64,000 bases of DNA, taken from positions 1-64,000 of IMG/VR virus record IMGVR_UViG_3300025701_000007; one strand, given 5' to 3'. A program made the position numbers and the translations under genes. The DNA comes from a virus. Under the pieces are notes generated by a model. It did not search any database. It was not told where the DNA came from and was given only the letters and a program-made list of their open reading frames with translations. Positions 1-64,000 of this stretch are shown piece by piece. Numbering within the stretch: the first letter of the stretch is position 1; the number at the start of each line of letters is the position of its first letter.

Positions 1-1
1 A

Positions 2-3000
2 CCTTTAGTAACTGACAGCAAGAACGTACAGACTAACGTAACTAAAAGAGAGATAGCACAAAGAATATTAGGTAAATTATTAACTGAATGTGATTATTTC
101 GAGTTCCTATCAGAAGAAGCTCCAATAGTTTACGATAGTCTTAAACAGAAATTAAAGTATTTCACACCAGCTTTCCACTCTATGACACCAGAAGGTCTAA
201 ACGCCAGGTTAACATTCTTACAACAATGTATGAGACCAGGTGAGACTATACAAAAGATGCAAGGTGAATATAGTTGTGATGCTAAAAATACTAGTTTCGG
301 TAGACCACCAATATGTGTACTTAGAATAGGTGATTTTTATCACACTAAAATAGTTTTAAATAACTTAAATATAAGTTATGACCCACTTGTGTTTGACTTA
401 AACCCAGAAGGTATAGGTGTACAACCTATGTTAGCTAAAGTTAATGTTAATTTCAAATACATAGGTGGTCAAGGCCTAAGAAGACATGTTGATGAATTAC
501 AAACAGCGTTGTCTTTCAACTATTATGCTAACACAGACGTATATGACGAAAGAACGTTTGCTAATACAGATCAAAGGGAAAGAGATTTAATAAACTTAGA
601 ACAAGATTTCTTTGCTCAGAATACATTAGACTTAATCCCTATTGTAAAACAAGCTGAATTAATAACACCTTCAACAGAAAACCTTGAGATACCAGTAGGT
701 ACTATAGGTGTAATAAGTAAAAGGTTGTTACCTAAACTAGCTGGTGGTACTTACTACAATGAACTACTTAATGCTAAAACGTACAACCCAGCCGTAACAT
801 CTTACCAAACAGAAACATGCGTTATATGGCAAGGTCAATATTATGTTAGGAATAGTAAAAAAACTACACAACCACCTCTAAACCCAGAACCTACTAATTC
901 AGAATATTGGACAAAAGTAGATCATTCGAATTTTGGTGAACTAGCGTTTAGAGAAGAATACGGTAGAACCTACATGGAAAGGTATGAAATAAAGTACGAT
1001 GGTATATTTAATGAATTATACCAAACTTTTGGGGAATACACTAATAAACTAGTTAACGGTTCCAGTACAGATATAGGTATATCAGAATCAGGTTTTGAGT
1101 TAATTAAATTAGATGAAGAAGTAGCACCTGTTAGCGTAAACTACACATACAGAATTGTCTCTGAAATATTAAAAAATAAGAATTATCAAAAACCTCTAGT
1201 AGAAGTACCTTTCGCTATAACACCAGACACGATAACTGGAGCCACAAATAATACCGTAAATGGTTATGACATTAACAGTATTTCTGGTACAACATACGCT
1301 GAAGTATTTAATAACGTAGCTGACAGTAAAAGATATACCGAATTAGGTAACGTATTTAAGACAAATGAAATATTCTTAGGTACCACTAAAGGTAGTGCTA
1401 CTAAATTTGAAGCTATAAAACTGCACTTACACCCACAAGAATATATGTTCAAAGTTGGTGACGGTTTAGGGATAACCTATAAATTTGAAGCGAAAGACAG
1501 TGACTCGTTAGGTGACAACGGTATGAGTTCTAAATTCTTCCCTGGTAACTTAACTAATGGTTATACTAATAATAGACCCGATGCTTACTCAGAAACTGGT
1601 GGTATATTCTTAAAGGAAACCACAAAATCTAATGCTATCTATAGCGATATAATATACAACTTAGCACAAGAGTTTAAAACTAAAATAGCTTTAAACACTT
1701 TAGCTATATGGGATGAAAAATTAGACCCATCACTAAATACGTTTAATAACTTTTATACTGATTTAGATGATGCTCATAGAATAATATTCAAAACTTACCT
1801 GAATGAAAAATTCAATAATTACTATTCTGTTTTAGAACAATACAACGAAGAAACTAATAAAGAGTTAAGTGATAAAGTAAGTAAAATAAGCGTATTACTA
1901 GCTGGAATTTCTTTACCTACATATGGTTATGATGCTAGAAAAACAAAAGACGGTAAGACACAATTATATGAAGTGATACCAAACGGTAAAGAGTTGAAAT
2001 CCGATGTTGAATCGGATAGTCTATTCGGTTACAACCCTTACACTACTTATAAGACACTAGGTTATACTGGTGGTAATAAAATAGAATTTAGAGACGTAGA
2101 TAAGATATTTGAAAATGCGCAATTTAATAATGTAAGTCTAGAAGATTACATTTCTCTAGGTAACGGATTATATTTCTTTAAACAACAAACAAACTCCTAC
2201 TCAGGTCCAGGTCAATGGGATGATAACTCATGGACTAAAAACGAATACGAGAGAAACATGTCTTATATAAGCAAGGAATTTGGTTACTCAGATAGAACTG
2301 ACCTACCATTCCAATACGACTTTAAAAATATGTTACCAAAATCAGTAGAATTAGCTGATTCTAGTATAAATCTATATACTAATAAAAACTATTATTTTGA
2401 TACGGAATTCTCATTCAATCCTGGCCAATACGGTTCAAACACATCGTTAGAAACTACTGCCAATAACTTAGTAATGAGATCACCACAAGGCTCTATAGTC
2501 AACCAGAGTGACAATATATTCGAAGAATCGGATTACAAAATGAAATATGTTTGGGAAAAACTAAATTACGAGCTTTTTGATTTCAGTAATAAAACCTTAG
2601 ATTTAATGTTATCTGATGGTCTGGAAAGTAAGTTAAATGATTTAGATTTAACTTATAACATAGATTACGAGTTCGACAAACAATTAGAGGATTTAGTGAT
2701 AACAGGATCGACAACAGGGTCGACTACTGGAATAACAAACATGCCAGATTTATTATTTTATTACGGTGATAATAAAAGACCTAACTCTAGGATAACCAAG
2801 ACTAATTACTACATGTTCCATGATGAGAACGAAAATATAACAGGTACCGAACTAGAGAGTATACTAATTAAGTTTAACGAGGTTTTACCTTATAAATTCC
2901 CTATAAATGACGCTTTCGTTTCAGCTTTACCTACAGCTAATAAGAATAAAATATATTTAGATATTGTTGGTGAAATAGGTAATGAAACTAACGTTGAAAT

Positions 3001-3595
3001 GTCTGGGATGTTAGAGTTAATATTCTTAGAATTTATCTTAGAGTTATATATTAATAAAGCTGCACACATAGAAAGTTTAGATAAAATGTTCTCCGAATCT
3101 ATAGCAGTACCAGCTAATATAAAAAGTAACGAAAAAAAGAATGGTGCTTATATACTTAGAAAAAAGAAAAGGATTAAAAAGAATCTAAATGATGTCTTCA
3201 ATCTATTCGGTAAATTAATTGATTCTTACGAATCGGGTATAATAGAATTATACGATCATAACGAAGGTATTAAACTGGATACCGTTAAGAGCGTCAATAA
3301 AAATTTATTTGAAAAAGAATCTGATACATTATTATCACCAGATGAAATAAAGAGTGAATTAATAAAAGGTGAGGTAGAAGACTATACTTTATTGATGAGA
3401 GAGACTGGAAGTTTAGATCCTAACATGGTTAAAAACCTAGATATCTTTACAAATTACAAAAGTAACCCTATTATTAACTTAAGTTCTGCATTAGAACCAA
3501 AAACAGAACCAAAAGAATTGGTAACTAAATTAGCTCAAGAGTATCCAGAAGTGTATGGTATAGAAACCGAAACACCTACTGTACCAGAAGCTTAA
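2..3595 (+). CDS. Giant baseplate/tail-tube-initiator-like protein, 5' end outside window
   Basis: The reading frame is open from base 2 with no stop before the first ATG at 182, so the gene starts upstream of the window and the ATG is internal. At about 290-480 there is a segment (RPPICVLRIGDFYH, then a PLVFDLNPEG turn and AKVNVNFKYIGG) that resembles the N-terminal domain of contractile-injection-system tube/baseplate proteins (Afp7/PVC7, T4 gp48/gp54-like). Around 776-928 lies a short Trp/Tyr module (TCVIWQGQYYV...EYWTKV) resembling the CBM5/12 chitin-binding fold, and a possible half copy lies near 2144-2262. A Thr/Gly linker is at about 2703-2730 and the C-terminus is Glu/Pro-rich. It is followed after 16 bases by a gp53-like gene, which supports a baseplate role. 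The rest of this very long protein is not recognisable. Confidence is high for a virion structural gene and moderate for the tube-initiator assignment. Confidence 0.75.
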   Translation, partial: PLVTDSKNVQTNVTKREIAQRILGKLLTECDYFEFLSEEAPIVYDSLKQKLKYFTPAFHSMTPEGLNARLTFLQQCMRPGETIQKMQGEYSCDAKNTSFGRPPICVLRIGDFYHTKIVLNNLNISYDPLVFDLNPEGIGVQPMLAKVNVNFKYIGGQGLRRHVDELQTALSFNYYANTDVYDERTFANTDQRERDLINLEQDFFAQNTLDLIPIVKQAELITPSTENLEIPVGTIGVISKRLLPKLAGGTYYNELLNAKTYNPAVTSYQTETCVIWQGQYYVRNSKKTTQPPLNPEPTNSEYWTKVDHSNFGELAFREEYGRTYMERYEIKYDGIFNELYQTFGEYTNKLVNGSSTDIGISESGFELIKLDEEVAPVSVNYTYRIVSEILKNKNYQKPLVEVPFAITPDTITGATNNTVNGYDINSISGTTYAEVFNNVADSKRYTELGNVFKTNEIFLGTTKGSATKFEAIKLHLHPQEYMFKVGDGLGITYKFEAKDSDSLGDNGMSSKFFPGNLTNGYTNNRPDAYSETGGIFLKETTKSNAIYSDIIYNLAQEFKTKIALNTLAIWDEKLDPSLNTFNNFYTDLDDAHRIIFKTYLNEKFNNYYSVLEQYNEETNKELSDKVSKISVLLAGISLPTYGYDARKTKDGKTQLYEVIPNGKELKSDVESDSLFGYNPYTTYKTLGYTGGNKIEFRDVDKIFENAQFNNVSLEDYISLGNGLYFFKQQTNSYSGPGQWDDNSWTKNEYERNMSYISKEFGYSDRTDLPFQYDFKNMLPKSVELADSSINLYTNKNYYFDTEFSFNPGQYGSNTSLETTANNLVMRSPQGSIVNQSDNIFEESDYKMKYVWEKLNYELFDFSNKTLDLMLSDGLESKLNDLDLTYNIDYEFDKQLEDLVITGSTTGSTTGITNMPDLLFYYGDNKRPNSRITKTNYYMFHDENENITGTELESILIKFNEVLPYKFPINDAFVSALPTANKNKIYLDIVGEIGNETNVEMSGMLELIFLEFILELYINKAAHIESLDKMFSESIAVPANIKSNEKKNGAYILRKKKRIKKNLNDVFNLFGKLIDSYESGIIELYDHNEGIKLDTVKSVNKNLFEKESDTLLSPDEIKSELIKGEVEDYTLLMRETGSLDPNMVKNLDIFTNYKSNPIINLSSALEPKTEPKELVTKLAQEYPEVYGIETETPTVPEA

Positions 3596-3611
3596 ACTAA
3601 AAGATATAATT

Positions 3612-3935
3612 ATGGCATTAAACTACTTTAATAGATACAAGACGTTAAGTTCTGATGAAAAGCAAACTTCAGCACCCTTCGTTAAATTAACAGAAAAATC
3701 TACAGATTTATTCACCGTTTACGAAGTAGGTAAGTCTAGACTAGATAAACTAAGTCAGGAGTACTATTCAGCACCATACTACGGATGGTTAATATTGATG
3801 GCTAATCCAGACGTAGCCTCTTCTGAATGGGAGATACCTAACAATACTAGTATAAGGATACCTTACCCACTAACACAGACTTTAAACGAGTATGAAACTA
3901 AATTACAAAACAGAATAGATTATTATGGCGAGTAA
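3612..3935 (+). CDS. gp53: Baseplate wedge protein, gp53/LysM-like
   Basis: 107 residues. The middle (FTVYEVGKSRLDKLSQEYY, then YYGWLILMANP and IRIPYPL) has the LysM-like layout of T4 gp53 and its relatives in contractile tails: a YxVxxGxxLxxLA-type start, a YYGWLILMANP core and a final IRIP strand. In T4, gp53 clamps neighbouring baseplate wedges together. The gene lies 16 bases after the tube-initiator-like gene and overlaps the next gene by 11 bases, typical of one translationally coupled baseplate cluster. The start ATG follows an A/T-rich leader (TATAATT) with no Shine-Dalgarno sequence. It is somewhat shorter than T4 gp53. The assignment rests on the LysM pattern and the context. Confidence 0.75.
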   Translation: MALNYFNRYKTLSSDEKQTSAPFVKLTEKSTDLFTVYEVGKSRLDKLSQEYYSAPYYGWLILMANPDVASSEWEIPNNTSIRIPYPLTQTLNEYETKLQNRIDYYGE

Positions 3936-6783
3936 TTACGATGAAAAAATATTAGCAACATTTGGAAAAAGAGACAAAAGGTCTATAGATCCATCTCAAC
4001 CAGACGAATCTGTTAATGGTGTTTTCGTTGTAGATCCGAATAAAGTCATTGACTCAGAGGACAACATAAAACCCAGGTATATAAAACAGGAAGACCTTGT
4101 TATGTACGCTAATATCACAGCTAGGTTAAACCCAGACAGTACAATAATTGAGGGTACCGATAATAACGATACTAACTTTATAACAATAGGTAGAGTGGGT
4201 GTTAACGCACTAAACCCTCTAAAGACAACTACAAAGGATTCTAACGGAAACACAAATTTTAATGGGTACAAAAACTCTTTCACTACTGATTGGTCAGATT
4301 ACTTTACGTCAAACGAAAGTGAAGGTTCTTTTTTCGATCCAGAGACTTTTGGTATATCAAATATAGATGTTACACATAACGCTAGCTTAGTACCCATTAT
4401 AAAAGTTGATTTCATAGATGTACAAGGACGAACCTTATTAGAGAGAGGTGATGACGAAACGAACCCTTACAATATATTTTATAGGTTTCCATATCCGTTG
4501 TTTACATTAACCATTAAAGGTTATTATGGTAAAGCTATAGAATACCCGTTATCGATGATAAAGACGAGTACAACATTCGATAGTACAACAGGTAACTACA
4601 TAATTAAAGCCGAATTCTTATCCAGAACATTTTCAATATACAATAACTTCTTAATGGCATATGCTGCGGTGGCACCATATATGTACAAAGTAGAAGGTAC
4701 TAACGATTTTTTAGGGAAAAGGTTATTAAAAGGTTTATACCAAAAACAAAACTTAAAATATAAAGAATTATATGGTGAGAATAGTAACGAATACAAGAAG
4801 TTAGAGTTTACTAAATACCCGAGTATACAAGATCTAAGTAGAGCCGAAAATGTATTGGGTTACGATAACCTAAGTGTAACTCAAGAGTTAGAAGTTATTA
4901 AAAATAAAAAATCTGATGCTTATAAAGCATTGGCGGACATAAACAATGGTTTCAGTTTTACTGATTACGAAATAGACCAAGAAATAGGAAGTTATTACAA
5001 CCAGAGAAACGATGAATGGTATTTAAACAATGATGCTATAAACGATAAATATATACCATCATCTAACGATGGGTTTTACCTAGAGGATACATTGAGGGGG
5101 TATAGAGAAGCCCTAGAATTAGGTAACGACTTACTACTTGAAGAATTAAAAACTGATATAAAAAATAAGATAAGTGAACCTGTATACGGCTTACCAAATA
5201 CTTATTTGGGGTACATAAATAATCTAAATTCTGATTATAATTTATCCGAATTGATTAGTGATGATTTATTAATAATTAATAAAACTACTAAAACCGATAA
5301 AGAAAGTTTAAGTAAGGTATATGTAACATATAAACACGTAAGAACATTAAACGACATAATAACAAGAAGTATAAGTGAGTTTTACGAAAAACAGAGTAAT
5401 AATGTAACAGATAACTTCACATATGATTTAAAAAAGAAAATAGGTTATGTACCTAATATGGGTAACGTCGTTCGTATACTAATGAATAACATGCAGGTAT
5501 TCCTATCCATGTTAAACTTAGTAGGTTTAAATGCGGCGAATCAATTGAACAACGATTACGATAGACAAGGTAACCAAAAAAGTTTTGGTGAAACTATCAA
5601 CGATAATTATTACCCATTCCCTAATTATTATGAAAAAAAATATGATGAAAATATAGACGATACCACGATACAAAAAACATACCCTGGAAACGAATATACT
5701 AAAGATTGGTTCGAAGTACAGTTTGTGGAAGAAATTTTTAGGGCGTTAAAAGAATTAGATTATATTCCTGATAAAACTATAGATAGTGATAGTGAAACCA
5801 CTTACGAATACAAAAATACAAGTAAACCCGTTAATAACATAACATCAGACAGAAAATTTGGTCTTCTATCAACATTATTAGTTGAAAATAATTTAGATTA
5901 TTATAATATAGAACAAACGTCATTTGAATCGTTTGAAGAGTTTATAAGTAAAATATTATCATTTTCAACCCTAGGATTTTTAAATATAAATGGTGATAAA
6001 AGTAAAATAGGTGAGATAACCAAATTAATGGTTGATCATGAATACGATCTTATACAGAGACGACTAAGTGGTTTATCCGAAAATGATAGACTAGAGTACA
6101 CTAACAATATGATGTATTACTACGATCTATCTGGTACCCCTAATTACGAGGCTATATGTTCGAACAGAGTTACTTTAGGTGCGTATAACAATAATTATGA
6201 AGCTGTAATAAGTCAAGTAAGACCTCAGATATTTAAAATGAGGGAATTAATTAATAGTGACTACAGTATAGCCGAGTTCAATAAGGTATATGAAGATATT
6301 GAGAACTTAATAGATAAAGCTGTAGATATAAACCAATTTAAATCAATATACGATTACGAACCACTTAGGTATAAAAATAAAAGGAATCAAAACGGGTTAA
6401 TTGGTATAAAGTCTTTATTTTTTAAAGGATTAGACTATCATGATGAGTATGAGGGTTACTCTGTATCACTAAACAAATTTAGTGACGAACTGAATAATTA
6501 TAGAGCGGAAGGTGGTGACACCATAGACGTACCCACATTAGGTATGTATTCTTATTATATAACAGATTCAACTAGAGATGTAATTTTCGACGATAAAAAT
6601 GTTGGTAAACACAAACCTAAATATTTAGATAAAAGAGTTAATTATAAGATAGATAATAAAGTATCGTCGAATAATAGGTACTCTAACGCATTAGCACTAT
6701 CCAATAAAACAGATAATTTATTTGGTATGGATCCAGATAAAAAGGAATCTAGTAATATTAAGTATAGTAAAATAAATTTATAA
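3925..6783 (+). CDS. Large baseplate protein of unknown fold
   Basis: 952 residues. The N-terminal 60 residues are polar and the first 250 residues contain β-rich segments such as LVPIIKVDFIDVQGRTLLER and PYPLFTLTIKGYYGKAIEYP, which look like tail or hub β-domains. The centre and C-terminus are Asn/Asp/Tyr/Lys-rich with no motif I can name. It overlaps gp53 by 11 bases and its stop overlaps the start of the next gene (TAATG), so it is probably made with the other hub proteins. The position between gp53-like and hub/lysozyme genes suggests a baseplate component. It has no signal peptide or membrane segment. The function is inferred from neighbours only. Confidence 0.65.
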   Translation: MASNYDEKILATFGKRDKRSIDPSQPDESVNGVFVVDPNKVIDSEDNIKPRYIKQEDLVMYANITARLNPDSTIIEGTDNNDTNFITIGRVGVNALNPLKTTTKDSNGNTNFNGYKNSFTTDWSDYFTSNESEGSFFDPETFGISNIDVTHNASLVPIIKVDFIDVQGRTLLERGDDETNPYNIFYRFPYPLFTLTIKGYYGKAIEYPLSMIKTSTTFDSTTGNYIIKAEFLSRTFSIYNNFLMAYAAVAPYMYKVEGTNDFLGKRLLKGLYQKQNLKYKELYGENSNEYKKLEFTKYPSIQDLSRAENVLGYDNLSVTQELEVIKNKKSDAYKALADINNGFSFTDYEIDQEIGSYYNQRNDEWYLNNDAINDKYIPSSNDGFYLEDTLRGYREALELGNDLLLEELKTDIKNKISEPVYGLPNTYLGYINNLNSDYNLSELISDDLLIINKTTKTDKESLSKVYVTYKHVRTLNDIITRSISEFYEKQSNNVTDNFTYDLKKKIGYVPNMGNVVRILMNNMQVFLSMLNLVGLNAANQLNNDYDRQGNQKSFGETINDNYYPFPNYYEKKYDENIDDTTIQKTYPGNEYTKDWFEVQFVEEIFRALKELDYIPDKTIDSDSETTYEYKNTSKPVNNITSDRKFGLLSTLLVENNLDYYNIEQTSFESFEEFISKILSFSTLGFLNINGDKSKIGEITKLMVDHEYDLIQRRLSGLSENDRLEYTNNMMYYYDLSGTPNYEAICSNRVTLGAYNNNYEAVISQVRPQIFKMRELINSDYSIAEFNKVYEDIENLIDKAVDINQFKSIYDYEPLRYKNKRNQNGLIGIKSLFFKGLDYHDEYEGYSVSLNKFSDELNNYRAEGGDTIDVPTLGMYSYYITDSTRDVIFDDKNVGKHKPKYLDKRVNYKIDNKVSSNNRYSNALALSNKTDNLFGMDPDKKESSNIKYSKINL

Positions 6784-9700
6784 TGAGTACATTAGAAACG
6801 TTTTTAAAGGACAGGTACCTAAACCTAAAACACGATGATATAGACGCTTTAATAAAGTCTGATGATAACGGTTTTGCTATAAGTATAGTTGAATACACTA
6901 AAAATACTCTACGTAATTATACAGAAGGGTTAAACGAAGAATGTTTATTAAAAAACGATCAGATATATACCTGGTTGGATGGTACTATAAAAGACTACCC
7001 AGTCGGAACTAATTTCAGTAAAAATTTAAGTGCAGCTACACCAAATCATGCCATATTTGCACAAGCTACTGTTGAGGGTTTAAAAAGAGGTAATTTCGAA
7101 AAAAGTGCTCAACTACTAGTAAGTTCATTACACACTAAATCTAACCCAGACGATCTATCTGACAGATGGGTTATAGACGACCTAATAAACACATTCAAAA
7201 AATCGCAAGGTTTAGTCGAATTACCGATAAGTACTGTCCTTAAAATAGGAGCTCTTTACGACTCGTATTATTATAAAGAAAAGGATGGACCAATAAATTT
7301 CAGTACGATAAATGGGTTGTCAACTAAAGAAGGTATTGATCTACTTAACAGTGATGACGTATTATATAAACATTACGGTACTTACGGTTTCAGTGAAAAA
7401 GATCTAGCTATAGTAACATCACCATTCATAAGACCTATAACACCAAAATCTATAGACGATAAAATGTTAAACGGTTTTGAAAATTATAGTAACACCAATA
7501 TAACTAAAAATTATAGAACTAGTTTTTATAATTTCGATAACGGTAGATACGAAAGCATTAGTAATAACATATCCTCACACATACCATTTTCTGGTTACGG
7601 GGTTTTAAATAATTACCTAAACACTATGTCTAAGATATTCTTTAAAGAAGGTCTAGATGGTGGTGAAGTTAACGCAAGTATTAACGATGATAAAATACCA
7701 TACCATATAATAGGTAATTACAACGGTAGACTTAAAACTATAAAAACTTATAATGACCAGCATATAAATCTAATGACTTCGTACAACAGTTACGGTGTAA
7801 ATGTAGAGTTTGAGTTAGAAGATATTGTAGAAGAGTTTAGTGCGTTAACCTCCTCGATCACATTAGATGATGATTTTATATTCACAAACAAATATAGTAA
7901 AGAAAAGATCGAGTTCTTTTTAATCCTATCTAAGATTAAAGTTAACTACCTTAATGGTACATATACCCTACCAGAAGTCTATAATAAGATGAGAGATTTA
8001 TGTGAAATAAATAACTTAGGTGCCAAAGAGAATGACGAATACGAACTACCAGATTTAGTGGCATTATTATTATACTCTATGTACCCACCAGACGGTCCAG
8101 AGCCTAGTGAGGGTTTAAATAGACCTAACAAGAAATATAAAATACTATCTAAATACCTTGTTGATGAAAATTCTTTCATAGGTATATCTACAGAAGAACC
8201 AAGCCCAAATAACCAAGGTTTATCTTTACAAAAAGAGATAATTAAACTGGAGGGTAATTACGTAGAAATTTTTAGGGTTGTATCTAAATTACTTATAGAG
8301 ATATGGTCTAAAGAGTTAGTTAACGATAAGACTAGAAAATTAAATAAATTAGATAAAAAAGGTACTTTTGTTCTATATCCAGGTGCTGGTGGCGCTATAG
8401 ATCTAGACACACTATTTTCAAAGAAAAGGGTTGATAAAAGGGTTAATTCAAAGAAAAGTGTTAAGAGTGGTATAAGAAGTTTAAAAAAGAGTAACGTTGT
8501 TGCTTCGACTATAACCGAGAACGACTTATCCACATCAGGGTTTATAAGTGTAGAGGCTAAACATTATAAGTTAAACGGACCATCTCCATGGTACGATAAA
8601 ACTTATATTAATGATATACTAATGTATCAAAACGAGTCTTTCTATACTAGATATGAAGAAATTGTTGACGCAATAAATAGACCGAGTACAGAACTCGATA
8701 AAATTAAATTTTTCCAACGCAACCCTTCAGAGGACGATAACGATTTTAGTATTTTAGACAACACGTTAGATTATCTAGGTAAATTTGAGGTAGAATACTT
8801 CAAACCACAATCATACCCATCTAATGCTACAACAATAAACTATTTAGATAGATACGATGACGTACATTTAATTGGTAACAAGATAGATATAGCTAACAGT
8901 TCTTTTGATAATAAATTATTAGTATTAAACACACCTAGGTTACTATGGTTTGAACACCCTAACAACAGACCATCAATAGGTGGTGTTGAAGAAAACAGAC
9001 CATCACTAGGTTATGTTGAAGAAAACAAGTTCTTAAAAAGTGATGGTGTTAATTTTATGCGAGGGTTGTACGACATCAAAGAAAGGGTACACAACTCTTT
9101 TAATATGGTTGGTTTAGAATCTAAAGAAATAGAGGATTTAACTAACAACACGATATTACACACTGGATACTATTTTAACGGTAGTCTCAAAGACTTTACC
9201 TTCAAAGACTACCCAGTCGGAAAAGGGTTATACAATTCTTATCAAAGAATTGTTAACAATCCTTATGATTGGTCAAATCCCGCAGACATAGACACTTATA
9301 GTAATGATTCGGTTAAAGCATATGACACTTATTCAGCCAAATCTTTAATCGATATATTCGATGTGGATAAACTAGAAGATTTTAGGTTATTGTACAAACA
9401 ATTTAGTGGTGATGACACCAGTGAGTATTTTACTAAAACTTTCAATACATTTAACTTCAAAAGTTTGGTAAGACATTTAAACACTGTTGGTTATAGCGAT
9501 ATAAGCGAAAATTTAACTTTAAATGGTAGGAGTTTCAGTAGGGACGAGATATCAGCATTACTTTGCGGGTACACGGGTCACTTCATAGAATTTGGTTCTA
9601 GAAACGGCTTAAGTAGATTAATAAATACTAGCTTAACGATAGCACAGGAGAGTAAGGCTAAGTTCGTTATAGACGAGTTCATGAATGATAAGATAACCGT

Positions 9701-11831
9701 AAATAATTATTCTACAGCAGGACCTCTAAGTATATCTAATACAGAAAACAACCCCAACGGCATAAGAATAAATACCTTCCCGTTTAATCCTATAATAGCA
9801 TACTCTTACGCTACCGATGATGACAAGAGTAAAACATACGAAGGTATAAGTGAAGTTACTGGTGATCCTTTATTATTTAGGACAATATTATTCGGCGACC
9901 AAAAAATTAGACCTTATAACCCATCAGCACTTGATGGTTTAGATGATCTGATAGATAAGTATGTGTATTTCGCGGACACCTCAAACTTAGGTTACTATGA
10001 TGTAAGTATAAACCCAAAAATTGGTAATAAAATAGTTATAACAGAATTAACTAAAAACTTTTTTAAGAATTTAAATATAGAATTAAATCTAGGTAATTTA
10101 CAGTTATTAATATCTTATTTAAGAGCTTACATAAATTACACACTAAAGTTTAGTCCTACTGAACTTAATAGATTATTCCCTAAAATAAATACTGGTTGGG
10201 ATTCTACAGATAGGGCAGCCAGTATTGCTGACAAATTAGGTGATAAGTTCAAACTAGAAGGTCTGGGTGACTACTTATATGTCGGTGGTAACGTTAATAG
10301 CCCACAAAAATCTATTTTCACTAACGGAAACATTAAGACAGCAGAAATAATAGATGGAGAGTTTACTGTTTTAGAATATGAAGCCGAATATATGGTTAAC
10401 GATTTAGAAGACCTTAATATGGTTGAAAAATTTAACGAATGGGTTAAGGATTTTAACAAAAGAACTGTAGATAGAACCATAGAGGTTATAGATAAATCAG
10501 TAGAAAGGTTAAGAGATGTCTCAAGTAATTATGATTCAGGTAGTGCAGATATAGGTAACGCTAAAAATGAGATTAGCTCAGAAGTAGATTCGGAGGTAAA
10601 ATCCAGTACCTACTACAGAATAAAAACCCTGTACGATAAAAACGTATCTTTTAAAAATATAGATTTAACCAGAACTACTTTACTAACTGAAGACTTAGCT
10701 AATGTAGATCCTAACGATGTATTAAACACACCTTTATTCTATAACTTCAATGTACAAAACTCCGACTTCTGTGACGAAGATTCTTCTGGGTCCTATAAAG
10801 AAGATAGGGTGGGTAAAGATAATGTACTTAAAGATTTATATAGTTACTCAAGTATTTTAGATAGAGGTAACAATGATTACGGTAGTAAAGTCCTGGTAGA
10901 TTTAATAGCTTTATCCGCATCTTTAGGTAAGGACATTAATAGTAATCAAGATGTTAAAAAAGCTACGGACAGGACTATGTGGAGTGTGTTATCGCAATTA
11001 GCCTCAGAACACGAATTTCTATTACTACCATTAACCTCTTATATAAACTTAAGTAGTAGCACCAGAAACGAACAATCTCCCTATGAGTTAGCTCACGACA
11101 TGTTCGGTGTTTTCAAAGAATTAACGATGTGGGACTCGAACCCCGCATTCGTATTCCAATTAGGATCTCTAACATCAGATATATCTGGTAAGGGTAAGAA
11201 AAAGAAAGGTTTTAACCAAGCATTCGACCCAAGTAATACATTTTGTTTGGATTTAGACCCTAATGAATTAGATGTTGACGGCAAAGCCAGGCTATTAAAC
11301 GAAGATACACCAGCTGATATAAAGAACTCAGAAATCACATCATTTATAGTAGACTTCGCTAACACTAACCAAAGTATGTTTAAGAACATACAAATATCAA
11401 CAGAAGAGTTCACAAATACAGAAGAGAGTATTAAAACAGTCGTATCTTTATCAGATAAAAATTCTGGGGTAGTACTATCCTCAGGTAAACTATTTAGCGC
11501 CATGGAAAGTAGATCATACTCCTGTACAGTAACTAGTTTAGGTAACGCTACAATACAACCTTTATCATATTTCTACCTAAGAAACGTACCATTATTTTAT
11601 GGTACCTACTGGATAACAAACGTTAGTCATAAAATAACGGGTAATAATATGGTAACAACATTTAAAGGTGTTAGACAACCAGTAGCTAAAAAACCCACAG
11701 CCAATAAAATAGTACTAAATAAATTATTGACTAGCGCGAAAAATAGATCACAACAAACAGGTTTTACTGATAGAAACGATAGGACGCCTATACAAAGTAG
11801 TGGTATAATTTACTCAGATAGAGGTATATAA
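6783..11831 (+). CDS. Giant baseplate hub-like protein
   Basis: 1682 residues, very large for a hub protein. Near the C-terminus (residues about 1600-1640) it reads FYLRNVPLFYGTYWITNVSH followed by ITGNNMVTTFKGVRQ, a pattern seen at the end of hub proteins of contractile tails (gp27/XkdQ-like: a 'gxYwItxVxHxItpnnmxTtfkGvR' strand pair). This supports a hub role. It is preceded by a coupled baseplate gene and followed 12 bases later by the tail lysozyme gene, matching the T4 gp27-gp5 partnership. Inside are a 10-residue tandem repeat (RPSIGGVEEN/RPSLGYVEEN) and two copies of KDYPVG encoded by an identical 19-base sequence. Most of the chain is unassigned. Confidence is high for a virion protein and moderate for hub. 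Confidence 0.7.
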   Translation: MSTLETFLKDRYLNLKHDDIDALIKSDDNGFAISIVEYTKNTLRNYTEGLNEECLLKNDQIYTWLDGTIKDYPVGTNFSKNLSAATPNHAIFAQATVEGLKRGNFEKSAQLLVSSLHTKSNPDDLSDRWVIDDLINTFKKSQGLVELPISTVLKIGALYDSYYYKEKDGPINFSTINGLSTKEGIDLLNSDDVLYKHYGTYGFSEKDLAIVTSPFIRPITPKSIDDKMLNGFENYSNTNITKNYRTSFYNFDNGRYESISNNISSHIPFSGYGVLNNYLNTMSKIFFKEGLDGGEVNASINDDKIPYHIIGNYNGRLKTIKTYNDQHINLMTSYNSYGVNVEFELEDIVEEFSALTSSITLDDDFIFTNKYSKEKIEFFLILSKIKVNYLNGTYTLPEVYNKMRDLCEINNLGAKENDEYELPDLVALLLYSMYPPDGPEPSEGLNRPNKKYKILSKYLVDENSFIGISTEEPSPNNQGLSLQKEIIKLEGNYVEIFRVVSKLLIEIWSKELVNDKTRKLNKLDKKGTFVLYPGAGGAIDLDTLFSKKRVDKRVNSKKSVKSGIRSLKKSNVVASTITENDLSTSGFISVEAKHYKLNGPSPWYDKTYINDILMYQNESFYTRYEEIVDAINRPSTELDKIKFFQRNPSEDDNDFSILDNTLDYLGKFEVEYFKPQSYPSNATTINYLDRYDDVHLIGNKIDIANSSFDNKLLVLNTPRLLWFEHPNNRPSIGGVEENRPSLGYVEENKFLKSDGVNFMRGLYDIKERVHNSFNMVGLESKEIEDLTNNTILHTGYYFNGSLKDFTFKDYPVGKGLYNSYQRIVNNPYDWSNPADIDTYSNDSVKAYDTYSAKSLIDIFDVDKLEDFRLLYKQFSGDDTSEYFTKTFNTFNFKSLVRHLNTVGYSDISENLTLNGRSFSRDEISALLCGYTGHFIEFGSRNGLSRLINTSLTIAQESKAKFVIDEFMNDKITVNNYSTAGPLSISNTENNPNGIRINTFPFNPIIAYSYATDDDKSKTYEGISEVTGDPLLFRTILFGDQKIRPYNPSALDGLDDLIDKYVYFADTSNLGYYDVSINPKIGNKIVITELTKNFFKNLNIELNLGNLQLLISYLRAYINYTLKFSPTELNRLFPKINTGWDSTDRAASIADKLGDKFKLEGLGDYLYVGGNVNSPQKSIFTNGNIKTAEIIDGEFTVLEYEAEYMVNDLEDLNMVEKFNEWVKDFNKRTVDRTIEVIDKSVERLRDVSSNYDSGSADIGNAKNEISSEVDSEVKSSTYYRIKTLYDKNVSFKNIDLTRTTLLTEDLANVDPNDVLNTPLFYNFNVQNSDFCDEDSSGSYKEDRVGKDNVLKDLYSYSSILDRGNNDYGSKVLVDLIALSASLGKDINSNQDVKKATDRTMWSVLSQLASEHEFLLLPLTSYINLSSSTRNEQSPYELAHDMFGVFKELTMWDSNPAFVFQLGSLTSDISGKGKKKKGFNQAFDPSNTFCLDLDPNELDVDGKARLLNEDTPADIKNSEITSFIVDFANTNQSMFKNIQISTEEFTNTEESIKTVVSLSDKNSGVVLSSGKLFSAMESRSYSCTVTSLGNATIQPLSYFYLRNVPLFYGTYWITNVSHKITGNNMVTTFKGVRQPVAKKPTANKIVLNKLLTSAKNRSQQTGFTDRNDRTPIQSSGIIYSDRGI
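6990..7008 (+). repeat. 19-base exact repeat, copy 1
   Basis: AAAGACTACCCAGTCGGAA occurs here and again at 9204-9222, in the same frame of the same gene, encoding KDYPVG both times. The core GACT-ACCC-AGTC is an inverted repeat with a 4-base loop. Flanking protein sequence differs at the two sites. Confidence 0.8.
8967..9026 (+). repeat. 30-base tandem repeat inside hub gene
   Basis: Two adjacent 30-base units (8967-8996 and 8997-9026) differ at only a few bases and encode RPSIGGVEEN and RPSLGYVEEN. The repeat keeps the reading frame, so it is a recent in-frame duplication in a probable surface loop. Confidence 0.85.
9204..9222 (+). repeat. 19-base exact repeat, copy 2
   Basis: Second exact copy of the 19-base sequence found at 6990-7008, again encoding KDYPVG (here followed by K instead of T). 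Confidence 0.8.
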
Positions 11832-11843
11832 AATATATATAAA

Positions 11844-14453
11844 ATGGCAGAAGAAACAAAAGACCCTTTCGGTACCATATACCAGGGAGTTGATACAGAG
11901 ATAAATCCAGACCAAGAAGGTAAATACGTAACGTATAGAGGTAGTTGGATTATAACGGCATACATTAATTTAATGATAGGTCTTGATCATAGTGATACAC
12001 TTAAAATAAAAACATTAATATCGTATCTACATAATAATGCTTGCGCTTTAAATAACGTAAGCGGATGGGACCTACAAAAATCGGCACCATATTTTATAGA
12101 TGTTGTTACAATAGATTTATATAAAAAACTAGGTTACGGTGAAGCCAGTTCTGGAGAAAAATTATTACCATTAAATGAGTTAATAGACGGGTATTACATA
12201 CCCAGCTGTAAAGCAGAAGAGATGCTTTTAGAATCGTACAGAGTAGGTAGCGAACCAGATGAATTAATAAAATATTTAACACCGACAGAAGAAGAATTCT
12301 ACAGACCTAAAACAACACTTTTTACTGACCAAACAGGTAATAATCTACCAGCTAAAGATGCGTCCACACCTAAAATATCTTTTCCTGGTGAATTGAGCGT
12401 TACTTATGAGGAGTATAAAAATGAGTTCACTAAAACTAATATGTTTGTTAGTGATAAAACACCCAACGATTCTAGATTTGGTCAACTACTTACTATACAC
12501 TCATTAACAAACAAGTGGTTTGCTCAGCAATCGAGTGGTTTAGATACAATAAAAACACCCGAAAAGTTAGACGGTAAAGTTATAGACAACAAAGTATACG
12601 AAGGACCATTTATACCATTTGGTGATCAGGGTGATACTAGACTAGCTACCTTCCAAGAAGCCTTAACCTCTGGGGTAGCAACATTTACAGCACTCCAAAA
12701 AACAGAATTATCTGTAAGCGAGGAGGTTACAATTAAAGTTGTTTTTGACAGAGAAGTCCTAGTAGATGATAATTTAGTTATAACCGCTAAGACACAATTT
12801 ATTACCCCCATCAATAAGATTCAGATTATAAACAGTGTTACTAAAAAATCGAGTTTATATATCAAGATACAAAATAACACTAGCACGGTACTTAAAATTA
12901 GTGATATAAAGGTTACTTCGGTAACAGAGGGTTTTTTGGAAGTAAATCCCATAACTACTGAAATAGATAATACCTATGTAGCACCAATAAACTATACTAT
13001 ACCGAATGAAACGGAAAATTATACTATACCCACCGAAACAGAGAACTCTAATTATAACCCTCCAGTAAACAACACGATAGAAAGTAGTGTACCACCAGAA
13101 CCCAGCATCATAGGTCATCCAGAAGGTACTAGCTTCGATTTAAGTTTAGCTAGATCAAAAAATCTAACTCTTAATGGTACTAAACACACGATAACATCTT
13201 TAGGTGGTATAGGTAAAACCAGTACACATGCATTTTATTATATGCTACCTACAGATCAAATAACTGGTAGTACACTTCAAATAAGTTCTCATGGTTTTAT
13301 ATCAGAAGAAAACTATGGTAAAGATAACGGTAAACCAGAAGAGGATACATTATATGATTGGACCGTAAGAAATGAAAGTGGTCAAAATGACCTTAAAAAC
13401 ATATATATACCACCTGCAAGAACTCAGAACTTATCATCTTCTGGTGAAATAAGTATGGGTAGAAGTATGTCTATACCCGTTAGGGCTGGTGAGCAAATAG
13501 GTGAAGTTGGTAACACTGGAGTTAGTACTGGACCTCATTTACATTTTGAACTATCCAACCAAAGCGCCGATACTTACGGTAAAGCGGTTAATTTAGACAC
13601 AGTTGACCCAGAACCCTATTTTGATAACGGAAAAGGTGATGGGTTCGTAAACCCTCTCCCAGCAAAAAATATGAATGTGACCAATGGATTTGGTCCCAGA
13701 AATTTAAGTAATAAAGATGCTTCAAAACAACATGAAGGAGTAGATTTAGGTGCACCTATAGGGACACCAATATTTGCCGTTTATGATGGGGTAATAACAA
13801 CAAGAACCGTAGGTAAGGGTTACGGAAATGTTACTGTAGTAAAACACAATAACGGAAAAACCACGGTATACGGACACCTAAGTGCTTTCACTGCTGTTGA
13901 ATCAGAGTGGTATGATAATAAATCGGAAACAGAATCATCCTCTAACGTTGTTTATAGAACAGGAGAAAGAATTAGTAACTCTGAGGAGGTTAAAAAAGGT
14001 GCTGGAATAGCGAATAAGTTAATGATTGACCTAGGGTTAACAAACTTTCAAGCGGCAGGTATAGTCGGTAATATAAGAGCAGAAAGTTCTATAACACCTA
14101 ACAGAATACAAGGTAGCGGTTTCCGTGTTGGTAAATTAACTATAAACGGTAAGACTGGTTATGGTTACGCCCAATGGACATCTAAAGGTAGACAAGAAAA
14201 CTTAGCTAACTTTGCTAAAACCAAAGGGGTTGATTATAAAAATTCGGAATTAACTGATGACATAAACTACGGGTTCTTAAAAGAAGAATTAAATGGTCGA
14301 TACAATAACGCTCTTAAAAACTTGAAAGCTACTACCGACGTAAGGCAAGCCACTGATACTATATTAAAACAATACGAAAAACCAGCGGATAAGAGTGAAA
14401 CCGCTTTAGACAAGAGAACTAATTACGCTAAAGAGGTTATGGATGCGATGTAG
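11844..14453 (+). CDS. Tail spike/lysozyme with M23 peptidase motifs and tail-lysozyme domain
   Basis: 869 residues; a cell-wall-degrading baseplate spike, functionally like T4 gp5. The C-terminal 150 residues match the Phage_tail_lysozyme domain: a LGLTNFQAAGIVGNIRAES start with likely catalytic Glu747, then GYAQWTSKGRQENL. Upstream are M23 zinc-endopeptidase motifs in unusual order. GNTGVSTGPHLHFEL (H565, H567) comes first, and the normally N-terminal half, with H630xxxD634 in HEGVDLG, a GYGNVTVVKHNNGKTTVYGHL stretch and H678, comes second. An Asn/Thr/Pro linker with a 9-residue tandem repeat precedes them. The N-terminal 400 residues are unassigned. The protein probably digests peptidoglycan during DNA injection. 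It follows the hub gene by 12 bases and ends the first baseplate cluster. The two enzyme families are clear; whether the M23 part is active is uncertain. Confidence 0.88.
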   Translation: MAEETKDPFGTIYQGVDTEINPDQEGKYVTYRGSWIITAYINLMIGLDHSDTLKIKTLISYLHNNACALNNVSGWDLQKSAPYFIDVVTIDLYKKLGYGEASSGEKLLPLNELIDGYYIPSCKAEEMLLESYRVGSEPDELIKYLTPTEEEFYRPKTTLFTDQTGNNLPAKDASTPKISFPGELSVTYEEYKNEFTKTNMFVSDKTPNDSRFGQLLTIHSLTNKWFAQQSSGLDTIKTPEKLDGKVIDNKVYEGPFIPFGDQGDTRLATFQEALTSGVATFTALQKTELSVSEEVTIKVVFDREVLVDDNLVITAKTQFITPINKIQIINSVTKKSSLYIKIQNNTSTVLKISDIKVTSVTEGFLEVNPITTEIDNTYVAPINYTIPNETENYTIPTETENSNYNPPVNNTIESSVPPEPSIIGHPEGTSFDLSLARSKNLTLNGTKHTITSLGGIGKTSTHAFYYMLPTDQITGSTLQISSHGFISEENYGKDNGKPEEDTLYDWTVRNESGQNDLKNIYIPPARTQNLSSSGEISMGRSMSIPVRAGEQIGEVGNTGVSTGPHLHFELSNQSADTYGKAVNLDTVDPEPYFDNGKGDGFVNPLPAKNMNVTNGFGPRNLSNKDASKQHEGVDLGAPIGTPIFAVYDGVITTRTVGKGYGNVTVVKHNNGKTTVYGHLSAFTAVESEWYDNKSETESSSNVVYRTGERISNSEEVKKGAGIANKLMIDLGLTNFQAAGIVGNIRAESSITPNRIQGSGFRVGKLTINGKTGYGYAQWTSKGRQENLANFAKTKGVDYKNSELTDDINYGFLKEELNGRYNNALKNLKATTDVRQATDTILKQYEKPADKSETALDKRTNYAKEVMDAM
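12990..13043 (+). repeat. 27-base tandem repeat in linker of tail lysozyme gene
   Basis: Two adjacent 27-base units encode NYTIPNETE and NYTIPTETE, part of a flexible Asn/Thr/Pro/Glu linker between the N-terminal region and the peptidase motifs. Confidence 0.75.
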
Positions 14454-14503
14454 GGTATTTCTCTATAATTCATAAACCTATAAACTTTTAATAAAAAATT
14501 AAG

Positions 14504-14518
14504 TATTTATAATAAAAT
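14504..14518 (+). promoter_or_regulatory. Candidate phage late promoter (TATTTATA type)
   Basis: TATTTATAATAAAAT lies 22 bases before the ATG at 14526. The same 15 bases occur at 24381-24395, and close variants lie before other gene clusters. It resembles an inverted T4 late box (TATAAATA). No host-type TAnnTTTG element is visible here. Confidence 0.5.
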
Positions 14519-14525
14519 AGCTAAT

Positions 14526-14747
14526 ATGAACAACATTAACAACGGTTTAGATAAATTTTTAGGTAAACAGAATAACGCACAACTAGGTGAGGAAGTTTGT
14601 GACCTAAATGGGGTTTGTTACATTAAAACAAAAGATGGTTTAATAGAAAAGACCTTGATAGAAAAAAAATTAGTATTAGAGGATGGTAGGGAACTACTTA
14701 GAGAAGAAACTCCTATAAGTAACTCAAATAAAAGATTTTTAAGATGA
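14526..14747 (+). CDS. Hypothetical small protein
   Basis: 73 residues, charged, with one CDLNGVC pair of cysteines near residues 25-31 and a Lys/Glu-rich centre (LIEKTLIEKKLVLEDGRELL). No domain recognised and no signal peptide or membrane segment. It opens a three-gene unit behind a candidate late promoter and overlaps the next gene by 4 bases (ATGA), so the two are probably co-translated. The late-promoter context suggests a virion or assembly protein, but this is inference. Confidence 0.65.
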   Translation: MNNINNGLDKFLGKQNNAQLGEEVCDLNGVCYIKTKDGLIEKTLIEKKLVLEDGRELLREETPISNSNKRFLR

Positions 14748-15451
14748 ACATAAATAAGAAAAATATATTATCAGAAGAAATTTCTAGGTTTAACGATATA
14801 CTATCATATACCTTAGAAGAAGGTAATCACTATAAATTCTATGAAGCTGAAGAAAACGAAGTGGTTGAAGAACCAGAAGAATCAGCTGAAGAGGAATTGG
14901 TTGATGATACTGAATTAGATACAGAACCAGCTGAAGAAGAGTTAGTGGACGATGCTGAAGGTTTAGAAGAACCAGAAGGTGATGTTGAAGCTACCACCAA
15001 TGATGAGGGTGATATAGAGATAGATGTTACTGAATTAGTTAACTCAACCAAAGAGATGAACACTAAGACAGATGACGTTGTTAGTAAGATAACAGATACA
15101 GCATCTAAAATAGAATCTATGATATCCAGAGTTGATGGAGTCGAGAAGAGCTTGAATAAGATGGATTCATTAATCCAACAAATGCAGAGTTTAACTAAAC
15201 AAGTTGAATTAATGAGACCTCATACAGAAGAAGAAAGAAGAAAAGTTTTAGCAAAAGACTCTTACCCTTTTAGCGTCACTCAAGATGAGTACCTAGAAAA
15301 TATGGGGCCAAAAACTCAAACCGATCTAGAAGGTAGACCAGATAAATTATCTATGATGGATAATTTAGTTAACGACTATAATGAGGTTGATATTAAACAC
15401 AGCTTCTATAACGTTGAAGATAAAGAAGAAAGAAAGATAAGTAATTATTGA
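14744..15451 (+). CDS. Acidic coiled-coil protein, probable virion or assembly component
   Basis: 235 residues. Residues about 35-85 are extremely acidic with an internal repeat (AEEELVDD occurs twice). Residues about 95-155 are predicted coiled coil (repeated S/T, I/V, L heptads through KMDSLIQQMQSLTKQVEL). The C-terminal third is conserved-looking but unassigned (SYPFSVTQDEYLENMG). It is translationally coupled to the gene before it (ATGA) and lies 2 bases before the next. An acidic region plus coiled coil is typical of phage internal or scaffold proteins, so a structural or assembly role is a reasonable inference, not a demonstrated one. Confidence 0.65.
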   Translation: MNINKKNILSEEISRFNDILSYTLEEGNHYKFYEAEENEVVEEPEESAEEELVDDTELDTEPAEEELVDDAEGLEEPEGDVEATTNDEGDIEIDVTELVNSTKEMNTKTDDVVSKITDTASKIESMISRVDGVEKSLNKMDSLIQQMQSLTKQVELMRPHTEEERRKVLAKDSYPFSVTQDEYLENMGPKTQTDLEGRPDKLSMMDNLVNDYNEVDIKHSFYNVEDKEERKISNY

Positions 15452-15452
15452 T

Positions 15453-15755
15453 ATGAGAAATAACGGAATACAACAGGAAATAGTAACTGAATACATAACA
15501 ACTGGCGATGCGGCCTTAGTGGAAGTGGATAACTCAGAGTATAATATAAGATACTTCTCTATACTACCTTGTGGCCATATCAACGATACGGTAACGGTTA
15601 CGTTAAACGGTATGAGTGATATCGTACTATCAATGATTGGTAAAACAGAATTACCTATAAAATCTATAGAAGTTACATCCGTACAGGATGGTGGTGCTGG
15701 TGTTAAAAAAGGTTTGATGGTATATGGACTAAAAGTTTATAAGACCATCTTTTAA
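15453..15755 (+). CDS. Hypothetical small β-rich protein, possibly a virion protein
   Basis: 100 residues, mostly alternating hydrophobic β-strand pattern (DTVTVTLNGMSDIVLSMI, IKSIEVTSVQDGG, LMVYGLKVYKTIF), with no charged tail and no membrane segment. It looks like a compact β-sandwich such as a decoration or fibre-associated protein. It is the last gene before the terminator at 15777. No family recognised. Confidence 0.6.
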   Translation: MRNNGIQQEIVTEYITTGDAALVEVDNSEYNIRYFSILPCGHINDTVTVTLNGMSDIVLSMIGKTELPIKSIEVTSVQDGGAGVKKGLMVYGLKVYKTIF

Positions 15756-15776
15756 ACTAAAGAAATTAAGACTTAG

Positions 15777-15804
15777 AAACCTCTGTATACGCAGGGGTTT
15801 TTTT
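15777..15804 (+). terminator. Rho-independent terminator after the 14526-15755 unit
   Basis: AAACCTCTG and CAGGGGTTT form a 9-bp stem (one G-T pair) around a 6-base loop, followed by a run of T. It lies 22 bases after the stop of the preceding gene and before the ssb promoter. Confidence 0.85.
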
Positions 15805-15832
15805 ATTTTTATTCATTTTTTATTACACTTGC

Positions 15833-15863
15833 TTGTTTATAGATATTTTTTTTACTAGGTTTG
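15833..15863 (+). promoter_or_regulatory. Bacteroidota-type promoter for ssb
   Basis: TTG at 15833-15835 (another at 15829), a 20-base spacer, then TAGGTTTG at 15856-15863. This fits the Bacteroidota primary-sigma consensus TTG-N(19-21)-TAnnTTTG exactly. The ssb ATG is 25 bases further on. Host-type sequence suggests early transcription by unmodified host polymerase. Confidence 0.75.
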
Positions 15864-15888
15864 TACTATAATTTTAAAAAATATAAAT

Positions 15889-16842
15889 ATGATTGATTAC
15901 AAAAAGATTGATTGGAGCAAGGCCGCAACAGACACTCTGGCCGATTACGAACAAGCAAAGGCAAAAGCAGCCACAAACTCACAAAAGCGCACTGGCGTTG
16001 ATTTAACTAAGTATTTCAATATAATGCTTAAAGATGGTGAAAACCAAGGAGAAAAGTCTATTAGGATTCTACCTAACCAAGACGATCCAACTAAATGGTA
16101 TAAAGTTGGTTATTTCCACAACGTAAAAATTGGTAGTAGATATACTAAACTATACGATCCAGCTCAAGACAACGAACCTTCACCGTTAAACGAGGCTTAC
16201 AAATACCTTATGAATACTGGTGATAGTGACGACAGAAAAACAGCTAACAGCTATAGATCTAGACAATACTTTATTGTACGTTGTATTGAAAGAGGTAAAG
16301 AACATGAAGGTGTTAAATTCTGGAGATTCCCAGCAGTACAAGACGGTTCAGGTATCATGGATAAAATCGCACCACTAGTTAAAAAATACGGAGCTTTCTG
16401 GAATCCATTCGAGGGTTATGATCTTACTATCTCTATCATTAGAGACAAGTCTGGACCTAACAAAGCTGGTTACAGTAAAGCGGCTTCTATTATTCCAGAC
16501 AGAGAATCTAAATTGTTTGAAGATGAAAATCAAGCAATTCAAACGCTAGAAGACCCTATGGTATGGACTGATGTGTTCAGAAAAAAACCACAAGACTACT
16601 TATTATTGGTTGCTGAAGGTTTAGAACCTATGTGGGATGCTGAGGCTAAGAAATTCGTTGGCAAAGTTGAAGATGGTATTACTACTTATAGTAATGAAAA
16701 ACCAGCAGAAAGAACTAATTACGAAACTCCGACACAGAGTAATACGGCTAGTGAGACAACAACTACATCTGAAGATACTGCTACAGCTCCACAACAACCA
16801 GAAGCTACGACAGAACTAAAGATTGACGACTTACCTTTTTAA
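15889..16842 (+). CDS. gp32: gp32-like single-stranded DNA-binding protein
   Basis: 317 residues. The layout resembles T4 gp32: a basic N-terminal arm, an OB-fold core with aromatic strands (DPTKWYKVGYFHNVKIGS, SRQYFIVRCIERGKEHEGVKFWRFP, FEGYDLTISIIRDKSG) and a disordered Thr/Glu-rich tail. The Cys/His zinc site of T4 gp32 is not visible. The last residues read KIDDLPF, very like the DDDIPF tip that bacterial SSB uses to recruit partner enzymes. It coats ssDNA during replication and recombination and partners with UvsX and the helicase encoded downstream. It has its own host-type promoter and is bounded by terminators on both sides, so it is probably expressed as a strong single-gene unit. 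Confidence 0.88.
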   Translation: MIDYKKIDWSKAATDTLADYEQAKAKAATNSQKRTGVDLTKYFNIMLKDGENQGEKSIRILPNQDDPTKWYKVGYFHNVKIGSRYTKLYDPAQDNEPSPLNEAYKYLMNTGDSDDRKTANSYRSRQYFIVRCIERGKEHEGVKFWRFPAVQDGSGIMDKIAPLVKKYGAFWNPFEGYDLTISIIRDKSGPNKAGYSKAASIIPDRESKLFEDENQAIQTLEDPMVWTDVFRKKPQDYLLLVAEGLEPMWDAEAKKFVGKVEDGITTYSNEKPAERTNYETPTQSNTASETTTTSEDTATAPQQPEATTELKIDDLPF

Positions 16843-16859
16843 TAGGTTATAATATATAT

Positions 16860-16911
16860 TGTGTGAGTGTTATATAGTTTATTATAACTTATACACTCAC
16901 ACATTTTTTTT
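16860..16911 (+). terminator. Strong terminator hairpin between ssb and uvsX
   Basis: TGTGTGAGTGT (16860-16870) pairs perfectly with ACACTCACACA (16893-16903), giving an 11-bp stem. The AT-rich loop can itself fold (TTATA/TATAA), and a run of nine T follows. It should separate ssb transcription from the uvsX unit. Confidence 0.85.
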
Positions 16912-16934
16912 TAATTAAATAAATAAATAAAAAC

Positions 16935-17924
16935 ATGGCAGTAAAAAAAAAGGAATTCTCATTTGACGATATTAAGAAGAAATATAGTTCGTCGACAAAT
17001 TATAAACCAGACGTATTCTTAAATTGTGGACCAACATTTTTAGAAATGACTGGTGTACCTGGACCAGCCACTGGACACATAAATATGTTCCTAGGTCATT
17101 CAGATACTGGTAAAACCACAGCTCTAATTCTAGCAGCTATAGATGCTCAAAAGAAAGGTGCTGTACCAGTATTCTTAATTACAGAAAAGAAATGGGATTT
17201 TAATCACGCTAAACTAATGGGTTTAGATTGTGAACAAGATCCAGAGACTGGTGAATGGGGTGGTAGATTCTTCTATAGAGATGATTTTTTCTATGTAGAA
17301 CAAATAACGGACTACATGAATAAGTTATTAGACGACCAAGCTAAAGGTGAACTACCTTTTGACTTAGTTTTCTTCTGGGATTCAGTAGGTTCTGTACCTT
17401 GTCAGATGACATTCGAAGGGAAAGGCGGTAAACAACACACAGCTGGAGTATTAGCAGATAAAATCGGTATGGGTTTAAACCAAAGGATTAATAGTACAAG
17501 GAAAGAAACTTCTGAATATACTAATACTTTGGTAATTATAAACCAACCATGGGTAGAGAGACCCGATAACCCATTTGGTCAACCCAGAATAAAAGCTAAG
17601 GGTGGTGAAGCGGTATGGTTAAACTCTACCATAATATTCTTATTCGGTAATCAGAAAAACGCTGGTACTAGTAAAATAGATGCTACTAAGAACGGTCGTA
17701 AGGTTAGGTTCGCTACTAGAACCAAAATAGGTGTAACTAAGAATCACGTAAACGGGTTAGGTTATAGTGATGGTAAAATAATCGCCACACCTCATGGCTT
17801 CATTATGGATTCAAAAGACGCTATTGCTGAGTATAAGAAAGAATATTCCGAATACTGGGTTAATACATTAGGTTCTGATGATTATGATATTCACATTAAT
17901 GAACCTGAGGAAGATGAAGATTAA
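16935..17924 (+). CDS. uvsX: UvsX-like RecA-family recombinase
   Basis: 329 residues. A Walker A motif GHSDTGKTT lies at residues 54-62, a Walker-B-like FDLVFFWDSVG segment near residue 150, and a RecA-type L2/substrate region (NTLVIINQPW, then a KGGEAVWLNSTIIFLF strand) follows. The C-terminus is acidic (EPEEDED), as in UvsX and RecA. It forms filaments on ssDNA and drives strand invasion for recombination-dependent replication, with gp32-like SSB encoded upstream and gp46/gp47 elsewhere in the window. The ATG follows an A/T-rich leader (AAATAAATAAAAAC). No promoter consensus is seen between the terminator and the start, so transcription may come from read-through or from an unrecognised promoter class. 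Its end overlaps the RNase H gene by 11 bases. Confidence 0.93.
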   Translation: MAVKKKEFSFDDIKKKYSSSTNYKPDVFLNCGPTFLEMTGVPGPATGHINMFLGHSDTGKTTALILAAIDAQKKGAVPVFLITEKKWDFNHAKLMGLDCEQDPETGEWGGRFFYRDDFFYVEQITDYMNKLLDDQAKGELPFDLVFFWDSVGSVPCQMTFEGKGGKQHTAGVLADKIGMGLNQRINSTRKETSEYTNTLVIINQPWVERPDNPFGQPRIKAKGGEAVWLNSTIIFLFGNQKNAGTSKIDATKNGRKVRFATRTKIGVTKNHVNGLGYSDGKIIATPHGFIMDSKDAIAEYKKEYSEYWVNTLGSDDYDIHINEPEEDED

Positions 17925-18966
17925 TAAACCAGTTAGAAACAGACGTACCACCATCAATTCATTACTTATTGATGGTGAGTACTTATTAAAACAAGGATTT
18001 CACGGGGCTAAACACACTCAAGGTAAACACGGTAGTGTTGGTGCTATATATCATTTCATAAATACCATAAAAAGGTTTTACCAAGACTACGCTATAACTA
18101 AAGTAGTCGTATTCTGGGAAGGTGAGAATTCTAAAGATTATAGAAAAGGTTTCTACCCTTACTATAAGATGAATAGAAATGATAAATACGATGATGGTGA
18201 AAGACATGACCTAGACAGACAGAGGATAAGGATAAAACAATACTTAGAAGAGTTATCTATACGACAAGTAGAAGTTAGTGGTTGTGAAGCTGATGATGGG
18301 ATAGCTTATTATTCAATGAACTCCCCTAACGAAGATAAAGTCATATACACTAATGATAGAGATTTACTACAACTACTTGACGACAAAACAAAGGTTCAGT
18401 TAACCATAAGCAAAGCTAGAGTTATGATAAATAAGGATAATTTTAAGTCTTATTTTGACTACCACCACACTAATGTGGGTATCATAAAAATGATTGCTGG
18501 TGATTCTAGTGATAATATATCTGGTGTTAAAAATATTGGTGAAAAAAAGGTATTAAAGTACTTTCCAGAGATAAAAAACAGAACTGTTGATTACGATTGG
18601 GTCATTAATAGAACAAAAGAGTTATTAGTCGAAAAACCTAACGACAATGGTTTAAAGGCTATTTTAAATGGTGAGACTAAATGGGGTACTTATGGGAATG
18701 ATTATTTTTCGGTTATGAATAAGATTATAAACCTAAAAGAACCCAATATAACTGAAGAATTAAAATCATCGGTTAAAGAGATGGTTGATGAAACTTTATC
18801 ACCAGAAGGTAGAGGGGGTATAAAGAAAGTGATGGAAATGATGAAAGAAGATGAATTATTAAACTTTTTACCTAAAAATGATGACAATTTTTTTGTTTTC
18901 TGGTCTAGTTTTATTACTATTATAAAAAAGGAAGAAAATGCATACAACACAACAAAAAAAATCTAA
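17914..18966 (+). CDS. rnh: RNase H / 5'-3' exonuclease (FEN-like, T4 rnh type)
   Basis: About 350 residues from the ATG at 17914, which I prefer because upstream in-frame codons lie inside uvsX. It shows the FEN/PIN order: LLIDGEYLL (first Asp), VVVFWEGEN...RKGFYPYYKMNR, GCEADDGIAYYS (metal-binding acidic cluster), YTNDRDLLQLL, then GDSSDNISGVKNIGEKK (helix-three-turn-helix that grips DNA). The usual vFD at the second strand reads vFWE here, so the Asp is replaced or shifted to Glu. The enzyme removes RNA primers and flaps on the lagging strand. It is coupled to uvsX by an 11-base overlap and its end overlaps the next gene by 29 bases. Confidence 0.88.
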   Translation: MKINKPVRNRRTTINSLLIDGEYLLKQGFHGAKHTQGKHGSVGAIYHFINTIKRFYQDYAITKVVVFWEGENSKDYRKGFYPYYKMNRNDKYDDGERHDLDRQRIRIKQYLEELSIRQVEVSGCEADDGIAYYSMNSPNEDKVIYTNDRDLLQLLDDKTKVQLTISKARVMINKDNFKSYFDYHHTNVGIIKMIAGDSSDNISGVKNIGEKKVLKYFPEIKNRTVDYDWVINRTKELLVEKPNDNGLKAILNGETKWGTYGNDYFSVMNKIINLKEPNITEELKSSVKEMVDETLSPEGRGGIKKVMEMMKEDELLNFLPKNDDNFFVFWSSFITIIKKEENAYNTTKKI

Positions 18967-19435
18967 AAAAATGGATAGAAAAAATGATCAGAGAAAGTTT
19001 GAGTTTACGTTATACTTAAACGATAATATTATTGTGCAAAGGTATTTTAATATCATTGGTTTCAATAAAAGAGCCATAAACTCAATCAACTTCAAAGAAG
19101 CTGTAGATGATAACATGGAGTTAATAAAGGATGTTCTAAAAGAAAGAGCTGTTGATTTCATAAACAAATATCAGTACAGATTTTACGATACCCCTGGATA
19201 TGAACAAAACGATTCAGAAGACAAATTAAAAATAGTTGTTAAAAGAGAAGGTAAGGTCATAGCTTATAGAGAATGGGATGCAACCGTATACCCAGTTAAA
19301 ATTAGATACACTGTAGATGTAAGAGAGTATATATATGAGCTAATCACTAGAATACAGAAATGTCTATGTACTCAGGACAAATATCTGGAAACAGAATACA
19401 TGGGTTACAATTTAGAAATGGATTTAGAACAATAA
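18938..19435 (+). CDS. Hypothetical replication-cluster protein
   Basis: 165 residues from the ATG at 18938, or 154 from the ATG at 18971, which has the A-rich leader typical of this genome. It is mixed α/β with strands such as FEFTLYLNDNIIVQRYFNIIGF, KLKIVVKREGKVIAYREWDA and YPVKIRYTVDVREYIYEL. No catalytic motif is visible. It sits between RNase H and the replicative helicase. In T4 small accessory proteins, including the gp59 helicase loader, are found in this neighbourhood, so an accessory role in replication is possible. There is no sequence similarity I can see to gp59, and I do not assign a function. Confidence 0.65.
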   Translation: MHTTQQKKSKKMDRKNDQRKFEFTLYLNDNIIVQRYFNIIGFNKRAINSINFKEAVDDNMELIKDVLKERAVDFINKYQYRFYDTPGYEQNDSEDKLKIVVKREGKVIAYREWDATVYPVKIRYTVDVREYIYELITRIQKCLCTQDKYLETEYMGYNLEMDLEQ

Positions 19436-19450
19436 AATAAAAATAAAATA

Positions 19451-20842
19451 ATGAATCATACTATAAGTAGTTTCGAAGACCTAGGTAAAGACTTTCAAAT
19501 ACAATTAATAAATGAGATAATTACAGATCATAAATTTGGTAAATCCATTATAGAGATAATGAAACCAGATTTCTTCCCAGCCGAGGCTTTTAGAAAGATA
19601 ATACACATCATAAAGAATTATCATGAAACTGGTGATGTGTTACCTAACTTTAAAAGTTTAGGTATAGCCATTAATGAAGAAATACCACAAGAACACGAAG
19701 CTTTAAGAGCTCAGCTAACAGATACTTTAAGTGTAATAGAATCGTGTAACATTGGTAATATAAACGTACAGAGTAACGCTATAAAATTCTGTAGGTTACA
19801 ATCTATAAGAAATGCTATAAACGAGGTTAAAACCAAGTTAGATAGAGGTATTATATCTGATTACGATGAGATAGAAAAGAAGATAAAAGATGCTATTACC
19901 TTTAGAGACGAAAAAGACCCTATATTACTTTTCGATAACCTAGACAATGTATTATCAGAAGACTTCAGGTTACCAATACCAACTGGTATAAAAGGTATCG
20001 ATGATATAACTAAAGGGGGTTTATCCAAAGGGGAGTTAGCTATGGTTATAGCACCATTAGGGGTAGGTAAAACAACTTTTCTAACCAAGGTAGCTAACAC
20101 AGGTTTCTTGGAAGGTAAGACAGTGTTACAGATATTTTTTGAAGATAAAGAAGAGGCTATTCAAAGAAAACACTTTTCAGCATTAACTGGTATACCACTA
20201 AGTGAACTACACTTGAATAAGGAGTTGATAACGACTAAGGTAAACGCGATTAAATCCGAACACAAAAACGAGTTATATCTACAAAAACTACCATCAGATG
20301 GTACAACGATCACTAAGATAAAGAATGTGATAAAAAAGATAAACTCAAAAGGTACCAAAGTAGACTTACTAGTTTTAGATTATATCGATTGTTTATCAAT
20401 GGATAAAGGTAATTCTGGTTCTGAAGAATGGTCTAACGAGGGTAAGATAATGCGTAAGTTTGAGACCATGGTTGAGGAGATGAACGTAGCCGCCTGGACC
20501 GCAACACAAGGTAATAGAAGTGCTACTAGTGTTGAAGTTGTTAAAACAGAAAACATGGGTGGTAATCTTAAAAAGGCTCAGATAGCTCACTTTATAATGA
20601 GTATAGGTAAAACTTTGGAACAAAAAGAGCAAAAAGTGGCCACTATATCTATTTTAAAGAACAGAATGGGTGATGATGGTATGATATTCAAGGATTGTCT
20701 TTTCGATAATTCTACGATCAATATCGACACAGACGACCTATTGACTGAGAACGGATTTGAATCCCAAAAGAAGGCTAAAAAAATGGAGGGATTAAGAAAT
20801 TATTTAAACAAAGAAATTACTAATATTTCTAGTGAAATGTAA
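19451..20842 (+). CDS. gp41: Replicative DNA helicase, DnaB/gp41-like
   Basis: 463 residues, close to T4 gp41 (475). The N-terminal 150 residues are helical, as in DnaB N-domains. The RecA-like motor follows: Walker [10 protein letters not shown] at residues 201-209, the acidic DKEEA segment after the next strand ([13 protein letters not shown]), Walker [13 protein letters not shown], and [13 protein letters not shown] as the motif 3/sensor segment with Gln. It unwinds the fork and pairs with the primase encoded at 49615. It follows the unknown 165-residue gene by 15 bases and precedes nrdB by 44 bases. Confidence 0.92.
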
Positions 20843-20886
20843 AAGTATTAGTATATTTACACATATTTATTTACAAAACAAAAATT

Positions 20887-21837
20887 ATGAAAGAACCAAT
20901 TTTAGAAGAGAACCCAAATAGATTCGTTATATTCCCAATAGAACATGACGATATATGGGAATATTACCAACAACACCAAGCAGCGTTCTGGACGGCAGAA
21001 GAAGTTGATTTATCTAACGACATTAGAGACTGGGAAAGTTTAACCGATAACGAAAGGTACTTCATAAAAAATATATTATCATTCTTTGCATCATCTGATG
21101 GTATCGTTAATGAAAATTTAGCAGAAAACTTCTTAAAGGAAGTACAATACCCAGAAGCTAAGTTCTTTTACGGTATTCAGATAGCTATGGAGAACATACA
21201 TAGTCTAATGTACTCTCTATTGATTGATACATACATATCTGATTCAAAAGAAAAGATGGACAGCTTCAATGCATTAGAGAAACTACCAGCAGTACAAAAG
21301 AAAGCTAAATGGGCTTTAGACTGGATAGAAAACGCTTCTTTCCAAGAAAGGTTAGTAGCATTTGCAGCGGTTGAAGGTATATTCTTTTCAGGATCATTCG
21401 CATCAATATTCTGGTTGAAATCTAGAGGTTTAATGCAGGGACTATGTAACGCTAATACGTTAATCTTTAAGGACGAAAACTTACATTGCGATTTCGCTAT
21501 ACACTTAAGTAATAAACATGTTGTTAATAAGTTATCAGAAGAAAGAATCAAAGAAATACTATTATCAGCACTAGAAATAGAAAAGGAGTTTATCACGGAA
21601 TCACTACCAGTATCTTTAATTGGTATGAACTCCAATATGATGAAACAGTACCTAGAGTTCGTTACAGATGGTCTTCTATCTAAGTTTGGTTGTAAGAAAG
21701 AGTTTAATGTGGAGCAACCATTTAAATTCATGGAGCAGATAGCGGTTGAAACTAAGGGTAACTTCTTCGAGTCAAGAACCGTAGAATACCAAAAAGCCAA
21801 ACTTAACGAAAAACTAAGTTTTACTGACGACTTCTAA
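20887..21837 (+). CDS. nrdB: Ribonucleotide reductase class I small subunit (NrdB)
   Basis: 316 residues, of the eukaryote/Bacteroidota-like type. All iron ligands are visible: Asp in [10 protein letters not shown], Glu and His in MENIH, Glu in AVEGIFFSG, and Glu and His in KDENLHCDF. The radical Tyr is present four residues after the His (ENIHSLMYS), where the family usually has HSEMYS, a conservative-site E to L change. The C-terminus ends in FTDDF, the tail that docks on NrdA. It makes deoxynucleotides for phage replication with NrdA, encoded 48 bases downstream. An AT-rich stretch (TATATTTAC) before the gene resembles a weak TAnnTTTG element but has no good TTG partner. Confidence 0.95.
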
Positions 21838-21885
21838 ACCAACACCACTAACATTAACAAATAACGAACAATTAATAAAATTTAA

Positions 21886-24297
21886 ATGATAATAAAAAAG
21901 AGAAATGGGAGTGAGGTTTCATTTAACCCAACAAAAATTCTATCCAGAATAAAAAAAGCTACTAAAGGTTTAAAGGTTAACTCTGATGAGATATTCATAA
22001 AGGGTATAACCTCACTACCTAATGAAGGTACTGTTACCACTAGCGAGATTGATAAATTATTAGCTGAAATATGTGCGTCATATACTGGTAGTCACTATGA
22101 TTATAGCAGAATGGCGGCCAATATAGCTATATCTTCTTATCATAAAGAAAGTAACCCTTCGTTCTCAGAAACAATGAAGTTACTTCACGAAGACGGTGTT
22201 ATAAACAAATATTTTATGGATACTCTAGATGAGTATGGTCATGAAAAGGTTGATGCTATAATAGATCACGACAGAGATTTCAGGTTCGATTATTTTGCGT
22301 GGAGATCTTTAAGTGAGATGTACTTAACTAAAACTTCAAACGGGGTTAGGGTAGAAAGACCTCAACACATGTATATGCGTGTAGCTATATGGGTTACTAA
22401 GTCTTTTGAGGAAGCTGTAGAATACTACGAATCTCTATCAAAACAATTAATATCACCAGCCACACCTATTATGATTAACTCGGGTACTAAAATACCTCAG
22501 TTAGCTTCTTGTGTATTACACTACAACAATGAAGACTCTAGAGAAGGTCTATTAGGTACCTTAAGAGATGTATCCGTATACTCTGCTGATGCTGCTGGTA
22601 TCGGGTTATGTATGTCTAACATAAGAAGTAAAGAAAGTAGAATAAGTAGTTCAGGTGGTTTCTCTGGAGGTTTGCTGAAATACCTAAAGATAGTCAACGA
22701 ATCACTTAGATTCTTTAACCAACAAGGTCGTAGACCAGGTAGTGCTGCTATATACATAGAACCATGGCATAAAGACATCGTTGATCTATTAGATATTAAA
22801 AAGAATACTGGTGCAGAGGAATTAAGAGCCAGAGATTTATTCACATCATTATGGATACCAGACAACTTCATGGAAGCAGTACAAAACGATTCCGATTGGC
22901 ACCTATTCTGTCCTAACGATATTAAGAAAGCTGGTATTAAACCACTACAAGAATGTTTCGGTCAGGAATATGAAGATAACTACAATAAAGCTGTTGATTT
23001 AGGTATCGGTAAAAAGGTTAAAGCTCAAGACATCTGGAGTAAAGTCATAGAATCTCAAGTAGAAACTGGTGTACCTTATCTATGTTCAAAAGACAACGCT
23101 AACAAGAAGACTAATCACCAGAACCTAGGTGTTATAAAGCAATCTAACCTATGTAATGAAATATATCAATACACAGATGAAGAAACCACAGCGATATGTA
23201 CACTATCATCAATAGTTATTAAGAATTACGTGTCTAACAAGAGTTTTGATTTCGAGTTATTAAAAACCGAGGTAAGAAAAATAGTTAGAGCGTTAAATAA
23301 GGTTATTGATATAAATGCTTACTCAACAGAGAAAGGTAGAAAAGGTGGGTTAGAACAAAGAGCCATCGCCATAGGTGTACAAGGTTTAGCTGATACATTC
23401 TTTTTAATGGATTACATCTTCACATCAGAAGAAGCTAAAGAATTAAACAAACGTATATTCGAAACTATATACTTCGCTGCGATAACAGAGAGTAATGAGT
23501 TATGTAAAAGCGGTGAATATGAACCTTACTCTAGATTTGAGGGTTCACCTATGTCTAAGTCTGTATTCCAATTTGATATGTGGGGTGTTGATCAAAACGA
23601 TTTAATGTGGGACTGGTCAGAACTTAAAGAGTCTGTTAGAGAACATGGTGTATCTAATAGTTTATTTACAGCACAAATGCCAGTAGCATCATCTGCTAAG
23701 ATAACTGGTTCTTACGAGATGACAGAAGTTATATCATCTAACCTATTCAACAGAAGAGTTGTTGGTGGTGAATTTTTGATCGCTAACAAGTATCTAATAG
23801 AAGACCTAGAAGATTTAAATATTTGGTCAGAAGAATTTAAGAATGATATCATTATGAATGAAGGTTCTATACAAGGAATTAATTTCAATAAATACTTAAA
23901 TCCTAATAAAAGAGGTTACGAAAAGAAAGTAGCTAGAGTGGAGCATTTAATACTTAAATACAAAACTATATGGGAGGTTTCCCAAAAAGAGTTGATAAAT
24001 ATGGCTGCCGATAGAGCACCATTCATAGACCAGTCACAATCAATGAATGTTTATTTCCAAAACCCTAGCATACAAAAACTATCCTCTAGTCATTTCCATG
24101 CGTGGAAAATGGGGTTAAAATCTCTTTGCTACTACGTTAGAACAAAAGCTATATCCACTGGGGCTAAACACTTAGCTATAAGTGTGGAAAACAACGAAGT
24201 GAAAGCCGTAGAGAACAAACCTATGGAACCTAAATTAACCGAAATGTCTGGAACTCAAGACAACAGTGATTTCGAATGCTTCGGGTGTAGCTCTTAA
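21886..24297 (+). CDS. nrdA: Ribonucleotide reductase class I large subunit (NrdA)
   Basis: 803 residues, full length. An ATP-cone lies at the N-terminus (IIKKRNGSEVSFNPTKI...). The catalytic set is present: Cys in PQLASCVLHY, the NLCNEI motif (Asn, radical Cys and Glu), the partner Cys in TAICTLSS, and the tail Cys pair in FECFGCSS that passes electrons. It reduces ribonucleotides to deoxyribonucleotides with NrdB. The ATP-cone suggests allosteric activity control is retained. It ends the replication unit, 22 bases before a perfect terminator hairpin. No intron or inserted endonuclease interrupts it, although phage nrd genes often carry one. Confidence 0.96.
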   Translation: MIIKKRNGSEVSFNPTKILSRIKKATKGLKVNSDEIFIKGITSLPNEGTVTTSEIDKLLAEICASYTGSHYDYSRMAANIAISSYHKESNPSFSETMKLLHEDGVINKYFMDTLDEYGHEKVDAIIDHDRDFRFDYFAWRSLSEMYLTKTSNGVRVERPQHMYMRVAIWVTKSFEEAVEYYESLSKQLISPATPIMINSGTKIPQLASCVLHYNNEDSREGLLGTLRDVSVYSADAAGIGLCMSNIRSKESRISSSGGFSGGLLKYLKIVNESLRFFNQQGRRPGSAAIYIEPWHKDIVDLLDIKKNTGAEELRARDLFTSLWIPDNFMEAVQNDSDWHLFCPNDIKKAGIKPLQECFGQEYEDNYNKAVDLGIGKKVKAQDIWSKVIESQVETGVPYLCSKDNANKKTNHQNLGVIKQSNLCNEIYQYTDEETTAICTLSSIVIKNYVSNKSFDFELLKTEVRKIVRALNKVIDINAYSTEKGRKGGLEQRAIAIGVQGLADTFFLMDYIFTSEEAKELNKRIFETIYFAAITESNELCKSGEYEPYSRFEGSPMSKSVFQFDMWGVDQNDLMWDWSELKESVREHGVSNSLFTAQMPVASSAKITGSYEMTEVISSNLFNRRVVGGEFLIANKYLIEDLEDLNIWSEEFKNDIIMNEGSIQGINFNKYLNPNKRGYEKKVARVEHLILKYKTIWEVSQKELINMAADRAPFIDQSQSMNVYFQNPSIQKLSSSHFHAWKMGLKSLCYYVRTKAISTGAKHLAISVENNEVKAVENKPMEPKLTEMSGTQDNSDFECFGCSS

Positions 24298-24319
24298 AGT
24301 CTACTACAACAACTAAACT

Positions 24320-24358
24320 AAATCCCATCATTATTGATATAATGATGGGATTTTTATT
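24320..24358 (+). terminator. Perfect 15-bp terminator after nrdA
   Basis: AAATCCCATCATTAT (24320-24334), loop TGAT, then ATAATGATGGGATTT (24339-24353) pair without mismatch, followed by TTATTTA. It closes the replication/nrd unit before the baseplate unit. Confidence 0.92.
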
Positions 24359-24380
24359 TACAAAAAATATTTTATTACGA

Positions 24381-24395
24381 TATTTATAATAAAAT
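24381..24395 (+). promoter_or_regulatory. Candidate phage late promoter (TATTTATA type)
   Basis: TATTTATAATAAAAT, identical over 15 bases to 14504-14518, lies 19 bases before the gp25 ATG and 28 bases after the nrdA terminator stem. It is placed to start the long baseplate/fibre unit. Confidence 0.55.
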
Positions 24396-24399
24396 ATTT

Positions 24400-24816
24400 A
24401 TGGCCTTAAAGAAACAAACATTTGGAATTGACTTCCCTTTCACTTTCTCGGAAAACGGAGACTACCTTAGATTGACATCTGTACCAGAATCTGAAGTTAA
24501 AGCTATGTTGATACATTTGTTGTTAACTAGAAAGGGTACCAGGTATTATCTACCAGACTTTGGTACGAATATATACCAATACATATTTGAACCTTTAGAT
24601 GATATAACTATAGGTAAAATCGAATCAGAGATAAGTGATGCGGTTGAGAAATATATACCTAACTTAAAATTAAATAACGTTATAATCTCTAGAGTTGGTG
24701 ACGACCCAAAACACCTTAACGATACCGAAAAAGAGCATCAGGTTAGGATAAATCTAGATTATACTATAACAACTAAAACATTCCAATCAAACGGATCTTT
24801 AGCAATAACTATATAA
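24400..24816 (+). CDS. gp25: Baseplate wedge protein gp25-like
   Basis: 138 residues, the usual gp25/GpW-family length. The conserved segment LTRKGTRYYLPDFGTNIYQY followed by IFEPLD (residues about 38-63) is the hallmark of this family, with a helical middle and a β C-terminus (VRINLDYTITTK). In T4, gp25 joins gp6 and gp53 at the core of each baseplate wedge and triggers sheath assembly. It is the first gene of the second baseplate cluster and lies 4 bases before the gp6-like gene, the same order as in many contractile tails. Confidence 0.93.
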   Translation: MALKKQTFGIDFPFTFSENGDYLRLTSVPESEVKAMLIHLLLTRKGTRYYLPDFGTNIYQYIFEPLDDITIGKIESEISDAVEKYIPNLKLNNVIISRVGDDPKHLNDTEKEHQVRINLDYTITTKTFQSNGSLAITI

Positions 24817-24820
24817 CAAA

Positions 24821-26641
24821 ATGGCAAGACAAATAAATTACAGTAAAAGAGATTTTGCATCATTAAAAAATGAGCAAATAAATTATATAAAACAGTACTA
24901 CCCAGAAGTTGCACAAAACTTTAATGATGCATCGATACTATCGGTATTTTTAGATTTAAATGCGGCTATAGCGGATAACTTAAACTTCCAAATAGATAGA
25001 GCACTACAGGAGACGGTACTGGATTATGCTCAAGAGAGACAATCATTATATAATATAGCGAAAACTTATGGGTTAAAACTACCAACAAAATCAGCTTCTG
25101 TAGGTGTAGTTGAGTTTAGTGCTCAGGTACCAGTATATGGTGACCAAGAAGATACTAGATACCTACCTATAGTTAGATCTGGTACTCAGGTAACAAATGG
25201 TACTAATACTTACGAAGTTTTATATGATATAGACTTTAACTCAGCTGTTAATAGTTCAGGTAAATCTGATAGAACAAAATTACCTATATTTACTAACGGT
25301 AAATTAACTGGTTATACCATAACCAAGACTGGGTTGATCGTGGCAGGTGTAACTAAAACATTTACTCAAGTATTTGCTAAAAGTAACCCTTTTCAAATGA
25401 TAACCCTACCAGAAAACAATGTATTATCAGTAGATTCTGTTATACATAAAACTGGTACTAGCTATACAGCGATACCAACATTAAACGAATTTAATAACAG
25501 TCCAAACAAGTGGTATGAAGTACCATCGTTGGCCGAAGATAATGTGTTTGTAGAAGACCCAAATTCACCAAGAATAGACGGTATAGCGAAAGGTATTTAT
25601 GAAAAAATAGATCAAAGGTATATAGTAGAATACACACCTAATGGTTTCTGTCAACTAACATTTGGGTCACAAACCGATTCATCTATGGATATTCTAGATG
25701 ATTTCATGGATTCTGGTGGTTTTGATTTAAAAAGTTTCTTAAGAAACGGCAGTTTAGGTATGGCACCTATAGCCAATACAACTATGTATATAAAATATAG
25801 AATAGGTGGTGGTGTTGATTCAAATGCTGGTACAGGAACTATAACAGAAATATCTAGACCCATAATTGATATATCTGGACCAGACCAGACAATAGTTAAT
25901 AGCGTTATAGCGAGTATGGAAGTGACTAACACTACGCCAGCCCTAGGTGGTTCAGACGAACCTAGTATAGAAGAATTAAGACAATATATTGCTTATAACT
26001 TCTCAGCTCAAAATAGAGCTGTAACACTTAACGACTACAAAGCGTTAATTATGTCTATGCCTAGTACATTCGGGACTCCAGCTAAAACTAGTATAACACA
26101 AAGATCTAATAAAATAGAGATAGGTGTATTAAGTTACGATAACGACGGAAATATATCGAATTCGGTTACATCACTTTTGATGGAAAATGTGGCTGCATAC
26201 TTATCCAAGTACAGAATGATAAATGATTACGTAATAGTTAAACCAGCAGAAATAATTAATATAGGTTTTGAGATATCCGTTATAGTGGAAACTGGTCAGA
26301 ATACTCAAGTATCTAGTAGGATAAGTAATTTAGTTAACTCTGAATTTACTAACGACAAAACAAATCTGGGTAAACACTACAGCGTAGGTAGTCTAGCTAG
26401 TAAGATAACACAGGTAGACGGTGTTATTAACGTTAACTATATAAAAGTATTCAACAAAACGGGTGCTGGATACTCAAGTAACAGAACTAAACAAAGATTA
26501 AGTGATGTTAGTACGGGTGAAATAGATATATCAGGTAACGTAGTCCTGGTAGAGGAACACCAAATGTTAAGTATTAAAAACCCAGACGTTGACATTAAGA
26601 CTGTGACGTTAACAACCAACATAATAAATCAAAATGGATAG
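24821..26641 (+). CDS. gp6: Baseplate wedge protein gp6/J-like
   Basis: 606 residues, near T4 gp6 (660). The N-terminus (FASLKNEQINYIKQYYP, then LDLNAAIADNLNFQIDRALQE) matches the Baseplate_J/gp6 start, and the segment RAVTLNDYKALIMSMPSTFG is the family's conserved 'aVTxeDYeaLixxxP' motif. The C-terminal third alternates strands as in the gp6 core. In T4, gp6 dimers form the ring that changes shape on infection. It lies directly after gp25 and overlaps the next gene by 8 bases. Confidence 0.9.
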   Translation: MARQINYSKRDFASLKNEQINYIKQYYPEVAQNFNDASILSVFLDLNAAIADNLNFQIDRALQETVLDYAQERQSLYNIAKTYGLKLPTKSASVGVVEFSAQVPVYGDQEDTRYLPIVRSGTQVTNGTNTYEVLYDIDFNSAVNSSGKSDRTKLPIFTNGKLTGYTITKTGLIVAGVTKTFTQVFAKSNPFQMITLPENNVLSVDSVIHKTGTSYTAIPTLNEFNNSPNKWYEVPSLAEDNVFVEDPNSPRIDGIAKGIYEKIDQRYIVEYTPNGFCQLTFGSQTDSSMDILDDFMDSGGFDLKSFLRNGSLGMAPIANTTMYIKYRIGGGVDSNAGTGTITEISRPIIDISGPDQTIVNSVIASMEVTNTTPALGGSDEPSIEELRQYIAYNFSAQNRAVTLNDYKALIMSMPSTFGTPAKTSITQRSNKIEIGVLSYDNDGNISNSVTSLLMENVAAYLSKYRMINDYVIVKPAEIINIGFEISVIVETGQNTQVSSRISNLVNSEFTNDKTNLGKHYSVGSLASKITQVDGVINVNYIKVFNKTGAGYSSNRTKQRLSDVSTGEIDISGNVVLVEEHQMLSIKNPDVDIKTVTLTTNIINQNG

Positions 26642-28847
26642 AAATATTAGGATAGTTTTAAATGAAGAAGGTGGAAATGAAAGGGTATTAATTAATTTAG
26701 AAGAAGAATTCGATAATTTAGAAATCTTAAGTCTAAAGATTAGTAGTGACGATGTGTACGCCAGATCATCTTCAGACTTCGGAACCATAGTAGGTAGAGT
26801 ACAAACCTCAAACGGTTACGGTCTAGAGAACGCTAAAGTCTCTATATTCGTACCAATAGAAGTGGGTGACAAAGAAAGACCTGAGATAACGGAGTTATAT
26901 CCATTTGAAACGATAAATGATCAATTCCCTAACGGGGTTAGATATAATTTATTACCTAGAGTAAGAAACCAAAACCCTAGCCACAGAGCAGTAGGTAATC
27001 TACCGACTATCAACGATTTAACACATTACCCTCAGTATTTAGAGATAATGGAGAAATATTACAAGTATACTGTAACAACCAATAAATCTGGTGATTACAT
27101 GATATTTGGTGTACCAGTAGGCTCACATAATATTATAATGGACTTTGATATATTCGATACTAATAGTATGGAAGTTACGGCAAACGATTTAGTTGACAAC
27201 CAATCAGAATATCAAAATATTAAAAACTTATCTGAAGCTGTAAACGCTGAAGATGATAACAACCCAAACAAAGTACCTAACTTTATATACACTGGTAACG
27301 ATACTTTCAATGTAGAAGTTAAAACGGATATAAACTCGATGCCTAATATATTTAACGAGGTTAAACAAGTTACAGTTTCACCTTTTTGGGGTGACGATGA
27401 AGAACATGATGTAGGTATAACTAGATGTGACTTTAAAGTTGATTATGATTATACACCCACAGCTATATTTTTCGGTTGGTTAGGGTCACCTTCAGCAGGT
27501 TATAAAGTTAAACCAGACTACACTATGGGTGGAGACTTAAGTAAACTAGAGGTAGCAGGTTACAACAAAGAATTAGAAAAAAATACTGGGGAGATATGGC
27601 CACTACAAGAACTTATAGTCGTGGTTTACAAATTAGATGACAACTTAACTCCTGGAAGTAGAGTCAGAGTGGGTGCTTTTAGGTCAGAAAGAGGTACAGG
27701 TGTTTTTAGAATATCACTACCGATGTACATGGATTACGTAAAAGTAAACCAGTTTGGTGACATGGTACCTACCGACGATAAAGAAAATAGTATACCCACA
27801 AAAGGGTATTACGCATTCGAGATGTTTGAACAAAACGAAGCCTGGAATGATAGAGTACCATGGGGTAGTTATAACCACTCTAAAGTACCTGGTATAAGAG
27901 TACCTTCGTCAACAAAAGGCGAAGTATTAACAGGTGGATGGGAAGGCACCAACTCGGGTTTATTTGAGTATGACATAGTGAACAGAATTAGAAAATTCTA
28001 CACTATAAAAAGTAAATACAATAGACATTTAAACACTAACATGAGCCAACCTGGTTCCTCCATAAACTTTTTTCCAGAAGAAAATGAAAATCTAGACGTA
28101 GCGTGGAACTTCCCTATAAACAGAAGTCAAGTCGACAAAATTGACACAGAAATCTCTGTGTTAGGTTCAGCTATTATACCTAGATACGAAATGTCCGCAA
28201 ATGTGGACCCAAATAAGATAAGTAATGATGATTACGACCCAAACGTATCATCTCCAGAAAATATAATAAATTTAATAACGGTACCACCTGAGATATCATA
28301 CGGTAGAGTTAAGAGTTATGAGTATCATAAAGGTATTGGTGTAAGGTTAGACGGTAAAAATAGTGGAGAGATTTATTCTGAGATATTCAGACCAGATCAA
28401 TTCATTAGCTGGGATCAACCATTTAAAAATTGGTACGGGGATAATAATACCTTTAATTATGGTGATAACGGACCCGCTATACCCACTTTATTCGCAATAG
28501 AGTTAGCTAAAAACGAAGATTCTACTGATAGAAATAAAATACATAGACCCTTTAACCAAGCGTATAGTAAGAGATACAGTTTAGGTCCTTTTTTATCGTC
28601 AAATGATAACCAAAACAAATTTCCTTTAATAGAATTTGGTATAGAGGATGTTACTGAAGATTTAGACGGGTTAATAGGTAATGGTATTTACACATCTTAC
28701 GGTTTCTATACTGGTAGTATTAAACCTACTGAGTTCGAACCAGAAATATCTAATAGATATAGAGGTAAATACTATTATTTCGGAATGTGGGACAGTCTAA
28801 ATGCTTTAAAATCAATAGAAAAAAATTATTTTACTAAATATGAGTGA
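26634..28847 (+). CDS. Baseplate-associated protein with carboxypeptidase-regulatory-like Ig domain
   Basis: 737 residues. Residues about 50-73 (GTIVGRVQTSNGYGLENAKV) and 145-168 (YTVTTNKSGDYMIFGVPVGS) are the two ends of a CarboxypepD_reg/Ig-like β-sandwich with a long insertion. Such domains are common in Bacteroidota surface proteins and in their phages. The C-terminus (YRGKYYYFGMWDSLNALKSI) looks like a conserved structural terminus. The position after gp6 and the overlaps with both neighbours suggest a wedge or fibre-network component (the gp7/gp8/gp10 role in T4), but no direct similarity to those is visible. Confidence 0.7.
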   Translation: MDRNIRIVLNEEGGNERVLINLEEEFDNLEILSLKISSDDVYARSSSDFGTIVGRVQTSNGYGLENAKVSIFVPIEVGDKERPEITELYPFETINDQFPNGVRYNLLPRVRNQNPSHRAVGNLPTINDLTHYPQYLEIMEKYYKYTVTTNKSGDYMIFGVPVGSHNIIMDFDIFDTNSMEVTANDLVDNQSEYQNIKNLSEAVNAEDDNNPNKVPNFIYTGNDTFNVEVKTDINSMPNIFNEVKQVTVSPFWGDDEEHDVGITRCDFKVDYDYTPTAIFFGWLGSPSAGYKVKPDYTMGGDLSKLEVAGYNKELEKNTGEIWPLQELIVVVYKLDDNLTPGSRVRVGAFRSERGTGVFRISLPMYMDYVKVNQFGDMVPTDDKENSIPTKGYYAFEMFEQNEAWNDRVPWGSYNHSKVPGIRVPSSTKGEVLTGGWEGTNSGLFEYDIVNRIRKFYTIKSKYNRHLNTNMSQPGSSINFFPEENENLDVAWNFPINRSQVDKIDTEISVLGSAIIPRYEMSANVDPNKISNDDYDPNVSSPENIINLITVPPEISYGRVKSYEYHKGIGVRLDGKNSGEIYSEIFRPDQFISWDQPFKNWYGDNNTFNYGDNGPAIPTLFAIELAKNEDSTDRNKIHRPFNQAYSKRYSLGPFLSSNDNQNKFPLIEFGIEDVTEDLDGLIGNGIYTSYGFYTGSIKPTEFEPEISNRYRGKYYYFGMWDSLNALKSIEKNYFTKYE

Positions 28848-30537
28848 TATTATAGAGATATTGGGTGAGAATAAATTTGTTGGTGGTGAAAACCAGAGTC
28901 TTAAAAGTAGAATAATACTAGAAGAACCATCTAAAATAAAAAACGAATATAATTTATTTAATAGCGTTTCGGAGTACAACCAGTTTATAACCGAAAAGCA
29001 AGAAAATGACGTTTATAAGGTTTATGGTACTATAACCCCATCAATAATGAAAGACGCATTTTTCCGTAACGTAAAATTAAATATAGATACCAATCCACTA
29101 GATTTTAATAAGGAGAACTGGTCCTTAGTTATGTGTAAACCAGTTAAATATTCCAATACGGAAAAGGGTAAAAAGGTATTTAATATAAGGTATAATGATA
29201 TAATCACTAAACAAGATGAGTTTTTTGATCTGGATTTATCTAATGGGTTACCAGCATCACTATCATCACTATCACCATTTCAAGCAAGAAATAGTCGTAA
29301 GTCAACGGTTAACACAACCCTATACATGAATCTAGGTCACAATTTAAATATAGGTGATCAAATCTATATAAAATCAGAAGACCCTAGAGTACCAACTGGC
29401 TTATGTTTCATTAAAAACATTAATGGTAATCAAATTACCACCGACTTAAACATAAGCGTGACTTCACTCATAGCACCAGAAAAAGCAAATCTTAAGGCTA
29501 ATAATGACCTAAAATTTGGTTCTATGATAACACCACCATCCTCATCCCCATCATCATCTAATAGATATACTGGTGTTGTTAGAGGTATACAAACAACTGA
29601 AAACTCCAGCACTTTAGTAAATCAACTTAAAGCAGAGAGACCTACACCATACTCTTTGATAAACCCTAAAATGGCGGTTTCAAAAGTTATAGACAACGAA
29701 GTATTAGAATATTACGTAAAACAAGTGGAGGCTATAGAAGTATTGGAAAGTTTTGATGAATGTGCTTTTTCAAAAAACTTATATGGTGACAAAATATTTA
29801 ATTTTTATTTTAATAAAAATTATGATATAACCGATACCTTAGATAATAAGGATGAACCCCTAACAAAGTGTTACGTAGGTATCATAAAAAACGGTTGTAC
29901 TGAAGGAAAAGAATTTAGTGAAGTTGAGTCTAATTTTAGTAATTTAATTGAATATACTAATCCAGGTGAAGGCATCAAAACTATCGCCAATACGTCAACA
30001 ACTACCGTAAGTAACAAACCTAAAGTAGGCGATACCTATGATATAGGTATTTTCGAATACTCTAAAGAAAATCTAACAGAAGAACCTGTTAGTCACATAG
30101 AACATAATTTTCTACTAAGTAATACGATATTCAAATACAAACCTTTCACAGAGATAACTCTAAAGAACATGTCTAGTTACCTAGAGGACTCAGAATCTAA
30201 TAACTTTATACCAACATACGCTAAATACAGTAAAAATAGAGATAAATATATATGGAGAGATGTGATAGATATAGGGGTTTCAGATGAAGATGGTACTATA
30301 CTAGATTTCCCGTTTTTAAACGGTTGTAGGTATAGTTATACTAGGTTACCCTTTAACGTACTAATCGAAAAAAACAAGGTTAAAAAATACAAACTAAATG
30401 TAAACGACATAAGCAACATAGATTCGGTAAATTCTATTGATGATTACGTAAGAAGTATTACAGAAGATTTATTTGGTGATAACCAGAATGATAATAAAGA
30501 CAAACCTTACCAACCATACACCAACGAACAATGCTAA
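28840..30537 (+). CDS. Virion structural protein, unknown
   Basis: 565 residues. β-rich with segments such as NTTLYMNLGHNLNIGDQIYI and TGLCFIKNINGNQITTDL that look like β-barrel or OB-like repeats. A Ser/Pro linker (TPPSSSPSSSN) lies near residue 235 and there is a cluster of Cys-containing strands in the middle. It overlaps the gene before by 8 bases and the gene after by 7. A structural role in the baseplate is inferred from the unbroken run of virion genes. No enzyme motif seen. Confidence 0.6.
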   Translation: MSDIIEILGENKFVGGENQSLKSRIILEEPSKIKNEYNLFNSVSEYNQFITEKQENDVYKVYGTITPSIMKDAFFRNVKLNIDTNPLDFNKENWSLVMCKPVKYSNTEKGKKVFNIRYNDIITKQDEFFDLDLSNGLPASLSSLSPFQARNSRKSTVNTTLYMNLGHNLNIGDQIYIKSEDPRVPTGLCFIKNINGNQITTDLNISVTSLIAPEKANLKANNDLKFGSMITPPSSSPSSSNRYTGVVRGIQTTENSSTLVNQLKAERPTPYSLINPKMAVSKVIDNEVLEYYVKQVEAIEVLESFDECAFSKNLYGDKIFNFYFNKNYDITDTLDNKDEPLTKCYVGIIKNGCTEGKEFSEVESNFSNLIEYTNPGEGIKTIANTSTTTVSNKPKVGDTYDIGIFEYSKENLTEEPVSHIEHNFLLSNTIFKYKPFTEITLKNMSSYLEDSESNNFIPTYAKYSKNRDKYIWRDVIDIGVSDEDGTILDFPFLNGCRYSYTRLPFNVLIEKNKVKKYKLNVNDISNIDSVNSIDDYVRSITEDLFGDNQNDNKDKPYQPYTNEQC

Positions 30538-32735
30538 AGAAAAAGTTTACAGAAGGTAGAACACTATCTAGCAACATATTTCTAAATAATGAGGATCACA
30601 CTTCAGATAGAGATTTCGCCTTTCAGAATACATTAGATTTTGAAACTTTGGTGAACATAAACCCTATAATAGATCTAGAAAGTGTTGAATATTTACCAGA
30701 AACCCAAAACATAGAAATAGATTTATTCTTTCTTAAGTATTTAACTAATGAAGATATTTCTGAAATATCACTTTTTATCGAACCTGATTTTGGTGATTAC
30801 ACCAGTAATTACGTATCATTTAATCAACCTAAAAGTGAGTTATTCGAAATTACGACAGCGGATGGACTAATAAAACCATTATTAAATAATGAAGTTAGTT
30901 TATCACCCACAGAAATAAGTAGCCTTAAACCTCAGAAATTATTAAACGTTTTATCTGAGATAAATAAAGACTATCCTACCAAAGAAGGGTACCCCCATTT
31001 TTACAATTCATTCACCCTACCATTTTGGGATAAAAAAGATGAATGGGTAAACGCTAACTTCGGTTTTAACAACAAACTATATACATACAACTCTTTTTTA
31101 TTAATCGAGATTTATGATGACTTTAATATAGAGACACAAAGGTTAATAACAACTATACCCGTATATGTTTCTGATAGATACATGTATAATGAGAATCCGA
31201 GTATAGATAGTATAAGTAAACAGAAAAGACCAGTATTCAATATAAGTGAAGGTGTAGATGGTTTCTCATTCTTTTTTCTAAAAGAGTATCAAACTAGTGA
31301 ATTTTACGCTAAGTTTTATTTTTGGGACGCCTTAAATGGTAAGAAGATACAATTCGTACCATCCTCTAAAGATAACCTACCTAAAAAATGGTTACAGTCA
31401 ACTAAGGATTTTGATCAAAAGGATTTATATTTAAAATATGTTATAGATTACGAAAAAAGGAGTTATAAAATATATGACTTAAATAAAAATACGGGTTTTT
31501 TTAATATAGATAGCACTAAGCACATAGATTTATACGAACTGGGTTATGATGATTATTGGGTTAAACATCAAATAAATAATGAGCAACCCACAAATTTATC
31601 AACACCAACTGAAAACAGGGAGTACGGTGATTTACGTTTATCTGAGTTGGAAATAAGTAATTCAATAGTATATAACGGTGTTAAAATAAAGGCGCAGGAT
31701 TTAAAAAAAGGAATTAACCAATTATACCCCGAAGAGTACTCAAGAGAATTAACATCCAATTATTATATTAACCAAGAAGGTTATCAAACCAACTCTTCAT
31801 TTAACGCCATATCTAGAATATGGAATTACAGTATTCAAGGTGGTGCGAATGGTTATTTTAAAAAGATAGCTAATACCTACTTAGGAACCAAAACTATAAG
31901 TTTGTTAAATACAGAAAACAATTACTGTGTTAATACCGATATAGAATCACATAAATTTACGTTAGGTTCTTTACTAATACGAAACACTAGTGGTATAAAT
32001 ACTTATGTTATAAGTGATATTAATGTGTCTGACTTAACTATAGCATCTAACGAAAAAGAAATAGATTTAAGTATAAACGGTCAATTAACACACAAAACAA
32101 AATTGTCGATAAATAGCGAACCCTCTGTGTACAACGAGAATACTATTTTACCAAAGTTTAATCTTGGATCAGATTTTGAAGAATCCATATCAACCAGTAA
32201 TCTTATGGAGAAATTAGGTTCAGCATATAACAAATTCTTGGAAGACAATCAAACTATAGAGACTGAAGTTTACGACTACTCCCCATCGGAAATACAAAAC
32301 ACCAAAATTTACGATGTGATTAAACCAGAAATTAAAGTTAAAGTTCTGGCCAGCGATATAATAAATGAGTTTAATAGATCTTTCACCCCACCAGAAAGTT
32401 CATCCGAATCCACCCCCACCGTACAAGACTACGATTTAATTAAAAACGTCACTAGTGGTGAAGATGTGGTTAGTTTACTAAAAACAGATCCTAAGTTAAT
32501 TAAAAATGAAGGTATAACTCTTTTAGTGGAGTCATTAGATAGTAAAATAGATACCAACGAAGAAATCATAATAACCACTGAATTATTTTTAGGTTCTGGT
32601 TTTATAAAAAGATTTGGTTTAATGGATAGTTTAAAGATGGTTGGTATCATCAATATCAATTTATATGATAATAATGAAGGTATTGACTCAGAACATATAA
32701 CGATAAAAATACCTATTAAAGTAAATATAGTATAA
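30531..32735 (+). CDS. Virion structural protein, unknown
   Basis: 734 residues, Asn/Ile/Ser/Tyr-rich with no cysteine clusters, membrane segment or enzyme motif. Several IxxEIxLFFL-type strands and long polar loops suggest an extended fibre or wedge protein. A Pro/Glu/Ser/Thr linker (TPPESSSESTPTV) lies near residue 620. It overlaps both neighbours by a few bases, consistent with stoichiometric co-translation. Function inferred from position only. Confidence 0.6.
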   Translation: MLKKKFTEGRTLSSNIFLNNEDHTSDRDFAFQNTLDFETLVNINPIIDLESVEYLPETQNIEIDLFFLKYLTNEDISEISLFIEPDFGDYTSNYVSFNQPKSELFEITTADGLIKPLLNNEVSLSPTEISSLKPQKLLNVLSEINKDYPTKEGYPHFYNSFTLPFWDKKDEWVNANFGFNNKLYTYNSFLLIEIYDDFNIETQRLITTIPVYVSDRYMYNENPSIDSISKQKRPVFNISEGVDGFSFFFLKEYQTSEFYAKFYFWDALNGKKIQFVPSSKDNLPKKWLQSTKDFDQKDLYLKYVIDYEKRSYKIYDLNKNTGFFNIDSTKHIDLYELGYDDYWVKHQINNEQPTNLSTPTENREYGDLRLSELEISNSIVYNGVKIKAQDLKKGINQLYPEEYSRELTSNYYINQEGYQTNSSFNAISRIWNYSIQGGANGYFKKIANTYLGTKTISLLNTENNYCVNTDIESHKFTLGSLLIRNTSGINTYVISDINVSDLTIASNEKEIDLSINGQLTHKTKLSINSEPSVYNENTILPKFNLGSDFEESISTSNLMEKLGSAYNKFLEDNQTIETEVYDYSPSEIQNTKIYDVIKPEIKVKVLASDIINEFNRSFTPPESSSESTPTVQDYDLIKNVTSGEDVVSLLKTDPKLIKNEGITLLVESLDSKIDTNEEIIITTELFLGSGFIKRFGLMDSLKMVGIININLYDNNEGIDSEHITIKIPIKVNIV

Positions 32736-33577
32736 TGAAGAGTATTAATATAAATAATAGTTTTGAGGGTTATAATGTTGTTATAAATCTAGAATCACAC
32801 ATAGATGGTAACGGTACGGTTATAGCACCCTACCAGAACAATCCAGATATAGATCAGATAGAAAATATTATTAACGAAATAGATAGCTTTAAAGAAATCA
32901 CTAAACCAGCCAAAAAATATAAAACTAACACTAAAATAATATCCACAAAAGAGGATATTGAGGAACACTTTAAAGAGTCCGAAGAAAAATATTTTGTAAA
33001 AGGGTTTACTGATAGTAAGTTTTCTTTATTAGACCTGTCTTTCCCTATGGAAAGAGCTATAGCTATAGAAAAAGAAACCTCTAATGACCTACCTAAAACA
33101 CTGATTAAATCAGTTAACACTTCCACTAACGAAGAAGAGGTTGTTAGCGTAACACCAACTACACCAACAAAAGAAATAAGGTGTGGTAAAAAGATAGAAA
33201 TAAGTGGTACAAACGTTACTGGTATGATACTATCTGAGACTGAAAACTCTGTCACATATGTGTTGTACTTAGATACAGAGAATCCAATACTTTATAAAGA
33301 AAGTACATCAACGGATATTGACAATAATAATAATATTGCTACATTTAAATATATGAGGAATAATATTGATGACGAAGTAAAACCAGTATTAAATTATTAT
33401 TCTGATACAATAGATGAACCAAAAGTTTTATCCGAAGTATTTATTGATAGAGGTGTTAATAACGCATTCGAACCAATAAAAAAACTTAAAAATATTAAAG
33501 ATTTAAATGAGTTAACTAAAAGTGGTTTTGGTTATTACAAAATAAACAGAAAAGGATACAATTTTAAAGATAGATAA
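32735..33577 (+). CDS. Hypothetical virion-cluster protein
   Basis: 280 residues. A mostly α/β polar sequence with a strand-rich central part (KKIEISGTNVTGMILSETEN, SVTYVLYLDTENPILYK). It begins on the last base of the preceding stop (TAATG) and lies 2 bases before the next gene. No family recognised. Position suggests a baseplate or fibre adaptor. Confidence 0.55.
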   Translation: MKSININNSFEGYNVVINLESHIDGNGTVIAPYQNNPDIDQIENIINEIDSFKEITKPAKKYKTNTKIISTKEDIEEHFKESEEKYFVKGFTDSKFSLLDLSFPMERAIAIEKETSNDLPKTLIKSVNTSTNEEEVVSVTPTTPTKEIRCGKKIEISGTNVTGMILSETENSVTYVLYLDTENPILYKESTSTDIDNNNNIATFKYMRNNIDDEVKPVLNYYSDTIDEPKVLSEVFIDRGVNNAFEPIKKLKNIKDLNELTKSGFGYYKINRKGYNFKDR

Positions 33578-33579
33578 TT

Positions 33580-34476
33580 ATGGCAATAGGTGTATATGGT
33601 GTTAAAAGACCAGCAGACGTAGATCCTTCCGATATAGAAGTGATCGTTTTATATAGCAGAAATAGAAATGCTACCGAAACACAAAAAGTAACGAAATTAA
33701 GTGGTACAGATGTTATGAAACCAGTACTAGACCCTACAAATACAGTAGAGGTTTTAGGTGGTATGTATAACATGGAATTACCCAAATCAGTATTTAACGC
33801 AAAAGGGTATTATACTGTTTATATACGACCAGCCCAGATAAGGGTAAATATAGAGGACTGTGGTGACTTAGCTACATTCCCAGACATAAAAGGTTTAGTA
33901 TTTAACACAGAATCAGTCCCAACGGCCTTTAGAAGCAAATTCACTAATAACGGATTGGATGGTTATAGAGTAGAATATTTAAATGAGAACGGTAGTAAGA
34001 TACCTAATTTATATAGAATCATAACCTCATCTTTTATTGTAGAACCAGTACAGGTTAATACAGCTAACAGTTCGGTTAAATCTATAAAGTACACTTACAA
34101 TAATTCAGGTTCGCTCATATTCTCAACAGTAACACCAAATGCAGCACCTAGTTTTAAACCTACGGCAGCACCATTTATAGGATTCAAAGGTCAAAGTGTT
34201 ATATTAACCAATACTAATTTTACACCTCAAGTAATGGAAGTAGAGTTAGTTAACTATGATGTAGAGAGTTTAGCCATAGCATTGTATTCAGACCAAACAA
34301 AATCTGTTGACGACGGTATATACACTCTATACGATTTTGATGGTAATATTTACGCACAACACGATCTATATGAGATTAAAGATTCTGTTGATAATAAATT
34401 GTATGAAGTTAGGACTAGAAGAAGTACTATAGACACTACTAAAACATTAAATAACATAACAGGAAACAATGGCTAA
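33580..34476 (+). CDS. Hypothetical virion β-protein
   Basis: 298 residues. The start (AIGVYGVKRPADVDPSDIEV) and the pattern of alternating strands with Pro/Asn turns (GGMYNMELPKSVFNAKGYYT, VYIRPAQIRVNIEDCGDL) indicate an all-β structural protein. A segment FIGFKGQSVILTNTNFTPQV follows a Pro/Ala linker near residue 195. It overlaps the 2474-residue gene by 8 bases. It may be an attachment or chaperone-like partner of that protein. This is inference. Confidence 0.58.
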   Translation: MAIGVYGVKRPADVDPSDIEVIVLYSRNRNATETQKVTKLSGTDVMKPVLDPTNTVEVLGGMYNMELPKSVFNAKGYYTVYIRPAQIRVNIEDCGDLATFPDIKGLVFNTESVPTAFRSKFTNNGLDGYRVEYLNENGSKIPNLYRIITSSFIVEPVQVNTANSSVKSIKYTYNNSGSLIFSTVTPNAAPSFKPTAAPFIGFKGQSVILTNTNFTPQVMEVELVNYDVESLAIALYSDQTKSVDDGIYTLYDFDGNIYAQHDLYEIKDSVDNKLYEVRTRRSTIDTTKTLNNITGNNG

Positions 34477-37400
34477 TCTAGGTTACACAAATACACCGTT
34501 AATAGCTCACTTATACGATACTAGTGAAGCTGCCTTGATAGCTGCCTCAGAATTAGGTTGTAACGGTTATAGGACATACAATATAAATGGCCAGAACAAA
34601 TATGTTCCCTGCTCATCATTTATGGCTTATGAGAGAGCTATAAAGTTATACAAAATACAAGGGGTTGAGAATCCAGTAAGTGGTGATGGTACATTAGGTG
34701 ATAAAGCAGTTGGTTTACAGTTTGCTAGTACTAAAGACGAGATAGGTGGTAATCCGTATTTTACTTTAGGTAACTTCTCTATAAGTAGCTCTGTTACTAA
34801 GAAAGATGCTAGTGATGGTAGGGTTGTAGATTTAGTTGGTGATGAAAACGGTAAAACAGCCGCAAGTATAAATGAGAATAACCCCTCTAAGAACGACCAA
34901 TCAACCGCTATTGAGCAGGTAAACAAAAAGATTGAAGATAATGTAACCGTAAAGGTACTATTTGATAGAAAAAAATTAGAAAATTACGTTTCATATTCAC
35001 CTTTAAAAGATACTATAAAGAATACCATTATAGAGATAACTCAAAGTTACCCAGCAGCCTTAAGGTTGAACGTTATAGGTTTACAGTCACCAACTATATC
35101 AGAATACAGTTACTCGGACAAAACAGATACAGCTCAATTAAAATTAAATTTAGCTAACATTTCTAACCCTTTCGAATTAGAATATACTTCTACTGGTACC
35201 ACTATAAATGATCCAGTCAATGTAAACCCTATAAGGAATTTCTCTAAAAATTATAGAGACTATACGATTTATTACAAAGGTATTGAATACCCTATTATAA
35301 ACGCTACTTTACCAGATTCTTATACGGACAATGATACTGGTATATACTTAACAATAGAAGGTGACCCGTTTTCAACTGAAGTTAATACAGATCTAACGGT
35401 TAATAGAACTTTTTGGGTTAAACCCAAATATCAGAAATACGACGAATTTCAAAGCGGTCTATCTGATATGGGTAAATTTTTGTTAGATTATAATTACGAT
35501 AAGAAAGAATATATAAGTACAATAAGGTACTCAAAAGTAGATGATAATGGGGTTGAGTTGAATGTAAATGAAACGCTGATATTCCCTAAGATAGATGATG
35601 TCAATTTAGATTTATTCAGTAACAAGTTTGATCTTTATTTAACTAAATTAAATAATATATCCGATGATTTTGATTCAACAAAGACTAACCTAATATCCAG
35701 GTTTTTAACCACTGATTCTTTAAAAGAATTTGATACGGAAGATAGAAGGTTAGATATATTGTTAAACCTAATGGGTAAAAATCTGGACAATGTAAGGAAG
35801 TACATTGATGGTATAACATACATGACTAGATTATCTTATGATAAGATAGAAAACATACCAGACCTTCTAACAAAGAACTACGGTAATATGTTAGGGTTCG
35901 AGACCTATAACGTAGAGGACGAAAGTACTATAATGGAGTCTATTTTCAACCTAGAAGACCTAAACGTAGAACCTGGACTAACTCCAGCAGAGATAGATAT
36001 AGAATTATGGAGAAGAATCTTCATAAACTCATATCACTTATGGAAATCAAAAGGGACTAGAAAATCTATAGAATTTATATTGAACTTAGTTGGTTTACCT
36101 GACTCTATATTTGAAGTTAATGAACACGTATACGTAGCTAGAGAAAAACTAAACTTCAATAATAAAGCCAGAGAAATATACGGATATCAATATTCAGATG
36201 AAAACTTACTTAAGTTATTACCTATGGATATAGACGGGTACCCAACAGTACCCTCCCAAGTACAATACCAAGAAAGTGGTTTTAACTTAAACTTAGACAA
36301 CAGAAATCGAGGTCCTTATGATTTCGGTAATGCTTATATAAAGGGTTATGAATATGAAGGTAAAACACCATTATTCAAATTAGATAGGACTACAGACAAC
36401 GTTAAATCATGGGTTTACTCAGAAAACAAAGTGCTACGTCTATCCGAAGACTCTGTTGGTTACACAGAATACTATGAAGATGATTCTAGGTTGGTTATCA
36501 ACTCTAAAGAGCTAGAGGTTTACTTATCTTCTGACAAGATATTTGACTTCACTTTATACAGGTTCTTAAACAGAAACAATATTAATGTAAATGAGGATTT
36601 AATATTCCCTCAAGACAAAACCGTTAACGCTAGAGAATTAAGTTTTAATCAGTTCATGCAGAAATGTCTGGATGACTTTATAAATGTTAGTAACAGAAAA
36701 ACCATAAAATCATACCCAACATTAACTAAAATATATTACGACTATATTAAACTAACAGGTACACCAGTAACGAATACCAAATCCTTAGATTTTTTAAATA
36801 AGTTTGACGGGTCCTGGGTTAAATTAGTACAACAATTCACACCAGCAACAACTATACTAAATGCTGGTAAGAAAATAGAGAACAGTAAGTTATTTGATAA
36901 CAAATATGTCTATAAGCACGGACTTAATAATGACTTAGATTGGTTAGGTAATGACGGGTCTGAATTTCAGAACAAAGCGAAAAGACCAGTTAACACTGGT
37001 TTAACAAACCCATTTGATACATCTGGTTTAACTAAAAACGCTATAGTGGGTGACACCCCAACATTTAATGTAAAAGGCGTTAAAGGCAAAAACTATATCG
37101 GTTACGACCCATCAATAAACGAATATTTCGGTTTCTATTTAGGGATACAAGACGCTTGCAATACTCAAGTAGAAGTGTATGAGTGGGACGGTACTAAAAA
37201 TTACGGTGACGATTCGATATATGGAGGTAATATAAATGTATCTGGTGACACTAAAGGTATATTCGTCAAACATGATGGTTCTTTATTTAGGTTAAATACT
37301 AACAGAATGTTCACAGGTATACTACCTACTATAAACACTAAAGTAGTTCATACCGAAAATTACATACATCTAGATAATACTAATCCGATAGAAGTAATAA

Positions 37401-40400
37401 CATTACCTAACGGACCAGGTGAATATATAGTAGAATTTACTTACAATAATCTGGATACCCTAAAAATATATGATGGTCAGACTTTCGGGGTACCAAACCT
37501 ATTATTAGATACAGTAACCCAGGACTCTGGTATTGAAAAAGGAGGGGTGTTTAAATACTATAAGTATCTAAACTTCACTACAAGTGAACTTGTTATAAGT
37601 AGAGAGAGTAACCTTAACTTAAGTACGGAAATTACTAGACTTAACGTTGAATTAAAACATGGAACACCAGTAAACTTCACGGTAAATGGTGAGTTAGTTT
37701 ATCAGTTAATAACCTACGGTGTAGATGCTAACGAAGTTTTATTTTACGATTCACCAATCACTATTAACAATGATGAAAGAAATTATTATATCGAAGGTAT
37801 AAGTGTGGGTCACTCAACCATAGCGACTGAATCTAATTACATATGCCCAGTACCAGAACCTCACGTTTGTTACTTTGATTATTCAGGTAATACGATAAAC
37901 ATGAGTGCTCTTGGTTACACAACAACAAATTACGCAACTTATTTAGATGAAACGGATAAAGAGTTATCAGTAAGACAACCTATGAACTACGGTTACTCAA
38001 AAGATACATCTACAACAGAACCAGAAGATGCTATAAGCGGTTCTTCTGGTGATTGGGTTATACCATTCAGAAAAGATAACAACTGGTTATCTGGAGAGAT
38101 ATACTACAAGAATGATATAGTTAAATTCAGTGGTACTTATTATGAGGTTGAAGACCCAGTAGTGACAGGAACAACCACTACTCCAACAGGAACAACAACC
38201 ACCACTATAGTACCAGGTATGTATGAGACATTTATGAACAGAAGTAAGACTGATCCATATATGCACATAAAACCAGCTCTAATAGGTAAAAAGAATATAG
38301 ACGCATTAAATGATATAGTTTCATTCAATCTAACAAAAGACCTATATCTTTATCAAGTATTTAGCGGGTCAACTAATAATGAAACGTATAAGGTTGTTGA
38401 TAACATATTAAACGATGAGTTATATATAAGTGATTCCAGTACCATAGAATTCGATGGTTTTTATTCGATAGATGATACTAAAGTAGGTCCTTTCTATTTG
38501 GCTAATGATGAAGAGATAACAACTCAGACATTAGAAGAAGAAATATCTCTAACACCTGATAAAATTAACTTCATTAACATAAAGTCGCTCAACACTAATT
38601 TCGACTCAGATAACGATAAAATTGGTTTAGCCGAAGGGTTCTATTTGGTAAAAAGAAACTCTTACCTTAAGTTTGATTCTTATTTATATTTCGAGTCAGA
38701 CCAAACAACTACACAAAATATAGTCATAAGACTACAAGATCAATTTGATAACCTAATACATGAACAAGTATTCTCGTTCAACGGTTCAGACGAAGCTCAA
38801 GACAGAGTAGTAAACGTTAGTCACGAATCCCTATTCAGTGTGGATACTAAGATATATTTAACGATAGAACCAGAATTGGTAGGTTGTAAACTGTCTAGAT
38901 ACGAAAAGATAGAGATAGATTACAATGAACCAACTACTTATAGCGCGATTAACGACCCTAGGTTTAGAGTAACATTTAACGGAGGTAGAACCCTAATAGA
39001 AGGTCATTATGTTGACGATGTTTTATCTATAGAACCTGTAGGTGACGATAATAATTATGATGTTGATCATTATATGTTTAAAATTGATGACATATCTAAC
39101 AAACATAATTTCAAAACAAAACTTAAAACCACATTTAACTACGATGAGACGAATGATTTCGGGTTAATATTTGGTAAGTTTTTTAATAAATATAAATCAA
39201 CTAGCGATATAGGTGATGTAACTGTTTATGAAAAGAACCTAAACAACGATAAATTTAATTTTGAGGTTAAGGTTAGGAGTAAGAATATAGGTACTTTTTC
39301 TGGACCCAAGTATTCTTCACCAGGTATAGACTTCGAAGATACTGTTATCTCAAACAATAATTACTTAGGTAACACACCGCAAGAAATAGAAAATACAGGT
39401 CTATCTAAAAGTATTATTTTTGGTAAAACACCTAAACCTAAAACAATTAAACTTAAAAAGACGAACTCACAGTTCTTAAGCTCCTACCTTAACGGTAATG
39501 TTTTAAGTGCAACCCCATCGACTATAGATTTTATAGGTAAAGATGAAGGTTTTGCTGATTATGATTTAATAGACTTCTCAGACAACCTAAAATCTAGTTT
39601 CTTATCTAAAGCTAGGTATGAAAATGCGACTGGATACTGGAAAAAAGAAAACCGAATATATGCAACTGAGTTATACCAAGACATATTAAGTGTTGTACCA
39701 GAATTCTCACCAAATATAAATAATTATGAGATAAATGATATAGTTAAAGTAATCCTACCTAACACAGACGTAGTTGTTGAGCTTGAGGATACTACTATAG
39801 AAAATAGAAACGTAGAAAGGTTATATGTCTGTATAGAAGATATAACGTTTTCTCACTTAACAAAAGAGTATAGTGTTTCAAGTACAACTCCACTAACAAT
39901 ACACCCATTCTACAGACCAAATGGACCAAGAGCTTCGTTTATACCTATAGAGAAATATGATACTAAACATTTTACACCTATCGGTTACGATAAATACGAA
40001 AGAAAAGGTATAATCAAAACTAACCAAAAATCCTATACATATGAAAACCCTAAGCTACTAACTGGCTCAATTACGGATACTTTAGATTTAGGTGATGTGG
40101 TTAAAGTTGTTGGTACTGGTAGTACGTATAACCTGTATAAGTATGTATATAATAAACCTTTGATTTACGAATCAGGTAAATCATATAAAGTAGGTAGTTA
40201 CGTGTACCATCAAACTTCTGGTACAACTAACGGCGCTAAGTTCTGGTTAAAAGTGTCCGAACCTGATCACGAACCAGGTGCTACATCAACAACACCATCC
40301 TGGGTTGAATTAAGTAATGATTATATAGACCACAAAGTTACTTTTACTAACCAAGTATTCAATCAATACAATTATGATAGGATAGAAACCAGCTCATTTA

Positions 40401-41893
40401 CTGGTACTTCCTCTATTCCAGATTCTAATTGGAGTACATTAAACATATCAGGCGGATCTAGTCTAAGAATACCTAATTTAATACCAACGAGCCAGACTTT
40501 TTTACTAGGTTACCCAATGACTAACCCTAGAGGTAAAAATACCTTATTTTCGGATATGGTACCTAATAACATTAATGATGATGACTCGATTCTAGATGTG
40601 GTGGACAATGTCGGGGACTTAATGTTTGCGACCATGTCAGTTTCTAGTATATATTCTGGTACTACGAAATCGGTATACAGTGGGTACACAAAAAACACTA
40701 ATTTAATACAAAACGATTATACGGACCTAACATCAAATACCTTAACATACGTAACTTTAAGTGAGGAGAGGTCTGACCGTAATATATCACCATTATTCGA
40801 GTTCTTATGTAACGAAATAGAAGATAATAGTATATACGAGCATGACGCAACAGGTACAACTTATAACCCTACCTCGCAATATAATAGAGATAAATACGCT
40901 GTGGATAGAGGGTTGTTGTACAAAACAAAAAGTACTGGTGTACTAGCCAATAACCCTCATAGTGATACAACCAACTGGGAAGAGAGAGATTTTATGGTTG
41001 TTAAAAAATACACACTATATAAAGATAGGACTAGTATTAAGATTTACGATGGTAACATCTCATCTCTAGATGAGGTGACTAAAAATAACTTATACTTTTT
41101 TGACTCTAATTTAATATTAAAAGACGATTTTAAATCAGATTCTTTTAACGGGTCCACGCATGATACTAAATTAATTAATGGTTTAAATAAATTAGATGAA
41201 GCTAAAGACACAAACATAAGAGACTCTTTTGCTTATGGTTTAACTGGTTTCAGAAAATCGGGTGGTGATTTAATAATGGATTATTATTACGAAAGAGATG
41301 ATAATGATTTACCTAAAACTGGTGAATTCTTAGGTGGTCTTACGATAAAAAACCCTTGTGGGCATAATGCAAAAGTTATATTCGGTACGTTATTCCAGTT
41401 TGATGAAAATCAGGTTGATGATATATTTAATAGATTACAAAGCGCTTTACCGACACCAAAAATATTATCGGCAGATGAAGGTAAGTCAGTAAGGTTACTA
41501 ATAAACCAGAACGGTGCCTCAAACGTGACGCTTAACATAACCGATAATAACGGTACAACAACGACTAAAAACCTACAAAGTAATAGTAGTGTTGATGATG
41601 TTGTGGTAGTTGAAGTTAATGGTGAACTTAATATATCCGTTCAATACGACACATTCAAAAACTCAACCAGATACAAAGAAGGTTTCTTAGATGAGTATGT
41701 ATTATTTAACGACATAGACGAGGGTATAGAAAATACTTTCGTTAAAGCCAATAAAACCTCAATAGGTAATATAGAAACCAGAGTTATAACGGTAAGAGAT
41801 ATACAAGAGGATAGAGTAGTTAGACTAGACTTTGAAGGTGCTAACTTTATAGAGTTAGGAACTGTAGACCCTAAAGACTACATAGTATTATAA
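34469..41893 (+). CDS. Giant baseplate/fibre protein (2474 aa) with gpI-like and CBM5/12-like modules
   Basis: The largest gene in the window. Residues about 512-565 (IELWRRIFINSYHLWKSKGT, then IEFILNLVGL) match the core of P2 gpI-like tail proteins, which link the baseplate to fibres. Downstream are at least three short Trp/Tyr modules resembling CBM5/12 carbohydrate-binding folds: about residues 1195-1230 (NWLSGEIYYKNDIVKFSGTY), 1896-1952 (YESGKSYKVGSYVYHQ...PSWVEL) and 2130-2177 (YAVDRGLLYKTK...NWEER). A Thr-rich linker (encoded at 38165-38208) follows the first. The layout suggests an N-terminal baseplate anchor and a long outer part that touches surface glycans. No enzymatic motif was found. 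It ends the first segment of the unit; a candidate late promoter follows. Confidence 0.75.
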   Translation: MANLGYTNTPLIAHLYDTSEAALIAASELGCNGYRTYNINGQNKYVPCSSFMAYERAIKLYKIQGVENPVSGDGTLGDKAVGLQFASTKDEIGGNPYFTLGNFSISSSVTKKDASDGRVVDLVGDENGKTAASINENNPSKNDQSTAIEQVNKKIEDNVTVKVLFDRKKLENYVSYSPLKDTIKNTIIEITQSYPAALRLNVIGLQSPTISEYSYSDKTDTAQLKLNLANISNPFELEYTSTGTTINDPVNVNPIRNFSKNYRDYTIYYKGIEYPIINATLPDSYTDNDTGIYLTIEGDPFSTEVNTDLTVNRTFWVKPKYQKYDEFQSGLSDMGKFLLDYNYDKKEYISTIRYSKVDDNGVELNVNETLIFPKIDDVNLDLFSNKFDLYLTKLNNISDDFDSTKTNLISRFLTTDSLKEFDTEDRRLDILLNLMGKNLDNVRKYIDGITYMTRLSYDKIENIPDLLTKNYGNMLGFETYNVEDESTIMESIFNLEDLNVEPGLTPAEIDIELWRRIFINSYHLWKSKGTRKSIEFILNLVGLPDSIFEVNEHVYVAREKLNFNNKAREIYGYQYSDENLLKLLPMDIDGYPTVPSQVQYQESGFNLNLDNRNRGPYDFGNAYIKGYEYEGKTPLFKLDRTTDNVKSWVYSENKVLRLSEDSVGYTEYYEDDSRLVINSKELEVYLSSDKIFDFTLYRFLNRNNINVNEDLIFPQDKTVNARELSFNQFMQKCLDDFINVSNRKTIKSYPTLTKIYYDYIKLTGTPVTNTKSLDFLNKFDGSWVKLVQQFTPATTILNAGKKIENSKLFDNKYVYKHGLNNDLDWLGNDGSEFQNKAKRPVNTGLTNPFDTSGLTKNAIVGDTPTFNVKGVKGKNYIGYDPSINEYFGFYLGIQDACNTQVEVYEWDGTKNYGDDSIYGGNINVSGDTKGIFVKHDGSLFRLNTNRMFTGILPTINTKVVHTENYIHLDNTNPIEVITLPNGPGEYIVEFTYNNLDTLKIYDGQTFGVPNLLLDTVTQDSGIEKGGVFKYYKYLNFTTSELVISRESNLNLSTEITRLNVELKHGTPVNFTVNGELVYQLITYGVDANEVLFYDSPITINNDERNYYIEGISVGHSTIATESNYICPVPEPHVCYFDYSGNTINMSALGYTTTNYATYLDETDKELSVRQPMNYGYSKDTSTTEPEDAISGSSGDWVIPFRKDNNWLSGEIYYKNDIVKFSGTYYEVEDPVVTGTTTTPTGTTTTTIVPGMYETFMNRSKTDPYMHIKPALIGKKNIDALNDIVSFNLTKDLYLYQVFSGSTNNETYKVVDNILNDELYISDSSTIEFDGFYSIDDTKVGPFYLANDEEITTQTLEEEISLTPDKINFINIKSLNTNFDSDNDKIGLAEGFYLVKRNSYLKFDSYLYFESDQTTTQNIVIRLQDQFDNLIHEQVFSFNGSDEAQDRVVNVSHESLFSVDTKIYLTIEPELVGCKLSRYEKIEIDYNEPTTYSAINDPRFRVTFNGGRTLIEGHYVDDVLSIEPVGDDNNYDVDHYMFKIDDISNKHNFKTKLKTTFNYDETNDFGLIFGKFFNKYKSTSDIGDVTVYEKNLNNDKFNFEVKVRSKNIGTFSGPKYSSPGIDFEDTVISNNNYLGNTPQEIENTGLSKSIIFGKTPKPKTIKLKKTNSQFLSSYLNGNVLSATPSTIDFIGKDEGFADYDLIDFSDNLKSSFLSKARYENATGYWKKENRIYATELYQDILSVVPEFSPNINNYEINDIVKVILPNTDVVVELEDTTIENRNVERLYVCIEDITFSHLTKEYSVSSTTPLTIHPFYRPNGPRASFIPIEKYDTKHFTPIGYDKYERKGIIKTNQKSYTYENPKLLTGSITDTLDLGDVVKVVGTGSTYNLYKYVYNKPLIYESGKSYKVGSYVYHQTSGTTNGAKFWLKVSEPDHEPGATSTTPSWVELSNDYIDHKVTFTNQVFNQYNYDRIETSSFTGTSSIPDSNWSTLNISGGSSLRIPNLIPTSQTFLLGYPMTNPRGKNTLFSDMVPNNINDDDSILDVVDNVGDLMFATMSVSSIYSGTTKSVYSGYTKNTNLIQNDYTDLTSNTLTYVTLSEERSDRNISPLFEFLCNEIEDNSIYEHDATGTTYNPTSQYNRDKYAVDRGLLYKTKSTGVLANNPHSDTTNWEERDFMVVKKYTLYKDRTSIKIYDGNISSLDEVTKNNLYFFDSNLILKDDFKSDSFNGSTHDTKLINGLNKLDEAKDTNIRDSFAYGLTGFRKSGGDLIMDYYYERDDNDLPKTGEFLGGLTIKNPCGHNAKVIFGTLFQFDENQVDDIFNRLQSALPTPKILSADEGKSVRLLINQNGASNVTLNITDNNGTTTTKNLQSNSSVDDVVVVEVNGELNISVQYDTFKNSTRYKEGFLDEYVLFNDIDEGIENTFVKANKTSIGNIETRVITVRDIQEDRVVRLDFEGANFIELGTVDPKDYIVL
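38165..38208 (+). repeat. Thr-codon repeat (linker) in giant fibre gene
   Basis: An ACAGGAACAAC-type unit is repeated, encoding TGTTTTPTGTTTTT. A low-complexity linker right after the first carbohydrate-binding-like module. Confidence 0.7.
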
Positions 41894-41902
41894 AAATTAA
41901 TG

Positions 41903-41916
41903 TATTTATATAAAAT
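41903..41916 (+). promoter_or_regulatory. Candidate phage late promoter (TATTTATA type)
   Basis: TATTTATATAAAAT lies 22 bases before the ATG at 41925, differing from the 14504 and 24381 copies by one missing A. It would boost the downstream set of fibre genes inside the long late unit. Confidence 0.45.
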
Positions 41917-41924
41917 AGAAAAAA

Positions 41925-44645
41925 ATGAGCTATATAATTAAAAAGAATGATCCCTTAGTGAACGTTAAATTAACAAACCAGGGTAGAAGAAATTTGGCTG
42001 CTGGTAATCTAACATTTACTAACTTCATTTTAGGTGATAGCGAGATGGACTACTCTAGCGACAACAAGCAAGACGTTAATATACTTAGACCTTCAGACAA
42101 TCAACTAGGTTTAAACTACCCTATAGGTGTTAATAGTGACACCGACTACGTTAAACCCATAACTGTAATAAACTCAATACCAAATGAAGTTTATTCGACA
42201 GCAAAAGAAAGAGGGTTTTTTAATTACTCTGGTACTACAGAACCTTCAGACGTACTATGTAGCTTACATAACATAACCGCATCAACTAGTGGGGATGATA
42301 AAAAAGTGACTTTTAGTTTTACAACTGGGTCGACTAAAAATGAAGAGTATATAGACTTAAAACCAGGAGATTTTGTTTTCATTAAATATGAAAACGAGTC
42401 ATACGTAAGTGGTAGTACTTATAGTCAATCCAAAGAGATTACAACAGCGGCCACACAGTATTTATGGTATACGATAGATGATATATTAACAGCTGACTCT
42501 GGCGTTAACCAAAGCATAACTGGTATAACCTCAGGATCCAATATAACCCTAAACTTAGATAGAAAATTACCTAAAGGGTCCGCTAACCTAACTGCGTTTA
42601 TATATCCTGGTAAAAACACTATAAAGGATTATTATGACGAAGATACACCAGTAGCTTACTGGCAGGGTGGGTTATTAGATTTTTCTAATAACAATACGCA
42701 ATCAGATTTAGATGTCCCTGTATGGAATATGAATATAGTTCACGTTGAAGATGTAATAGGTTTAGATTCTATAGATGATAAATCAAAATACGATACAGTA
42801 TCTAACAATTACTTAGGTGCTGCTATAAACTTCAACCATTACGAATCATCGTCTAAAATAGGTTTAATACATTATACAAACAATACAGTATCAAACTTTT
42901 ACGGGGAAGGTTTCAAACAATCGACGATGAAGCTAAAGATACCTTACATAATGTGGCACAAGAAACAATATAGTGGCACTACATTTAATGAGATAGGTTA
43001 CACTTTTGTTACTGATACTGAATTAAAAACGATGACATCTGGGGATCAAACTAATAGTACATTCAGTTATTATGACTTAATAGATCAGGAGAGTGATAAA
43101 AATGTAGTTGGTAAGGTATTGATAGATGAAAAAGTTATTATAATAGAAGACCCTGAATTACTTTCAGTTTTATCTTATAAAGCTAATAGGAATTGGACTC
43201 TACCTAAGCCTTTGTTGACTCTAACTGAGCCAGGTATATGTGGTAACACTAGTACATTAGGTGTTCTACAACCAGGTGAATACTTCTATGCGAGTTACAT
43301 GATGACAGACACTAACGGTATAACTGGTATGCACTGTGAGGATTATACTACTATAGTTAATAACACAGACACCCCAAAAGACGTTAGTTTTGAGTTTAAT
43401 AAGAAGAAATCAGACCCTAACTATAACGAGTTTTCGTACTTAACGGATTATGACGATACAACTGGGTTAGGTTTCAAAGTAAATCAGATAACACTACTTT
43501 GGCAAAAATCAGAGACTGCTATAAAACCAGATTCTGGTAACTGGGCTTACACCGATATAAGTAATTACTTAGGTACAAATGGTTGTGTTACAGGTGTAAT
43601 GAATGTAGATGGTACTAATTTTGAATTACACGCCGATATATTAGATTACACCACTAGTTTATTAACCACTCATAGTGTTATAGATACTAGTTTATTTGAT
43701 GTATTCGAATTAGGTGAAGAGCCTATAGGTGAGATTATAGTTATATATCAGGGTGGAATACAAAAAGAAGCATCTGACGATACGTTATCAGACGGTGATT
43801 ATTATAGATATAGTAAAGGTTATGCTACGGGACCAAATAATAAAGAGGTTATCGTATTTAATAAAGGTTATGGGTCAACTAACGATTTATTACAATTTTA
43901 TTACTTGATAGGTAAAAGTAATACCGCTAAGACCATAAAAACTGTTATATCGGTACCTGATTTAGCTACTATAAATTCTAATACTAATTTAGACCCTATA
44001 TACAGATCAACAATAAGCCCTAATAGAATATCGCTTAAGTTAGATAAACAACCCAACAACTCAACGGTATGGTTATTCTACAAAGGTATGTTATTATCAT
44101 CTAATACTTACGGAGTGTTTGTAACTAACGAAGGTATAGATGACAGAAGGGTTGAATTAAATTTCACACCAACAGACGGTAGTGAGATAACAATGTTTTA
44201 TTTAGACAACTCTGGGCTAGGTCAAACTGTTACGACTAATTTATTAACAAAAGAAACCATATCCGCATTAAGAGTTAATATAGATAAAAATATACTTGAC
44301 AATAGTGAGTTAGATATCTATACTTTATCTGACCACATAGAAATACCAACGGTAAACGAACCCACCAAACATACATTTGGTGACGAAGTATTCTTTTATG
44401 GTAATATTGAAACCGATATTAAAGCTACGATATACAAAACACAGTTAACCTGTAATGTATTACCGAACCAGTTTACAGTTACTAAGAATCCAACGTTCAA
44501 TTCTGACCAGGACAAAGTAGCTTTCACTGAGATAGCTATAACGGGTGAAGATAATTCGGTGGTAGCTATTGGTAAATTTTCAGAACCAATAACTAGAAAA
44601 TATAATTCTGATATGTTAGTACTACAAGTAACAATAGATTTCTAA
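41925..44645 (+). CDS. Virion protein with N-terminal LTxxGRR module and paralogous C-terminus
   Basis: 906 residues. The N-terminus (VKLTNQGRRNLAAGNLTFTN, then ILGDSEMDY) shares its LTxxGR...DxxxxY pattern with the genes at 44645 and 46786. The last 45 residues (FTEIAITGEDNSVVAIGKFS, PITRKY, then alternating strands) resemble the end of the 619-residue protein at 47039 (ITQLGIHDSDGNLLAICKPT, PIKKYW). The middle is β-rich with repeated 'tgt/sgs' turns, typical of baseplate or fibre proteins. It follows a candidate late promoter. No enzyme motif. Probably a paralogue of the 46786+47039 pair and a baseplate or short-fibre component. Confidence 0.7.
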   Translation: MSYIIKKNDPLVNVKLTNQGRRNLAAGNLTFTNFILGDSEMDYSSDNKQDVNILRPSDNQLGLNYPIGVNSDTDYVKPITVINSIPNEVYSTAKERGFFNYSGTTEPSDVLCSLHNITASTSGDDKKVTFSFTTGSTKNEEYIDLKPGDFVFIKYENESYVSGSTYSQSKEITTAATQYLWYTIDDILTADSGVNQSITGITSGSNITLNLDRKLPKGSANLTAFIYPGKNTIKDYYDEDTPVAYWQGGLLDFSNNNTQSDLDVPVWNMNIVHVEDVIGLDSIDDKSKYDTVSNNYLGAAINFNHYESSSKIGLIHYTNNTVSNFYGEGFKQSTMKLKIPYIMWHKKQYSGTTFNEIGYTFVTDTELKTMTSGDQTNSTFSYYDLIDQESDKNVVGKVLIDEKVIIIEDPELLSVLSYKANRNWTLPKPLLTLTEPGICGNTSTLGVLQPGEYFYASYMMTDTNGITGMHCEDYTTIVNNTDTPKDVSFEFNKKKSDPNYNEFSYLTDYDDTTGLGFKVNQITLLWQKSETAIKPDSGNWAYTDISNYLGTNGCVTGVMNVDGTNFELHADILDYTTSLLTTHSVIDTSLFDVFELGEEPIGEIIVIYQGGIQKEASDDTLSDGDYYRYSKGYATGPNNKEVIVFNKGYGSTNDLLQFYYLIGKSNTAKTIKTVISVPDLATINSNTNLDPIYRSTISPNRISLKLDKQPNNSTVWLFYKGMLLSSNTYGVFVTNEGIDDRRVELNFTPTDGSEITMFYLDNSGLGQTVTTNLLTKETISALRVNIDKNILDNSELDIYTLSDHIEIPTVNEPTKHTFGDEVFFYGNIETDIKATIYKTQLTCNVLPNQFTVTKNPTFNSDQDKVAFTEIAITGEDNSVVAIGKFSEPITRKYNSDMLVLQVTIDF

Positions 44646-45025
44646 TGGGATTTTTTAAAAGAAATAAATATAGTTTTGAGATATATCTAACTGACAAGGG
44701 TAGAGAAACATTCGTCAATAACGGATTAAGGAATGAAATTAAATTCTTTTCTCTAATAGACAACTCTAATTACCAACAATTAGAAGACTTCGACCCAACA
44801 GTAATAACCGAACAAACAATACCTACGGTAAAATACGTGGGTAGTGTAGAGGTTAACGATAGTGACGATGTGTATACCCAAAACTCTAACAGAGGGTCTG
44901 TTGATAACAACATAGTTTTTAAAAACGGCTTTTTAGGGGTACGACAATCTGCCGAAAATAATTATATCGCTTACGACCCAGATTTACAGGTTGACGATTT
45001 AAAAATAACAACATTTAAAGAGTAA
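44645..45025 (+). CDS. Small virion protein with LTxxGR module
   Basis: 126 residues. The N-terminus (FEIYLTDKGRETFVNNGL, then FFSLIDNSNY) is a short version of the module at the start of the 906-residue protein immediately upstream. The rest is β-rich (NNIVFKNGFLGVRQ). Its start overlaps the stop of the gene before (TAATGG) and its stop overlaps the next start, so the three are co-translated. It may be a capping or adaptor protein that uses the same interface. Function inferred. Confidence 0.62.
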   Translation: MGFFKRNKYSFEIYLTDKGRETFVNNGLRNEIKFFSLIDNSNYQQLEDFDPTVITEQTIPTVKYVGSVEVNDSDDVYTQNSNRGSVDNNIVFKNGFLGVRQSAENNYIAYDPDLQVDDLKITTFKE

Positions 45026-46068
45026 TGGTTAAGCAATATAATCTTAAAAATATTAACGGTTTACATCTTAAATCACCTTATAGTTACGACACTTATAATA
45101 CAAAGGGTTTAGATGCTTTGATAGAAAACTTTGATTTTTACCCAGTAAAAGGTGATGATACCAGTAAATTTAAGTTTATTAATGGTACCTACAGAAGCGT
45201 ACCACCAGTATCAGAATTCCACAATAAAATAATGGGAGATGCTTTTATTGGGGATAACTCATATACAAACAGAACACACGATCAAACCTACACTCAGATT
45301 AAGAAAGTTAACGAATTGGTTAAAGGCGAAATTTACTACACTAAATTCGATTTTTATTTCAATTATGACGGTGACGCTTACGGGTTTGAGGTTGGTGATG
45401 CTGGTTACCAAATATCAACTAGTTTATATGCTGTGTTGGGTAATACAAAAAGGAAATTGAAGTTAAGTAACTTACTTATATACGACTTCAATAACCCTAT
45501 ATATGAGAACACTACAGACAATCCAGTTGACGAAGGTTATGTAACGATAACAGACCCCATATACTCGAATAACGTTAGTATTTCTGGTGATGATATAACC
45601 ATGTCCTATATACCTAATTTTAAAACGTATTCGATATATTATAAAGTAGGGGTATCTGGATTACCAAACCCACCAGTAACATCAAACGTTTCTTATATTG
45701 AAGCGGATTCGAACTCGATTAATTACGGTAACCAAACAACCTTAATTGTTAATTCTGATCAAGCCTTCGCAATAAAATCATTTAACACACCTACATTCTC
45801 AACCCCATCTAACGGTATGGTTATAGATTTACTTAGTGATGAATTTAAAGGTAGTCCTTTTTCAGTGATGAATGGGGGTTACTTATTTAAAGTTACCGCT
45901 GAATTGGACGCATCTTCTTTATCAGAATTTAACAACAATATATGTAAGGGTAATAAAGATTTTAAGATAATAGCCGATTATAACGGTACTTTTTCTAAGA
46001 CAATAATAACTTACGAACCGATATACGAAGCTGTATCGGCAGTACAAGCAGCACCACCATCCGCTTAA
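45025..46068 (+). CDS. Virion-cluster protein, unknown
   Basis: 347 residues, all-β appearance with many Tyr/Asn, an Ig-like segment in the C-terminal half (TYSIYYKVGVSGLPNPPVTS, then YIEADSNSINYGNQTTLIV) and an Ala/Pro-rich end (VSAVQAAPPSA). No membrane segment or enzyme motif. It is co-translated with the upstream small protein and lies 15 bases before the next gene. Probably a fibre or baseplate-decorating protein. Confidence 0.58.
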   Translation: MVKQYNLKNINGLHLKSPYSYDTYNTKGLDALIENFDFYPVKGDDTSKFKFINGTYRSVPPVSEFHNKIMGDAFIGDNSYTNRTHDQTYTQIKKVNELVKGEIYYTKFDFYFNYDGDAYGFEVGDAGYQISTSLYAVLGNTKRKLKLSNLLIYDFNNPIYENTTDNPVDEGYVTITDPIYSNNVSISGDDITMSYIPNFKTYSIYYKVGVSGLPNPPVTSNVSYIEADSNSINYGNQTTLIVNSDQAFAIKSFNTPTFSTPSNGMVIDLLSDEFKGSPFSVMNGGYLFKVTAELDASSLSEFNNNICKGNKDFKIIADYNGTFSKTIITYEPIYEAVSAVQAAPPSA

Positions 46069-46083
46069 AATCAACTATAAGAT

Positions 46084-46698
46084 ATGGGATCGATACCACT
46101 ATATGAGATAGCACAAAAAAAGGTTACAAAAGTAATGCCTACATTTAGTTTCGCTATACCTAAAATAAATTTTTATGTAAACACACCTTCTGTGAGCGTT
46201 ACTAGTAATAACGATAAATTTCAAACTGAAGAAAAAGAAGGTAAGTTCAACATATTAAACCCTAATACTAAACCTGTATACTTTAACGATATAATTTTTA
46301 AAAACGCTAGGGTTAGAGATATGGATACTAGATCCGTAAGACTTAACACTACTTTAAGCTTGACAGATAGTTATGATTTAAACGATAAGTTTTATCAAGA
46401 ATATACAGTAAGAATTAACGGATTTACCACTGGATTATTAACAATAGTTAGCGAATCTGGCCTTATAGGGTCAAATAAAATAATACCCCCTTTAAATAAA
46501 TTAGAATTTTATGCTTTTTATGAAGTCAAAAATTTAGGGGTTTTAAATAAACATTATTACGGTAAGAGTTCTATTACACCTAACAAACGAGTTGGTATAA
46601 TAGACTTTAATTTTAATATAAAAGCATACTCTAAACCAGTTAATGGTACTGAGATAAACGAAGAGATTGTCATTTCAACAATTTTGGTTAATACTTAA
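46084..46698 (+). CDS. Virion-cluster protein, unknown
   Basis: 204 residues, β-rich, with Pro/Asn turns and a long central strand set (VRLNTTLSLTDSYDLNDKFY). No motif recognised. It is followed by an 87-base gap with a candidate late promoter, so it is the last gene of its segment. Confidence 0.55.
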   Translation: MGSIPLYEIAQKKVTKVMPTFSFAIPKINFYVNTPSVSVTSNNDKFQTEEKEGKFNILNPNTKPVYFNDIIFKNARVRDMDTRSVRLNTTLSLTDSYDLNDKFYQEYTVRINGFTTGLLTIVSESGLIGSNKIIPPLNKLEFYAFYEVKNLGVLNKHYYGKSSITPNKRVGIIDFNFNIKAYSKPVNGTEINEEIVISTILVNT

Positions 46699-46717
46699 AA
46701 AAATTTGATGATAGTTA

Positions 46718-46732
46718 TATTTATATAATAAA
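46718..46732 (+). promoter_or_regulatory. Candidate phage late promoter (TATTTATA type)
   Basis: TATTTATATAATAAA in the 87-base gap, 68 bases before the ATG at 46786, further away than the other copies. The gap is otherwise plain AT-rich DNA. Confidence 0.4.
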
Positions 46733-46785
46733 GGATAATAACTTGACTTATAAAATAAAATTAATACTTTTAAATAAAAAACAAT

Positions 46786-47031
46786 ATGGGGTTTGTACCA
46801 CAAAACGGAGATAGCGAGGAAATCAAAGTTTACTTAACAGAATTAGGTAGAAGAAAACTTTTAGAACAAGGTTTTATACCTGCATCATTTTCAATTTCAG
46901 ATGAAGATGGTAATTATAATGCACTAACAACTGTAGATCAGATTGTAACTGACGTTACTGGTGATTATAACGACAACGTTTACGCAATATCAAAGAACGT
47001 CACAATAAAAAATCAAATCCTTATAAAATAA
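46786..47031 (+). CDS. Small virion protein with LTxxGRR module (split N-terminal half)
   Basis: 81 residues. EIKVYLTELGRRKLLEQGF and SFSISDEDGNYNAL match the N-terminal module of the 906-residue protein at 41925. It lies 7 bases before the 619-residue gene whose C-terminus matches the other end of that protein, so the two genes together look like a split version of it. It ends in a short strand (NVTIKNQILIK). No other motif. Confidence 0.62.
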   Translation: MGFVPQNGDSEEIKVYLTELGRRKLLEQGFIPASFSISDEDGNYNALTTVDQIVTDVTGDYNDNVYAISKNVTIKNQILIK

Positions 47032-47038
47032 TATAAAA

Positions 47039-48898
47039 ATGAGTGCAATACTAAAAGTTAGACTACCATATTACGCTAGAACTATATCTACGGGTACTAA
47101 TGGTGTGGCAGAATTTTTCTTTCTAGAAAAACCTAAATACATACCATCTTTAAACCAACAAGTAATTATAACCCACACAGAGGTTTCACCTAACAGTGGA
47201 TTAAACACAAAATTAACGAATGTGGCTACAAATACCGTAACAGGTAGATTCCAAGCCGCACCAGATTTGACCAACCAACCAGAAGCTGTTTCAGCCAACG
47301 GCGGGTATTCATTTCTTTTTTCTTTAGCGTATAACGATTCAGAATTCTCACAACCACAGTTTGGGGGTACCTGTAGAGGTTATATAGAGTACGATTACAA
47401 TCCTACTAACTATAATATATTAAAACCTGTAGAAAGTGTGGTAGTTGTAAACGAAACCATACCATTTGATTTAAACGATGGTTACCAACAACTAACTCAC
47501 GAATTCCAGGATCCAGATTTAAATATCAGTGATATTTTACCAGGTTTCTTTGTGGGTAGACAGGATAATAACACTATATTTGCGAATCTACTTAAATCAT
47601 TAAACTTACCAGTAACCAACGAAGAGTATAAAAAATATTCTAGATCAGCTTATGGGGTATTAACTCCAGCTACATCAACTGATGTTGTCGCTGTTAAACA
47701 AAACGGGGTTGATTACAAGTGGACAGAGATAACATCCTCTTATACTGGTACTACCGAAGCTCTAGTTACACACCCAGTAACGGGTTACACAGGCGAACAT
47801 TACGGTACAGTTATGCAAACTATAGGGTCGAATGAATTTGAAGACGATAAACCATGGAACCTTCCAGTACCAAACGATATGTTTTTAGTGCTAGAAATAC
47901 CTAACAATAAGTATGGTGAGATAATAGATGGTAAGACCATGAAATTGACACTACCTTACTTTGACGGTGCTGATAGTACAAACGCTGATGAAAAAAGGTT
48001 AGGTCTAAAAGACTATACTGGAGTATCACCAACATCAATAGAATTATATAGTACGTACAGTGAAGCACACCTTAACAATAATTTAGATAAGAAATTATCT
48101 GACACCAGTATAAGTGTTAGTTCTTTAGGTGTTAGACCAGATCTAGAAACTACTACTGAAACTACTTACGAAAGTAACGTAGCTCTATTGTTTTCAGACG
48201 ATATAGCTCCACCATCAGTAAACTTCAACAACTGGGGTGACGGTTACACTGAAGTAATTAACGGTACTAAAGTATTTTCACCTTCAGGGCAAGAAAAACC
48301 AACGTACAACTATAAAAACGACAAAGCTGTAGGTGTTGCCTACTTAGACAAAGGTTTTATCGTTATAACGCACCCACTTATTGTAGATTCTTACTTTAAG
48401 AACGTATTTGATGGTGATATAGTAACAGCTGGATCTACAACCGTATTTAAAAACTATGATTTAGTTAACGGTATAACTGGACCAACTAGAGGAGATGTTA
48501 GAACAACAACTACTGGTGATACTAATCAATTGATAGTAACTAAAGATGGGTCCGATATATTATGGGATAGTACTCAATTTGTTTATACTGATAGCATTGT
48601 ATCTACATTAGAATATAATAGTTATAATACAGAGAAATCTTTAAATGTAGTATGTTTAGCATCATCAGATGAGTTTTTTAAATCATCTAATGACACAGCT
48701 AAAGATTTGCAAAGTGTTGAACAAACAGAGGATCATGCATCCTTTAAAACTACTGACGGTGACCTATATCCTGTTATCATAACACAATTAGGTATACATG
48801 ACTCTGATGGTAATCTATTAGCGATATGCAAACCAACACAACCAATAAAAAAGTATTGGTACGACGTGGTTTCTTTTAATATAAAAATAAGGTTATAA
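47039..48898 (+). CDS. Virion protein paralogous to the C-terminal part of the 906-aa protein
   Basis: 619 residues. The last 40 residues (VIITQLGIHDSDGNLLAICK, PIKKYWYDVV) are similar to the end of the protein at 41925, with the shared order I-x-E/Q-x-x-I, D, A-I-x-K, P-I, Y. The N-terminus (LKVRLPYYARTISTG) is unlike that protein. A segment near residues 230-265 (YTGTTEALVTHPVTGYTGEH) is loop-rich. A β-rich fibre or baseplate component by context. It is the last virion gene before the resolvase. Confidence 0.62.
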   Translation: MSAILKVRLPYYARTISTGTNGVAEFFFLEKPKYIPSLNQQVIITHTEVSPNSGLNTKLTNVATNTVTGRFQAAPDLTNQPEAVSANGGYSFLFSLAYNDSEFSQPQFGGTCRGYIEYDYNPTNYNILKPVESVVVVNETIPFDLNDGYQQLTHEFQDPDLNISDILPGFFVGRQDNNTIFANLLKSLNLPVTNEEYKKYSRSAYGVLTPATSTDVVAVKQNGVDYKWTEITSSYTGTTEALVTHPVTGYTGEHYGTVMQTIGSNEFEDDKPWNLPVPNDMFLVLEIPNNKYGEIIDGKTMKLTLPYFDGADSTNADEKRLGLKDYTGVSPTSIELYSTYSEAHLNNNLDKKLSDTSISVSSLGVRPDLETTTETTYESNVALLFSDDIAPPSVNFNNWGDGYTEVINGTKVFSPSGQEKPTYNYKNDKAVGVAYLDKGFIVITHPLIVDSYFKNVFDGDIVTAGSTTVFKNYDLVNGITGPTRGDVRTTTTGDTNQLIVTKDGSDILWDSTQFVYTDSIVSTLEYNSYNTEKSLNVVCLASSDEFFKSSNDTAKDLQSVEQTEDHASFKTTDGDLYPVIITQLGIHDSDGNLLAICKPTQPIKKYWYDVVSFNIKIRL

Positions 48899-48908
48899 AA
48901 AAAAATAC

Positions 48909-49513
48909 ATGGGATCAAAAGAGATACAAGAAGAATATTACTTACTTGGACTAGATGTGTCGACTAAAACTATAGGAGTCTCACTATTCAACAATAAGGG
49001 TGAATTACTAGAATTAACACACAATCACCAAAAGCTAAACCTGTACCTGAGAGTAAAACCGAGGAATTACTAAAGAAGGCCGACCTATTTTCTGATTTTA
49101 TACAGAAATACGCTAAAATGAACATTAAACACGTCCTAATCGAAGAGCCTCTATTAAGGTCTAATAACGTTAGAACTGTAGGGACCTTATTAAGGTTTAA
49201 TGGTATGGTTACCAAAATATGTTACGATACACTCGGCATTACACCAGAATACATAAGTACGTATGAAGCTAGAAAAAATGCTTTCCCTGAACTAATGCAA
49301 GTTGGTAGTACTAAAAAATTAGTACTTTTCGGTGGGTTACCAAAGAACATAGATAAAAAACAAATAATATGGGATCTGGTTAACGCTAGAGAACCACAAA
49401 TAAATTGGTTTTACAACAAAAAGGGTGCTCTAAGAAAAGAAAATTACGACATGTCAGATAGTTATGTTGTGGCACTAGCATACATGAAAATGAATGGTTT
49501 AGTGGATGAATAA
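48909..49513 (+). CDS. RuvC-like Holliday junction resolvase, frame broken by one base
   Basis: The first part, ATG at 48909, reads GLDVSTKTIGVSLFNNKGE, a clear RuvC/RNase H-fold first strand with the catalytic Asp, but stops at 49063-49076. The second part is open in the -1 frame from about 49004 and continues as KTEELLKKADLFSDFI, VLIEEPLLRSNN (the Glu-containing second site) and ISTYEARKNAF to the stop at 49513. Total length (605 bases) is one base short of a 201-residue protein. Adding one base near 49022 gives a smooth join. It may be a sequencing or assembly deletion, a true mutation, or less likely a frameshift signal. The enzyme would resolve junctions before packaging. It ends the late unit just ahead of a terminator, like T4 endonuclease VII timing. 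I do not see a slippery heptamer. Confidence 0.72.
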
Positions 49514-49539
49514 TTGTAAATTAATTAAATAGATAATTA

Positions 49540-49570
49540 AAAACCTTGACTTATGTTAAGGTTTTTTTTT
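49540..49570 (+). terminator. Terminator after the resolvase
   Basis: AAAACCTTGAC (49540-49550) pairs with GTTAAGGTTTT (49555-49565; one G-T pair) around a TTAT loop, followed by a long T run. It closes the 24400-49513 unit. Confidence 0.85.
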
Positions 49571-49577
49571 GTTATAT

Positions 49578-49608
49578 TTGTTTTTACTAAAATCATTTAC
49601 TATATTTG
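49578..49608 (+). promoter_or_regulatory. Bacteroidota-type promoter before the primase
   Basis: TTG at 49578-49580, spacer of exactly 20 bases, then TATATTTG at 49601-49608, matching TTG-N20-TAnnTTTG as at ssb. The primase ATG is at 49615, only 6 bases after the -7 element, so the mRNA would be leaderless or nearly so. A second TATATTTG at 49573-49580 has no well-spaced TTG. Confidence 0.75.
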
Positions 49609-49614
49609 CGGGGT

Positions 49615-50578
49615 ATGACAACATTTGAACAAGAATTAGAAGTCGATAAATTACTTTTCTTATTAGAAAACTTCCTGGGTGAACCTAAGGAAACACTCTA
49701 GAAGTAACGGTCAGGTTAGTTACGATTGTCCGAATTGTTCGGCTATGAAAGGTGTTGAGTACGACGGTAAAGGTAACCTAGAAATAACTTATATAAACGG
49801 ATTGTATAATTGCTGGTCTTGCGGTGAGATAGATGAAACAAAGGGTAGGTTATCTAAATTATTTAAAGACTATTCGGACAAAAAAACTTTAAGGGATTTT
49901 TATAACCTAAAGTTTAAATTTAACGAGTTTAAGACCGTTAAAGAAAAAAAAGATGACTTAGTATTACCAGAGGAATATATTAAGTTACACGGTAAGTTAG
50001 AGACTAATAGGTATAACAATGCGTTTCATTATCTTTACAACAGAGGTATCACCAATAAACAAATAGAGAAATACGATATAGGTTTCTGTGCACAAGGCAA
50101 GTATCAGAATAGAGTAGTCATACCATCTTACGACTTGGAAGGTAAGTTAAATTTTTTCGTAACCAGATCGATAAACCCAAGAACCAAAAAGTTTAAATAT
50201 CTAAACCCTAAAGCTGATAAACAAACAATAATATTTAACGAGAAGTTTATCGATTGGGATAAACCAGTGTTTATAGTAGAAGGCCCATTCGATCATTTAG
50301 TTATACCGAATAGTATACCCCTTCTCGGTAAGAAGTTATCCGAAAAACTATTCAATGAATTATACTTCAAAAGTAATAACTTTATAATCATAGCTTTAGA
50401 CCCTGACGCTATTAATGATAGTATCAAAATATACAACAAATTAGATGCGGGTAGGTTATATAAAAAGGTTCTAATTACTGAAATGCCAGAAGGTTTAGAT
50501 GTATCCTCTTATAATGAGAAGTATGGACCAGAGAATCTAAAAAAAGTATTACAAGCAAGTAAAAGATTACAAGAATGA
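49615..50578 (+). CDS. gp61: DNA primase (gp61/DnaG-like), N-terminal frame broken by one base
   Basis: From ATG 49615 the frame reads TFEQELEVDKLLFLLENFLG then EPKETL and stops at 49699-49701. The main part is open in the +1 frame from 49679 (a GTG at 49679 is the only in-frame start there) and begins with the primase zinc ribbon CPNC...CWSC. Removing one G in AAGGAAAC joins the frames as LGEPKKHSRSNG followed by the Cys motif, so the true protein is probably about 320 residues, near T4 gp61 (342). The C-terminal half has a Toprim fold: VFIVEGPFDHLV (Glu) and IIIALDPDAIND (Asp-x-Asp), in the usual order. It lays RNA primers for the lagging strand with the gp41-like helicase. It is preceded by its own host-type promoter and overlaps the next gene by 4 bases. 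Confidence 0.87.
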
Positions 50579-51291
50579 TGGATTTAAATAACCCTGCCAG
50601 CGGTAGTACAAATATTAATTACGACTCCGTAAATACCGTACTAAAGGTATTCAAAAACGAGTTCAATGAAGATTTTTATGCGTCCAGGTTAGCAGAAAGG
50701 AAAGGTGTACATAAAGACGATATTATAGCTGAATGGAGGGAGATCAGTAAAGCCTCCACCGAATATAGTGAAGCGTTCCAAAGTATATTCACTAGGTACC
50801 TATCGGCACCAAACAGACTTTATTCACCAAGAGATAGTTTTGAGAAAATGGTCGTAACTGAATTAAAAGATATATGTGATGCAGAAGACTTAAGTTTCAT
50901 AGATAGTAAAAATCTAAAACCAAACCACTCGGTTTCGATGGACCTTAATAACGGCAAAGGCATTTCTGCTGAATCCAACGTAACAGAAGAGTTGGTAGGT
51001 AACGACCTGTTTAACGTATGGTACGTAAAGACTGGTAGGAAATTTAGTTATGATAATAAATATGGTGAGTTCTTTCACTTCCCGTTAGATCACCTATCTG
51101 ACTCTAACTACAACGATTACTGTATAAGATTGTCGGTCTACACGTTAATACAAGAAAGATTAACTGGTAAGAAATTTAATAGAGGTGGTATACTGTATTG
51201 GGATAAAAATATAAACACTTTTAAATTGATACCATTAAGTTACATGAAAAAAGATGCAGAGATGTTAATAGAATTTTATAAAATTAAATAA
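50575..51291 (+). CDS. Degenerate PD-(D/E)XK (Cas4/RecB-like) nuclease-fold protein
   Basis: 238 residues. The order of segments resembles phage PD-(D/E)XK nucleases: an N-terminal helical part ending in WREISKASTEYSEAF, a strand pair leading to VWYVKTGRKF at residues 148-157, then NDYCIRLSVYTLIQERLTG and GGILYWD. In active members the third motif reads D-Y-K-T; here it is Y150-V-K-T, so the metal-binding Asp is missing. The helical His/Glu and the following Gln also appear replaced. It may be a structural or regulatory relic of a nuclease, or my fold call may be wrong. It is coupled to the primase (ATGATG overlap) and lies 9 bases before gp47, so it belongs to the replication/recombination set. 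Confidence 0.5.
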   Translation: MMDLNNPASGSTNINYDSVNTVLKVFKNEFNEDFYASRLAERKGVHKDDIIAEWREISKASTEYSEAFQSIFTRYLSAPNRLYSPRDSFEKMVVTELKDICDAEDLSFIDSKNLKPNHSVSMDLNNGKGISAESNVTEELVGNDLFNVWYVKTGRKFSYDNKYGEFFHFPLDHLSDSNYNDYCIRLSVYTLIQERLTGKKFNRGGILYWDKNINTFKLIPLSYMKKDAEMLIEFYKIK

Positions 51292-51300
51292 AAATATAAT

Positions 51301-52098
51301 ATGATAAAAAAAATAGCCCATATAGCTGATATTCATTTTAGGAATATACAAAGACATGACGAGTTTAGAGCGGTGTGTGAGAACTTCATAGCTCAAATGA
51401 GGATTATGGAACCAGATAGAATTGTTATAGCTGGGGACATAGTACATTCTAGAAACCAGATAAGTCCAGAGTTAGTGAATGAAGTTTCGTGGTTTTTAAG
51501 TGAATGTTCTGAAGTTACTGGTAAAGTTATTATAATACCAGGTAACCACGATATCGTTGAACAAAATAAAGAGCGTATGGATGCTCTAACACCGATTATA
51601 AAAACACTAAGAGTAGATAACATAGAGTATTACACCAAATCAGGTTTATACAAAGATGAAAATGTTGTTTGGTCAGTTTTCAGTATATTCGACAACCATA
51701 TGACACCAGAACACATCGAATCTAGACCACATGAAGGTACATACATAGGTCTTTACCATGGTACCATTGTTGGTGCCGTAAACGAAATGGGTTTTAAATT
51801 CACTCACGGTGTTGAATTGAGTAAGTTTAGATACTGTGACCTAGTACTTTGTGGTGATATACACAAAAGGCAAGAATTCAAAGTTAGCGAAACACCCGTT
51901 ATAATGGTAGGTTCGTTAGTACAACAAAATTATGGTGAAACTATTAGCAAACATGGGTTTAATATTGTACATTTGTCCGAAGACGGTAAGATAACAAATG
52001 ATTTTCATGATATAGAGAATCCCATAAAATATTTAACCTTTAAGATAACTGATATAACAGATATTGATGAGGATAGAGAATTTTTAGTTAATGGTTAA
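51301..52098 (+). CDS. gp47: gp47-like recombination nuclease subunit (SbcD/Mre11 family)
   Basis: 265 residues. Metallophosphatase motifs in order: HIADIHFRN (Asp-x-His), IAGDIVHSR, IPGNHDI, LYHGTIVG and LCGDIHKRQ (Gly-Asp-x-His). Shorter than T4 gp47 (339), mostly at the C-terminal cap. With gp46, encoded at 52518, it resects DNA ends to start recombination-dependent replication. It overlaps the small gene at 52091 by 8 bases, which in turn overlaps gp46, so the three are co-translated. Confidence 0.93.
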   Translation: MIKKIAHIADIHFRNIQRHDEFRAVCENFIAQMRIMEPDRIVIAGDIVHSRNQISPELVNEVSWFLSECSEVTGKVIIIPGNHDIVEQNKERMDALTPIIKTLRVDNIEYYTKSGLYKDENVVWSVFSIFDNHMTPEHIESRPHEGTYIGLYHGTIVGAVNEMGFKFTHGVELSKFRYCDLVLCGDIHKRQEFKVSETPVIMVGSLVQQNYGETISKHGFNIVHLSEDGKITNDFHDIENPIKYLTFKITDITDIDEDREFLVNG

Positions 52099-52525
52099 CA
52101 TAGAAATAGATAATAAATTACACGAAGAGATGAAACTCTTCTGTGAGCTGAACGAAATCGAGGATGTGAATGTTTTTATATCCGAATGTCTCGTAAAGGG
52201 TTTTGATATGGAGAAATATGGTGACTCATTTGCCTTATTTTTCAATAAAGAAGGTTCAGACATAGTTCGTGTGGAAGAATCTATAGAAGAAATAGTAGAA
52301 GTAGTAGAAGAGTCGCTAGACGAACCAGTAGAGGAAATTAGTGTAGAAGAATCTATAGAAGCTTCAGTGGAACAACCAGTAGAGGTGTCAGTTGATACAC
52401 CCATAGAAGAACCCATAGAAGAACCTAAGTACGAAATAAAAAAAGAGGTTAAAAAAGAAACAATTAAAAGACCTGTCACTATAATAAAAAAATCACCAAA
52501 AGATAATTACGACGTATATGATTAA
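52091..52525 (+). CDS. Small acidic protein with ribbon-helix-helix-like N-terminus, nested between gp47 and gp46
   Basis: 144 residues. The first 45 (VNIEIDNKLHEEMKLFCELN, then VNVFISECLVKGFDMEKYG) have a strand plus two helices, like a ribbon-helix-helix domain. The middle is a long acidic low-complexity run made of VEESIEE-type units, and the end is basic (KKEVKKETIKRPVTIIKKSPK). It overlaps gp47 by 8 bases and gp46 by 8 bases, so it is made together with the nuclease. It may bind DNA or the gp46/gp47 complex. This is inference; the acidic run is not a known family signature. Confidence 0.6.
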   Translation: MVNIEIDNKLHEEMKLFCELNEIEDVNVFISECLVKGFDMEKYGDSFALFFNKEGSDIVRVEESIEEIVEVVEESLDEPVEEISVEESIEASVEQPVEVSVDTPIEEPIEEPKYEIKKEVKKETIKRPVTIIKKSPKDNYDVYD

Positions 52526-54875
52526 AGAAGAGATAAACGGTTTATATGACCCTAAAAACTATATTAAGGTTATATGGGAAGATACACTGGATAACCACTC
52601 AACCCATAGGGAGAAGCAGGTTGAAAAGTATTTCCAAAAAAAGTATAAAACTAATAAGGTTAAGGTTATATTTAAACCCATAGCCACTAAGAATAGTGAT
52701 GTTGTTGCAGAAGGTACGGCTGATGCTTCTGAAGTAATATTAGACGAGAACTACCAGAAGCAATTGATTGAGAGTTACCTATCAGACAAAGGTTTATCGG
52801 TCAATATGGACTACTTAATGAAATTAGATAACACGGTTAACGTTGAATTAGAAGACTATAAGGATCAAACGAACCGATATAAGAAATTCAAAATAAAACA
52901 AGTAGAGTTTTCTAATTTCTTATCTTTCGGGGATGACAATAAAATTAATTTTAGTGATAATATGGGTATCACCTCGGTGATGTCGAACCCAGCTAATTTT
53001 GGTGGTAAGACCACTATGACTGTGGACTTACTATTATTCTTGTTTTTTGGTGTTACCACAAAGACGGATAAAATGATTGACGTGTTTAATAGGTATTCCG
53101 ATGAAGACGCTGTGGTTGTTAAAGGTCTAGTGGAAATAGAAGGTGATTCATACGTCATAAAAAGAACTATAAAAAGAAAAGAAGATAAATCAGGTGAATA
53201 TGCTGCTAAGAGTTCCCTAGACTTCTACCAGGTTTTACCAAACGGTGGTGCTAAGCAATTAAATGGTGAACAAAGAAAATTCACTGACGACCTTATTAAG
53301 ACATACGTAGGTTCTTATGACGACTTCTTAATAACGATACTAACTACTGGTGATAATCTAGATGATTTAATAAAAACTAAACCAACCGAAAGAGGTAGGA
53401 TTTTAACTAAATTCATAGGGTTAGAATTTTTTAGAGAGAAAGAAAAAATAGCTAAGAAAAAACATCAAGAATGGAAGGAAAAGTCTAAGTTATACCACAA
53501 TAATAGTCAGGATATTTTAGGTAAGATTGAGGTTGAAGATGATAAGATAAAGAATAATAATAAGTTGGTAGAGTCTTTAGACGTGAAACTAAAAGAAAAA
53601 ACTGATATATTATCCAATTACGATGAAGAGAGAGATAGATTAAACTCCATAAGGATAAATAATATCGATACTGAGTTATATAAAGTTGTTGAGAGTGATA
53701 TTACTTCTGGGATAGATAAAGTTGTTAAAATGATCTCGGACAAAGAGAATGAAATCGAGGAATTAAAAGAAGAGAACCCAAAACCAAGTGCACCTTTTGA
53801 TGTCGATAGATATTCCACCAACGTAAAAGAGCTTAGAGAATTAAAAGATAAGCAGATAGAGGTTAAGATAGAGAGTACTCAGGTACAGAAAACAATAACT
53901 AATCTAAAAGATGGTGAAATATGTCAATCCTGTCAAAGACCATTGGAAGGTGTTGATCATAAAAGTGAGATAAAAGATAATGAAAACAAGTTACTTAAAT
54001 TAAACGAACTTAGTGATGAGTTATCTACAAAATCAGATGAATTAACTAAATCTATTGATGATGATCAAACTCTAAAAGATTCTTGGGATAAATACCATAA
54101 AGTTGAGTTACTACTAGACAATAAGGGTATGGAGTTATCTAACCTAAAAGAAACATTGGTTAGGGGTGAAAATAAACTTAATGAATATAGATTAGCTAAA
54201 GAAGCTCTGGAGAAGAATAAAGATATAGACACCGAACTACAGAAACTTAAGTTTAAGATAAAAGAAGAGACTGACCAGAAAAACTATATAATGTTACAGA
54301 TTAATAGTTTAAATAAGGATATAGAGTTATCTAAAACTAAAATAGGTGAATTTAATGACCTAATAAAAGAACTTAAGAACGAAGAGGTGTTAGATAAGAT
54401 ATTCAGGGTTTATCTAGAGATTTATGGTAAAAACGGGATATCAAAGATGGTTCTAGGTACAATGATACCACTAATAAACAGTCACCTAAGGATATTACTA
54501 TCAGACACTTCCGACTTCGATCTAGAAATGAATATGAACCCAAAAGGTGAAATAGAGTTTCTAATGGTTGACAATGAGACTGGTGTGAACAAACCTTTAT
54601 CATCTGGTTCTGGTTATGAAAAAACTGTTAGCTCATTAGCGTTAAGATGTGTATTAAGTAAAATATGTTCCCTACCTAAACCAAATATCATTATATTTGA
54701 CGAGGTTACTGGTAAAGTATCTAATGATAATTTAGATAAATTAGGGGTATTCTTTGACAAACTAAAAACCTTATTTGACCACATATGGATTATTAGTCAC
54801 AACCCATACATACAAGATTGGGCAGACAATGTAGTCAAAGTAGAAAAAAATGATAATATTTCTCAAGTCGTTTAA
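52518..54875 (+). CDS. gp46: gp46-like recombination ATPase subunit (SbcC/Rad50 family)
   Basis: 785 residues, longer than T4 gp46 (560). A segment of about 130 residues precedes the usual start (KFKIKQVEFSNFLSFGDDNK). The P-loop is NPANFGGKTT, with G162 G163 K164 T165, so the first Gly of GxxxxGK[ST] is replaced by Pro. A zinc hook CQSC lies at 469-472 between long coiled coils. The ABC signature (SSGSGYEKTVSSLALRC) and Walker B (NIIIFDEVTGK), then a His (WIISHN), are at the C-terminus. The ATPase tethers and regulates the gp47 nuclease in end resection. It lies 3 bases before the next gene. Confidence 0.92.
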   Translation: MIKEEINGLYDPKNYIKVIWEDTLDNHSTHREKQVEKYFQKKYKTNKVKVIFKPIATKNSDVVAEGTADASEVILDENYQKQLIESYLSDKGLSVNMDYLMKLDNTVNVELEDYKDQTNRYKKFKIKQVEFSNFLSFGDDNKINFSDNMGITSVMSNPANFGGKTTMTVDLLLFLFFGVTTKTDKMIDVFNRYSDEDAVVVKGLVEIEGDSYVIKRTIKRKEDKSGEYAAKSSLDFYQVLPNGGAKQLNGEQRKFTDDLIKTYVGSYDDFLITILTTGDNLDDLIKTKPTERGRILTKFIGLEFFREKEKIAKKKHQEWKEKSKLYHNNSQDILGKIEVEDDKIKNNNKLVESLDVKLKEKTDILSNYDEERDRLNSIRINNIDTELYKVVESDITSGIDKVVKMISDKENEIEELKEENPKPSAPFDVDRYSTNVKELRELKDKQIEVKIESTQVQKTITNLKDGEICQSCQRPLEGVDHKSEIKDNENKLLKLNELSDELSTKSDELTKSIDDDQTLKDSWDKYHKVELLLDNKGMELSNLKETLVRGENKLNEYRLAKEALEKNKDIDTELQKLKFKIKEETDQKNYIMLQINSLNKDIELSKTKIGEFNDLIKELKNEEVLDKIFRVYLEIYGKNGISKMVLGTMIPLINSHLRILLSDTSDFDLEMNMNPKGEIEFLMVDNETGVNKPLSSGSGYEKTVSSLALRCVLSKICSLPKPNIIIFDEVTGKVSNDNLDKLGVFFDKLKTLFDHIWIISHNPYIQDWADNVVKVEKNDNISQVV

Positions 54876-54878
54876 TAT

Positions 54879-55511
54879 ATGGATAAGATGATAAATTTAA
54901 TCGTATTTAAAATAAGGTATTATCTGTACAATTTATTCGTCAGAATTTTCACCAAAAAATCCAGGAAATATATAATGTTTTTTGTGGGGACCTATCCAGA
55001 TAATTTTAAACATGGTTTAAAACCTATACTAGACAACGATCATCAGATAAAATGGGTTTTTGGCCCAGCATCTATAATACTGATATTCAACTCAAAGGAG
55101 AAGATAAAATATTTGGATAAGTTCTTTAAACGCATGTATTCCGAATATGCAGAATCCTTTTTTCTTTTTGACGTCACAAAAGGCAGATACTCCAAACATG
55201 TCGTCGAGGAATATTATAAACACCTATACTCAGAAGGACCTAAGCAACATAATGACTTAACACTAAATAAGGTACAGTACTTCATAGATATGGTGTCTAA
55301 AGCTAGGGAACAATATATAGACATTTTAAATGAAGAAATAAAATTCGCTAAAGATGTTGAGAACGAGGAAGATGTTGGTGAGGGTAAAAATTTTGATGTA
55401 GATATGAACTTAATAGATGAGATTCTAGATAAGATAATAGAACACGGGTACGACACCCTAACCAATGAAGAAAAAATAATATTAAAAAAATATAGATCTA
55501 ATAATGAATAA
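54879..55511 (+). CDS. Hypothetical protein with Bacteroidota-type C-terminal motif
   Basis: 210 residues. The N-terminus is amphipathic and hydrophobic (INLIVFKIRYYLYNLFVRIF), followed by a mixed α/β region. The final 40 residues (IDEILDKIIEHGYDTLTNEE and KIILKKYR) resemble the 'LDxILDKIxxxGxDSLTxxEK' tail found at the end of many Bacteroidota rhomboid-like and other proteins (I believe DUF6576), supporting a Bacteroidota host. It overlaps the sigma-factor gene by 8 bases. Function unknown. Confidence 0.6.
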   Translation: MDKMINLIVFKIRYYLYNLFVRIFTKKSRKYIMFFVGTYPDNFKHGLKPILDNDHQIKWVFGPASIILIFNSKEKIKYLDKFFKRMYSEYAESFFLFDVTKGRYSKHVVEEYYKHLYSEGPKQHNDLTLNKVQYFIDMVSKAREQYIDILNEEIKFAKDVENEEDVGEGKNFDVDMNLIDEILDKIIEHGYDTLTNEEKIILKKYRSNNE

Positions 55512-56310
55512 CAAGATAGACACAACACACTGGATTGACCAAAAAGAGATTAGTCATTACCTACACGAAGTAAGAAAACATCAACCCCTAACTAGACTAG
55601 AGGAACACCTACTATTAAAAGAGATTAGAGCTGGTAAACCAGGATCTAAAGAAAAGTTAATATACTCCAACCTAAGGTTCGTAATAAGTATAGCCAAGAA
55701 ATATCAGAACAACGGTTTGAGTCTAAGCGACTTAATATCAGAAGGTAATTTAGGTTTATTAAAAGCGGCTGAGAGATTTAACTACGACCAGGATGAGGTT
55801 AGGTTCTTATCATACGCTGTATGGTGGGTCAAACAAACTATAATACAATCATTAAACGATAACTCTAGAGTAATAAGATTACCTATAAACGTTATAAATG
55901 ATGTTAGGAAAACGAATAGAGAAATGACTCTAAACTTGACTGAAGAGAAACAAGCTATGGGTAACCATAAATACTCGAACTTACCATCTGTCGATAATTT
56001 AGATAATAAATACGATGAGGATGGGTTAAGTATTTATGATAAAACAGAGGACGTAACCTCATTAAGACCAGACGATATATATGACAATGAACAAGCCAAT
56101 TTAAATCACGCATTAAATAAAGTTTTATTAGAACTTAGTGAGACCGAAAGAATGGTTATAAGTAGGTATTTTGGGTTAGATTGTGATGAGTCGACCCTAC
56201 AAGATATATCGGTTGATTTAAACATAACAAAAGAAAGAGTTAGACAGATAAAAGAGAAGGCTATAAAGAAGATAAGGTTCTATTCGAGTAGTATTTTCGA
56301 ATTATTGTAA
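55504..56310 (+). CDS. Phage sigma factor (RpoD/SigA-like), probable late sigma
   Basis: 268 residues with sigma-70 regions in order. Region 1.2/2: residues about 30-130, with LRFVISIAKKYQNNGLSLSD, LISEGNLGLLKAAERF and the FLSYAVWWVKQTIIQSL stretch that recognises the -10 region, then NSRVIRLPIN (region 3). Region 4: LSETERMVISRYFGL and the helix-turn-helix LQDISVDLNITKERVRQIKE. It is closer to a full primary sigma factor than to the minimal T4 gp55. It probably redirects host RNA polymerase to phage promoters. The candidate TATTTATA late motif elsewhere in the window is a plausible target, and one copy follows this gene directly. No anti-sigma is visible. Confidence 0.88.
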   Translation: MNNKIDTTHWIDQKEISHYLHEVRKHQPLTRLEEHLLLKEIRAGKPGSKEKLIYSNLRFVISIAKKYQNNGLSLSDLISEGNLGLLKAAERFNYDQDEVRFLSYAVWWVKQTIIQSLNDNSRVIRLPINVINDVRKTNREMTLNLTEEKQAMGNHKYSNLPSVDNLDNKYDEDGLSIYDKTEDVTSLRPDDIYDNEQANLNHALNKVLLELSETERMVISRYFGLDCDESTLQDISVDLNITKERVRQIKEKAIKKIRFYSSSIFELL

Positions 56311-56328
56311 TTTTAATTAAAAGTTAAA

Positions 56329-56340
56329 TATTTATAAGAT
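56329..56340 (+). promoter_or_regulatory. Candidate phage late promoter (TATTTATA type)
   Basis: TATTTATAAGAT ends directly before the ATG at 56341, giving only 12 bases from motif start to start codon. If used as elsewhere, transcription would begin near or after the ATG, so this copy is the weakest of the set or the real start is downstream. Confidence 0.35.
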
Positions 56341-56706
56341 ATGGAAAAGATAAAAAAATTTTTTAGTAAATACGGTTTAATGGCTTTCATAGGATTATTA
56401 TTTATAATGATGATAAGAGGTTGTAGTAAAAACGGTAAAATAAATAAATTAGAGAAAGAGAATACTACCTTAGTTCACACTATTAATGATTTAACTGAAA
56501 CTGTTGATAGTGTATCTAATTCTAGATTAACTGATGAACAGATTAAATTGATTGAGTTAAAGGGTAAATCGGAGGTATTGGATTTTGTTAACAACGAAAT
56601 TTCTAAATACGATAGAAATAAAAGTATGATGGAATTACAATTCGAAGTGATAGGTAGGAAAAAGAATATTGATTCTAAAATAAAAAGTATAGAAAAAAAT
56701 AGGTAA
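56341..56706 (+). CDS. Small membrane-anchored coiled-coil protein
   Basis: 121 residues. One N-terminal membrane segment (LMAFIGLLFIMMI, residues about 13-25) follows a basic start (MEKIKKFFSKY), so the rest is probably outside the inner membrane. The rest is a predicted coiled coil with Asn/Lys/Asp heptads (INKLEKENTTLVHTINDLTE). A Cys follows the membrane segment, but the preceding residues do not form a lipobox. A spanin- or anchor-like role is possible; it does not overlap the amidase-like gene at 59126. Function unknown. Confidence 0.6.
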   Translation: MEKIKKFFSKYGLMAFIGLLFIMMIRGCSKNGKINKLEKENTTLVHTINDLTETVDSVSNSRLTDEQIKLIELKGKSEVLDFVNNEISKYDRNKSMMELQFEVIGRKKNIDSKIKSIEKNR

Positions 56707-56707
56707 A

Positions 56708-58219
56708 ATGTTAAAATTTGAGCACACTAATAGTATTAATGAGGCTTTGACGCTATCAAAAGTCGTTAAAGATCAATTCAACTCTAATAGAGTCGTGATA
56801 GTATCCGACTTAAACGATTCGAACAAAGCCACGTCCGAAGTAATATCTGTAAAGGATATATTAAAAAAACATGGTTTCATGTGGGATGGTAAGAATAAAC
56901 AATGGTGGCTTAATGATAAATTTAAACCGATTGAACAAGTTATAGATATAGCTAAAAAAGCTGTAGCTGAAGCTAATGATAAATTAAACCAATCTAACGA
57001 GGTTAATGAAATTATATCTAAATTAGAGGATATAAAAGAGTTCATTAAGACTGCACCAGTAGCGGAAGTATCTGACGTTACTAAAGACGATCTTACTGAA
57101 AAGTTACAAGGATTCATAACCGAATTAGCTGAAGAAGTTGACAGTGTTAGGTTGACATCGAAAGTAAAAGATTACTTTGACTTTTTAAGTAAATTCCCTA
57201 ATTATTCGTTTACCAATCAGATACTAATCTACATACAAAATGAAAACGCCACTAAAGTGAACTCCAAAACTGGTTGGTCCAAGTTAGGTTTAAAACCTAA
57301 AGAAGGGGCTAACCAAATATTGATATGGAGACCAACACTTAAACCACCAACAAAAGGTGTGAAAGAAGCTAGGAAAAAAGATTTCATGACTAAGTTAAAA
57401 GGTCCTTTCAATGACGAAAAGAAAGAGCAATTAGCTAAACTATTGAAACAACCAGTGGCATCTATGCCGTTTGTTTTATACCCAGTTTATGATACAACGG
57501 ACGTTGTAAAAGAAGATGGGTCTGAATACTCAGAACCAGAAAAAGTAGATTTAGAATGGCAAGACAGTACTGAAAATGAGGTTGCTGATAAGATATTTGA
57601 AGCTATGGTTAAGGTTTACGATGATTACGGTATTGACTTTGCTATAGAAGACTCTAAGAATGGAGAAGGAGGTTACTCAGCTGGTGGTAAAATAAGGATC
57701 TCAACCAGTACAACAGGTATAAGTAGAGCCTCTGTAGCTATACATGAATTTGCTCACGAGCTAATGCATCAAAGTTTCCTAAAAACTAAAGCCGAAAGTG
57801 GTAAAGATAATAATAAACTAGGTGATAAATCACAACATATATTAGATGCATATGTTGGTAGAGATATATCTGAGGTATTAGAGCTGCAAGCCGAGTCGGT
57901 TGCTTACGTGGTACTTAAGTCTTTTGATGTACCAGGTTTGAAGTACGCTGTAAATTACATAGCGCTATGGAAAGGTACTAAAGATAGTATAATAGGTAAT
58001 CTAGATGTGATAACTACCACAGCCAATCTTGTTATCAAATCTCTAAATAAACATATCGATAGTATGAACGAGATTGAATCAGAATCTGATTTACACGGTG
58101 ATACCGTGACGATGTCAAGTGTGGCTAAATTACTTAAAGCCCCTATAAATAAATCTATAGATGAGATATTTGGTGATATAAACGAAAATAAAAGTATATT
58201 CAAAAACATTATAAAGTGA
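56708..58219 (+). CDS. ArdC-like anti-restriction protein with zinc-metalloprotease domain
   Basis: 503 residues. After an N-terminal 90-residue segment (KKHGFMWDGKNKQWWL is its most typical part), residues about 138-230 resemble the ArdC N-terminal ssDNA-binding domain (FPNYSFTNQILIYIQN, TGWSKLGLKPKEGANQILIW). A zincin domain follows with H346-E347-F-A-H350 and downstream Glu396 (ELQAESVAY), the HExxH...E signature. ArdC proteins from plasmids protect incoming DNA from restriction; this suggests a phage counter-defence or DNA-protection role, possibly as an injected protein. It lies 1 base after the membrane protein gene and overlaps the next start. Confidence 0.75.
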   Translation: MLKFEHTNSINEALTLSKVVKDQFNSNRVVIVSDLNDSNKATSEVISVKDILKKHGFMWDGKNKQWWLNDKFKPIEQVIDIAKKAVAEANDKLNQSNEVNEIISKLEDIKEFIKTAPVAEVSDVTKDDLTEKLQGFITELAEEVDSVRLTSKVKDYFDFLSKFPNYSFTNQILIYIQNENATKVNSKTGWSKLGLKPKEGANQILIWRPTLKPPTKGVKEARKKDFMTKLKGPFNDEKKEQLAKLLKQPVASMPFVLYPVYDTTDVVKEDGSEYSEPEKVDLEWQDSTENEVADKIFEAMVKVYDDYGIDFAIEDSKNGEGGYSAGGKIRISTSTTGISRASVAIHEFAHELMHQSFLKTKAESGKDNNKLGDKSQHILDAYVGRDISEVLELQAESVAYVVLKSFDVPGLKYAVNYIALWKGTKDSIIGNLDVITTTANLVIKSLNKHIDSMNEIESESDLHGDTVTMSSVAKLLKAPINKSIDEIFGDINENKSIFKNIIK

Positions 58220-59136
58220 TGGGTGAAAAAGTGAGTAAGAATTTTATAATAGGTACATTCGTTACCCTATATATAATGGTATCGATTATATCAACTATAC
58301 ACGTAGTAGACTTCTTTCAATTATCCAACCCAAAGTGGTTAGCGATAACATTAGCAATAGCCTTTGAGATAGGTGCGGCCGCTTCTTTAGCATCAATAAT
58401 AGCACTAAAGAAAATGAACAAAAGTATAGTATGGGCATTATTCTTCATACTAACTGCTATGCAAGCCATGGGTAATACCTACTACGCATATAAGAATCTA
58501 GAAGATTTTCAGATGTGGTCAGAACTATTTGGTTTGGTTGATTACGAACCTATTTTCCAAAAAAGAGTTATGTCGATAGTTAGTGGTGCTATATTACCAT
58601 TAGTAGCGTTAGGTTTTATTAAATCGTTAGTTGATTATATAAGACCAGAGTCTGAAGCGACTGAATCCGACGTAAAAGAAGAGGTTGCTGAGGAAGTTAC
58701 AAACCAAGAACCTACTAAAGAAGACGATTATTTTGAACCATGGGACAGATATCACAATGAAACAATGGGTCGAGAAGAACCTATAGATGAGTTTTACGAA
58801 CCAATCAACACTGTAGAGTCCAACGAGGAAGATGATTATTGGGATGAAGATCATGCATTAGATATGGTTATGAATGATATGGTATCTGAATTAGACGACC
58901 AAAATCTATCAGATATTATGGACGAAACAATTGACCAAACACATGATTTGGATTGGGTTTATGATTATAATGAAATAGACGAAGAATCTAAAGAAATTGG
59001 GTTTGAATCTGAAGTAGAGGAAGTTGAACCCGAAGTAGAAGAAACTGAACCTGAAGTAGAGGAAGTTGAAACTAAGAAAAAAAATTATAATAAAATTGAT
59101 GATACTATAATGGTCTTTAAAAAAGATGAAAATTAA
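58219..59136 (+). CDS. Four-TM membrane protein with long acidic tail
   Basis: 305 residues from ATG 58219, which overlaps the preceding stop (TGATG). Four hydrophobic segments at residues about 8-30, 40-62, 68-88 and 118-138. The C-terminal 160 residues are a highly acidic, Trp/Asp/Glu-rich tail with a repeated EVEEVEPEVEETEPEVEE segment (about 59019-59070) and a basic end (KKKNYNKIDDTIMVFKKDEN). It does not look like a typical holin because of the long tail, but a holin or envelope-remodelling role cannot be excluded, as the next gene is an amidase-like protein. It overlaps that gene by 11 bases. Function unknown. Confidence 0.65.
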   Translation: MGEKVSKNFIIGTFVTLYIMVSIISTIHVVDFFQLSNPKWLAITLAIAFEIGAAASLASIIALKKMNKSIVWALFFILTAMQAMGNTYYAYKNLEDFQMWSELFGLVDYEPIFQKRVMSIVSGAILPLVALGFIKSLVDYIRPESEATESDVKEEVAEEVTNQEPTKEDDYFEPWDRYHNETMGREEPIDEFYEPINTVESNEEDDYWDEDHALDMVMNDMVSELDDQNLSDIMDETIDQTHDLDWVYDYNEIDEESKEIGFESEVEEVEPEVEETEPEVEEVETKKKNYNKIDDTIMVFKKDEN

Positions 59137-59737
59137 TAACGAACATTATTTTGACGATAAAGATCATGTAACTAAAACTAAAGCGAAGAAAAAACAAATA
59201 GTTTTAACAAATACTGACTGTACTTTCAACGAGTACTTAACTAAGATAAAAACACGTTACAATGGTAAATACACCAGGGTACCGTGTTTTTCTATTTCTA
59301 AAGAAGGTGATGTATACCAACACTACCCAGTAAACTCTTATAACGAACTGATGTCTGAATACGGTATGGAAAAAAACGTTATAGTTGTAGCCATAGAAAA
59401 TCATGGGTGGTTGAAGAAAGATATGTTAACTGGCGAGTTAGTTAATTGGAAGGGTTCACACTACGAGGGTGATTTAGTTGAAAAACCATGGAGAGGTAAA
59501 AAGATATGGTCTACATATAATGATATACAATACACTAAACTTGCAGAATTAATAGACTATTTATGTTTAAAGCACGGTATTGAAAAAGACTTCGTGGGTA
59601 CAAATACTATAATAGATAAACCTAATTACCATAGAGGTATACTTAATAGGAGTAATTATAGTAAGAATTATTACGATTTATCCCCCGCATTCAATTTTAA
59701 AAAACTAAGCGAATTAATAAATGAAAATTATGGATAG
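59126..59737 (+). CDS. Amidase_2/PGRP-like protein, catalytic ligands apparently missing
   Basis: 203 residues. It follows the N-acetylmuramoyl-L-alanine amidase pattern: first strand QIVLTNTD, YTRVPCFSISKEGDVYQHYP, VIVVAIENHGWL, and a last segment HRGILNRSNYSKNYYDLSPA. In active zinc amidases the first strand reads IVIHHT and the last has a His (GIxxHs). Here these positions are T28-N29 and R175. The fold call is fairly strong but zinc binding looks lost. It may bind rather than cut peptidoglycan, or use a different site. It follows the four-TM protein with an 11-base overlap, so a lysis-related pair is possible. Its end overlaps the next gene. Confidence 0.68.
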   Translation: MKINNEHYFDDKDHVTKTKAKKKQIVLTNTDCTFNEYLTKIKTRYNGKYTRVPCFSISKEGDVYQHYPVNSYNELMSEYGMEKNVIVVAIENHGWLKKDMLTGELVNWKGSHYEGDLVEKPWRGKKIWSTYNDIQYTKLAELIDYLCLKHGIEKDFVGTNTIIDKPNYHRGILNRSNYSKNYYDLSPAFNFKKLSELINENYG

Positions 59738-60242
59738 GAGTTTTAATCACGACAAAAATTACGATGATATAAAATCGTTAATAGGTAAAATTAGAAGTGT
59801 CACTTTAAACGAAGAAGAGGAGATTGTAAAAACGACCCCAGAAGAGGTTGGTGACAAGTCTGGTGAGAAAATAAAATTTGATTCGATTAACACAATAGGT
59901 TATTTAAGTAAATCAGATGACGTTAATCTAGATATGAATGCTTTAGAAGAATCTGTAGGTGAATTTATTAAATCTAGTGGTTTACTATTATCATACGTAA
60001 ATATAAGAGTTGAAATGGGTAGAATCATATTAACATCAGATGTTATAAAAAACCCTTCACTTGAAATGGTTAAAGAAATAATCATAGATACCAACGAAGA
60101 AGATGTTACTATAGAATTAATATCAGGACCATTGACTTTAAGCGGGGATTTACTAAACTTATTAAAGTTAGTTACTAGAACTTATGACGACCCTCAAATA
60201 GGTAGATCTAATTTGATAAAGGTTAGTCAATCAATTGATTAA
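59721..60242 (+). CDS. Hypothetical protein
   Basis: 173 residues from ATG 59721 (ATG 59730 is also possible). Acidic, with an α/β pattern (MNALEESVGEFIKSSGLLLS, YVNIRVEMGRIILTSDVIKN) and no motif recognised. It overlaps the amidase-like gene by 17 bases. A candidate late promoter lies 30 bases after its stop, so it ends the segment. Confidence 0.55.
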   Translation: MKIMDRSFNHDKNYDDIKSLIGKIRSVTLNEEEEIVKTTPEEVGDKSGEKIKFDSINTIGYLSKSDDVNLDMNALEESVGEFIKSSGLLLSYVNIRVEMGRIILTSDVIKNPSLEMVKEIIIDTNEEDVTIELISGPLTLSGDLLNLLKLVTRTYDDPQIGRSNLIKVSQSID

Positions 60243-60271
60243 GTTAAAAGTGATATTTAAAAAAAACTAAC

Positions 60272-60287
60272 TATTTATATTAATAAA
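60272..60287 (+). promoter_or_regulatory. Candidate phage late promoter (TATTTATA type)
   Basis: TATTTATATTAATAAA, 24 bases before the ATG at 60296. Same core as the copies at 14504 and 24381, with a similar distance to the start codon. Confidence 0.45.
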
Positions 60288-60295
60288 CACTAACA

Positions 60296-60646
60296 ATGAA
60301 AGTAAAAATAACAGATTCCGAATTAGAAAAATATCTTAAAGAATCATTAATGGAGTTTGAAGGTAAACCATTAGTTAATGAATCTTTAACGGCTACCGAT
60401 AAAAGTGATGTTAAATCTATGATTAAGAAGGAGATAAAAGACTTCCTTGAAATAAATCGTAGCTCTCAATTCGAAACCAGAGTAAAAAACATTGTTAAAG
60501 ATACTTTTAAAGATACGATTAAGTCTGATAGAGACTTAGAGAATAAAATGGTTGAAGTAAGCAGAAATGTTTTAGTTCAACTATACAAGCAATTATGGAC
60601 CAGAAGAGCTTTCTGGGCAAATGATTTGAAAAACGCAGCTAACTAA
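60296..60646 (+). CDS. Small virion-like protein
   Basis: 116 residues, almost entirely helical, with a conserved-looking end (VLVQLYKQLWTRRAFWANDL). The repeated K/E heptads (IKKEIKDFLEINRSSQFETR) suggest a coiled coil. It is the first of a two-gene segment behind a candidate late promoter and its stop overlaps the start of the next gene. Small helical proteins with a final LWxRRxFWxN-type segment occur in large T4-like phages, but I cannot place this one firmly. Function unknown. Confidence 0.6.
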   Translation: MKVKITDSELEKYLKESLMEFEGKPLVNESLTATDKSDVKSMIKKEIKDFLEINRSSQFETRVKNIVKDTFKDTIKSDRDLENKMVEVSRNVLVQLYKQLWTRRAFWANDLKNAAN

Positions 60647-63096
60647 TGAAAAAAGAAGATTTATTGAATAAAATTAAAGAGACTATTAAACTTAATGAAT
60701 CTGTTTCAGTTGCATCAACATTAGGGGTACCAGGTAGTCCTACATACGGTGGGTTCATAGGACCTTTAAGTATGATAAACAAAAAGAAATTAAATAGTAG
60801 ATTATTTTACACTTGGGCCGACAAGAATGTTAAAAATTCTGACGGTGTGGGTACTGTAGTTGAACCACCACAAGGTTACGTTAGTGAACACATATACAAT
60901 GCTGAAGGTGGTATGGTTACCGAAGGTGATTTAATTGAATGGTTTGGTGGTGATTTAAAACAAGGTACTGCCTTTAATGGTGGTAAGATTGTTAGTATCG
61001 AACCAAAATGTATGGCATTCCCATATTGCTCACAAGGTGCCACGGATAAACCAATAAAACTTATAGGTGAAACCAAAGAAGATATGTGTGATAGTTGCTA
61101 TGATTATTGTAAACACATAGGTGATCAAAGCGACAATACACCAGAGCATATAGCTAAATTAATTAGAGAAAATTATTTAGGTGAAGCAAAAGAATTAGGT
61201 TTAGATGAAGAATCTAAAGAAAATGTAAAAGAATTAGATGAGTCGATAGAACTCAAAGACACTTTAATAGAAGAGTCAAAAGATATCAATAATAATATAT
61301 TAGAAAATACCGATAAAATGGAGAATGTAAAATTAACGGCTGAAATGGCATCTAAATGCATGGAAAGCATAATGGAAAATAAAGAGTTGGCCGAATGTAT
61401 GTATGAAACTCTTATAAAAGAAGGGTTCTTACCAGAAACCATAGAAGAAGGTGAAACTTACGAAAGTGAGTGTAAAAACATGATGGAGGATTCTGATATA
61501 TGTTTAGAGATGGTTAAATCTTGTATGACTAGTGTTGACGAGAGTGAGTGTACTAATGAGATGCAGGGTTATATAACAGAATACTGTAAGGGTACATCTG
61601 AAGGACCTATTGAAGATAACGCTAAAGCTGTTATTAATGAAAAGGGTGAAGATAGATATACATTCTTTGGTAACTTAGAGCAAATGAGAAGACAATCTGA
61701 TATATTATTAGCTCTTGACGAATCAAAAATACAAGAGTTATTAGATAACGGGCATGATTGGGCTCAAGACCACATCGCTACATCTAAAGAGAGTATGGAC
61801 CAGGTATTTGATTTCATCATGAATGAAATGGAAACTCCAGAGACTACTGAACCAGAAATGGATAAAATGGATCTTGAAGAATTATCACCATCGGATATAG
61901 TAAACTCTATGAGAGAGGAAAATGAGGAAGTTAGTGTTAAATCAGATTCGCAGCAATATGAAACTGAATTGAGACAATTTAACCAATTTATGAACACTGT
62001 TGAGGGTAACCTTAATACGGTTGGTAAAATTTTATCACCAGACACTATTAAAGATATGTTCAACAACTACTTTAGAGGTTTTGAGTCTAGCAAAGAAGCT
62101 AACGCTGATGAGTTTATAGACTTCATACAAAAAGGTGGTGAAGAGAATCACTTAGAGTATTATGATAGAATTTTCTCTAAGGGACCTAACCAAAGTATCT
62201 TAATGTTATTAACTTCTCCAGCAAAAAGAGGTTTCTTAGATAAGAGTGGTTTAGATAGAGAAGATAAATTATTAGATGCATTAGACTCATTAGATAGCCT
62301 AGAATCTAGAATCTCAAAGAAGCGAAATTTCATATCCGATTACATGGATAGAAAAGATAGTAAAGAGATGGATAAATCTGATACTGATACTGATTTTTCT
62401 GATGAAAAAGAACCTTCTATGAAAGATCTAAAGAATATCGAAAAAATGGGTAACCTAGATATCGATAGCGATGAAGACTTTCTATCAGAAGCTGAGTTAG
62501 CGAAGTTTACACCTATAAAAGGTAAATTCGTTGATTCTGAAAATGATACTAATTCTAAAAAAGAAAATACTGAAGGTATTGAAGACGCTGAAGATTCTCA
62601 AGAATCTACAGAAGAGAAAGTAGATGATTTAAAAAATCAGAAATTTTCACCTAACATGGAAACCGAATCTGAAAAAGAGGCTAAAGAATCATCTTTAGGT
62701 TATAAAAACGCTTTGAATTTAGATTACGATAACGAACCTAGTGAGGAATACAAAGATAGAGTTGAAATGGAGGTTAAAACTGGACACTCTTTAAAAAGAG
62801 ATGAAAAGACCTTAGGAGCCGAAGCTAACATAGATAATGAAAGTGAGGCTGGTGAAAAAATATGGGACGCATCTAAAGAAAACCAAGAGAACGCTGATAA
62901 AGATTACACTTCTAAACCTGTATCTGTAGAAGACGAGGAAGAAAAAGAGGGTAGTAATAAAATCAATGAGGAATTGGATAAGATGAAGAAAATGTTTTCT
63001 TACGACCAAAGCGTTATCGATGTAGAGAGAAAAACTAGATTAGTTAACGAAAACGATATATTCATTACTAATGTTAGTAAGAAGAAAATGTTATAA
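60646..63096 (+). CDS. Large acidic Cys-rich protein, possible internal or scaffold virion protein
   Basis: 816 residues. The first 110 are Gly/Pro-rich (STLGVPGSPTYGGFIGPLSM). Residues about 122-314 contain all 12 cysteines (for example KCMAFPYC, MCDSCYDYCKH, ECKNMMEDSDICLEM), the remainder none. The C-terminal 350 residues are strongly acidic, low-complexity Glu/Asp/Lys/Ser. Acidic disordered tails are common in prohead core and internal head proteins. The cysteine cluster could bind metal (Cys-x2-Cys...Cys-x3-His) or form disulphides. It is co-translated with the upstream helical protein and followed 24 bases later by a terminator. No enzyme motif seen. Confidence 0.6.
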   Translation: MKKEDLLNKIKETIKLNESVSVASTLGVPGSPTYGGFIGPLSMINKKKLNSRLFYTWADKNVKNSDGVGTVVEPPQGYVSEHIYNAEGGMVTEGDLIEWFGGDLKQGTAFNGGKIVSIEPKCMAFPYCSQGATDKPIKLIGETKEDMCDSCYDYCKHIGDQSDNTPEHIAKLIRENYLGEAKELGLDEESKENVKELDESIELKDTLIEESKDINNNILENTDKMENVKLTAEMASKCMESIMENKELAECMYETLIKEGFLPETIEEGETYESECKNMMEDSDICLEMVKSCMTSVDESECTNEMQGYITEYCKGTSEGPIEDNAKAVINEKGEDRYTFFGNLEQMRRQSDILLALDESKIQELLDNGHDWAQDHIATSKESMDQVFDFIMNEMETPETTEPEMDKMDLEELSPSDIVNSMREENEEVSVKSDSQQYETELRQFNQFMNTVEGNLNTVGKILSPDTIKDMFNNYFRGFESSKEANADEFIDFIQKGGEENHLEYYDRIFSKGPNQSILMLLTSPAKRGFLDKSGLDREDKLLDALDSLDSLESRISKKRNFISDYMDRKDSKEMDKSDTDTDFSDEKEPSMKDLKNIEKMGNLDIDSDEDFLSEAELAKFTPIKGKFVDSENDTNSKKENTEGIEDAEDSQESTEEKVDDLKNQKFSPNMETESEKEAKESSLGYKNALNLDYDNEPSEEYKDRVEMEVKTGHSLKRDEKTLGAEANIDNESEAGEKIWDASKENQENADKDYTSKPVSVEDEEEKEGSNKINEELDKMKKMFSYDQSVIDVERKTRLVNENDIFITNVSKKKML

Positions 63097-63120
63097 ATAA
63101 TAATTTAAATATAAACATTA

Positions 63121-63154
63121 AAATAAGGACTTCTTACTAAAGAGGTCCTTATTT
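63121..63154 (+). terminator. Terminator after the 60296-63096 unit
   Basis: AAATAAGGACTTCTT and AAGAGGTCCTTATTT pair over 15-16 bases around a 4-base loop. The run after it is TATTA rather than pure T, but the stem is strong. The 3' arm also contains TATTTAT, the late-motif core, 12 bases before the next ATG. Confidence 0.75.
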
Positions 63155-63161
63155 ATTATAT

Positions 63162-63635
63162 ATGAACAATAACAGGTTACATAAACTAATGGATTACTTC
63201 TCCAAAGAACTTAGCTCGGAACAAATAAGTTATTTAAACGCTATCAACAATATAACCTCCGATAGATCCGACCTGTTTAAAGAATTTGCAACTTCTCTAA
63301 CGTATATAATTACCGACACTTACTTAGGTGATGACACCATATTCGATGAAGAAACTAAGTTAGTCCACTTCAACTGGTGCTGGGATACCAACATAAAGAA
63401 TTTTAAGGAAGAAAATATTTGTATACAATCCAAGGGTGAGCATTACTATTATTTTTTAAATTATTTTGATGATGTATTTTATGACAACCCTAAAAAGAAT
63501 GGCGAATTAACTGAGAGATTAATATATTCCTGGGAAGAATCTATAAATATAGATAGACCAAAGACCAAATCTGATTACGATCTATTCTGTGAGATATTTA
63601 AGACTATAGACAAATATTTTTTGAAGAATCATTGA
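63162..63635 (+). CDS. Hypothetical protein
   Basis: 157 residues, soluble, aromatic-rich. It has an acidic Cys/Trp segment (LVHFNWCWDTNIKNF) and a Tyr-rich centre (GEHYYYFLNYFDDVFYDNP). No family recognised. It starts 8 bases after a terminator stem, so it heads a new unit. Confidence 0.55.
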   Translation: MNNNRLHKLMDYFSKELSSEQISYLNAINNITSDRSDLFKEFATSLTYIITDTYLGDDTIFDEETKLVHFNWCWDTNIKNFKEENICIQSKGEHYYYFLNYFDDVFYDNPKKNGELTERLIYSWEESINIDRPKTKSDYDLFCEIFKTIDKYFLKNH

Positions 63636-63653
63636 TAATACGAGATATTATCA
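63633..63653 (+). terminator. Weak hairpin over the stop of the preceding gene
   Basis: TGATAAT and ATTATCA pair over 7 bases around a 7-base loop that begins at the stop codon. AT-rich and followed by CTACTTTTAT. It may be a weak terminator or mRNA end signal. Confidence 0.3.
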
Positions 63654-63674
63654 CTACTTTTATAAAAAAAACAT

Positions 63675-63884
63675 ATGGAAGTAGTTATATCATTATTAAA
63701 TAAGTTAACCTTACTATTATTAATACTATCAGTATTAGTGGTAATTAGACATGTATTCCTTTTATTTAGGAATGTCATTAGTTCCGAACCAAAAAAGTAC
63801 ACTTTAACTAAATCAGAGTTAATCTATTTAGGTTTATCGATTTCCTACACAATAACATGTGTTATAAAAGGTATTATATTATGA
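63675..63884 (+). CDS. Small two-TM membrane protein
   Basis: 69 residues with two hydrophobic segments (LTLLLLILSVLVVI near residues 11-24, and IYLGLSISYTITCVI near 50-64) and a short basic loop. This is the size and topology of small phage holins or superinfection-exclusion proteins, but there is no specific motif and no adjacent lysin. Its stop overlaps the next start (ATGA). Confidence 0.5.
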   Translation: MEVVISLLNKLTLLLLILSVLVVIRHVFLLFRNVISSEPKKYTLTKSELIYLGLSISYTITCVIKGIIL

Positions 63885-64000
63885 GATTAGATCAAATGTT
63901 CGAAAAGTACCCAGAGAACCTTATAGGTTTTAGGGTAAACAAAGGGGTTAAAATTATTGATTATTGGTTAAACCCGAAATGGAATATACTAGATGAGTAT
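63881..64000 (+). CDS. Hypothetical protein, 3' end outside window
   Basis: The open frame starts at ATG 63881, overlapping the preceding stop, and continues to the window end (40 codons: MRLDQMFEKYPEN...). The first residues give no functional clue. Confidence 0.5.
   Translation, partial: MRLDQMFEKYPENLIGFRVNKGVKIIDYWLNPKWNILDEY

Follow-up and report, generated by a model that had tools for sequence, protein, structure and literature searches.

The octamer TATTTATA, which recurs ahead of gene clusters in this phage, raises two questions: whether it is the promoter of late genes and, if so, which protein reads it. The first-pass annotation had proposed a late promoter read by a phage RpoD-like sigma factor. 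Our results indicate that the late promoter is real, that the RpoD-like sigma is probably not its reader, and that a gp55-like relative of the T4 late sigma probably is.

The virus record and its relatives

The window, i.e. the whole stretch of DNA analysed, comprises positions 1 to 64,000 of a virus record of 75,693 bases, the remainder of which was also read. Almost every gene is on the + strand. T4-type genes in the record include those for a gp32-like ssb, a RecA-like protein, a 5'-3' exonuclease, a DnaB-like helicase, ribonucleotide reductase, the gp25 and gp6 baseplate proteins, SbcC/SbcD and a sigma factor. Relatives were found via the RpoD-like sigma and are mostly larger T4-like phage contigs; nine related contigs were taken whole, with genes called by a simple longest-ORF procedure. 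Since the long relatives are larger and carry gp23, a T4-type portal and a family-B DNA polymerase, the record is probably a fragment. Four further genomes (G015, G018, G019 and G020) are contigs and possibly incomplete. The host phylum of the group is thought to be Bacteroidota, based on promoter type and a cultured relative; phage Mel-JY01 was deposited with a cyanobacterial host.

Copies of the octamer in the record

Exact or near copies had been reported at six positions, and all six proved to be exact TATTTATA on the + strand. These, with the gp25-like gene and two further copies, are as follows:

14504..14511, + strand: TATTTATA late-promoter box, 14 bases ahead of the ATG of ORF 14526-14747; box in 8 of 8 orthologs of relatives
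24381..24388, + strand: TATTTATA box ahead of the gp25 homolog at 24400-24816; box in 5 of 8 orthologs
24400..24816, + strand: baseplate wedge gene (gp25-like; PHROG 261, 4e-19), a late gene under the box
41903..41910, + strand: TATTTATA box ahead of ORF 41925-44645; box in 7 of 10 orthologs
46718..46725, + strand: TATTTATA box, 60 bases from the ATG of ORF 46786-47031; box in 5 of 10 orthologs
56329..56336, + strand: TATTTATA box, 4 bases from the ATG of ORF 56341-56706; box in 3 of 5 orthologs
60272..60279, + strand: TATTTATA box ahead of ORF 60296-60646; box in 9 of 10 orthologs
38681..38688, + strand: TATTTATA copy within ORF 34469-41893, probably chance coding
56399..56406, + strand: TATTTATA copy within ORF 56341-56706, probably chance coding

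Further copies lie past the window, at 66897 and 69952, and most reverse-strand copies fall within genes. Counted from the start of the box to the ATG, the six distances are, in positional order, 22, 19, 22, 68, 12 and 24 bases; the spacing first described as usually 19-24 bases thus applies to four of the six, the copies at 46718 and 56329 falling outside it. The 4-base spacing at 56329 is kept in two relatives (G001 and G002), which suggests a possibly leaderless message. As had been noted, two copies share a longer run of bases: those at 14504 and 24381 have TATTTATAATAAAATA, 16 bases, in common. A hairpin with a T-run lies immediately upstream of the box at 24381..24388.

Enrichment, direction and conservation

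Overall abundance of TATTTATA did not exceed chance, with 15 copies in the window against 21.4 expected, a count that, taken by itself, would favour a chance or composition artefact of AT-rich gaps. Upstream gaps gave a different picture. Of the upstream gaps in the 75,693-base record, 20 are 20 bases or longer; eight of these carried TATTTATA on the gene strand and one carried it in reverse, while composition-preserving shuffles of the gaps gave a mean of 0.81 such gaps and a maximum of 5, none of 5000 reaching eight. Overall, copies of TATTTATA are few if anything, and it is their position alone that is informative.

An octamer scan of upstream gaps across ten related contigs, with no motif given beforehand, placed TATTTATA in the top class (147 gaps vs 16 expected). 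The top octamers formed two families: one is TATCTTTG/TATATTTG, the -7 box of Bacteroidota, and the other is TATTTATA together with its flanking bases. In same-strand gaps of these contigs TATTTATA occurred 129 times forward and 18 times in reverse; convergent gaps (8.3 kb) held no forward and three reverse copies, divergent gaps 18 forward and 17 reverse, and coding interiors 0.06 copies per kb. This is the pattern of an element required to point at a gene, and the octamer is also kept ahead of the same genes in diverged relatives. Given the shuffles, the orientation and convergent-gap tests and this conservation ahead of orthologs, a chance origin is refuted and we assign it next to no weight.

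As a control, the identical upstream-gap script was run on phage T4, where the known late box TATAAATA ranked first (16 gaps vs 1.1 expected). The T4-oriented TATAAATA was itself considered as the box of the present phage and rejected, forward copies being much rarer than those of TATTTATA in the same gaps. Outside the ten contigs, TATTTATA was found in the Flavobacterium phage immuto (21 vs 1.8 expected), in Mel-JY01 (12 forward, 2 reverse), where it is less dominant, in G018 (9 forward, 0 reverse), in G019 (15 and 3) and also in G020. No enrichment was seen in G015, a fragment, or in the only 25 gaps of G016, and the top word in phage RM378 was TTATTTAA, not TATTTATA.

Late genes and replication genes carry different putative promoters

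Reciprocal-best-hit ortholog clusters over the ten contigs formed two nearly separate classes, one with TATTTATA and one with a host-type promoter. The TATTTATA class includes the clusters of ORF 60296 (9/10), ORF 14526 (8/8) and ORF 41925 (7/10), and among its late functions are gp25, tail tube, terminase and head maturation protease. To the host-type class belong primase (9/10), ssb (3/8), DNA polymerase (6/6, for a cluster overlapping a PF00136 match) and a PHROG 850 RNA-binding protein (7/7). Both TTG-N20-TAnnTTTG promoters originally described for ssb and primase are present in the window:

15833..15863, + strand: host-type promoter TTG-N20-TAGGTTTG, ahead of the gp32-like ssb gene at 15889-16842
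49578..49608, + strand: host-type promoter TTG-N20-TATATTTG, ahead of primase

The cluster that starts from the promoter at 49578 runs primase, exonuclease, SbcD, SbcC, sigma. In immuto, TATTTATA precedes the genes for terminase, portal, tail sheath and tail spike as well as a tail fibre gene; none was found in front of the ssb, RecA, primase or queuosine genes, and small genes at 60-76 kb are instead preceded by a TTG-N-TATATTTAGGTATC class. The proposal that the motif heads late clusters as a promoter-type element is thus borne out, in that the element is directional and distinct from the host-type promoters of the replication genes.

Anatomy and spacing of the probable promoter

Aligned box sites read [A/C]TATTTATA[A/T][A/T]AAA. 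Their distance to the start codon peaks at 11-17 bases and ranges from 1 to >100 bases, with a small group at 3-4 bases ahead of the ATG and almost none at 5-10 bases; in the TAnnTTTG class the distances peak sharply at 4 bases from the start codon. If both boxes sit alike relative to the transcription start, the short-spaced sites would yield leaderless messages.

That many copies end 11-17 bases ahead of a start codon would also suit a translation-initiation or other leader element rather than a promoter, all the more as Bacteroidota are without Shine-Dalgarno leaders (PMC6847099). Yet TATTTATA is found mainly ahead of the first gene of a cluster: only 15 of 676 operon-internal starts have it in the 45 bases upstream, and replication-gene orthologs are without it. 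The scarcity of operon-internal copies, together with the wide range of distances, counts against a translation signal, and we regard a leader element as very improbable.

Upstream of the box, the host-type -33 TTTG was not seen in the TATTTATA class, whereas these genomes have it strongly in their TAnnTTTG class; TTG lies exactly at the -23 offset in 55% of TAnnTTTG sites, and in 3% of box sites. What is found instead is a weak, position-specific ACTTTT element about 20 bases upstream of the box, with TTTT at -18/-17 in 47 of 126 box sites (11.6 expected) and ACTT at -20/-19 in 17 (1.9 expected). These data bear on another alternative, in which host polymerase, helped by a phage activator, reads the box as a variant of TAnnTTTG (T6 to A, G8 to A). 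The two boxes are indeed in the same register (T1, A2, T5 and T7 are common), have similar classes of spacing to the ATG and co-reside in genomes. However, TATTTATA ends in ATA rather than TTG, its class is missing the -33 element, and the two classes scarcely mix among orthologs, which makes reading by host polymerase of this kind improbable.

The RpoD-like sigma factor

The sigma gene of the window, named earlier as the obvious candidate reader, is genuine by its matches to both Sigma70 regions:

55504..56310, + strand: RpoD-like sigma factor (regions 2 and 4), PHROG 351; Sigma70_r2 1.5e-16, r4 1.7e-12

Several observations would suit it as the reader of TATTTATA. It is common to all ten contigs, it adjoins SbcC/SbcD, as other T4-like phages keep gp55 next to gene 47, and its cluster stands under a host-type promoter in 7 of 8 genomes, as would be expected of a middle-expressed late regulator. 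Its region 4 could also recognise the weak ACTTTT element. Against this, its profile had no match in immuto, Mel-JY01, RM378, T4, G016, G018, G019 or G020, and Sigma70 region 4 had none in immuto or Mel-JY01. The box therefore occurs without a detected RpoD-like sigma in immuto, Mel-JY01, G018, G019 and G020, the first two being complete phage records, and the reverse holds for the fragment G015, which has the sigma without enrichment of the box. A box present with the PHROG 351 sigma and absent without it, as in a regulon of that sigma, is thus not the distribution found. The box is also without a clear -35, which argues against an RpoD-like reader. That immuto and Mel-JY01 have the box but no such sigma contradicts the role first assigned to it, and we consider it unlikely that the product of 55504 reads TATTTATA.

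A gp55-like protein as candidate reader

A second candidate, a protein of 237 amino acids, first came to light in G010 and G014, where Sigma70_r2 gave a weak match in addition to the RpoD-like sigma. It is present in every long relative and in immuto, Mel-JY01 and RM378, annotated as "hypothetical" (immuto gp118; RM378 Rm378p020), and it co-occurs with the box in immuto, Mel-JY01, G018 and G019. RM378 has the homolog though its box differs, and the protein of G016 shows 28% identity. The window's own record, probably a fragment, is without the gene, which is presumed from the relatives.

The family aligned with seven T4-type gp55 proteins (hhalign E 1.5e-5 over 110 residues) and gave no convincing alignment with the RpoD-like sigma (E 0.24). 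Matches with weak E-values to Sigma70_r2 and to PHROG 234, "late sigma transcription factor", were obtained for 19 and 10 of the 26 members, respectively. Modelling the structure from six close sequences gave a poor result (pLDDT 59); a model from 26 sequences reached 79, with two confident helical regions (∼10-110 and 140-237, pLDDT mostly near 90), the second interrupted by a poor stretch at 187-194. The model predicts an extra C-terminal domain, for which no relation to the RpoD-like sigma was found by profile. A fold search with the model returned mostly sigma factors, with weak scores (best PDB E 0.12), and the family profile had no matches by sequence among solved structures. For T4, gp55 has been modelled after sigma domain 2, and fusions engineered between gp55 and gp33 are functional (PMC2988020). 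Given such fusions, the extra domain could, speculatively, be their natural counterpart and may stand in for gp33, a small protein with little conservation.

Proposed model of late transcription

We propose that TATTTATA would be the core (-10/-7 position) element of late promoters in a group of phages that are related to T4 and have promoters of the Bacteroidota type. TTTG-N20-TAnnTTTG promoters would serve the early and replication genes, read most simply by the host primary sigma. A phage-encoded gp55-type sigma would then steer host RNA polymerase to TATTTATA boxes ahead of the clusters for head, tail, baseplate and packaging functions. The -33 TTTG of host-type promoters would go unused, and the weak ACTTTT, ∼20 bases upstream of the box, would help at most. 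Positional enrichment, direction, conservation, association with late genes and co-occurrence with the gp55-like protein were computed; we infer that TATTTATA starts transcription, at the time proposed, with the gp55-like protein as its reader. We put the probability of this model, with a gp55-type reader, at roughly three in four.

A more specific version is tentative, and we would give it somewhat less than even odds: Bacteroidota T4-related phages may have a late system of their own, in which a two-domain gp55-type sigma reads TATTTATA through region 2, with a C-terminal helical domain taking the role of gp33 or region 4, and a second, RpoD-like phage sigma serves a separate class of promoters within that genome.

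Comparison with known systems

In T4, late promoters (TATAAATA) depend on the sigma gp55, the co-activator gp33 and the clamp gp45, and this sliding clamp is required for late activation. As regards mode of operation, the comparison with T4 is apt: both systems place a single AT-rich box of 8 bases, oriented with the gene, ahead of late genes, a -35 appears to be slight or missing, relatives have a putative gp55-family sigma, and T4-like gp20, gp23, polB, gp32 and baseplate genes are found in the group. The systems differ in the box and in the group's 237-residue sigma, with its predicted extra C-terminal domain, as well as in the weak ACTTTT upstream element. The motif had been likened to an inverted T4 late box, which is one possible description, yet TATTTATA read in the same direction is already identical to TATAAATA at 6 of 8 positions. 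Among nine records, a gp45 clamp was detected by PF02916 in T4 only, a search that a diverged clamp could escape; PF09116 gave no match, nor did it in any control genome. Since its box departs from the T4 consensus, we file the system as a variant of T4-type late transcription and not as a strict member.

Late boxes of KVP40, 44RR and S-PM2 have a highly similar consensus, and that of Aeh1 carries an a/gC variant at -13/-12 (PMC2988020). TATTTATA is unlike these variants, differing at central positions. No description of TATTTATA as a phage promoter was found in the literature searched, which is not proof that it is unpublished. It may be that a switch of the T4 type was rebuilt here to suit a polymerase with promoters unlike the E. 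coli type.

For uncultured T4-like phages, the contrast between TATTTATA and the host-type box offers a means of separating early from late operons, and the model gives a putative function to a conserved "hypothetical" family of three cultured phages (immuto, Mel-JY01 and RM378). The cultured immuto provides a direct test system for the late-promoter model. Immuto and RM378 resemble the present group in their gp55-like proteins, and immuto also in having TATTTATA ahead of its terminase, portal and sheath genes; they differ in that the RpoD-like sigma was detected in neither, and the box of RM378 is TTATTTAA.

Sigma factor genes and the sliding clamp

The RpoD-like sigma gene, whose product the first-pass annotation put forward as a reader of the late promoter box, comes after SbcD/SbcC in the window (55504-56310, forward strand). 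In T4-like phages of Pseudomonas, Synechococcus and Stenotrophomonas it is gp55 that adjoins gene 47; here the RpoD-like sigma is found in that place. Homologs of the gp55-like sigma, the proposed late-box reader from related phages, are present in three named phages, each annotated as 'hypothetical':

Rhodothermus phage RM378, NC_004735, 17032-17826
Flavobacterium phage immuto, YP_010114565.1 in NC_055915
Phage Mel-JY01, WWT39502.1 in PP395634

A T4 gp45-type sliding clamp was not detected in these three phages or in five related T4-like contigs (G002, G007, G010, G013 and G014), all five of which encode a family-B DNA polymerase.

Host-type promoters and related observations

Across ten related contigs, the gap between the host-type TAnnTTTG box and the ATG peaked sharply at exactly 4 bases (20 of the sites left after deduplication), which hints at early messages that lack a leader. 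A second promoter class, AGTTG-N-TATATTTAGGTATCAATAATT, occurs at 60-76 kb of immuto (NC_055915), where it precedes numerous small genes that have no known function.

Among cultured phages, Mel-JY01 (PP395634) has the portal that most closely matches the window's phage group. The host on record for this phage is a cyanobacterium, a label that may deserve checking. Lastly, positions 11844-14453 of the window encode a large protein whose C-terminal part holds M23 peptidase and phage tail lysozyme domains.

Follow-up and report, generated by a model that had tools for sequence, protein, structure and literature searches.

An ArdC-type zincin protein encoded by a phage with T4-like genes bears a predicted head-targeting leader

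The window, that is the whole stretch of 64,000 bases analyzed here, is the first part of a 75,693-base viral contig. Its + strand carries an open reading frame encoding 503 amino acids, from an ATG at 56708 to a stop codon ending at 58219, boundaries that our analysis left unchanged; one base separates it from the stop codon of the preceding gene. The phage encodes T4-like replication proteins (UvsX-like, a DnaB-type helicase, SbcC/SbcD and a primase) and a T4-like baseplate wedge protein. The closest relatives of its ribonucleotide reductase come from Cellulophaga and Tenacibaculum phages; for its baseplate protein, they are from Microcystis phage Mel-JY01 and Flavobacterium phage immuto. 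Because of these relatives, its host is likely a member of the Bacteroidota. The nearest recognizable neighbors of the gene are a sigma factor gene located upstream (55504..56310, +; phrog_351, E 3.4e-52), whose position is kept in the window's clade, the SbcC/SbcD genes (gp46/47-like) and an amidase-like gene (Amidase_2, 23.3 bits for a cut-off of 26).

The protein belongs to a family for which 57 loci were collected. Our alignment (A2) includes 39 of them and the window protein (40 members), after exclusion of 10 identical copies, two near-identical ones (L064, L093), a frame-split copy (L065), three truncated or N-terminally unclear proteins (L081, L083, L094) and two short divergent ones (L095, L096). 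The middle of the window protein (residues about 126-262; 57083..57493, +) is an ArdC-N-like region of the ssDNA-binding type and is followed by a predicted zincin metallopeptidase domain (residues about 291-457; 57578..58078, +). Pfam ArdcN gives the window protein 16 bits over residues 156-215, below the cut-off of 22.6; it matches 29 of the 40 aligned members at E<=0.01 (best 3.3e-13), the window protein being outside those 29. At the same threshold, Peptidase_M78 matches 14 of the 40 and MPTase-PolyVal five. A tblastn search of plasmids with the window protein retrieved 1387 records at E<=0.1, with ArdC-family genes among the best 20. Foldseek ranked R388 ArdC (6i89, 6sna) first and second with both models (best E 7.7e-5 and 1.3e-5); with the second one, built with 40 sequences (mean pLDDT 80, pTM 0.47), 6i89 had an E-value of 1.3e-5, 6sna of 3.3e-4 and the third-ranked match of 0.07. 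For the zincin domain, VIA-align gave Z scores of 8.1 with R388 ArdC (rmsd 3.5 over 122) and 7.3 with IrrE; a second run, which bears on the overall fold, gave 8.4 (rmsd 10.8 over 169 residues) and 6.1, respectively. The global TM to R388 ArdC is low (0.33-0.34 of the target) and, because the rmsd exceeds 10 in the longest ArdC alignment, the relative arrangement of the domains in the model is not reliable. Overall, the assignment of the window protein to the ArdC type is weak from its own sequence and holds for the sequences of its family and for the modeled fold.

The residues expected to bind zinc lie in a HEFAH motif (residues 346-350; 57743..57757, +) and in ELQAE (residues 392-396; 57881..57895, +). 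H346, E347, H350, E392 and E396 are invariant across the 40 aligned members, window included, and E392 is presumably the third zinc ligand, by analogy with M78. The ArdC-like domain and the HExxH...E protease described in the earlier note are therefore confirmed, through the family matches, the R388 ArdC fold and these invariant residues. Since the metal ligands persist among members that share 23-80% identity, their conservation suggests that the protease matters in phages. General searches with the window protein were less informative: PHROGs returned no family at E<=0.01, solved structures searched by sequence no match at E<=1, a viral structure library no match at E<=0.001, and NCBIfam and PADLOC weak, irrelevant rows alone. 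None of the phage records in the collection covers 80% of the query for any of four family queries.

Ahead of the ArdC-N-like region lies an alpha/beta domain (residues about 14-92; 56747..56983, +) with a GFxW...W motif. This extra domain, already noticed earlier, is real: the AF2 model has strands at residues 14-21, 27-33, 58-60 and 65-68 as well as helices. The matches to 29 chromosomal relatives, mostly streptococcal, delimit it from the other side, 27 of them aligning from query residue 97 or beyond and the other two from residues 75 and 80. Two Campylobacter plasmid matches, among the best 20 of the 1387, align from query residue 1 with 25% identity. The N-terminal part of this alignment is doubtful because no GFxW motif was seen on reading the plasmid protein; some plasmids may still have this domain. 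VIA rows covering residues 2-101 proposed folds for this part (CesT, arginine kinase, pieces of topoisomerase and others) with Z scores of about 5 and were discarded.

The first 12 residues (56708..56743, +) form a predicted leader, or propeptide, that ends with I10-N11-E12. A putative prohead-protease site, INE/A (the slash marks the cut, here between E12 and A13; 56735..56746, +), follows from its conservation and from its likeness to sites of capsid proteins and T4 internal proteins. In the AF2 model, pLDDT is below 50 at residues 1-11 and the first strand begins at residue 14, so a cut after E12 would take off just the disordered tail. The motif [LIVM]-x-E is found at the leader end of 38 of the 40 aligned members, window included, in the same column for 37 and shifted by one in L012. 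P3 is L in 16 of them, I in 14, V in five and M in three, while P2 and P1' are variable. Among the short forms, typical leaders are MKKLIKKFLYE/A (L011), MIDLIKKMLDE/A (L077) and MKDLLKKLLRE/A (L061). The leader is missing from the two remaining members (L091, L092), which keep the domain; they start near the strand, as the mature protein would, and count against the leader and packaging. No such leader was found in 25 distinct chromosomal relatives, whose start codons were guessed as the first ATG of the open frame (none was found for L130 and L138, and the first ATG lies inside the match for L144 and L158). Toward the other end of the window protein, a low-confidence tail contains INE/N (58178..58189, +), and INE[NSTA] occurs there in all eight window-clade proteins displayed; this is perhaps a second cut. 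C-terminal cleavage is known for T4 Alt as well (PMC9026906).

The leader-end motif fits the rule known for T4. There, gp21 cuts after L/I-x-E, and the propeptides of internal proteins (10-19 residues) are termed capsid-targeting sequences (PMC9026906, PMC5694885). The T4 record (NC_000866) has IAE/A at residue 10 of IPII and IPIII, ITE/A at residue 19 of IPI, LRE/S at residue 10 of gp24 and LTE/A at residue 65 of gp23. Among 19 related records, nine, including G003, encode a gp21-like S77 protease. It is absent from the 10 others, many of which are short, although these also include G002 (166 kb), G006 (152 kb), G008 (154 kb) and G015 (199 kb). A gp23-type capsid protein was found in nine of 12 records, and the best one of each shows, by eye, an ENQ block and then [LI]xE followed by S, T, A or N, an arrangement shared with T4 gp23; the capsid protein of immuto has VSE/A at the same place. 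G003, the closest relative, whose ArdC-type protein is 80% identical to the window's, has the S77 protease, the capsid site MLNE/S and the ArdC site INE/S. Neither S77 nor gp23 was found in the window's own record, a 75.7-kb fragment; this, and the lack of S77 in the large records, count against packaging.

Eight relatives are fused long forms of 813-1088 amino acids that have roughly 430-700 extra residues ahead of ArdC. All eight have [LIVM]xE within their first 35 residues and another one at the ArdC junction. Their first site is weak alone because such triplets are common in the extra parts (109 compared to about 78 expected by composition). SSGx[FY]-type blocks appear more telling: eight of the 17 in the gene set have [LIVM]xE within the nine residues upstream, for a background of 14%, and these eight comprise three capsid proteins, at the predicted cut, and five blocks in the fusions L049, L057, L063 (twice) and L082. 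At L010:4519-7536, a long form that is unbroken in L012 is split in two frames (429 and 524 amino acids), by a sequencing error or a frameshift.

Gene order around the ArdC-type genes is mixed. In the window's clade (eight loci including the window, each followed to the limits of its contig, some of them with additional small ORFs), it is SbcC - F13 - sigma - small ORF - ArdC - F14 - amidase-like F3 - F21 - F4 - F15. In nine long-form loci, F3 and F9 precede ArdC in all cases and F4 in eight, and F10 follows it in all nine. In six loci, the adjoining next gene belongs to one family, whose member in L061 is a DNA polymerase B; a passing idea that this third group places ArdC beside a large terminase was wrong, since this gene is the polymerase. 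Eighteen of 41 loci fall in none of the shared-neighborhood groups, and these, together with the six loci with DNA polymerase B neighbors, argue against packaging. We also scanned 57 families for [LIVM]xE conserved near the N-terminus, the long forms being cut at 160 amino acids. Eight families score 0.92-1.0: F4, F9, F10, F21, gp21, gp23 (for which the best column is the ENQ block within the propeptide and not the mature end), a 76-aa family and primase, whose score is uninformative because its whole block is conserved. Thirteen families score 0.60-0.83, including SbcD (0.8) and ArdC itself, which reaches just 0.62 because of the cut at 160 amino acids, while sigma, SbcC, F13, F14, amidase-like F3 and F5 score 0-0.38. 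The motif is short and is kept in the families of primase (5/5) and SbcD (4/5) too, which counts against our reading. In the window, three genes downstream of the amidase-like gene encode candidate substrates: F21 (59721..60242, +), with L-N-E at residues 29-31 ([LIVM]xE in 6/6 family members), F4 (60296..60646, +), with V-N-E/S at residues 27-30 (12 of 13 members, 0.92), and F15 (60646..63096, +), with L-N-E/S at residues 16-19 (a weak score of 0.36 in a mixed family, n = 11). None of the three has a credible family match, and they look virion-like by their own [LIV]xE sites alone. The claim that the gene stands next to virion-type genes is thus right in part.

Leaders were also counted with a strict rule (at least two K/R, then [LIVM]xE[ASGN] within the first 21 residues, in genes of at least 100 amino acids). 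The rule was set after leaders had been seen, and the gene set is a non-random one, drawn from five records and from the surroundings of ArdC genes. The rule retrieved 74 of 1388 genes (17 of them from the ArdC family), whereas shuffles gave 16.8 and internal windows 18.0; when each family was represented by a single gene, the count was 27 of 589, compared to 6.3 and 8.0, respectively. In the pooled phage genes, such leaders thus exceed chance about fourfold. Among all residues at P1, E has the highest ratio (4.4x), followed by M (3.6x, from small counts); at P3, I (26 vs 5.7), L (31 vs 5.6) and V (17 vs 3.5) exceed expectation, and Y does so less (10 vs 2.5). Leaders outnumber expectation in G013 (9/136 genes vs 1.8), G016 (8/170 vs 2.3), G006 (5/160 vs 1.5), G002 (5/136 vs 1.5) and the 98 of 160 kb of immuto (6/89 vs 1.3). 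Controls gave one of 57 families in bacterial loci (0.7-1.0 expected) and none of 47 genes in the first 50 kb of the 78 kb of phiST (0.59 expected). G003, the closest relative with S77, has no excess (1/118 genes vs 1.25 expected) and T4 itself almost none (3/219 vs 2.2), which counts against packaging; the rule misses T4 IPII and IPIII because their leaders are not basic. The window's leader, hardly basic (one K, one H and one E ahead of the site), fails it by inspection.

We propose that the window protein is the precursor of a T4-type internal head (ejection) protein with an ArdC cargo; for this explanation as a whole, our estimate is about 0.58. The 12-residue leader would act like a T4 capsid-targeting sequence and bring the protein into the prohead core, a gp21-like S77 protease would cut after Glu12, and the three-domain body would stay in the head and be ejected together with the DNA. 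In the new host, the ArdC-N-type domain would bind single-stranded or damaged entering DNA and shield it from restriction, like plasmid ArdC, and the zincin domain, all of whose metal ligands are kept, would cleave some host or phage protein. Judging from the sequence comparisons, the virus particle probably carries the protein and delivers it to the host along with the DNA, and a functional leader, its cleavage and packaging form the part in which our confidence is good; anti-restriction, suggested by analogy with R388 ArdC, falls slightly short of an even chance. The packaged, injected counter-defense protein proposed in the earlier note thus gains support from the leader site, from the S77 protease and capsid sites of related phages and from the T4 internal proteins, which serve as a positive control; the head-maturation protease that the same note also proposed does not.

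It is unlikely, though far from negligible, that the protein is instead made in the infected cell and never packaged, serving replication, repair or anti-restriction of replicating DNA, with the conserved Glu capping the first strand structurally. Such a role would suit the genes found nearby, sigma factor and SbcC/D in the window and DNA polymerase B in another clade, as well as the need for R388 ardC to be expressed in the recipient (PMC7213743). However, L091 and L092 keep the domain without this Glu, the residue adjoins a low-confidence tail, the preferences at P3 and P1 equal those of the capsid-protein sites, and unrelated neighbor families show the same kind of site. These sites also bear on who would do the cutting. 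Iyer et al. (2017; PMC5512222) proposed auto-processing by the MPTase domains of polyvalent proteins, e.g. P1 DdrB, and the leader site could likewise be an autocleavage site of the zincin. This is rather improbable, since proteins without a zincin match (capsid protein, F4, F10, F21) have sites of this kind too and nine of the 19 records have a separate S77 protease; for this group, the gp21-type sites suggest a processing enzyme other than the MPTase. Least probable is that the protein serves as an additional head-maturation protease for the capsid proteins. A predicted metalloprotease of a T4-like phage that probably enters the head could play this part, but the capsid sites fit the gp21 rule with Glu at P1 (PMC9026906), the closest folds are ArdC and IrrE, and Pfam finds no Peptidase_S77 match in the ArdC-type protein, S77 being a separate gene in G003. 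The ArdC-type protein rather looks like a substrate of that protease.

This reading as an internal head protein joins two known things, the plasmid anti-restriction protein ArdC and the head-targeting propeptide system of T4, a combination that we did not find in the open-access papers searched. We know of no ArdC-type internal protein in T4. The phage protein resembles R388 ArdC in its predicted ArdC-N-type domain, of the ssDNA-binding kind, and in the zincin behind it, which bears HExxH and Glu; the plasmid protein is 297 amino acids long, whereas the phage protein adds the N-terminal domain, the leader and the C-terminal tail, and the two share 12-14% identity in structural alignments. R388 ArdC has a preference for ssDNA and protects DNA from HsdRMS, an anti-restriction activity for which its protease is dispensable (PMC7213743). 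The likeness to T4 IPI-III and Alt lies in the short N-terminal propeptide ending with L/I-x-E, removed by gp21 in T4 (PMC9026906) and predicted to be cleaved here; the bodies of the T4 proteins are unrelated. T4 IPI inhibits a Type IV restriction enzyme (PMC9026906). Phage polyvalent proteins and the P1 Dar proteins are also multidomain proteins with MPTase, whose entry together with the DNA has been proposed or demonstrated (PMC5512222, PMC9024508). In P1, for which a protease of its own (Pro) is predicted and no separate scaffold has been identified, an N-terminal segment of DarB targets a reporter to the capsid (PMC9024508). ArdC-N is described as rare in phage-type polyvalent proteins (PMC5512222); the present family has ArdC-N and MPTase, fused forms of 813-1088 amino acids and a mixed gene context. 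A 2021 jumbo-phage survey (PMC7824862) noted that some group 3 phages have ArdC-like MPTases, which might cut host proteins. If our proposal is true, one protein would serve phages and plasmids alike at the step of DNA entry, delivered by different means, and there would be a sequence rule for guessing which proteins of uncultivated phages ride in the head.

A broader and more tentative extension concerns the fused forms and the other leaders. The ArdC module may be the last part of a head polyprotein, which the prohead protease would cut within the capsid, at the second [LIVM]xE and ahead of injection, and large T4-like environmental phages may mark a whole cargo set with [LIV]xE leaders, namely ArdC-type proteins, F4, F9, F10, F21 and perhaps NUDIX, polyA-polymerase-like and AAA enzymes. 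Basic leaders ending with [LIV]xE were seen on two NUDIX, one polyA-polymerase-like and one AAA_33 enzymes, which may be head cargo (L012:12175-12618, L054:15557-16111, L035:9925-10368, L036:9448-10398). About 1.4 kb from the capsid gene of G013, L114:17962-18726 encodes a protein of 254 amino acids with no family match and the leader MKSFIKKLLRE/N. Finally, MKxxKIT-like N-termini occur on many otherwise different proteins (L069, L070, L110, L116, long ArdC forms and the window gene at 60296), several of which, uncounted, have [LIV]xE further on.
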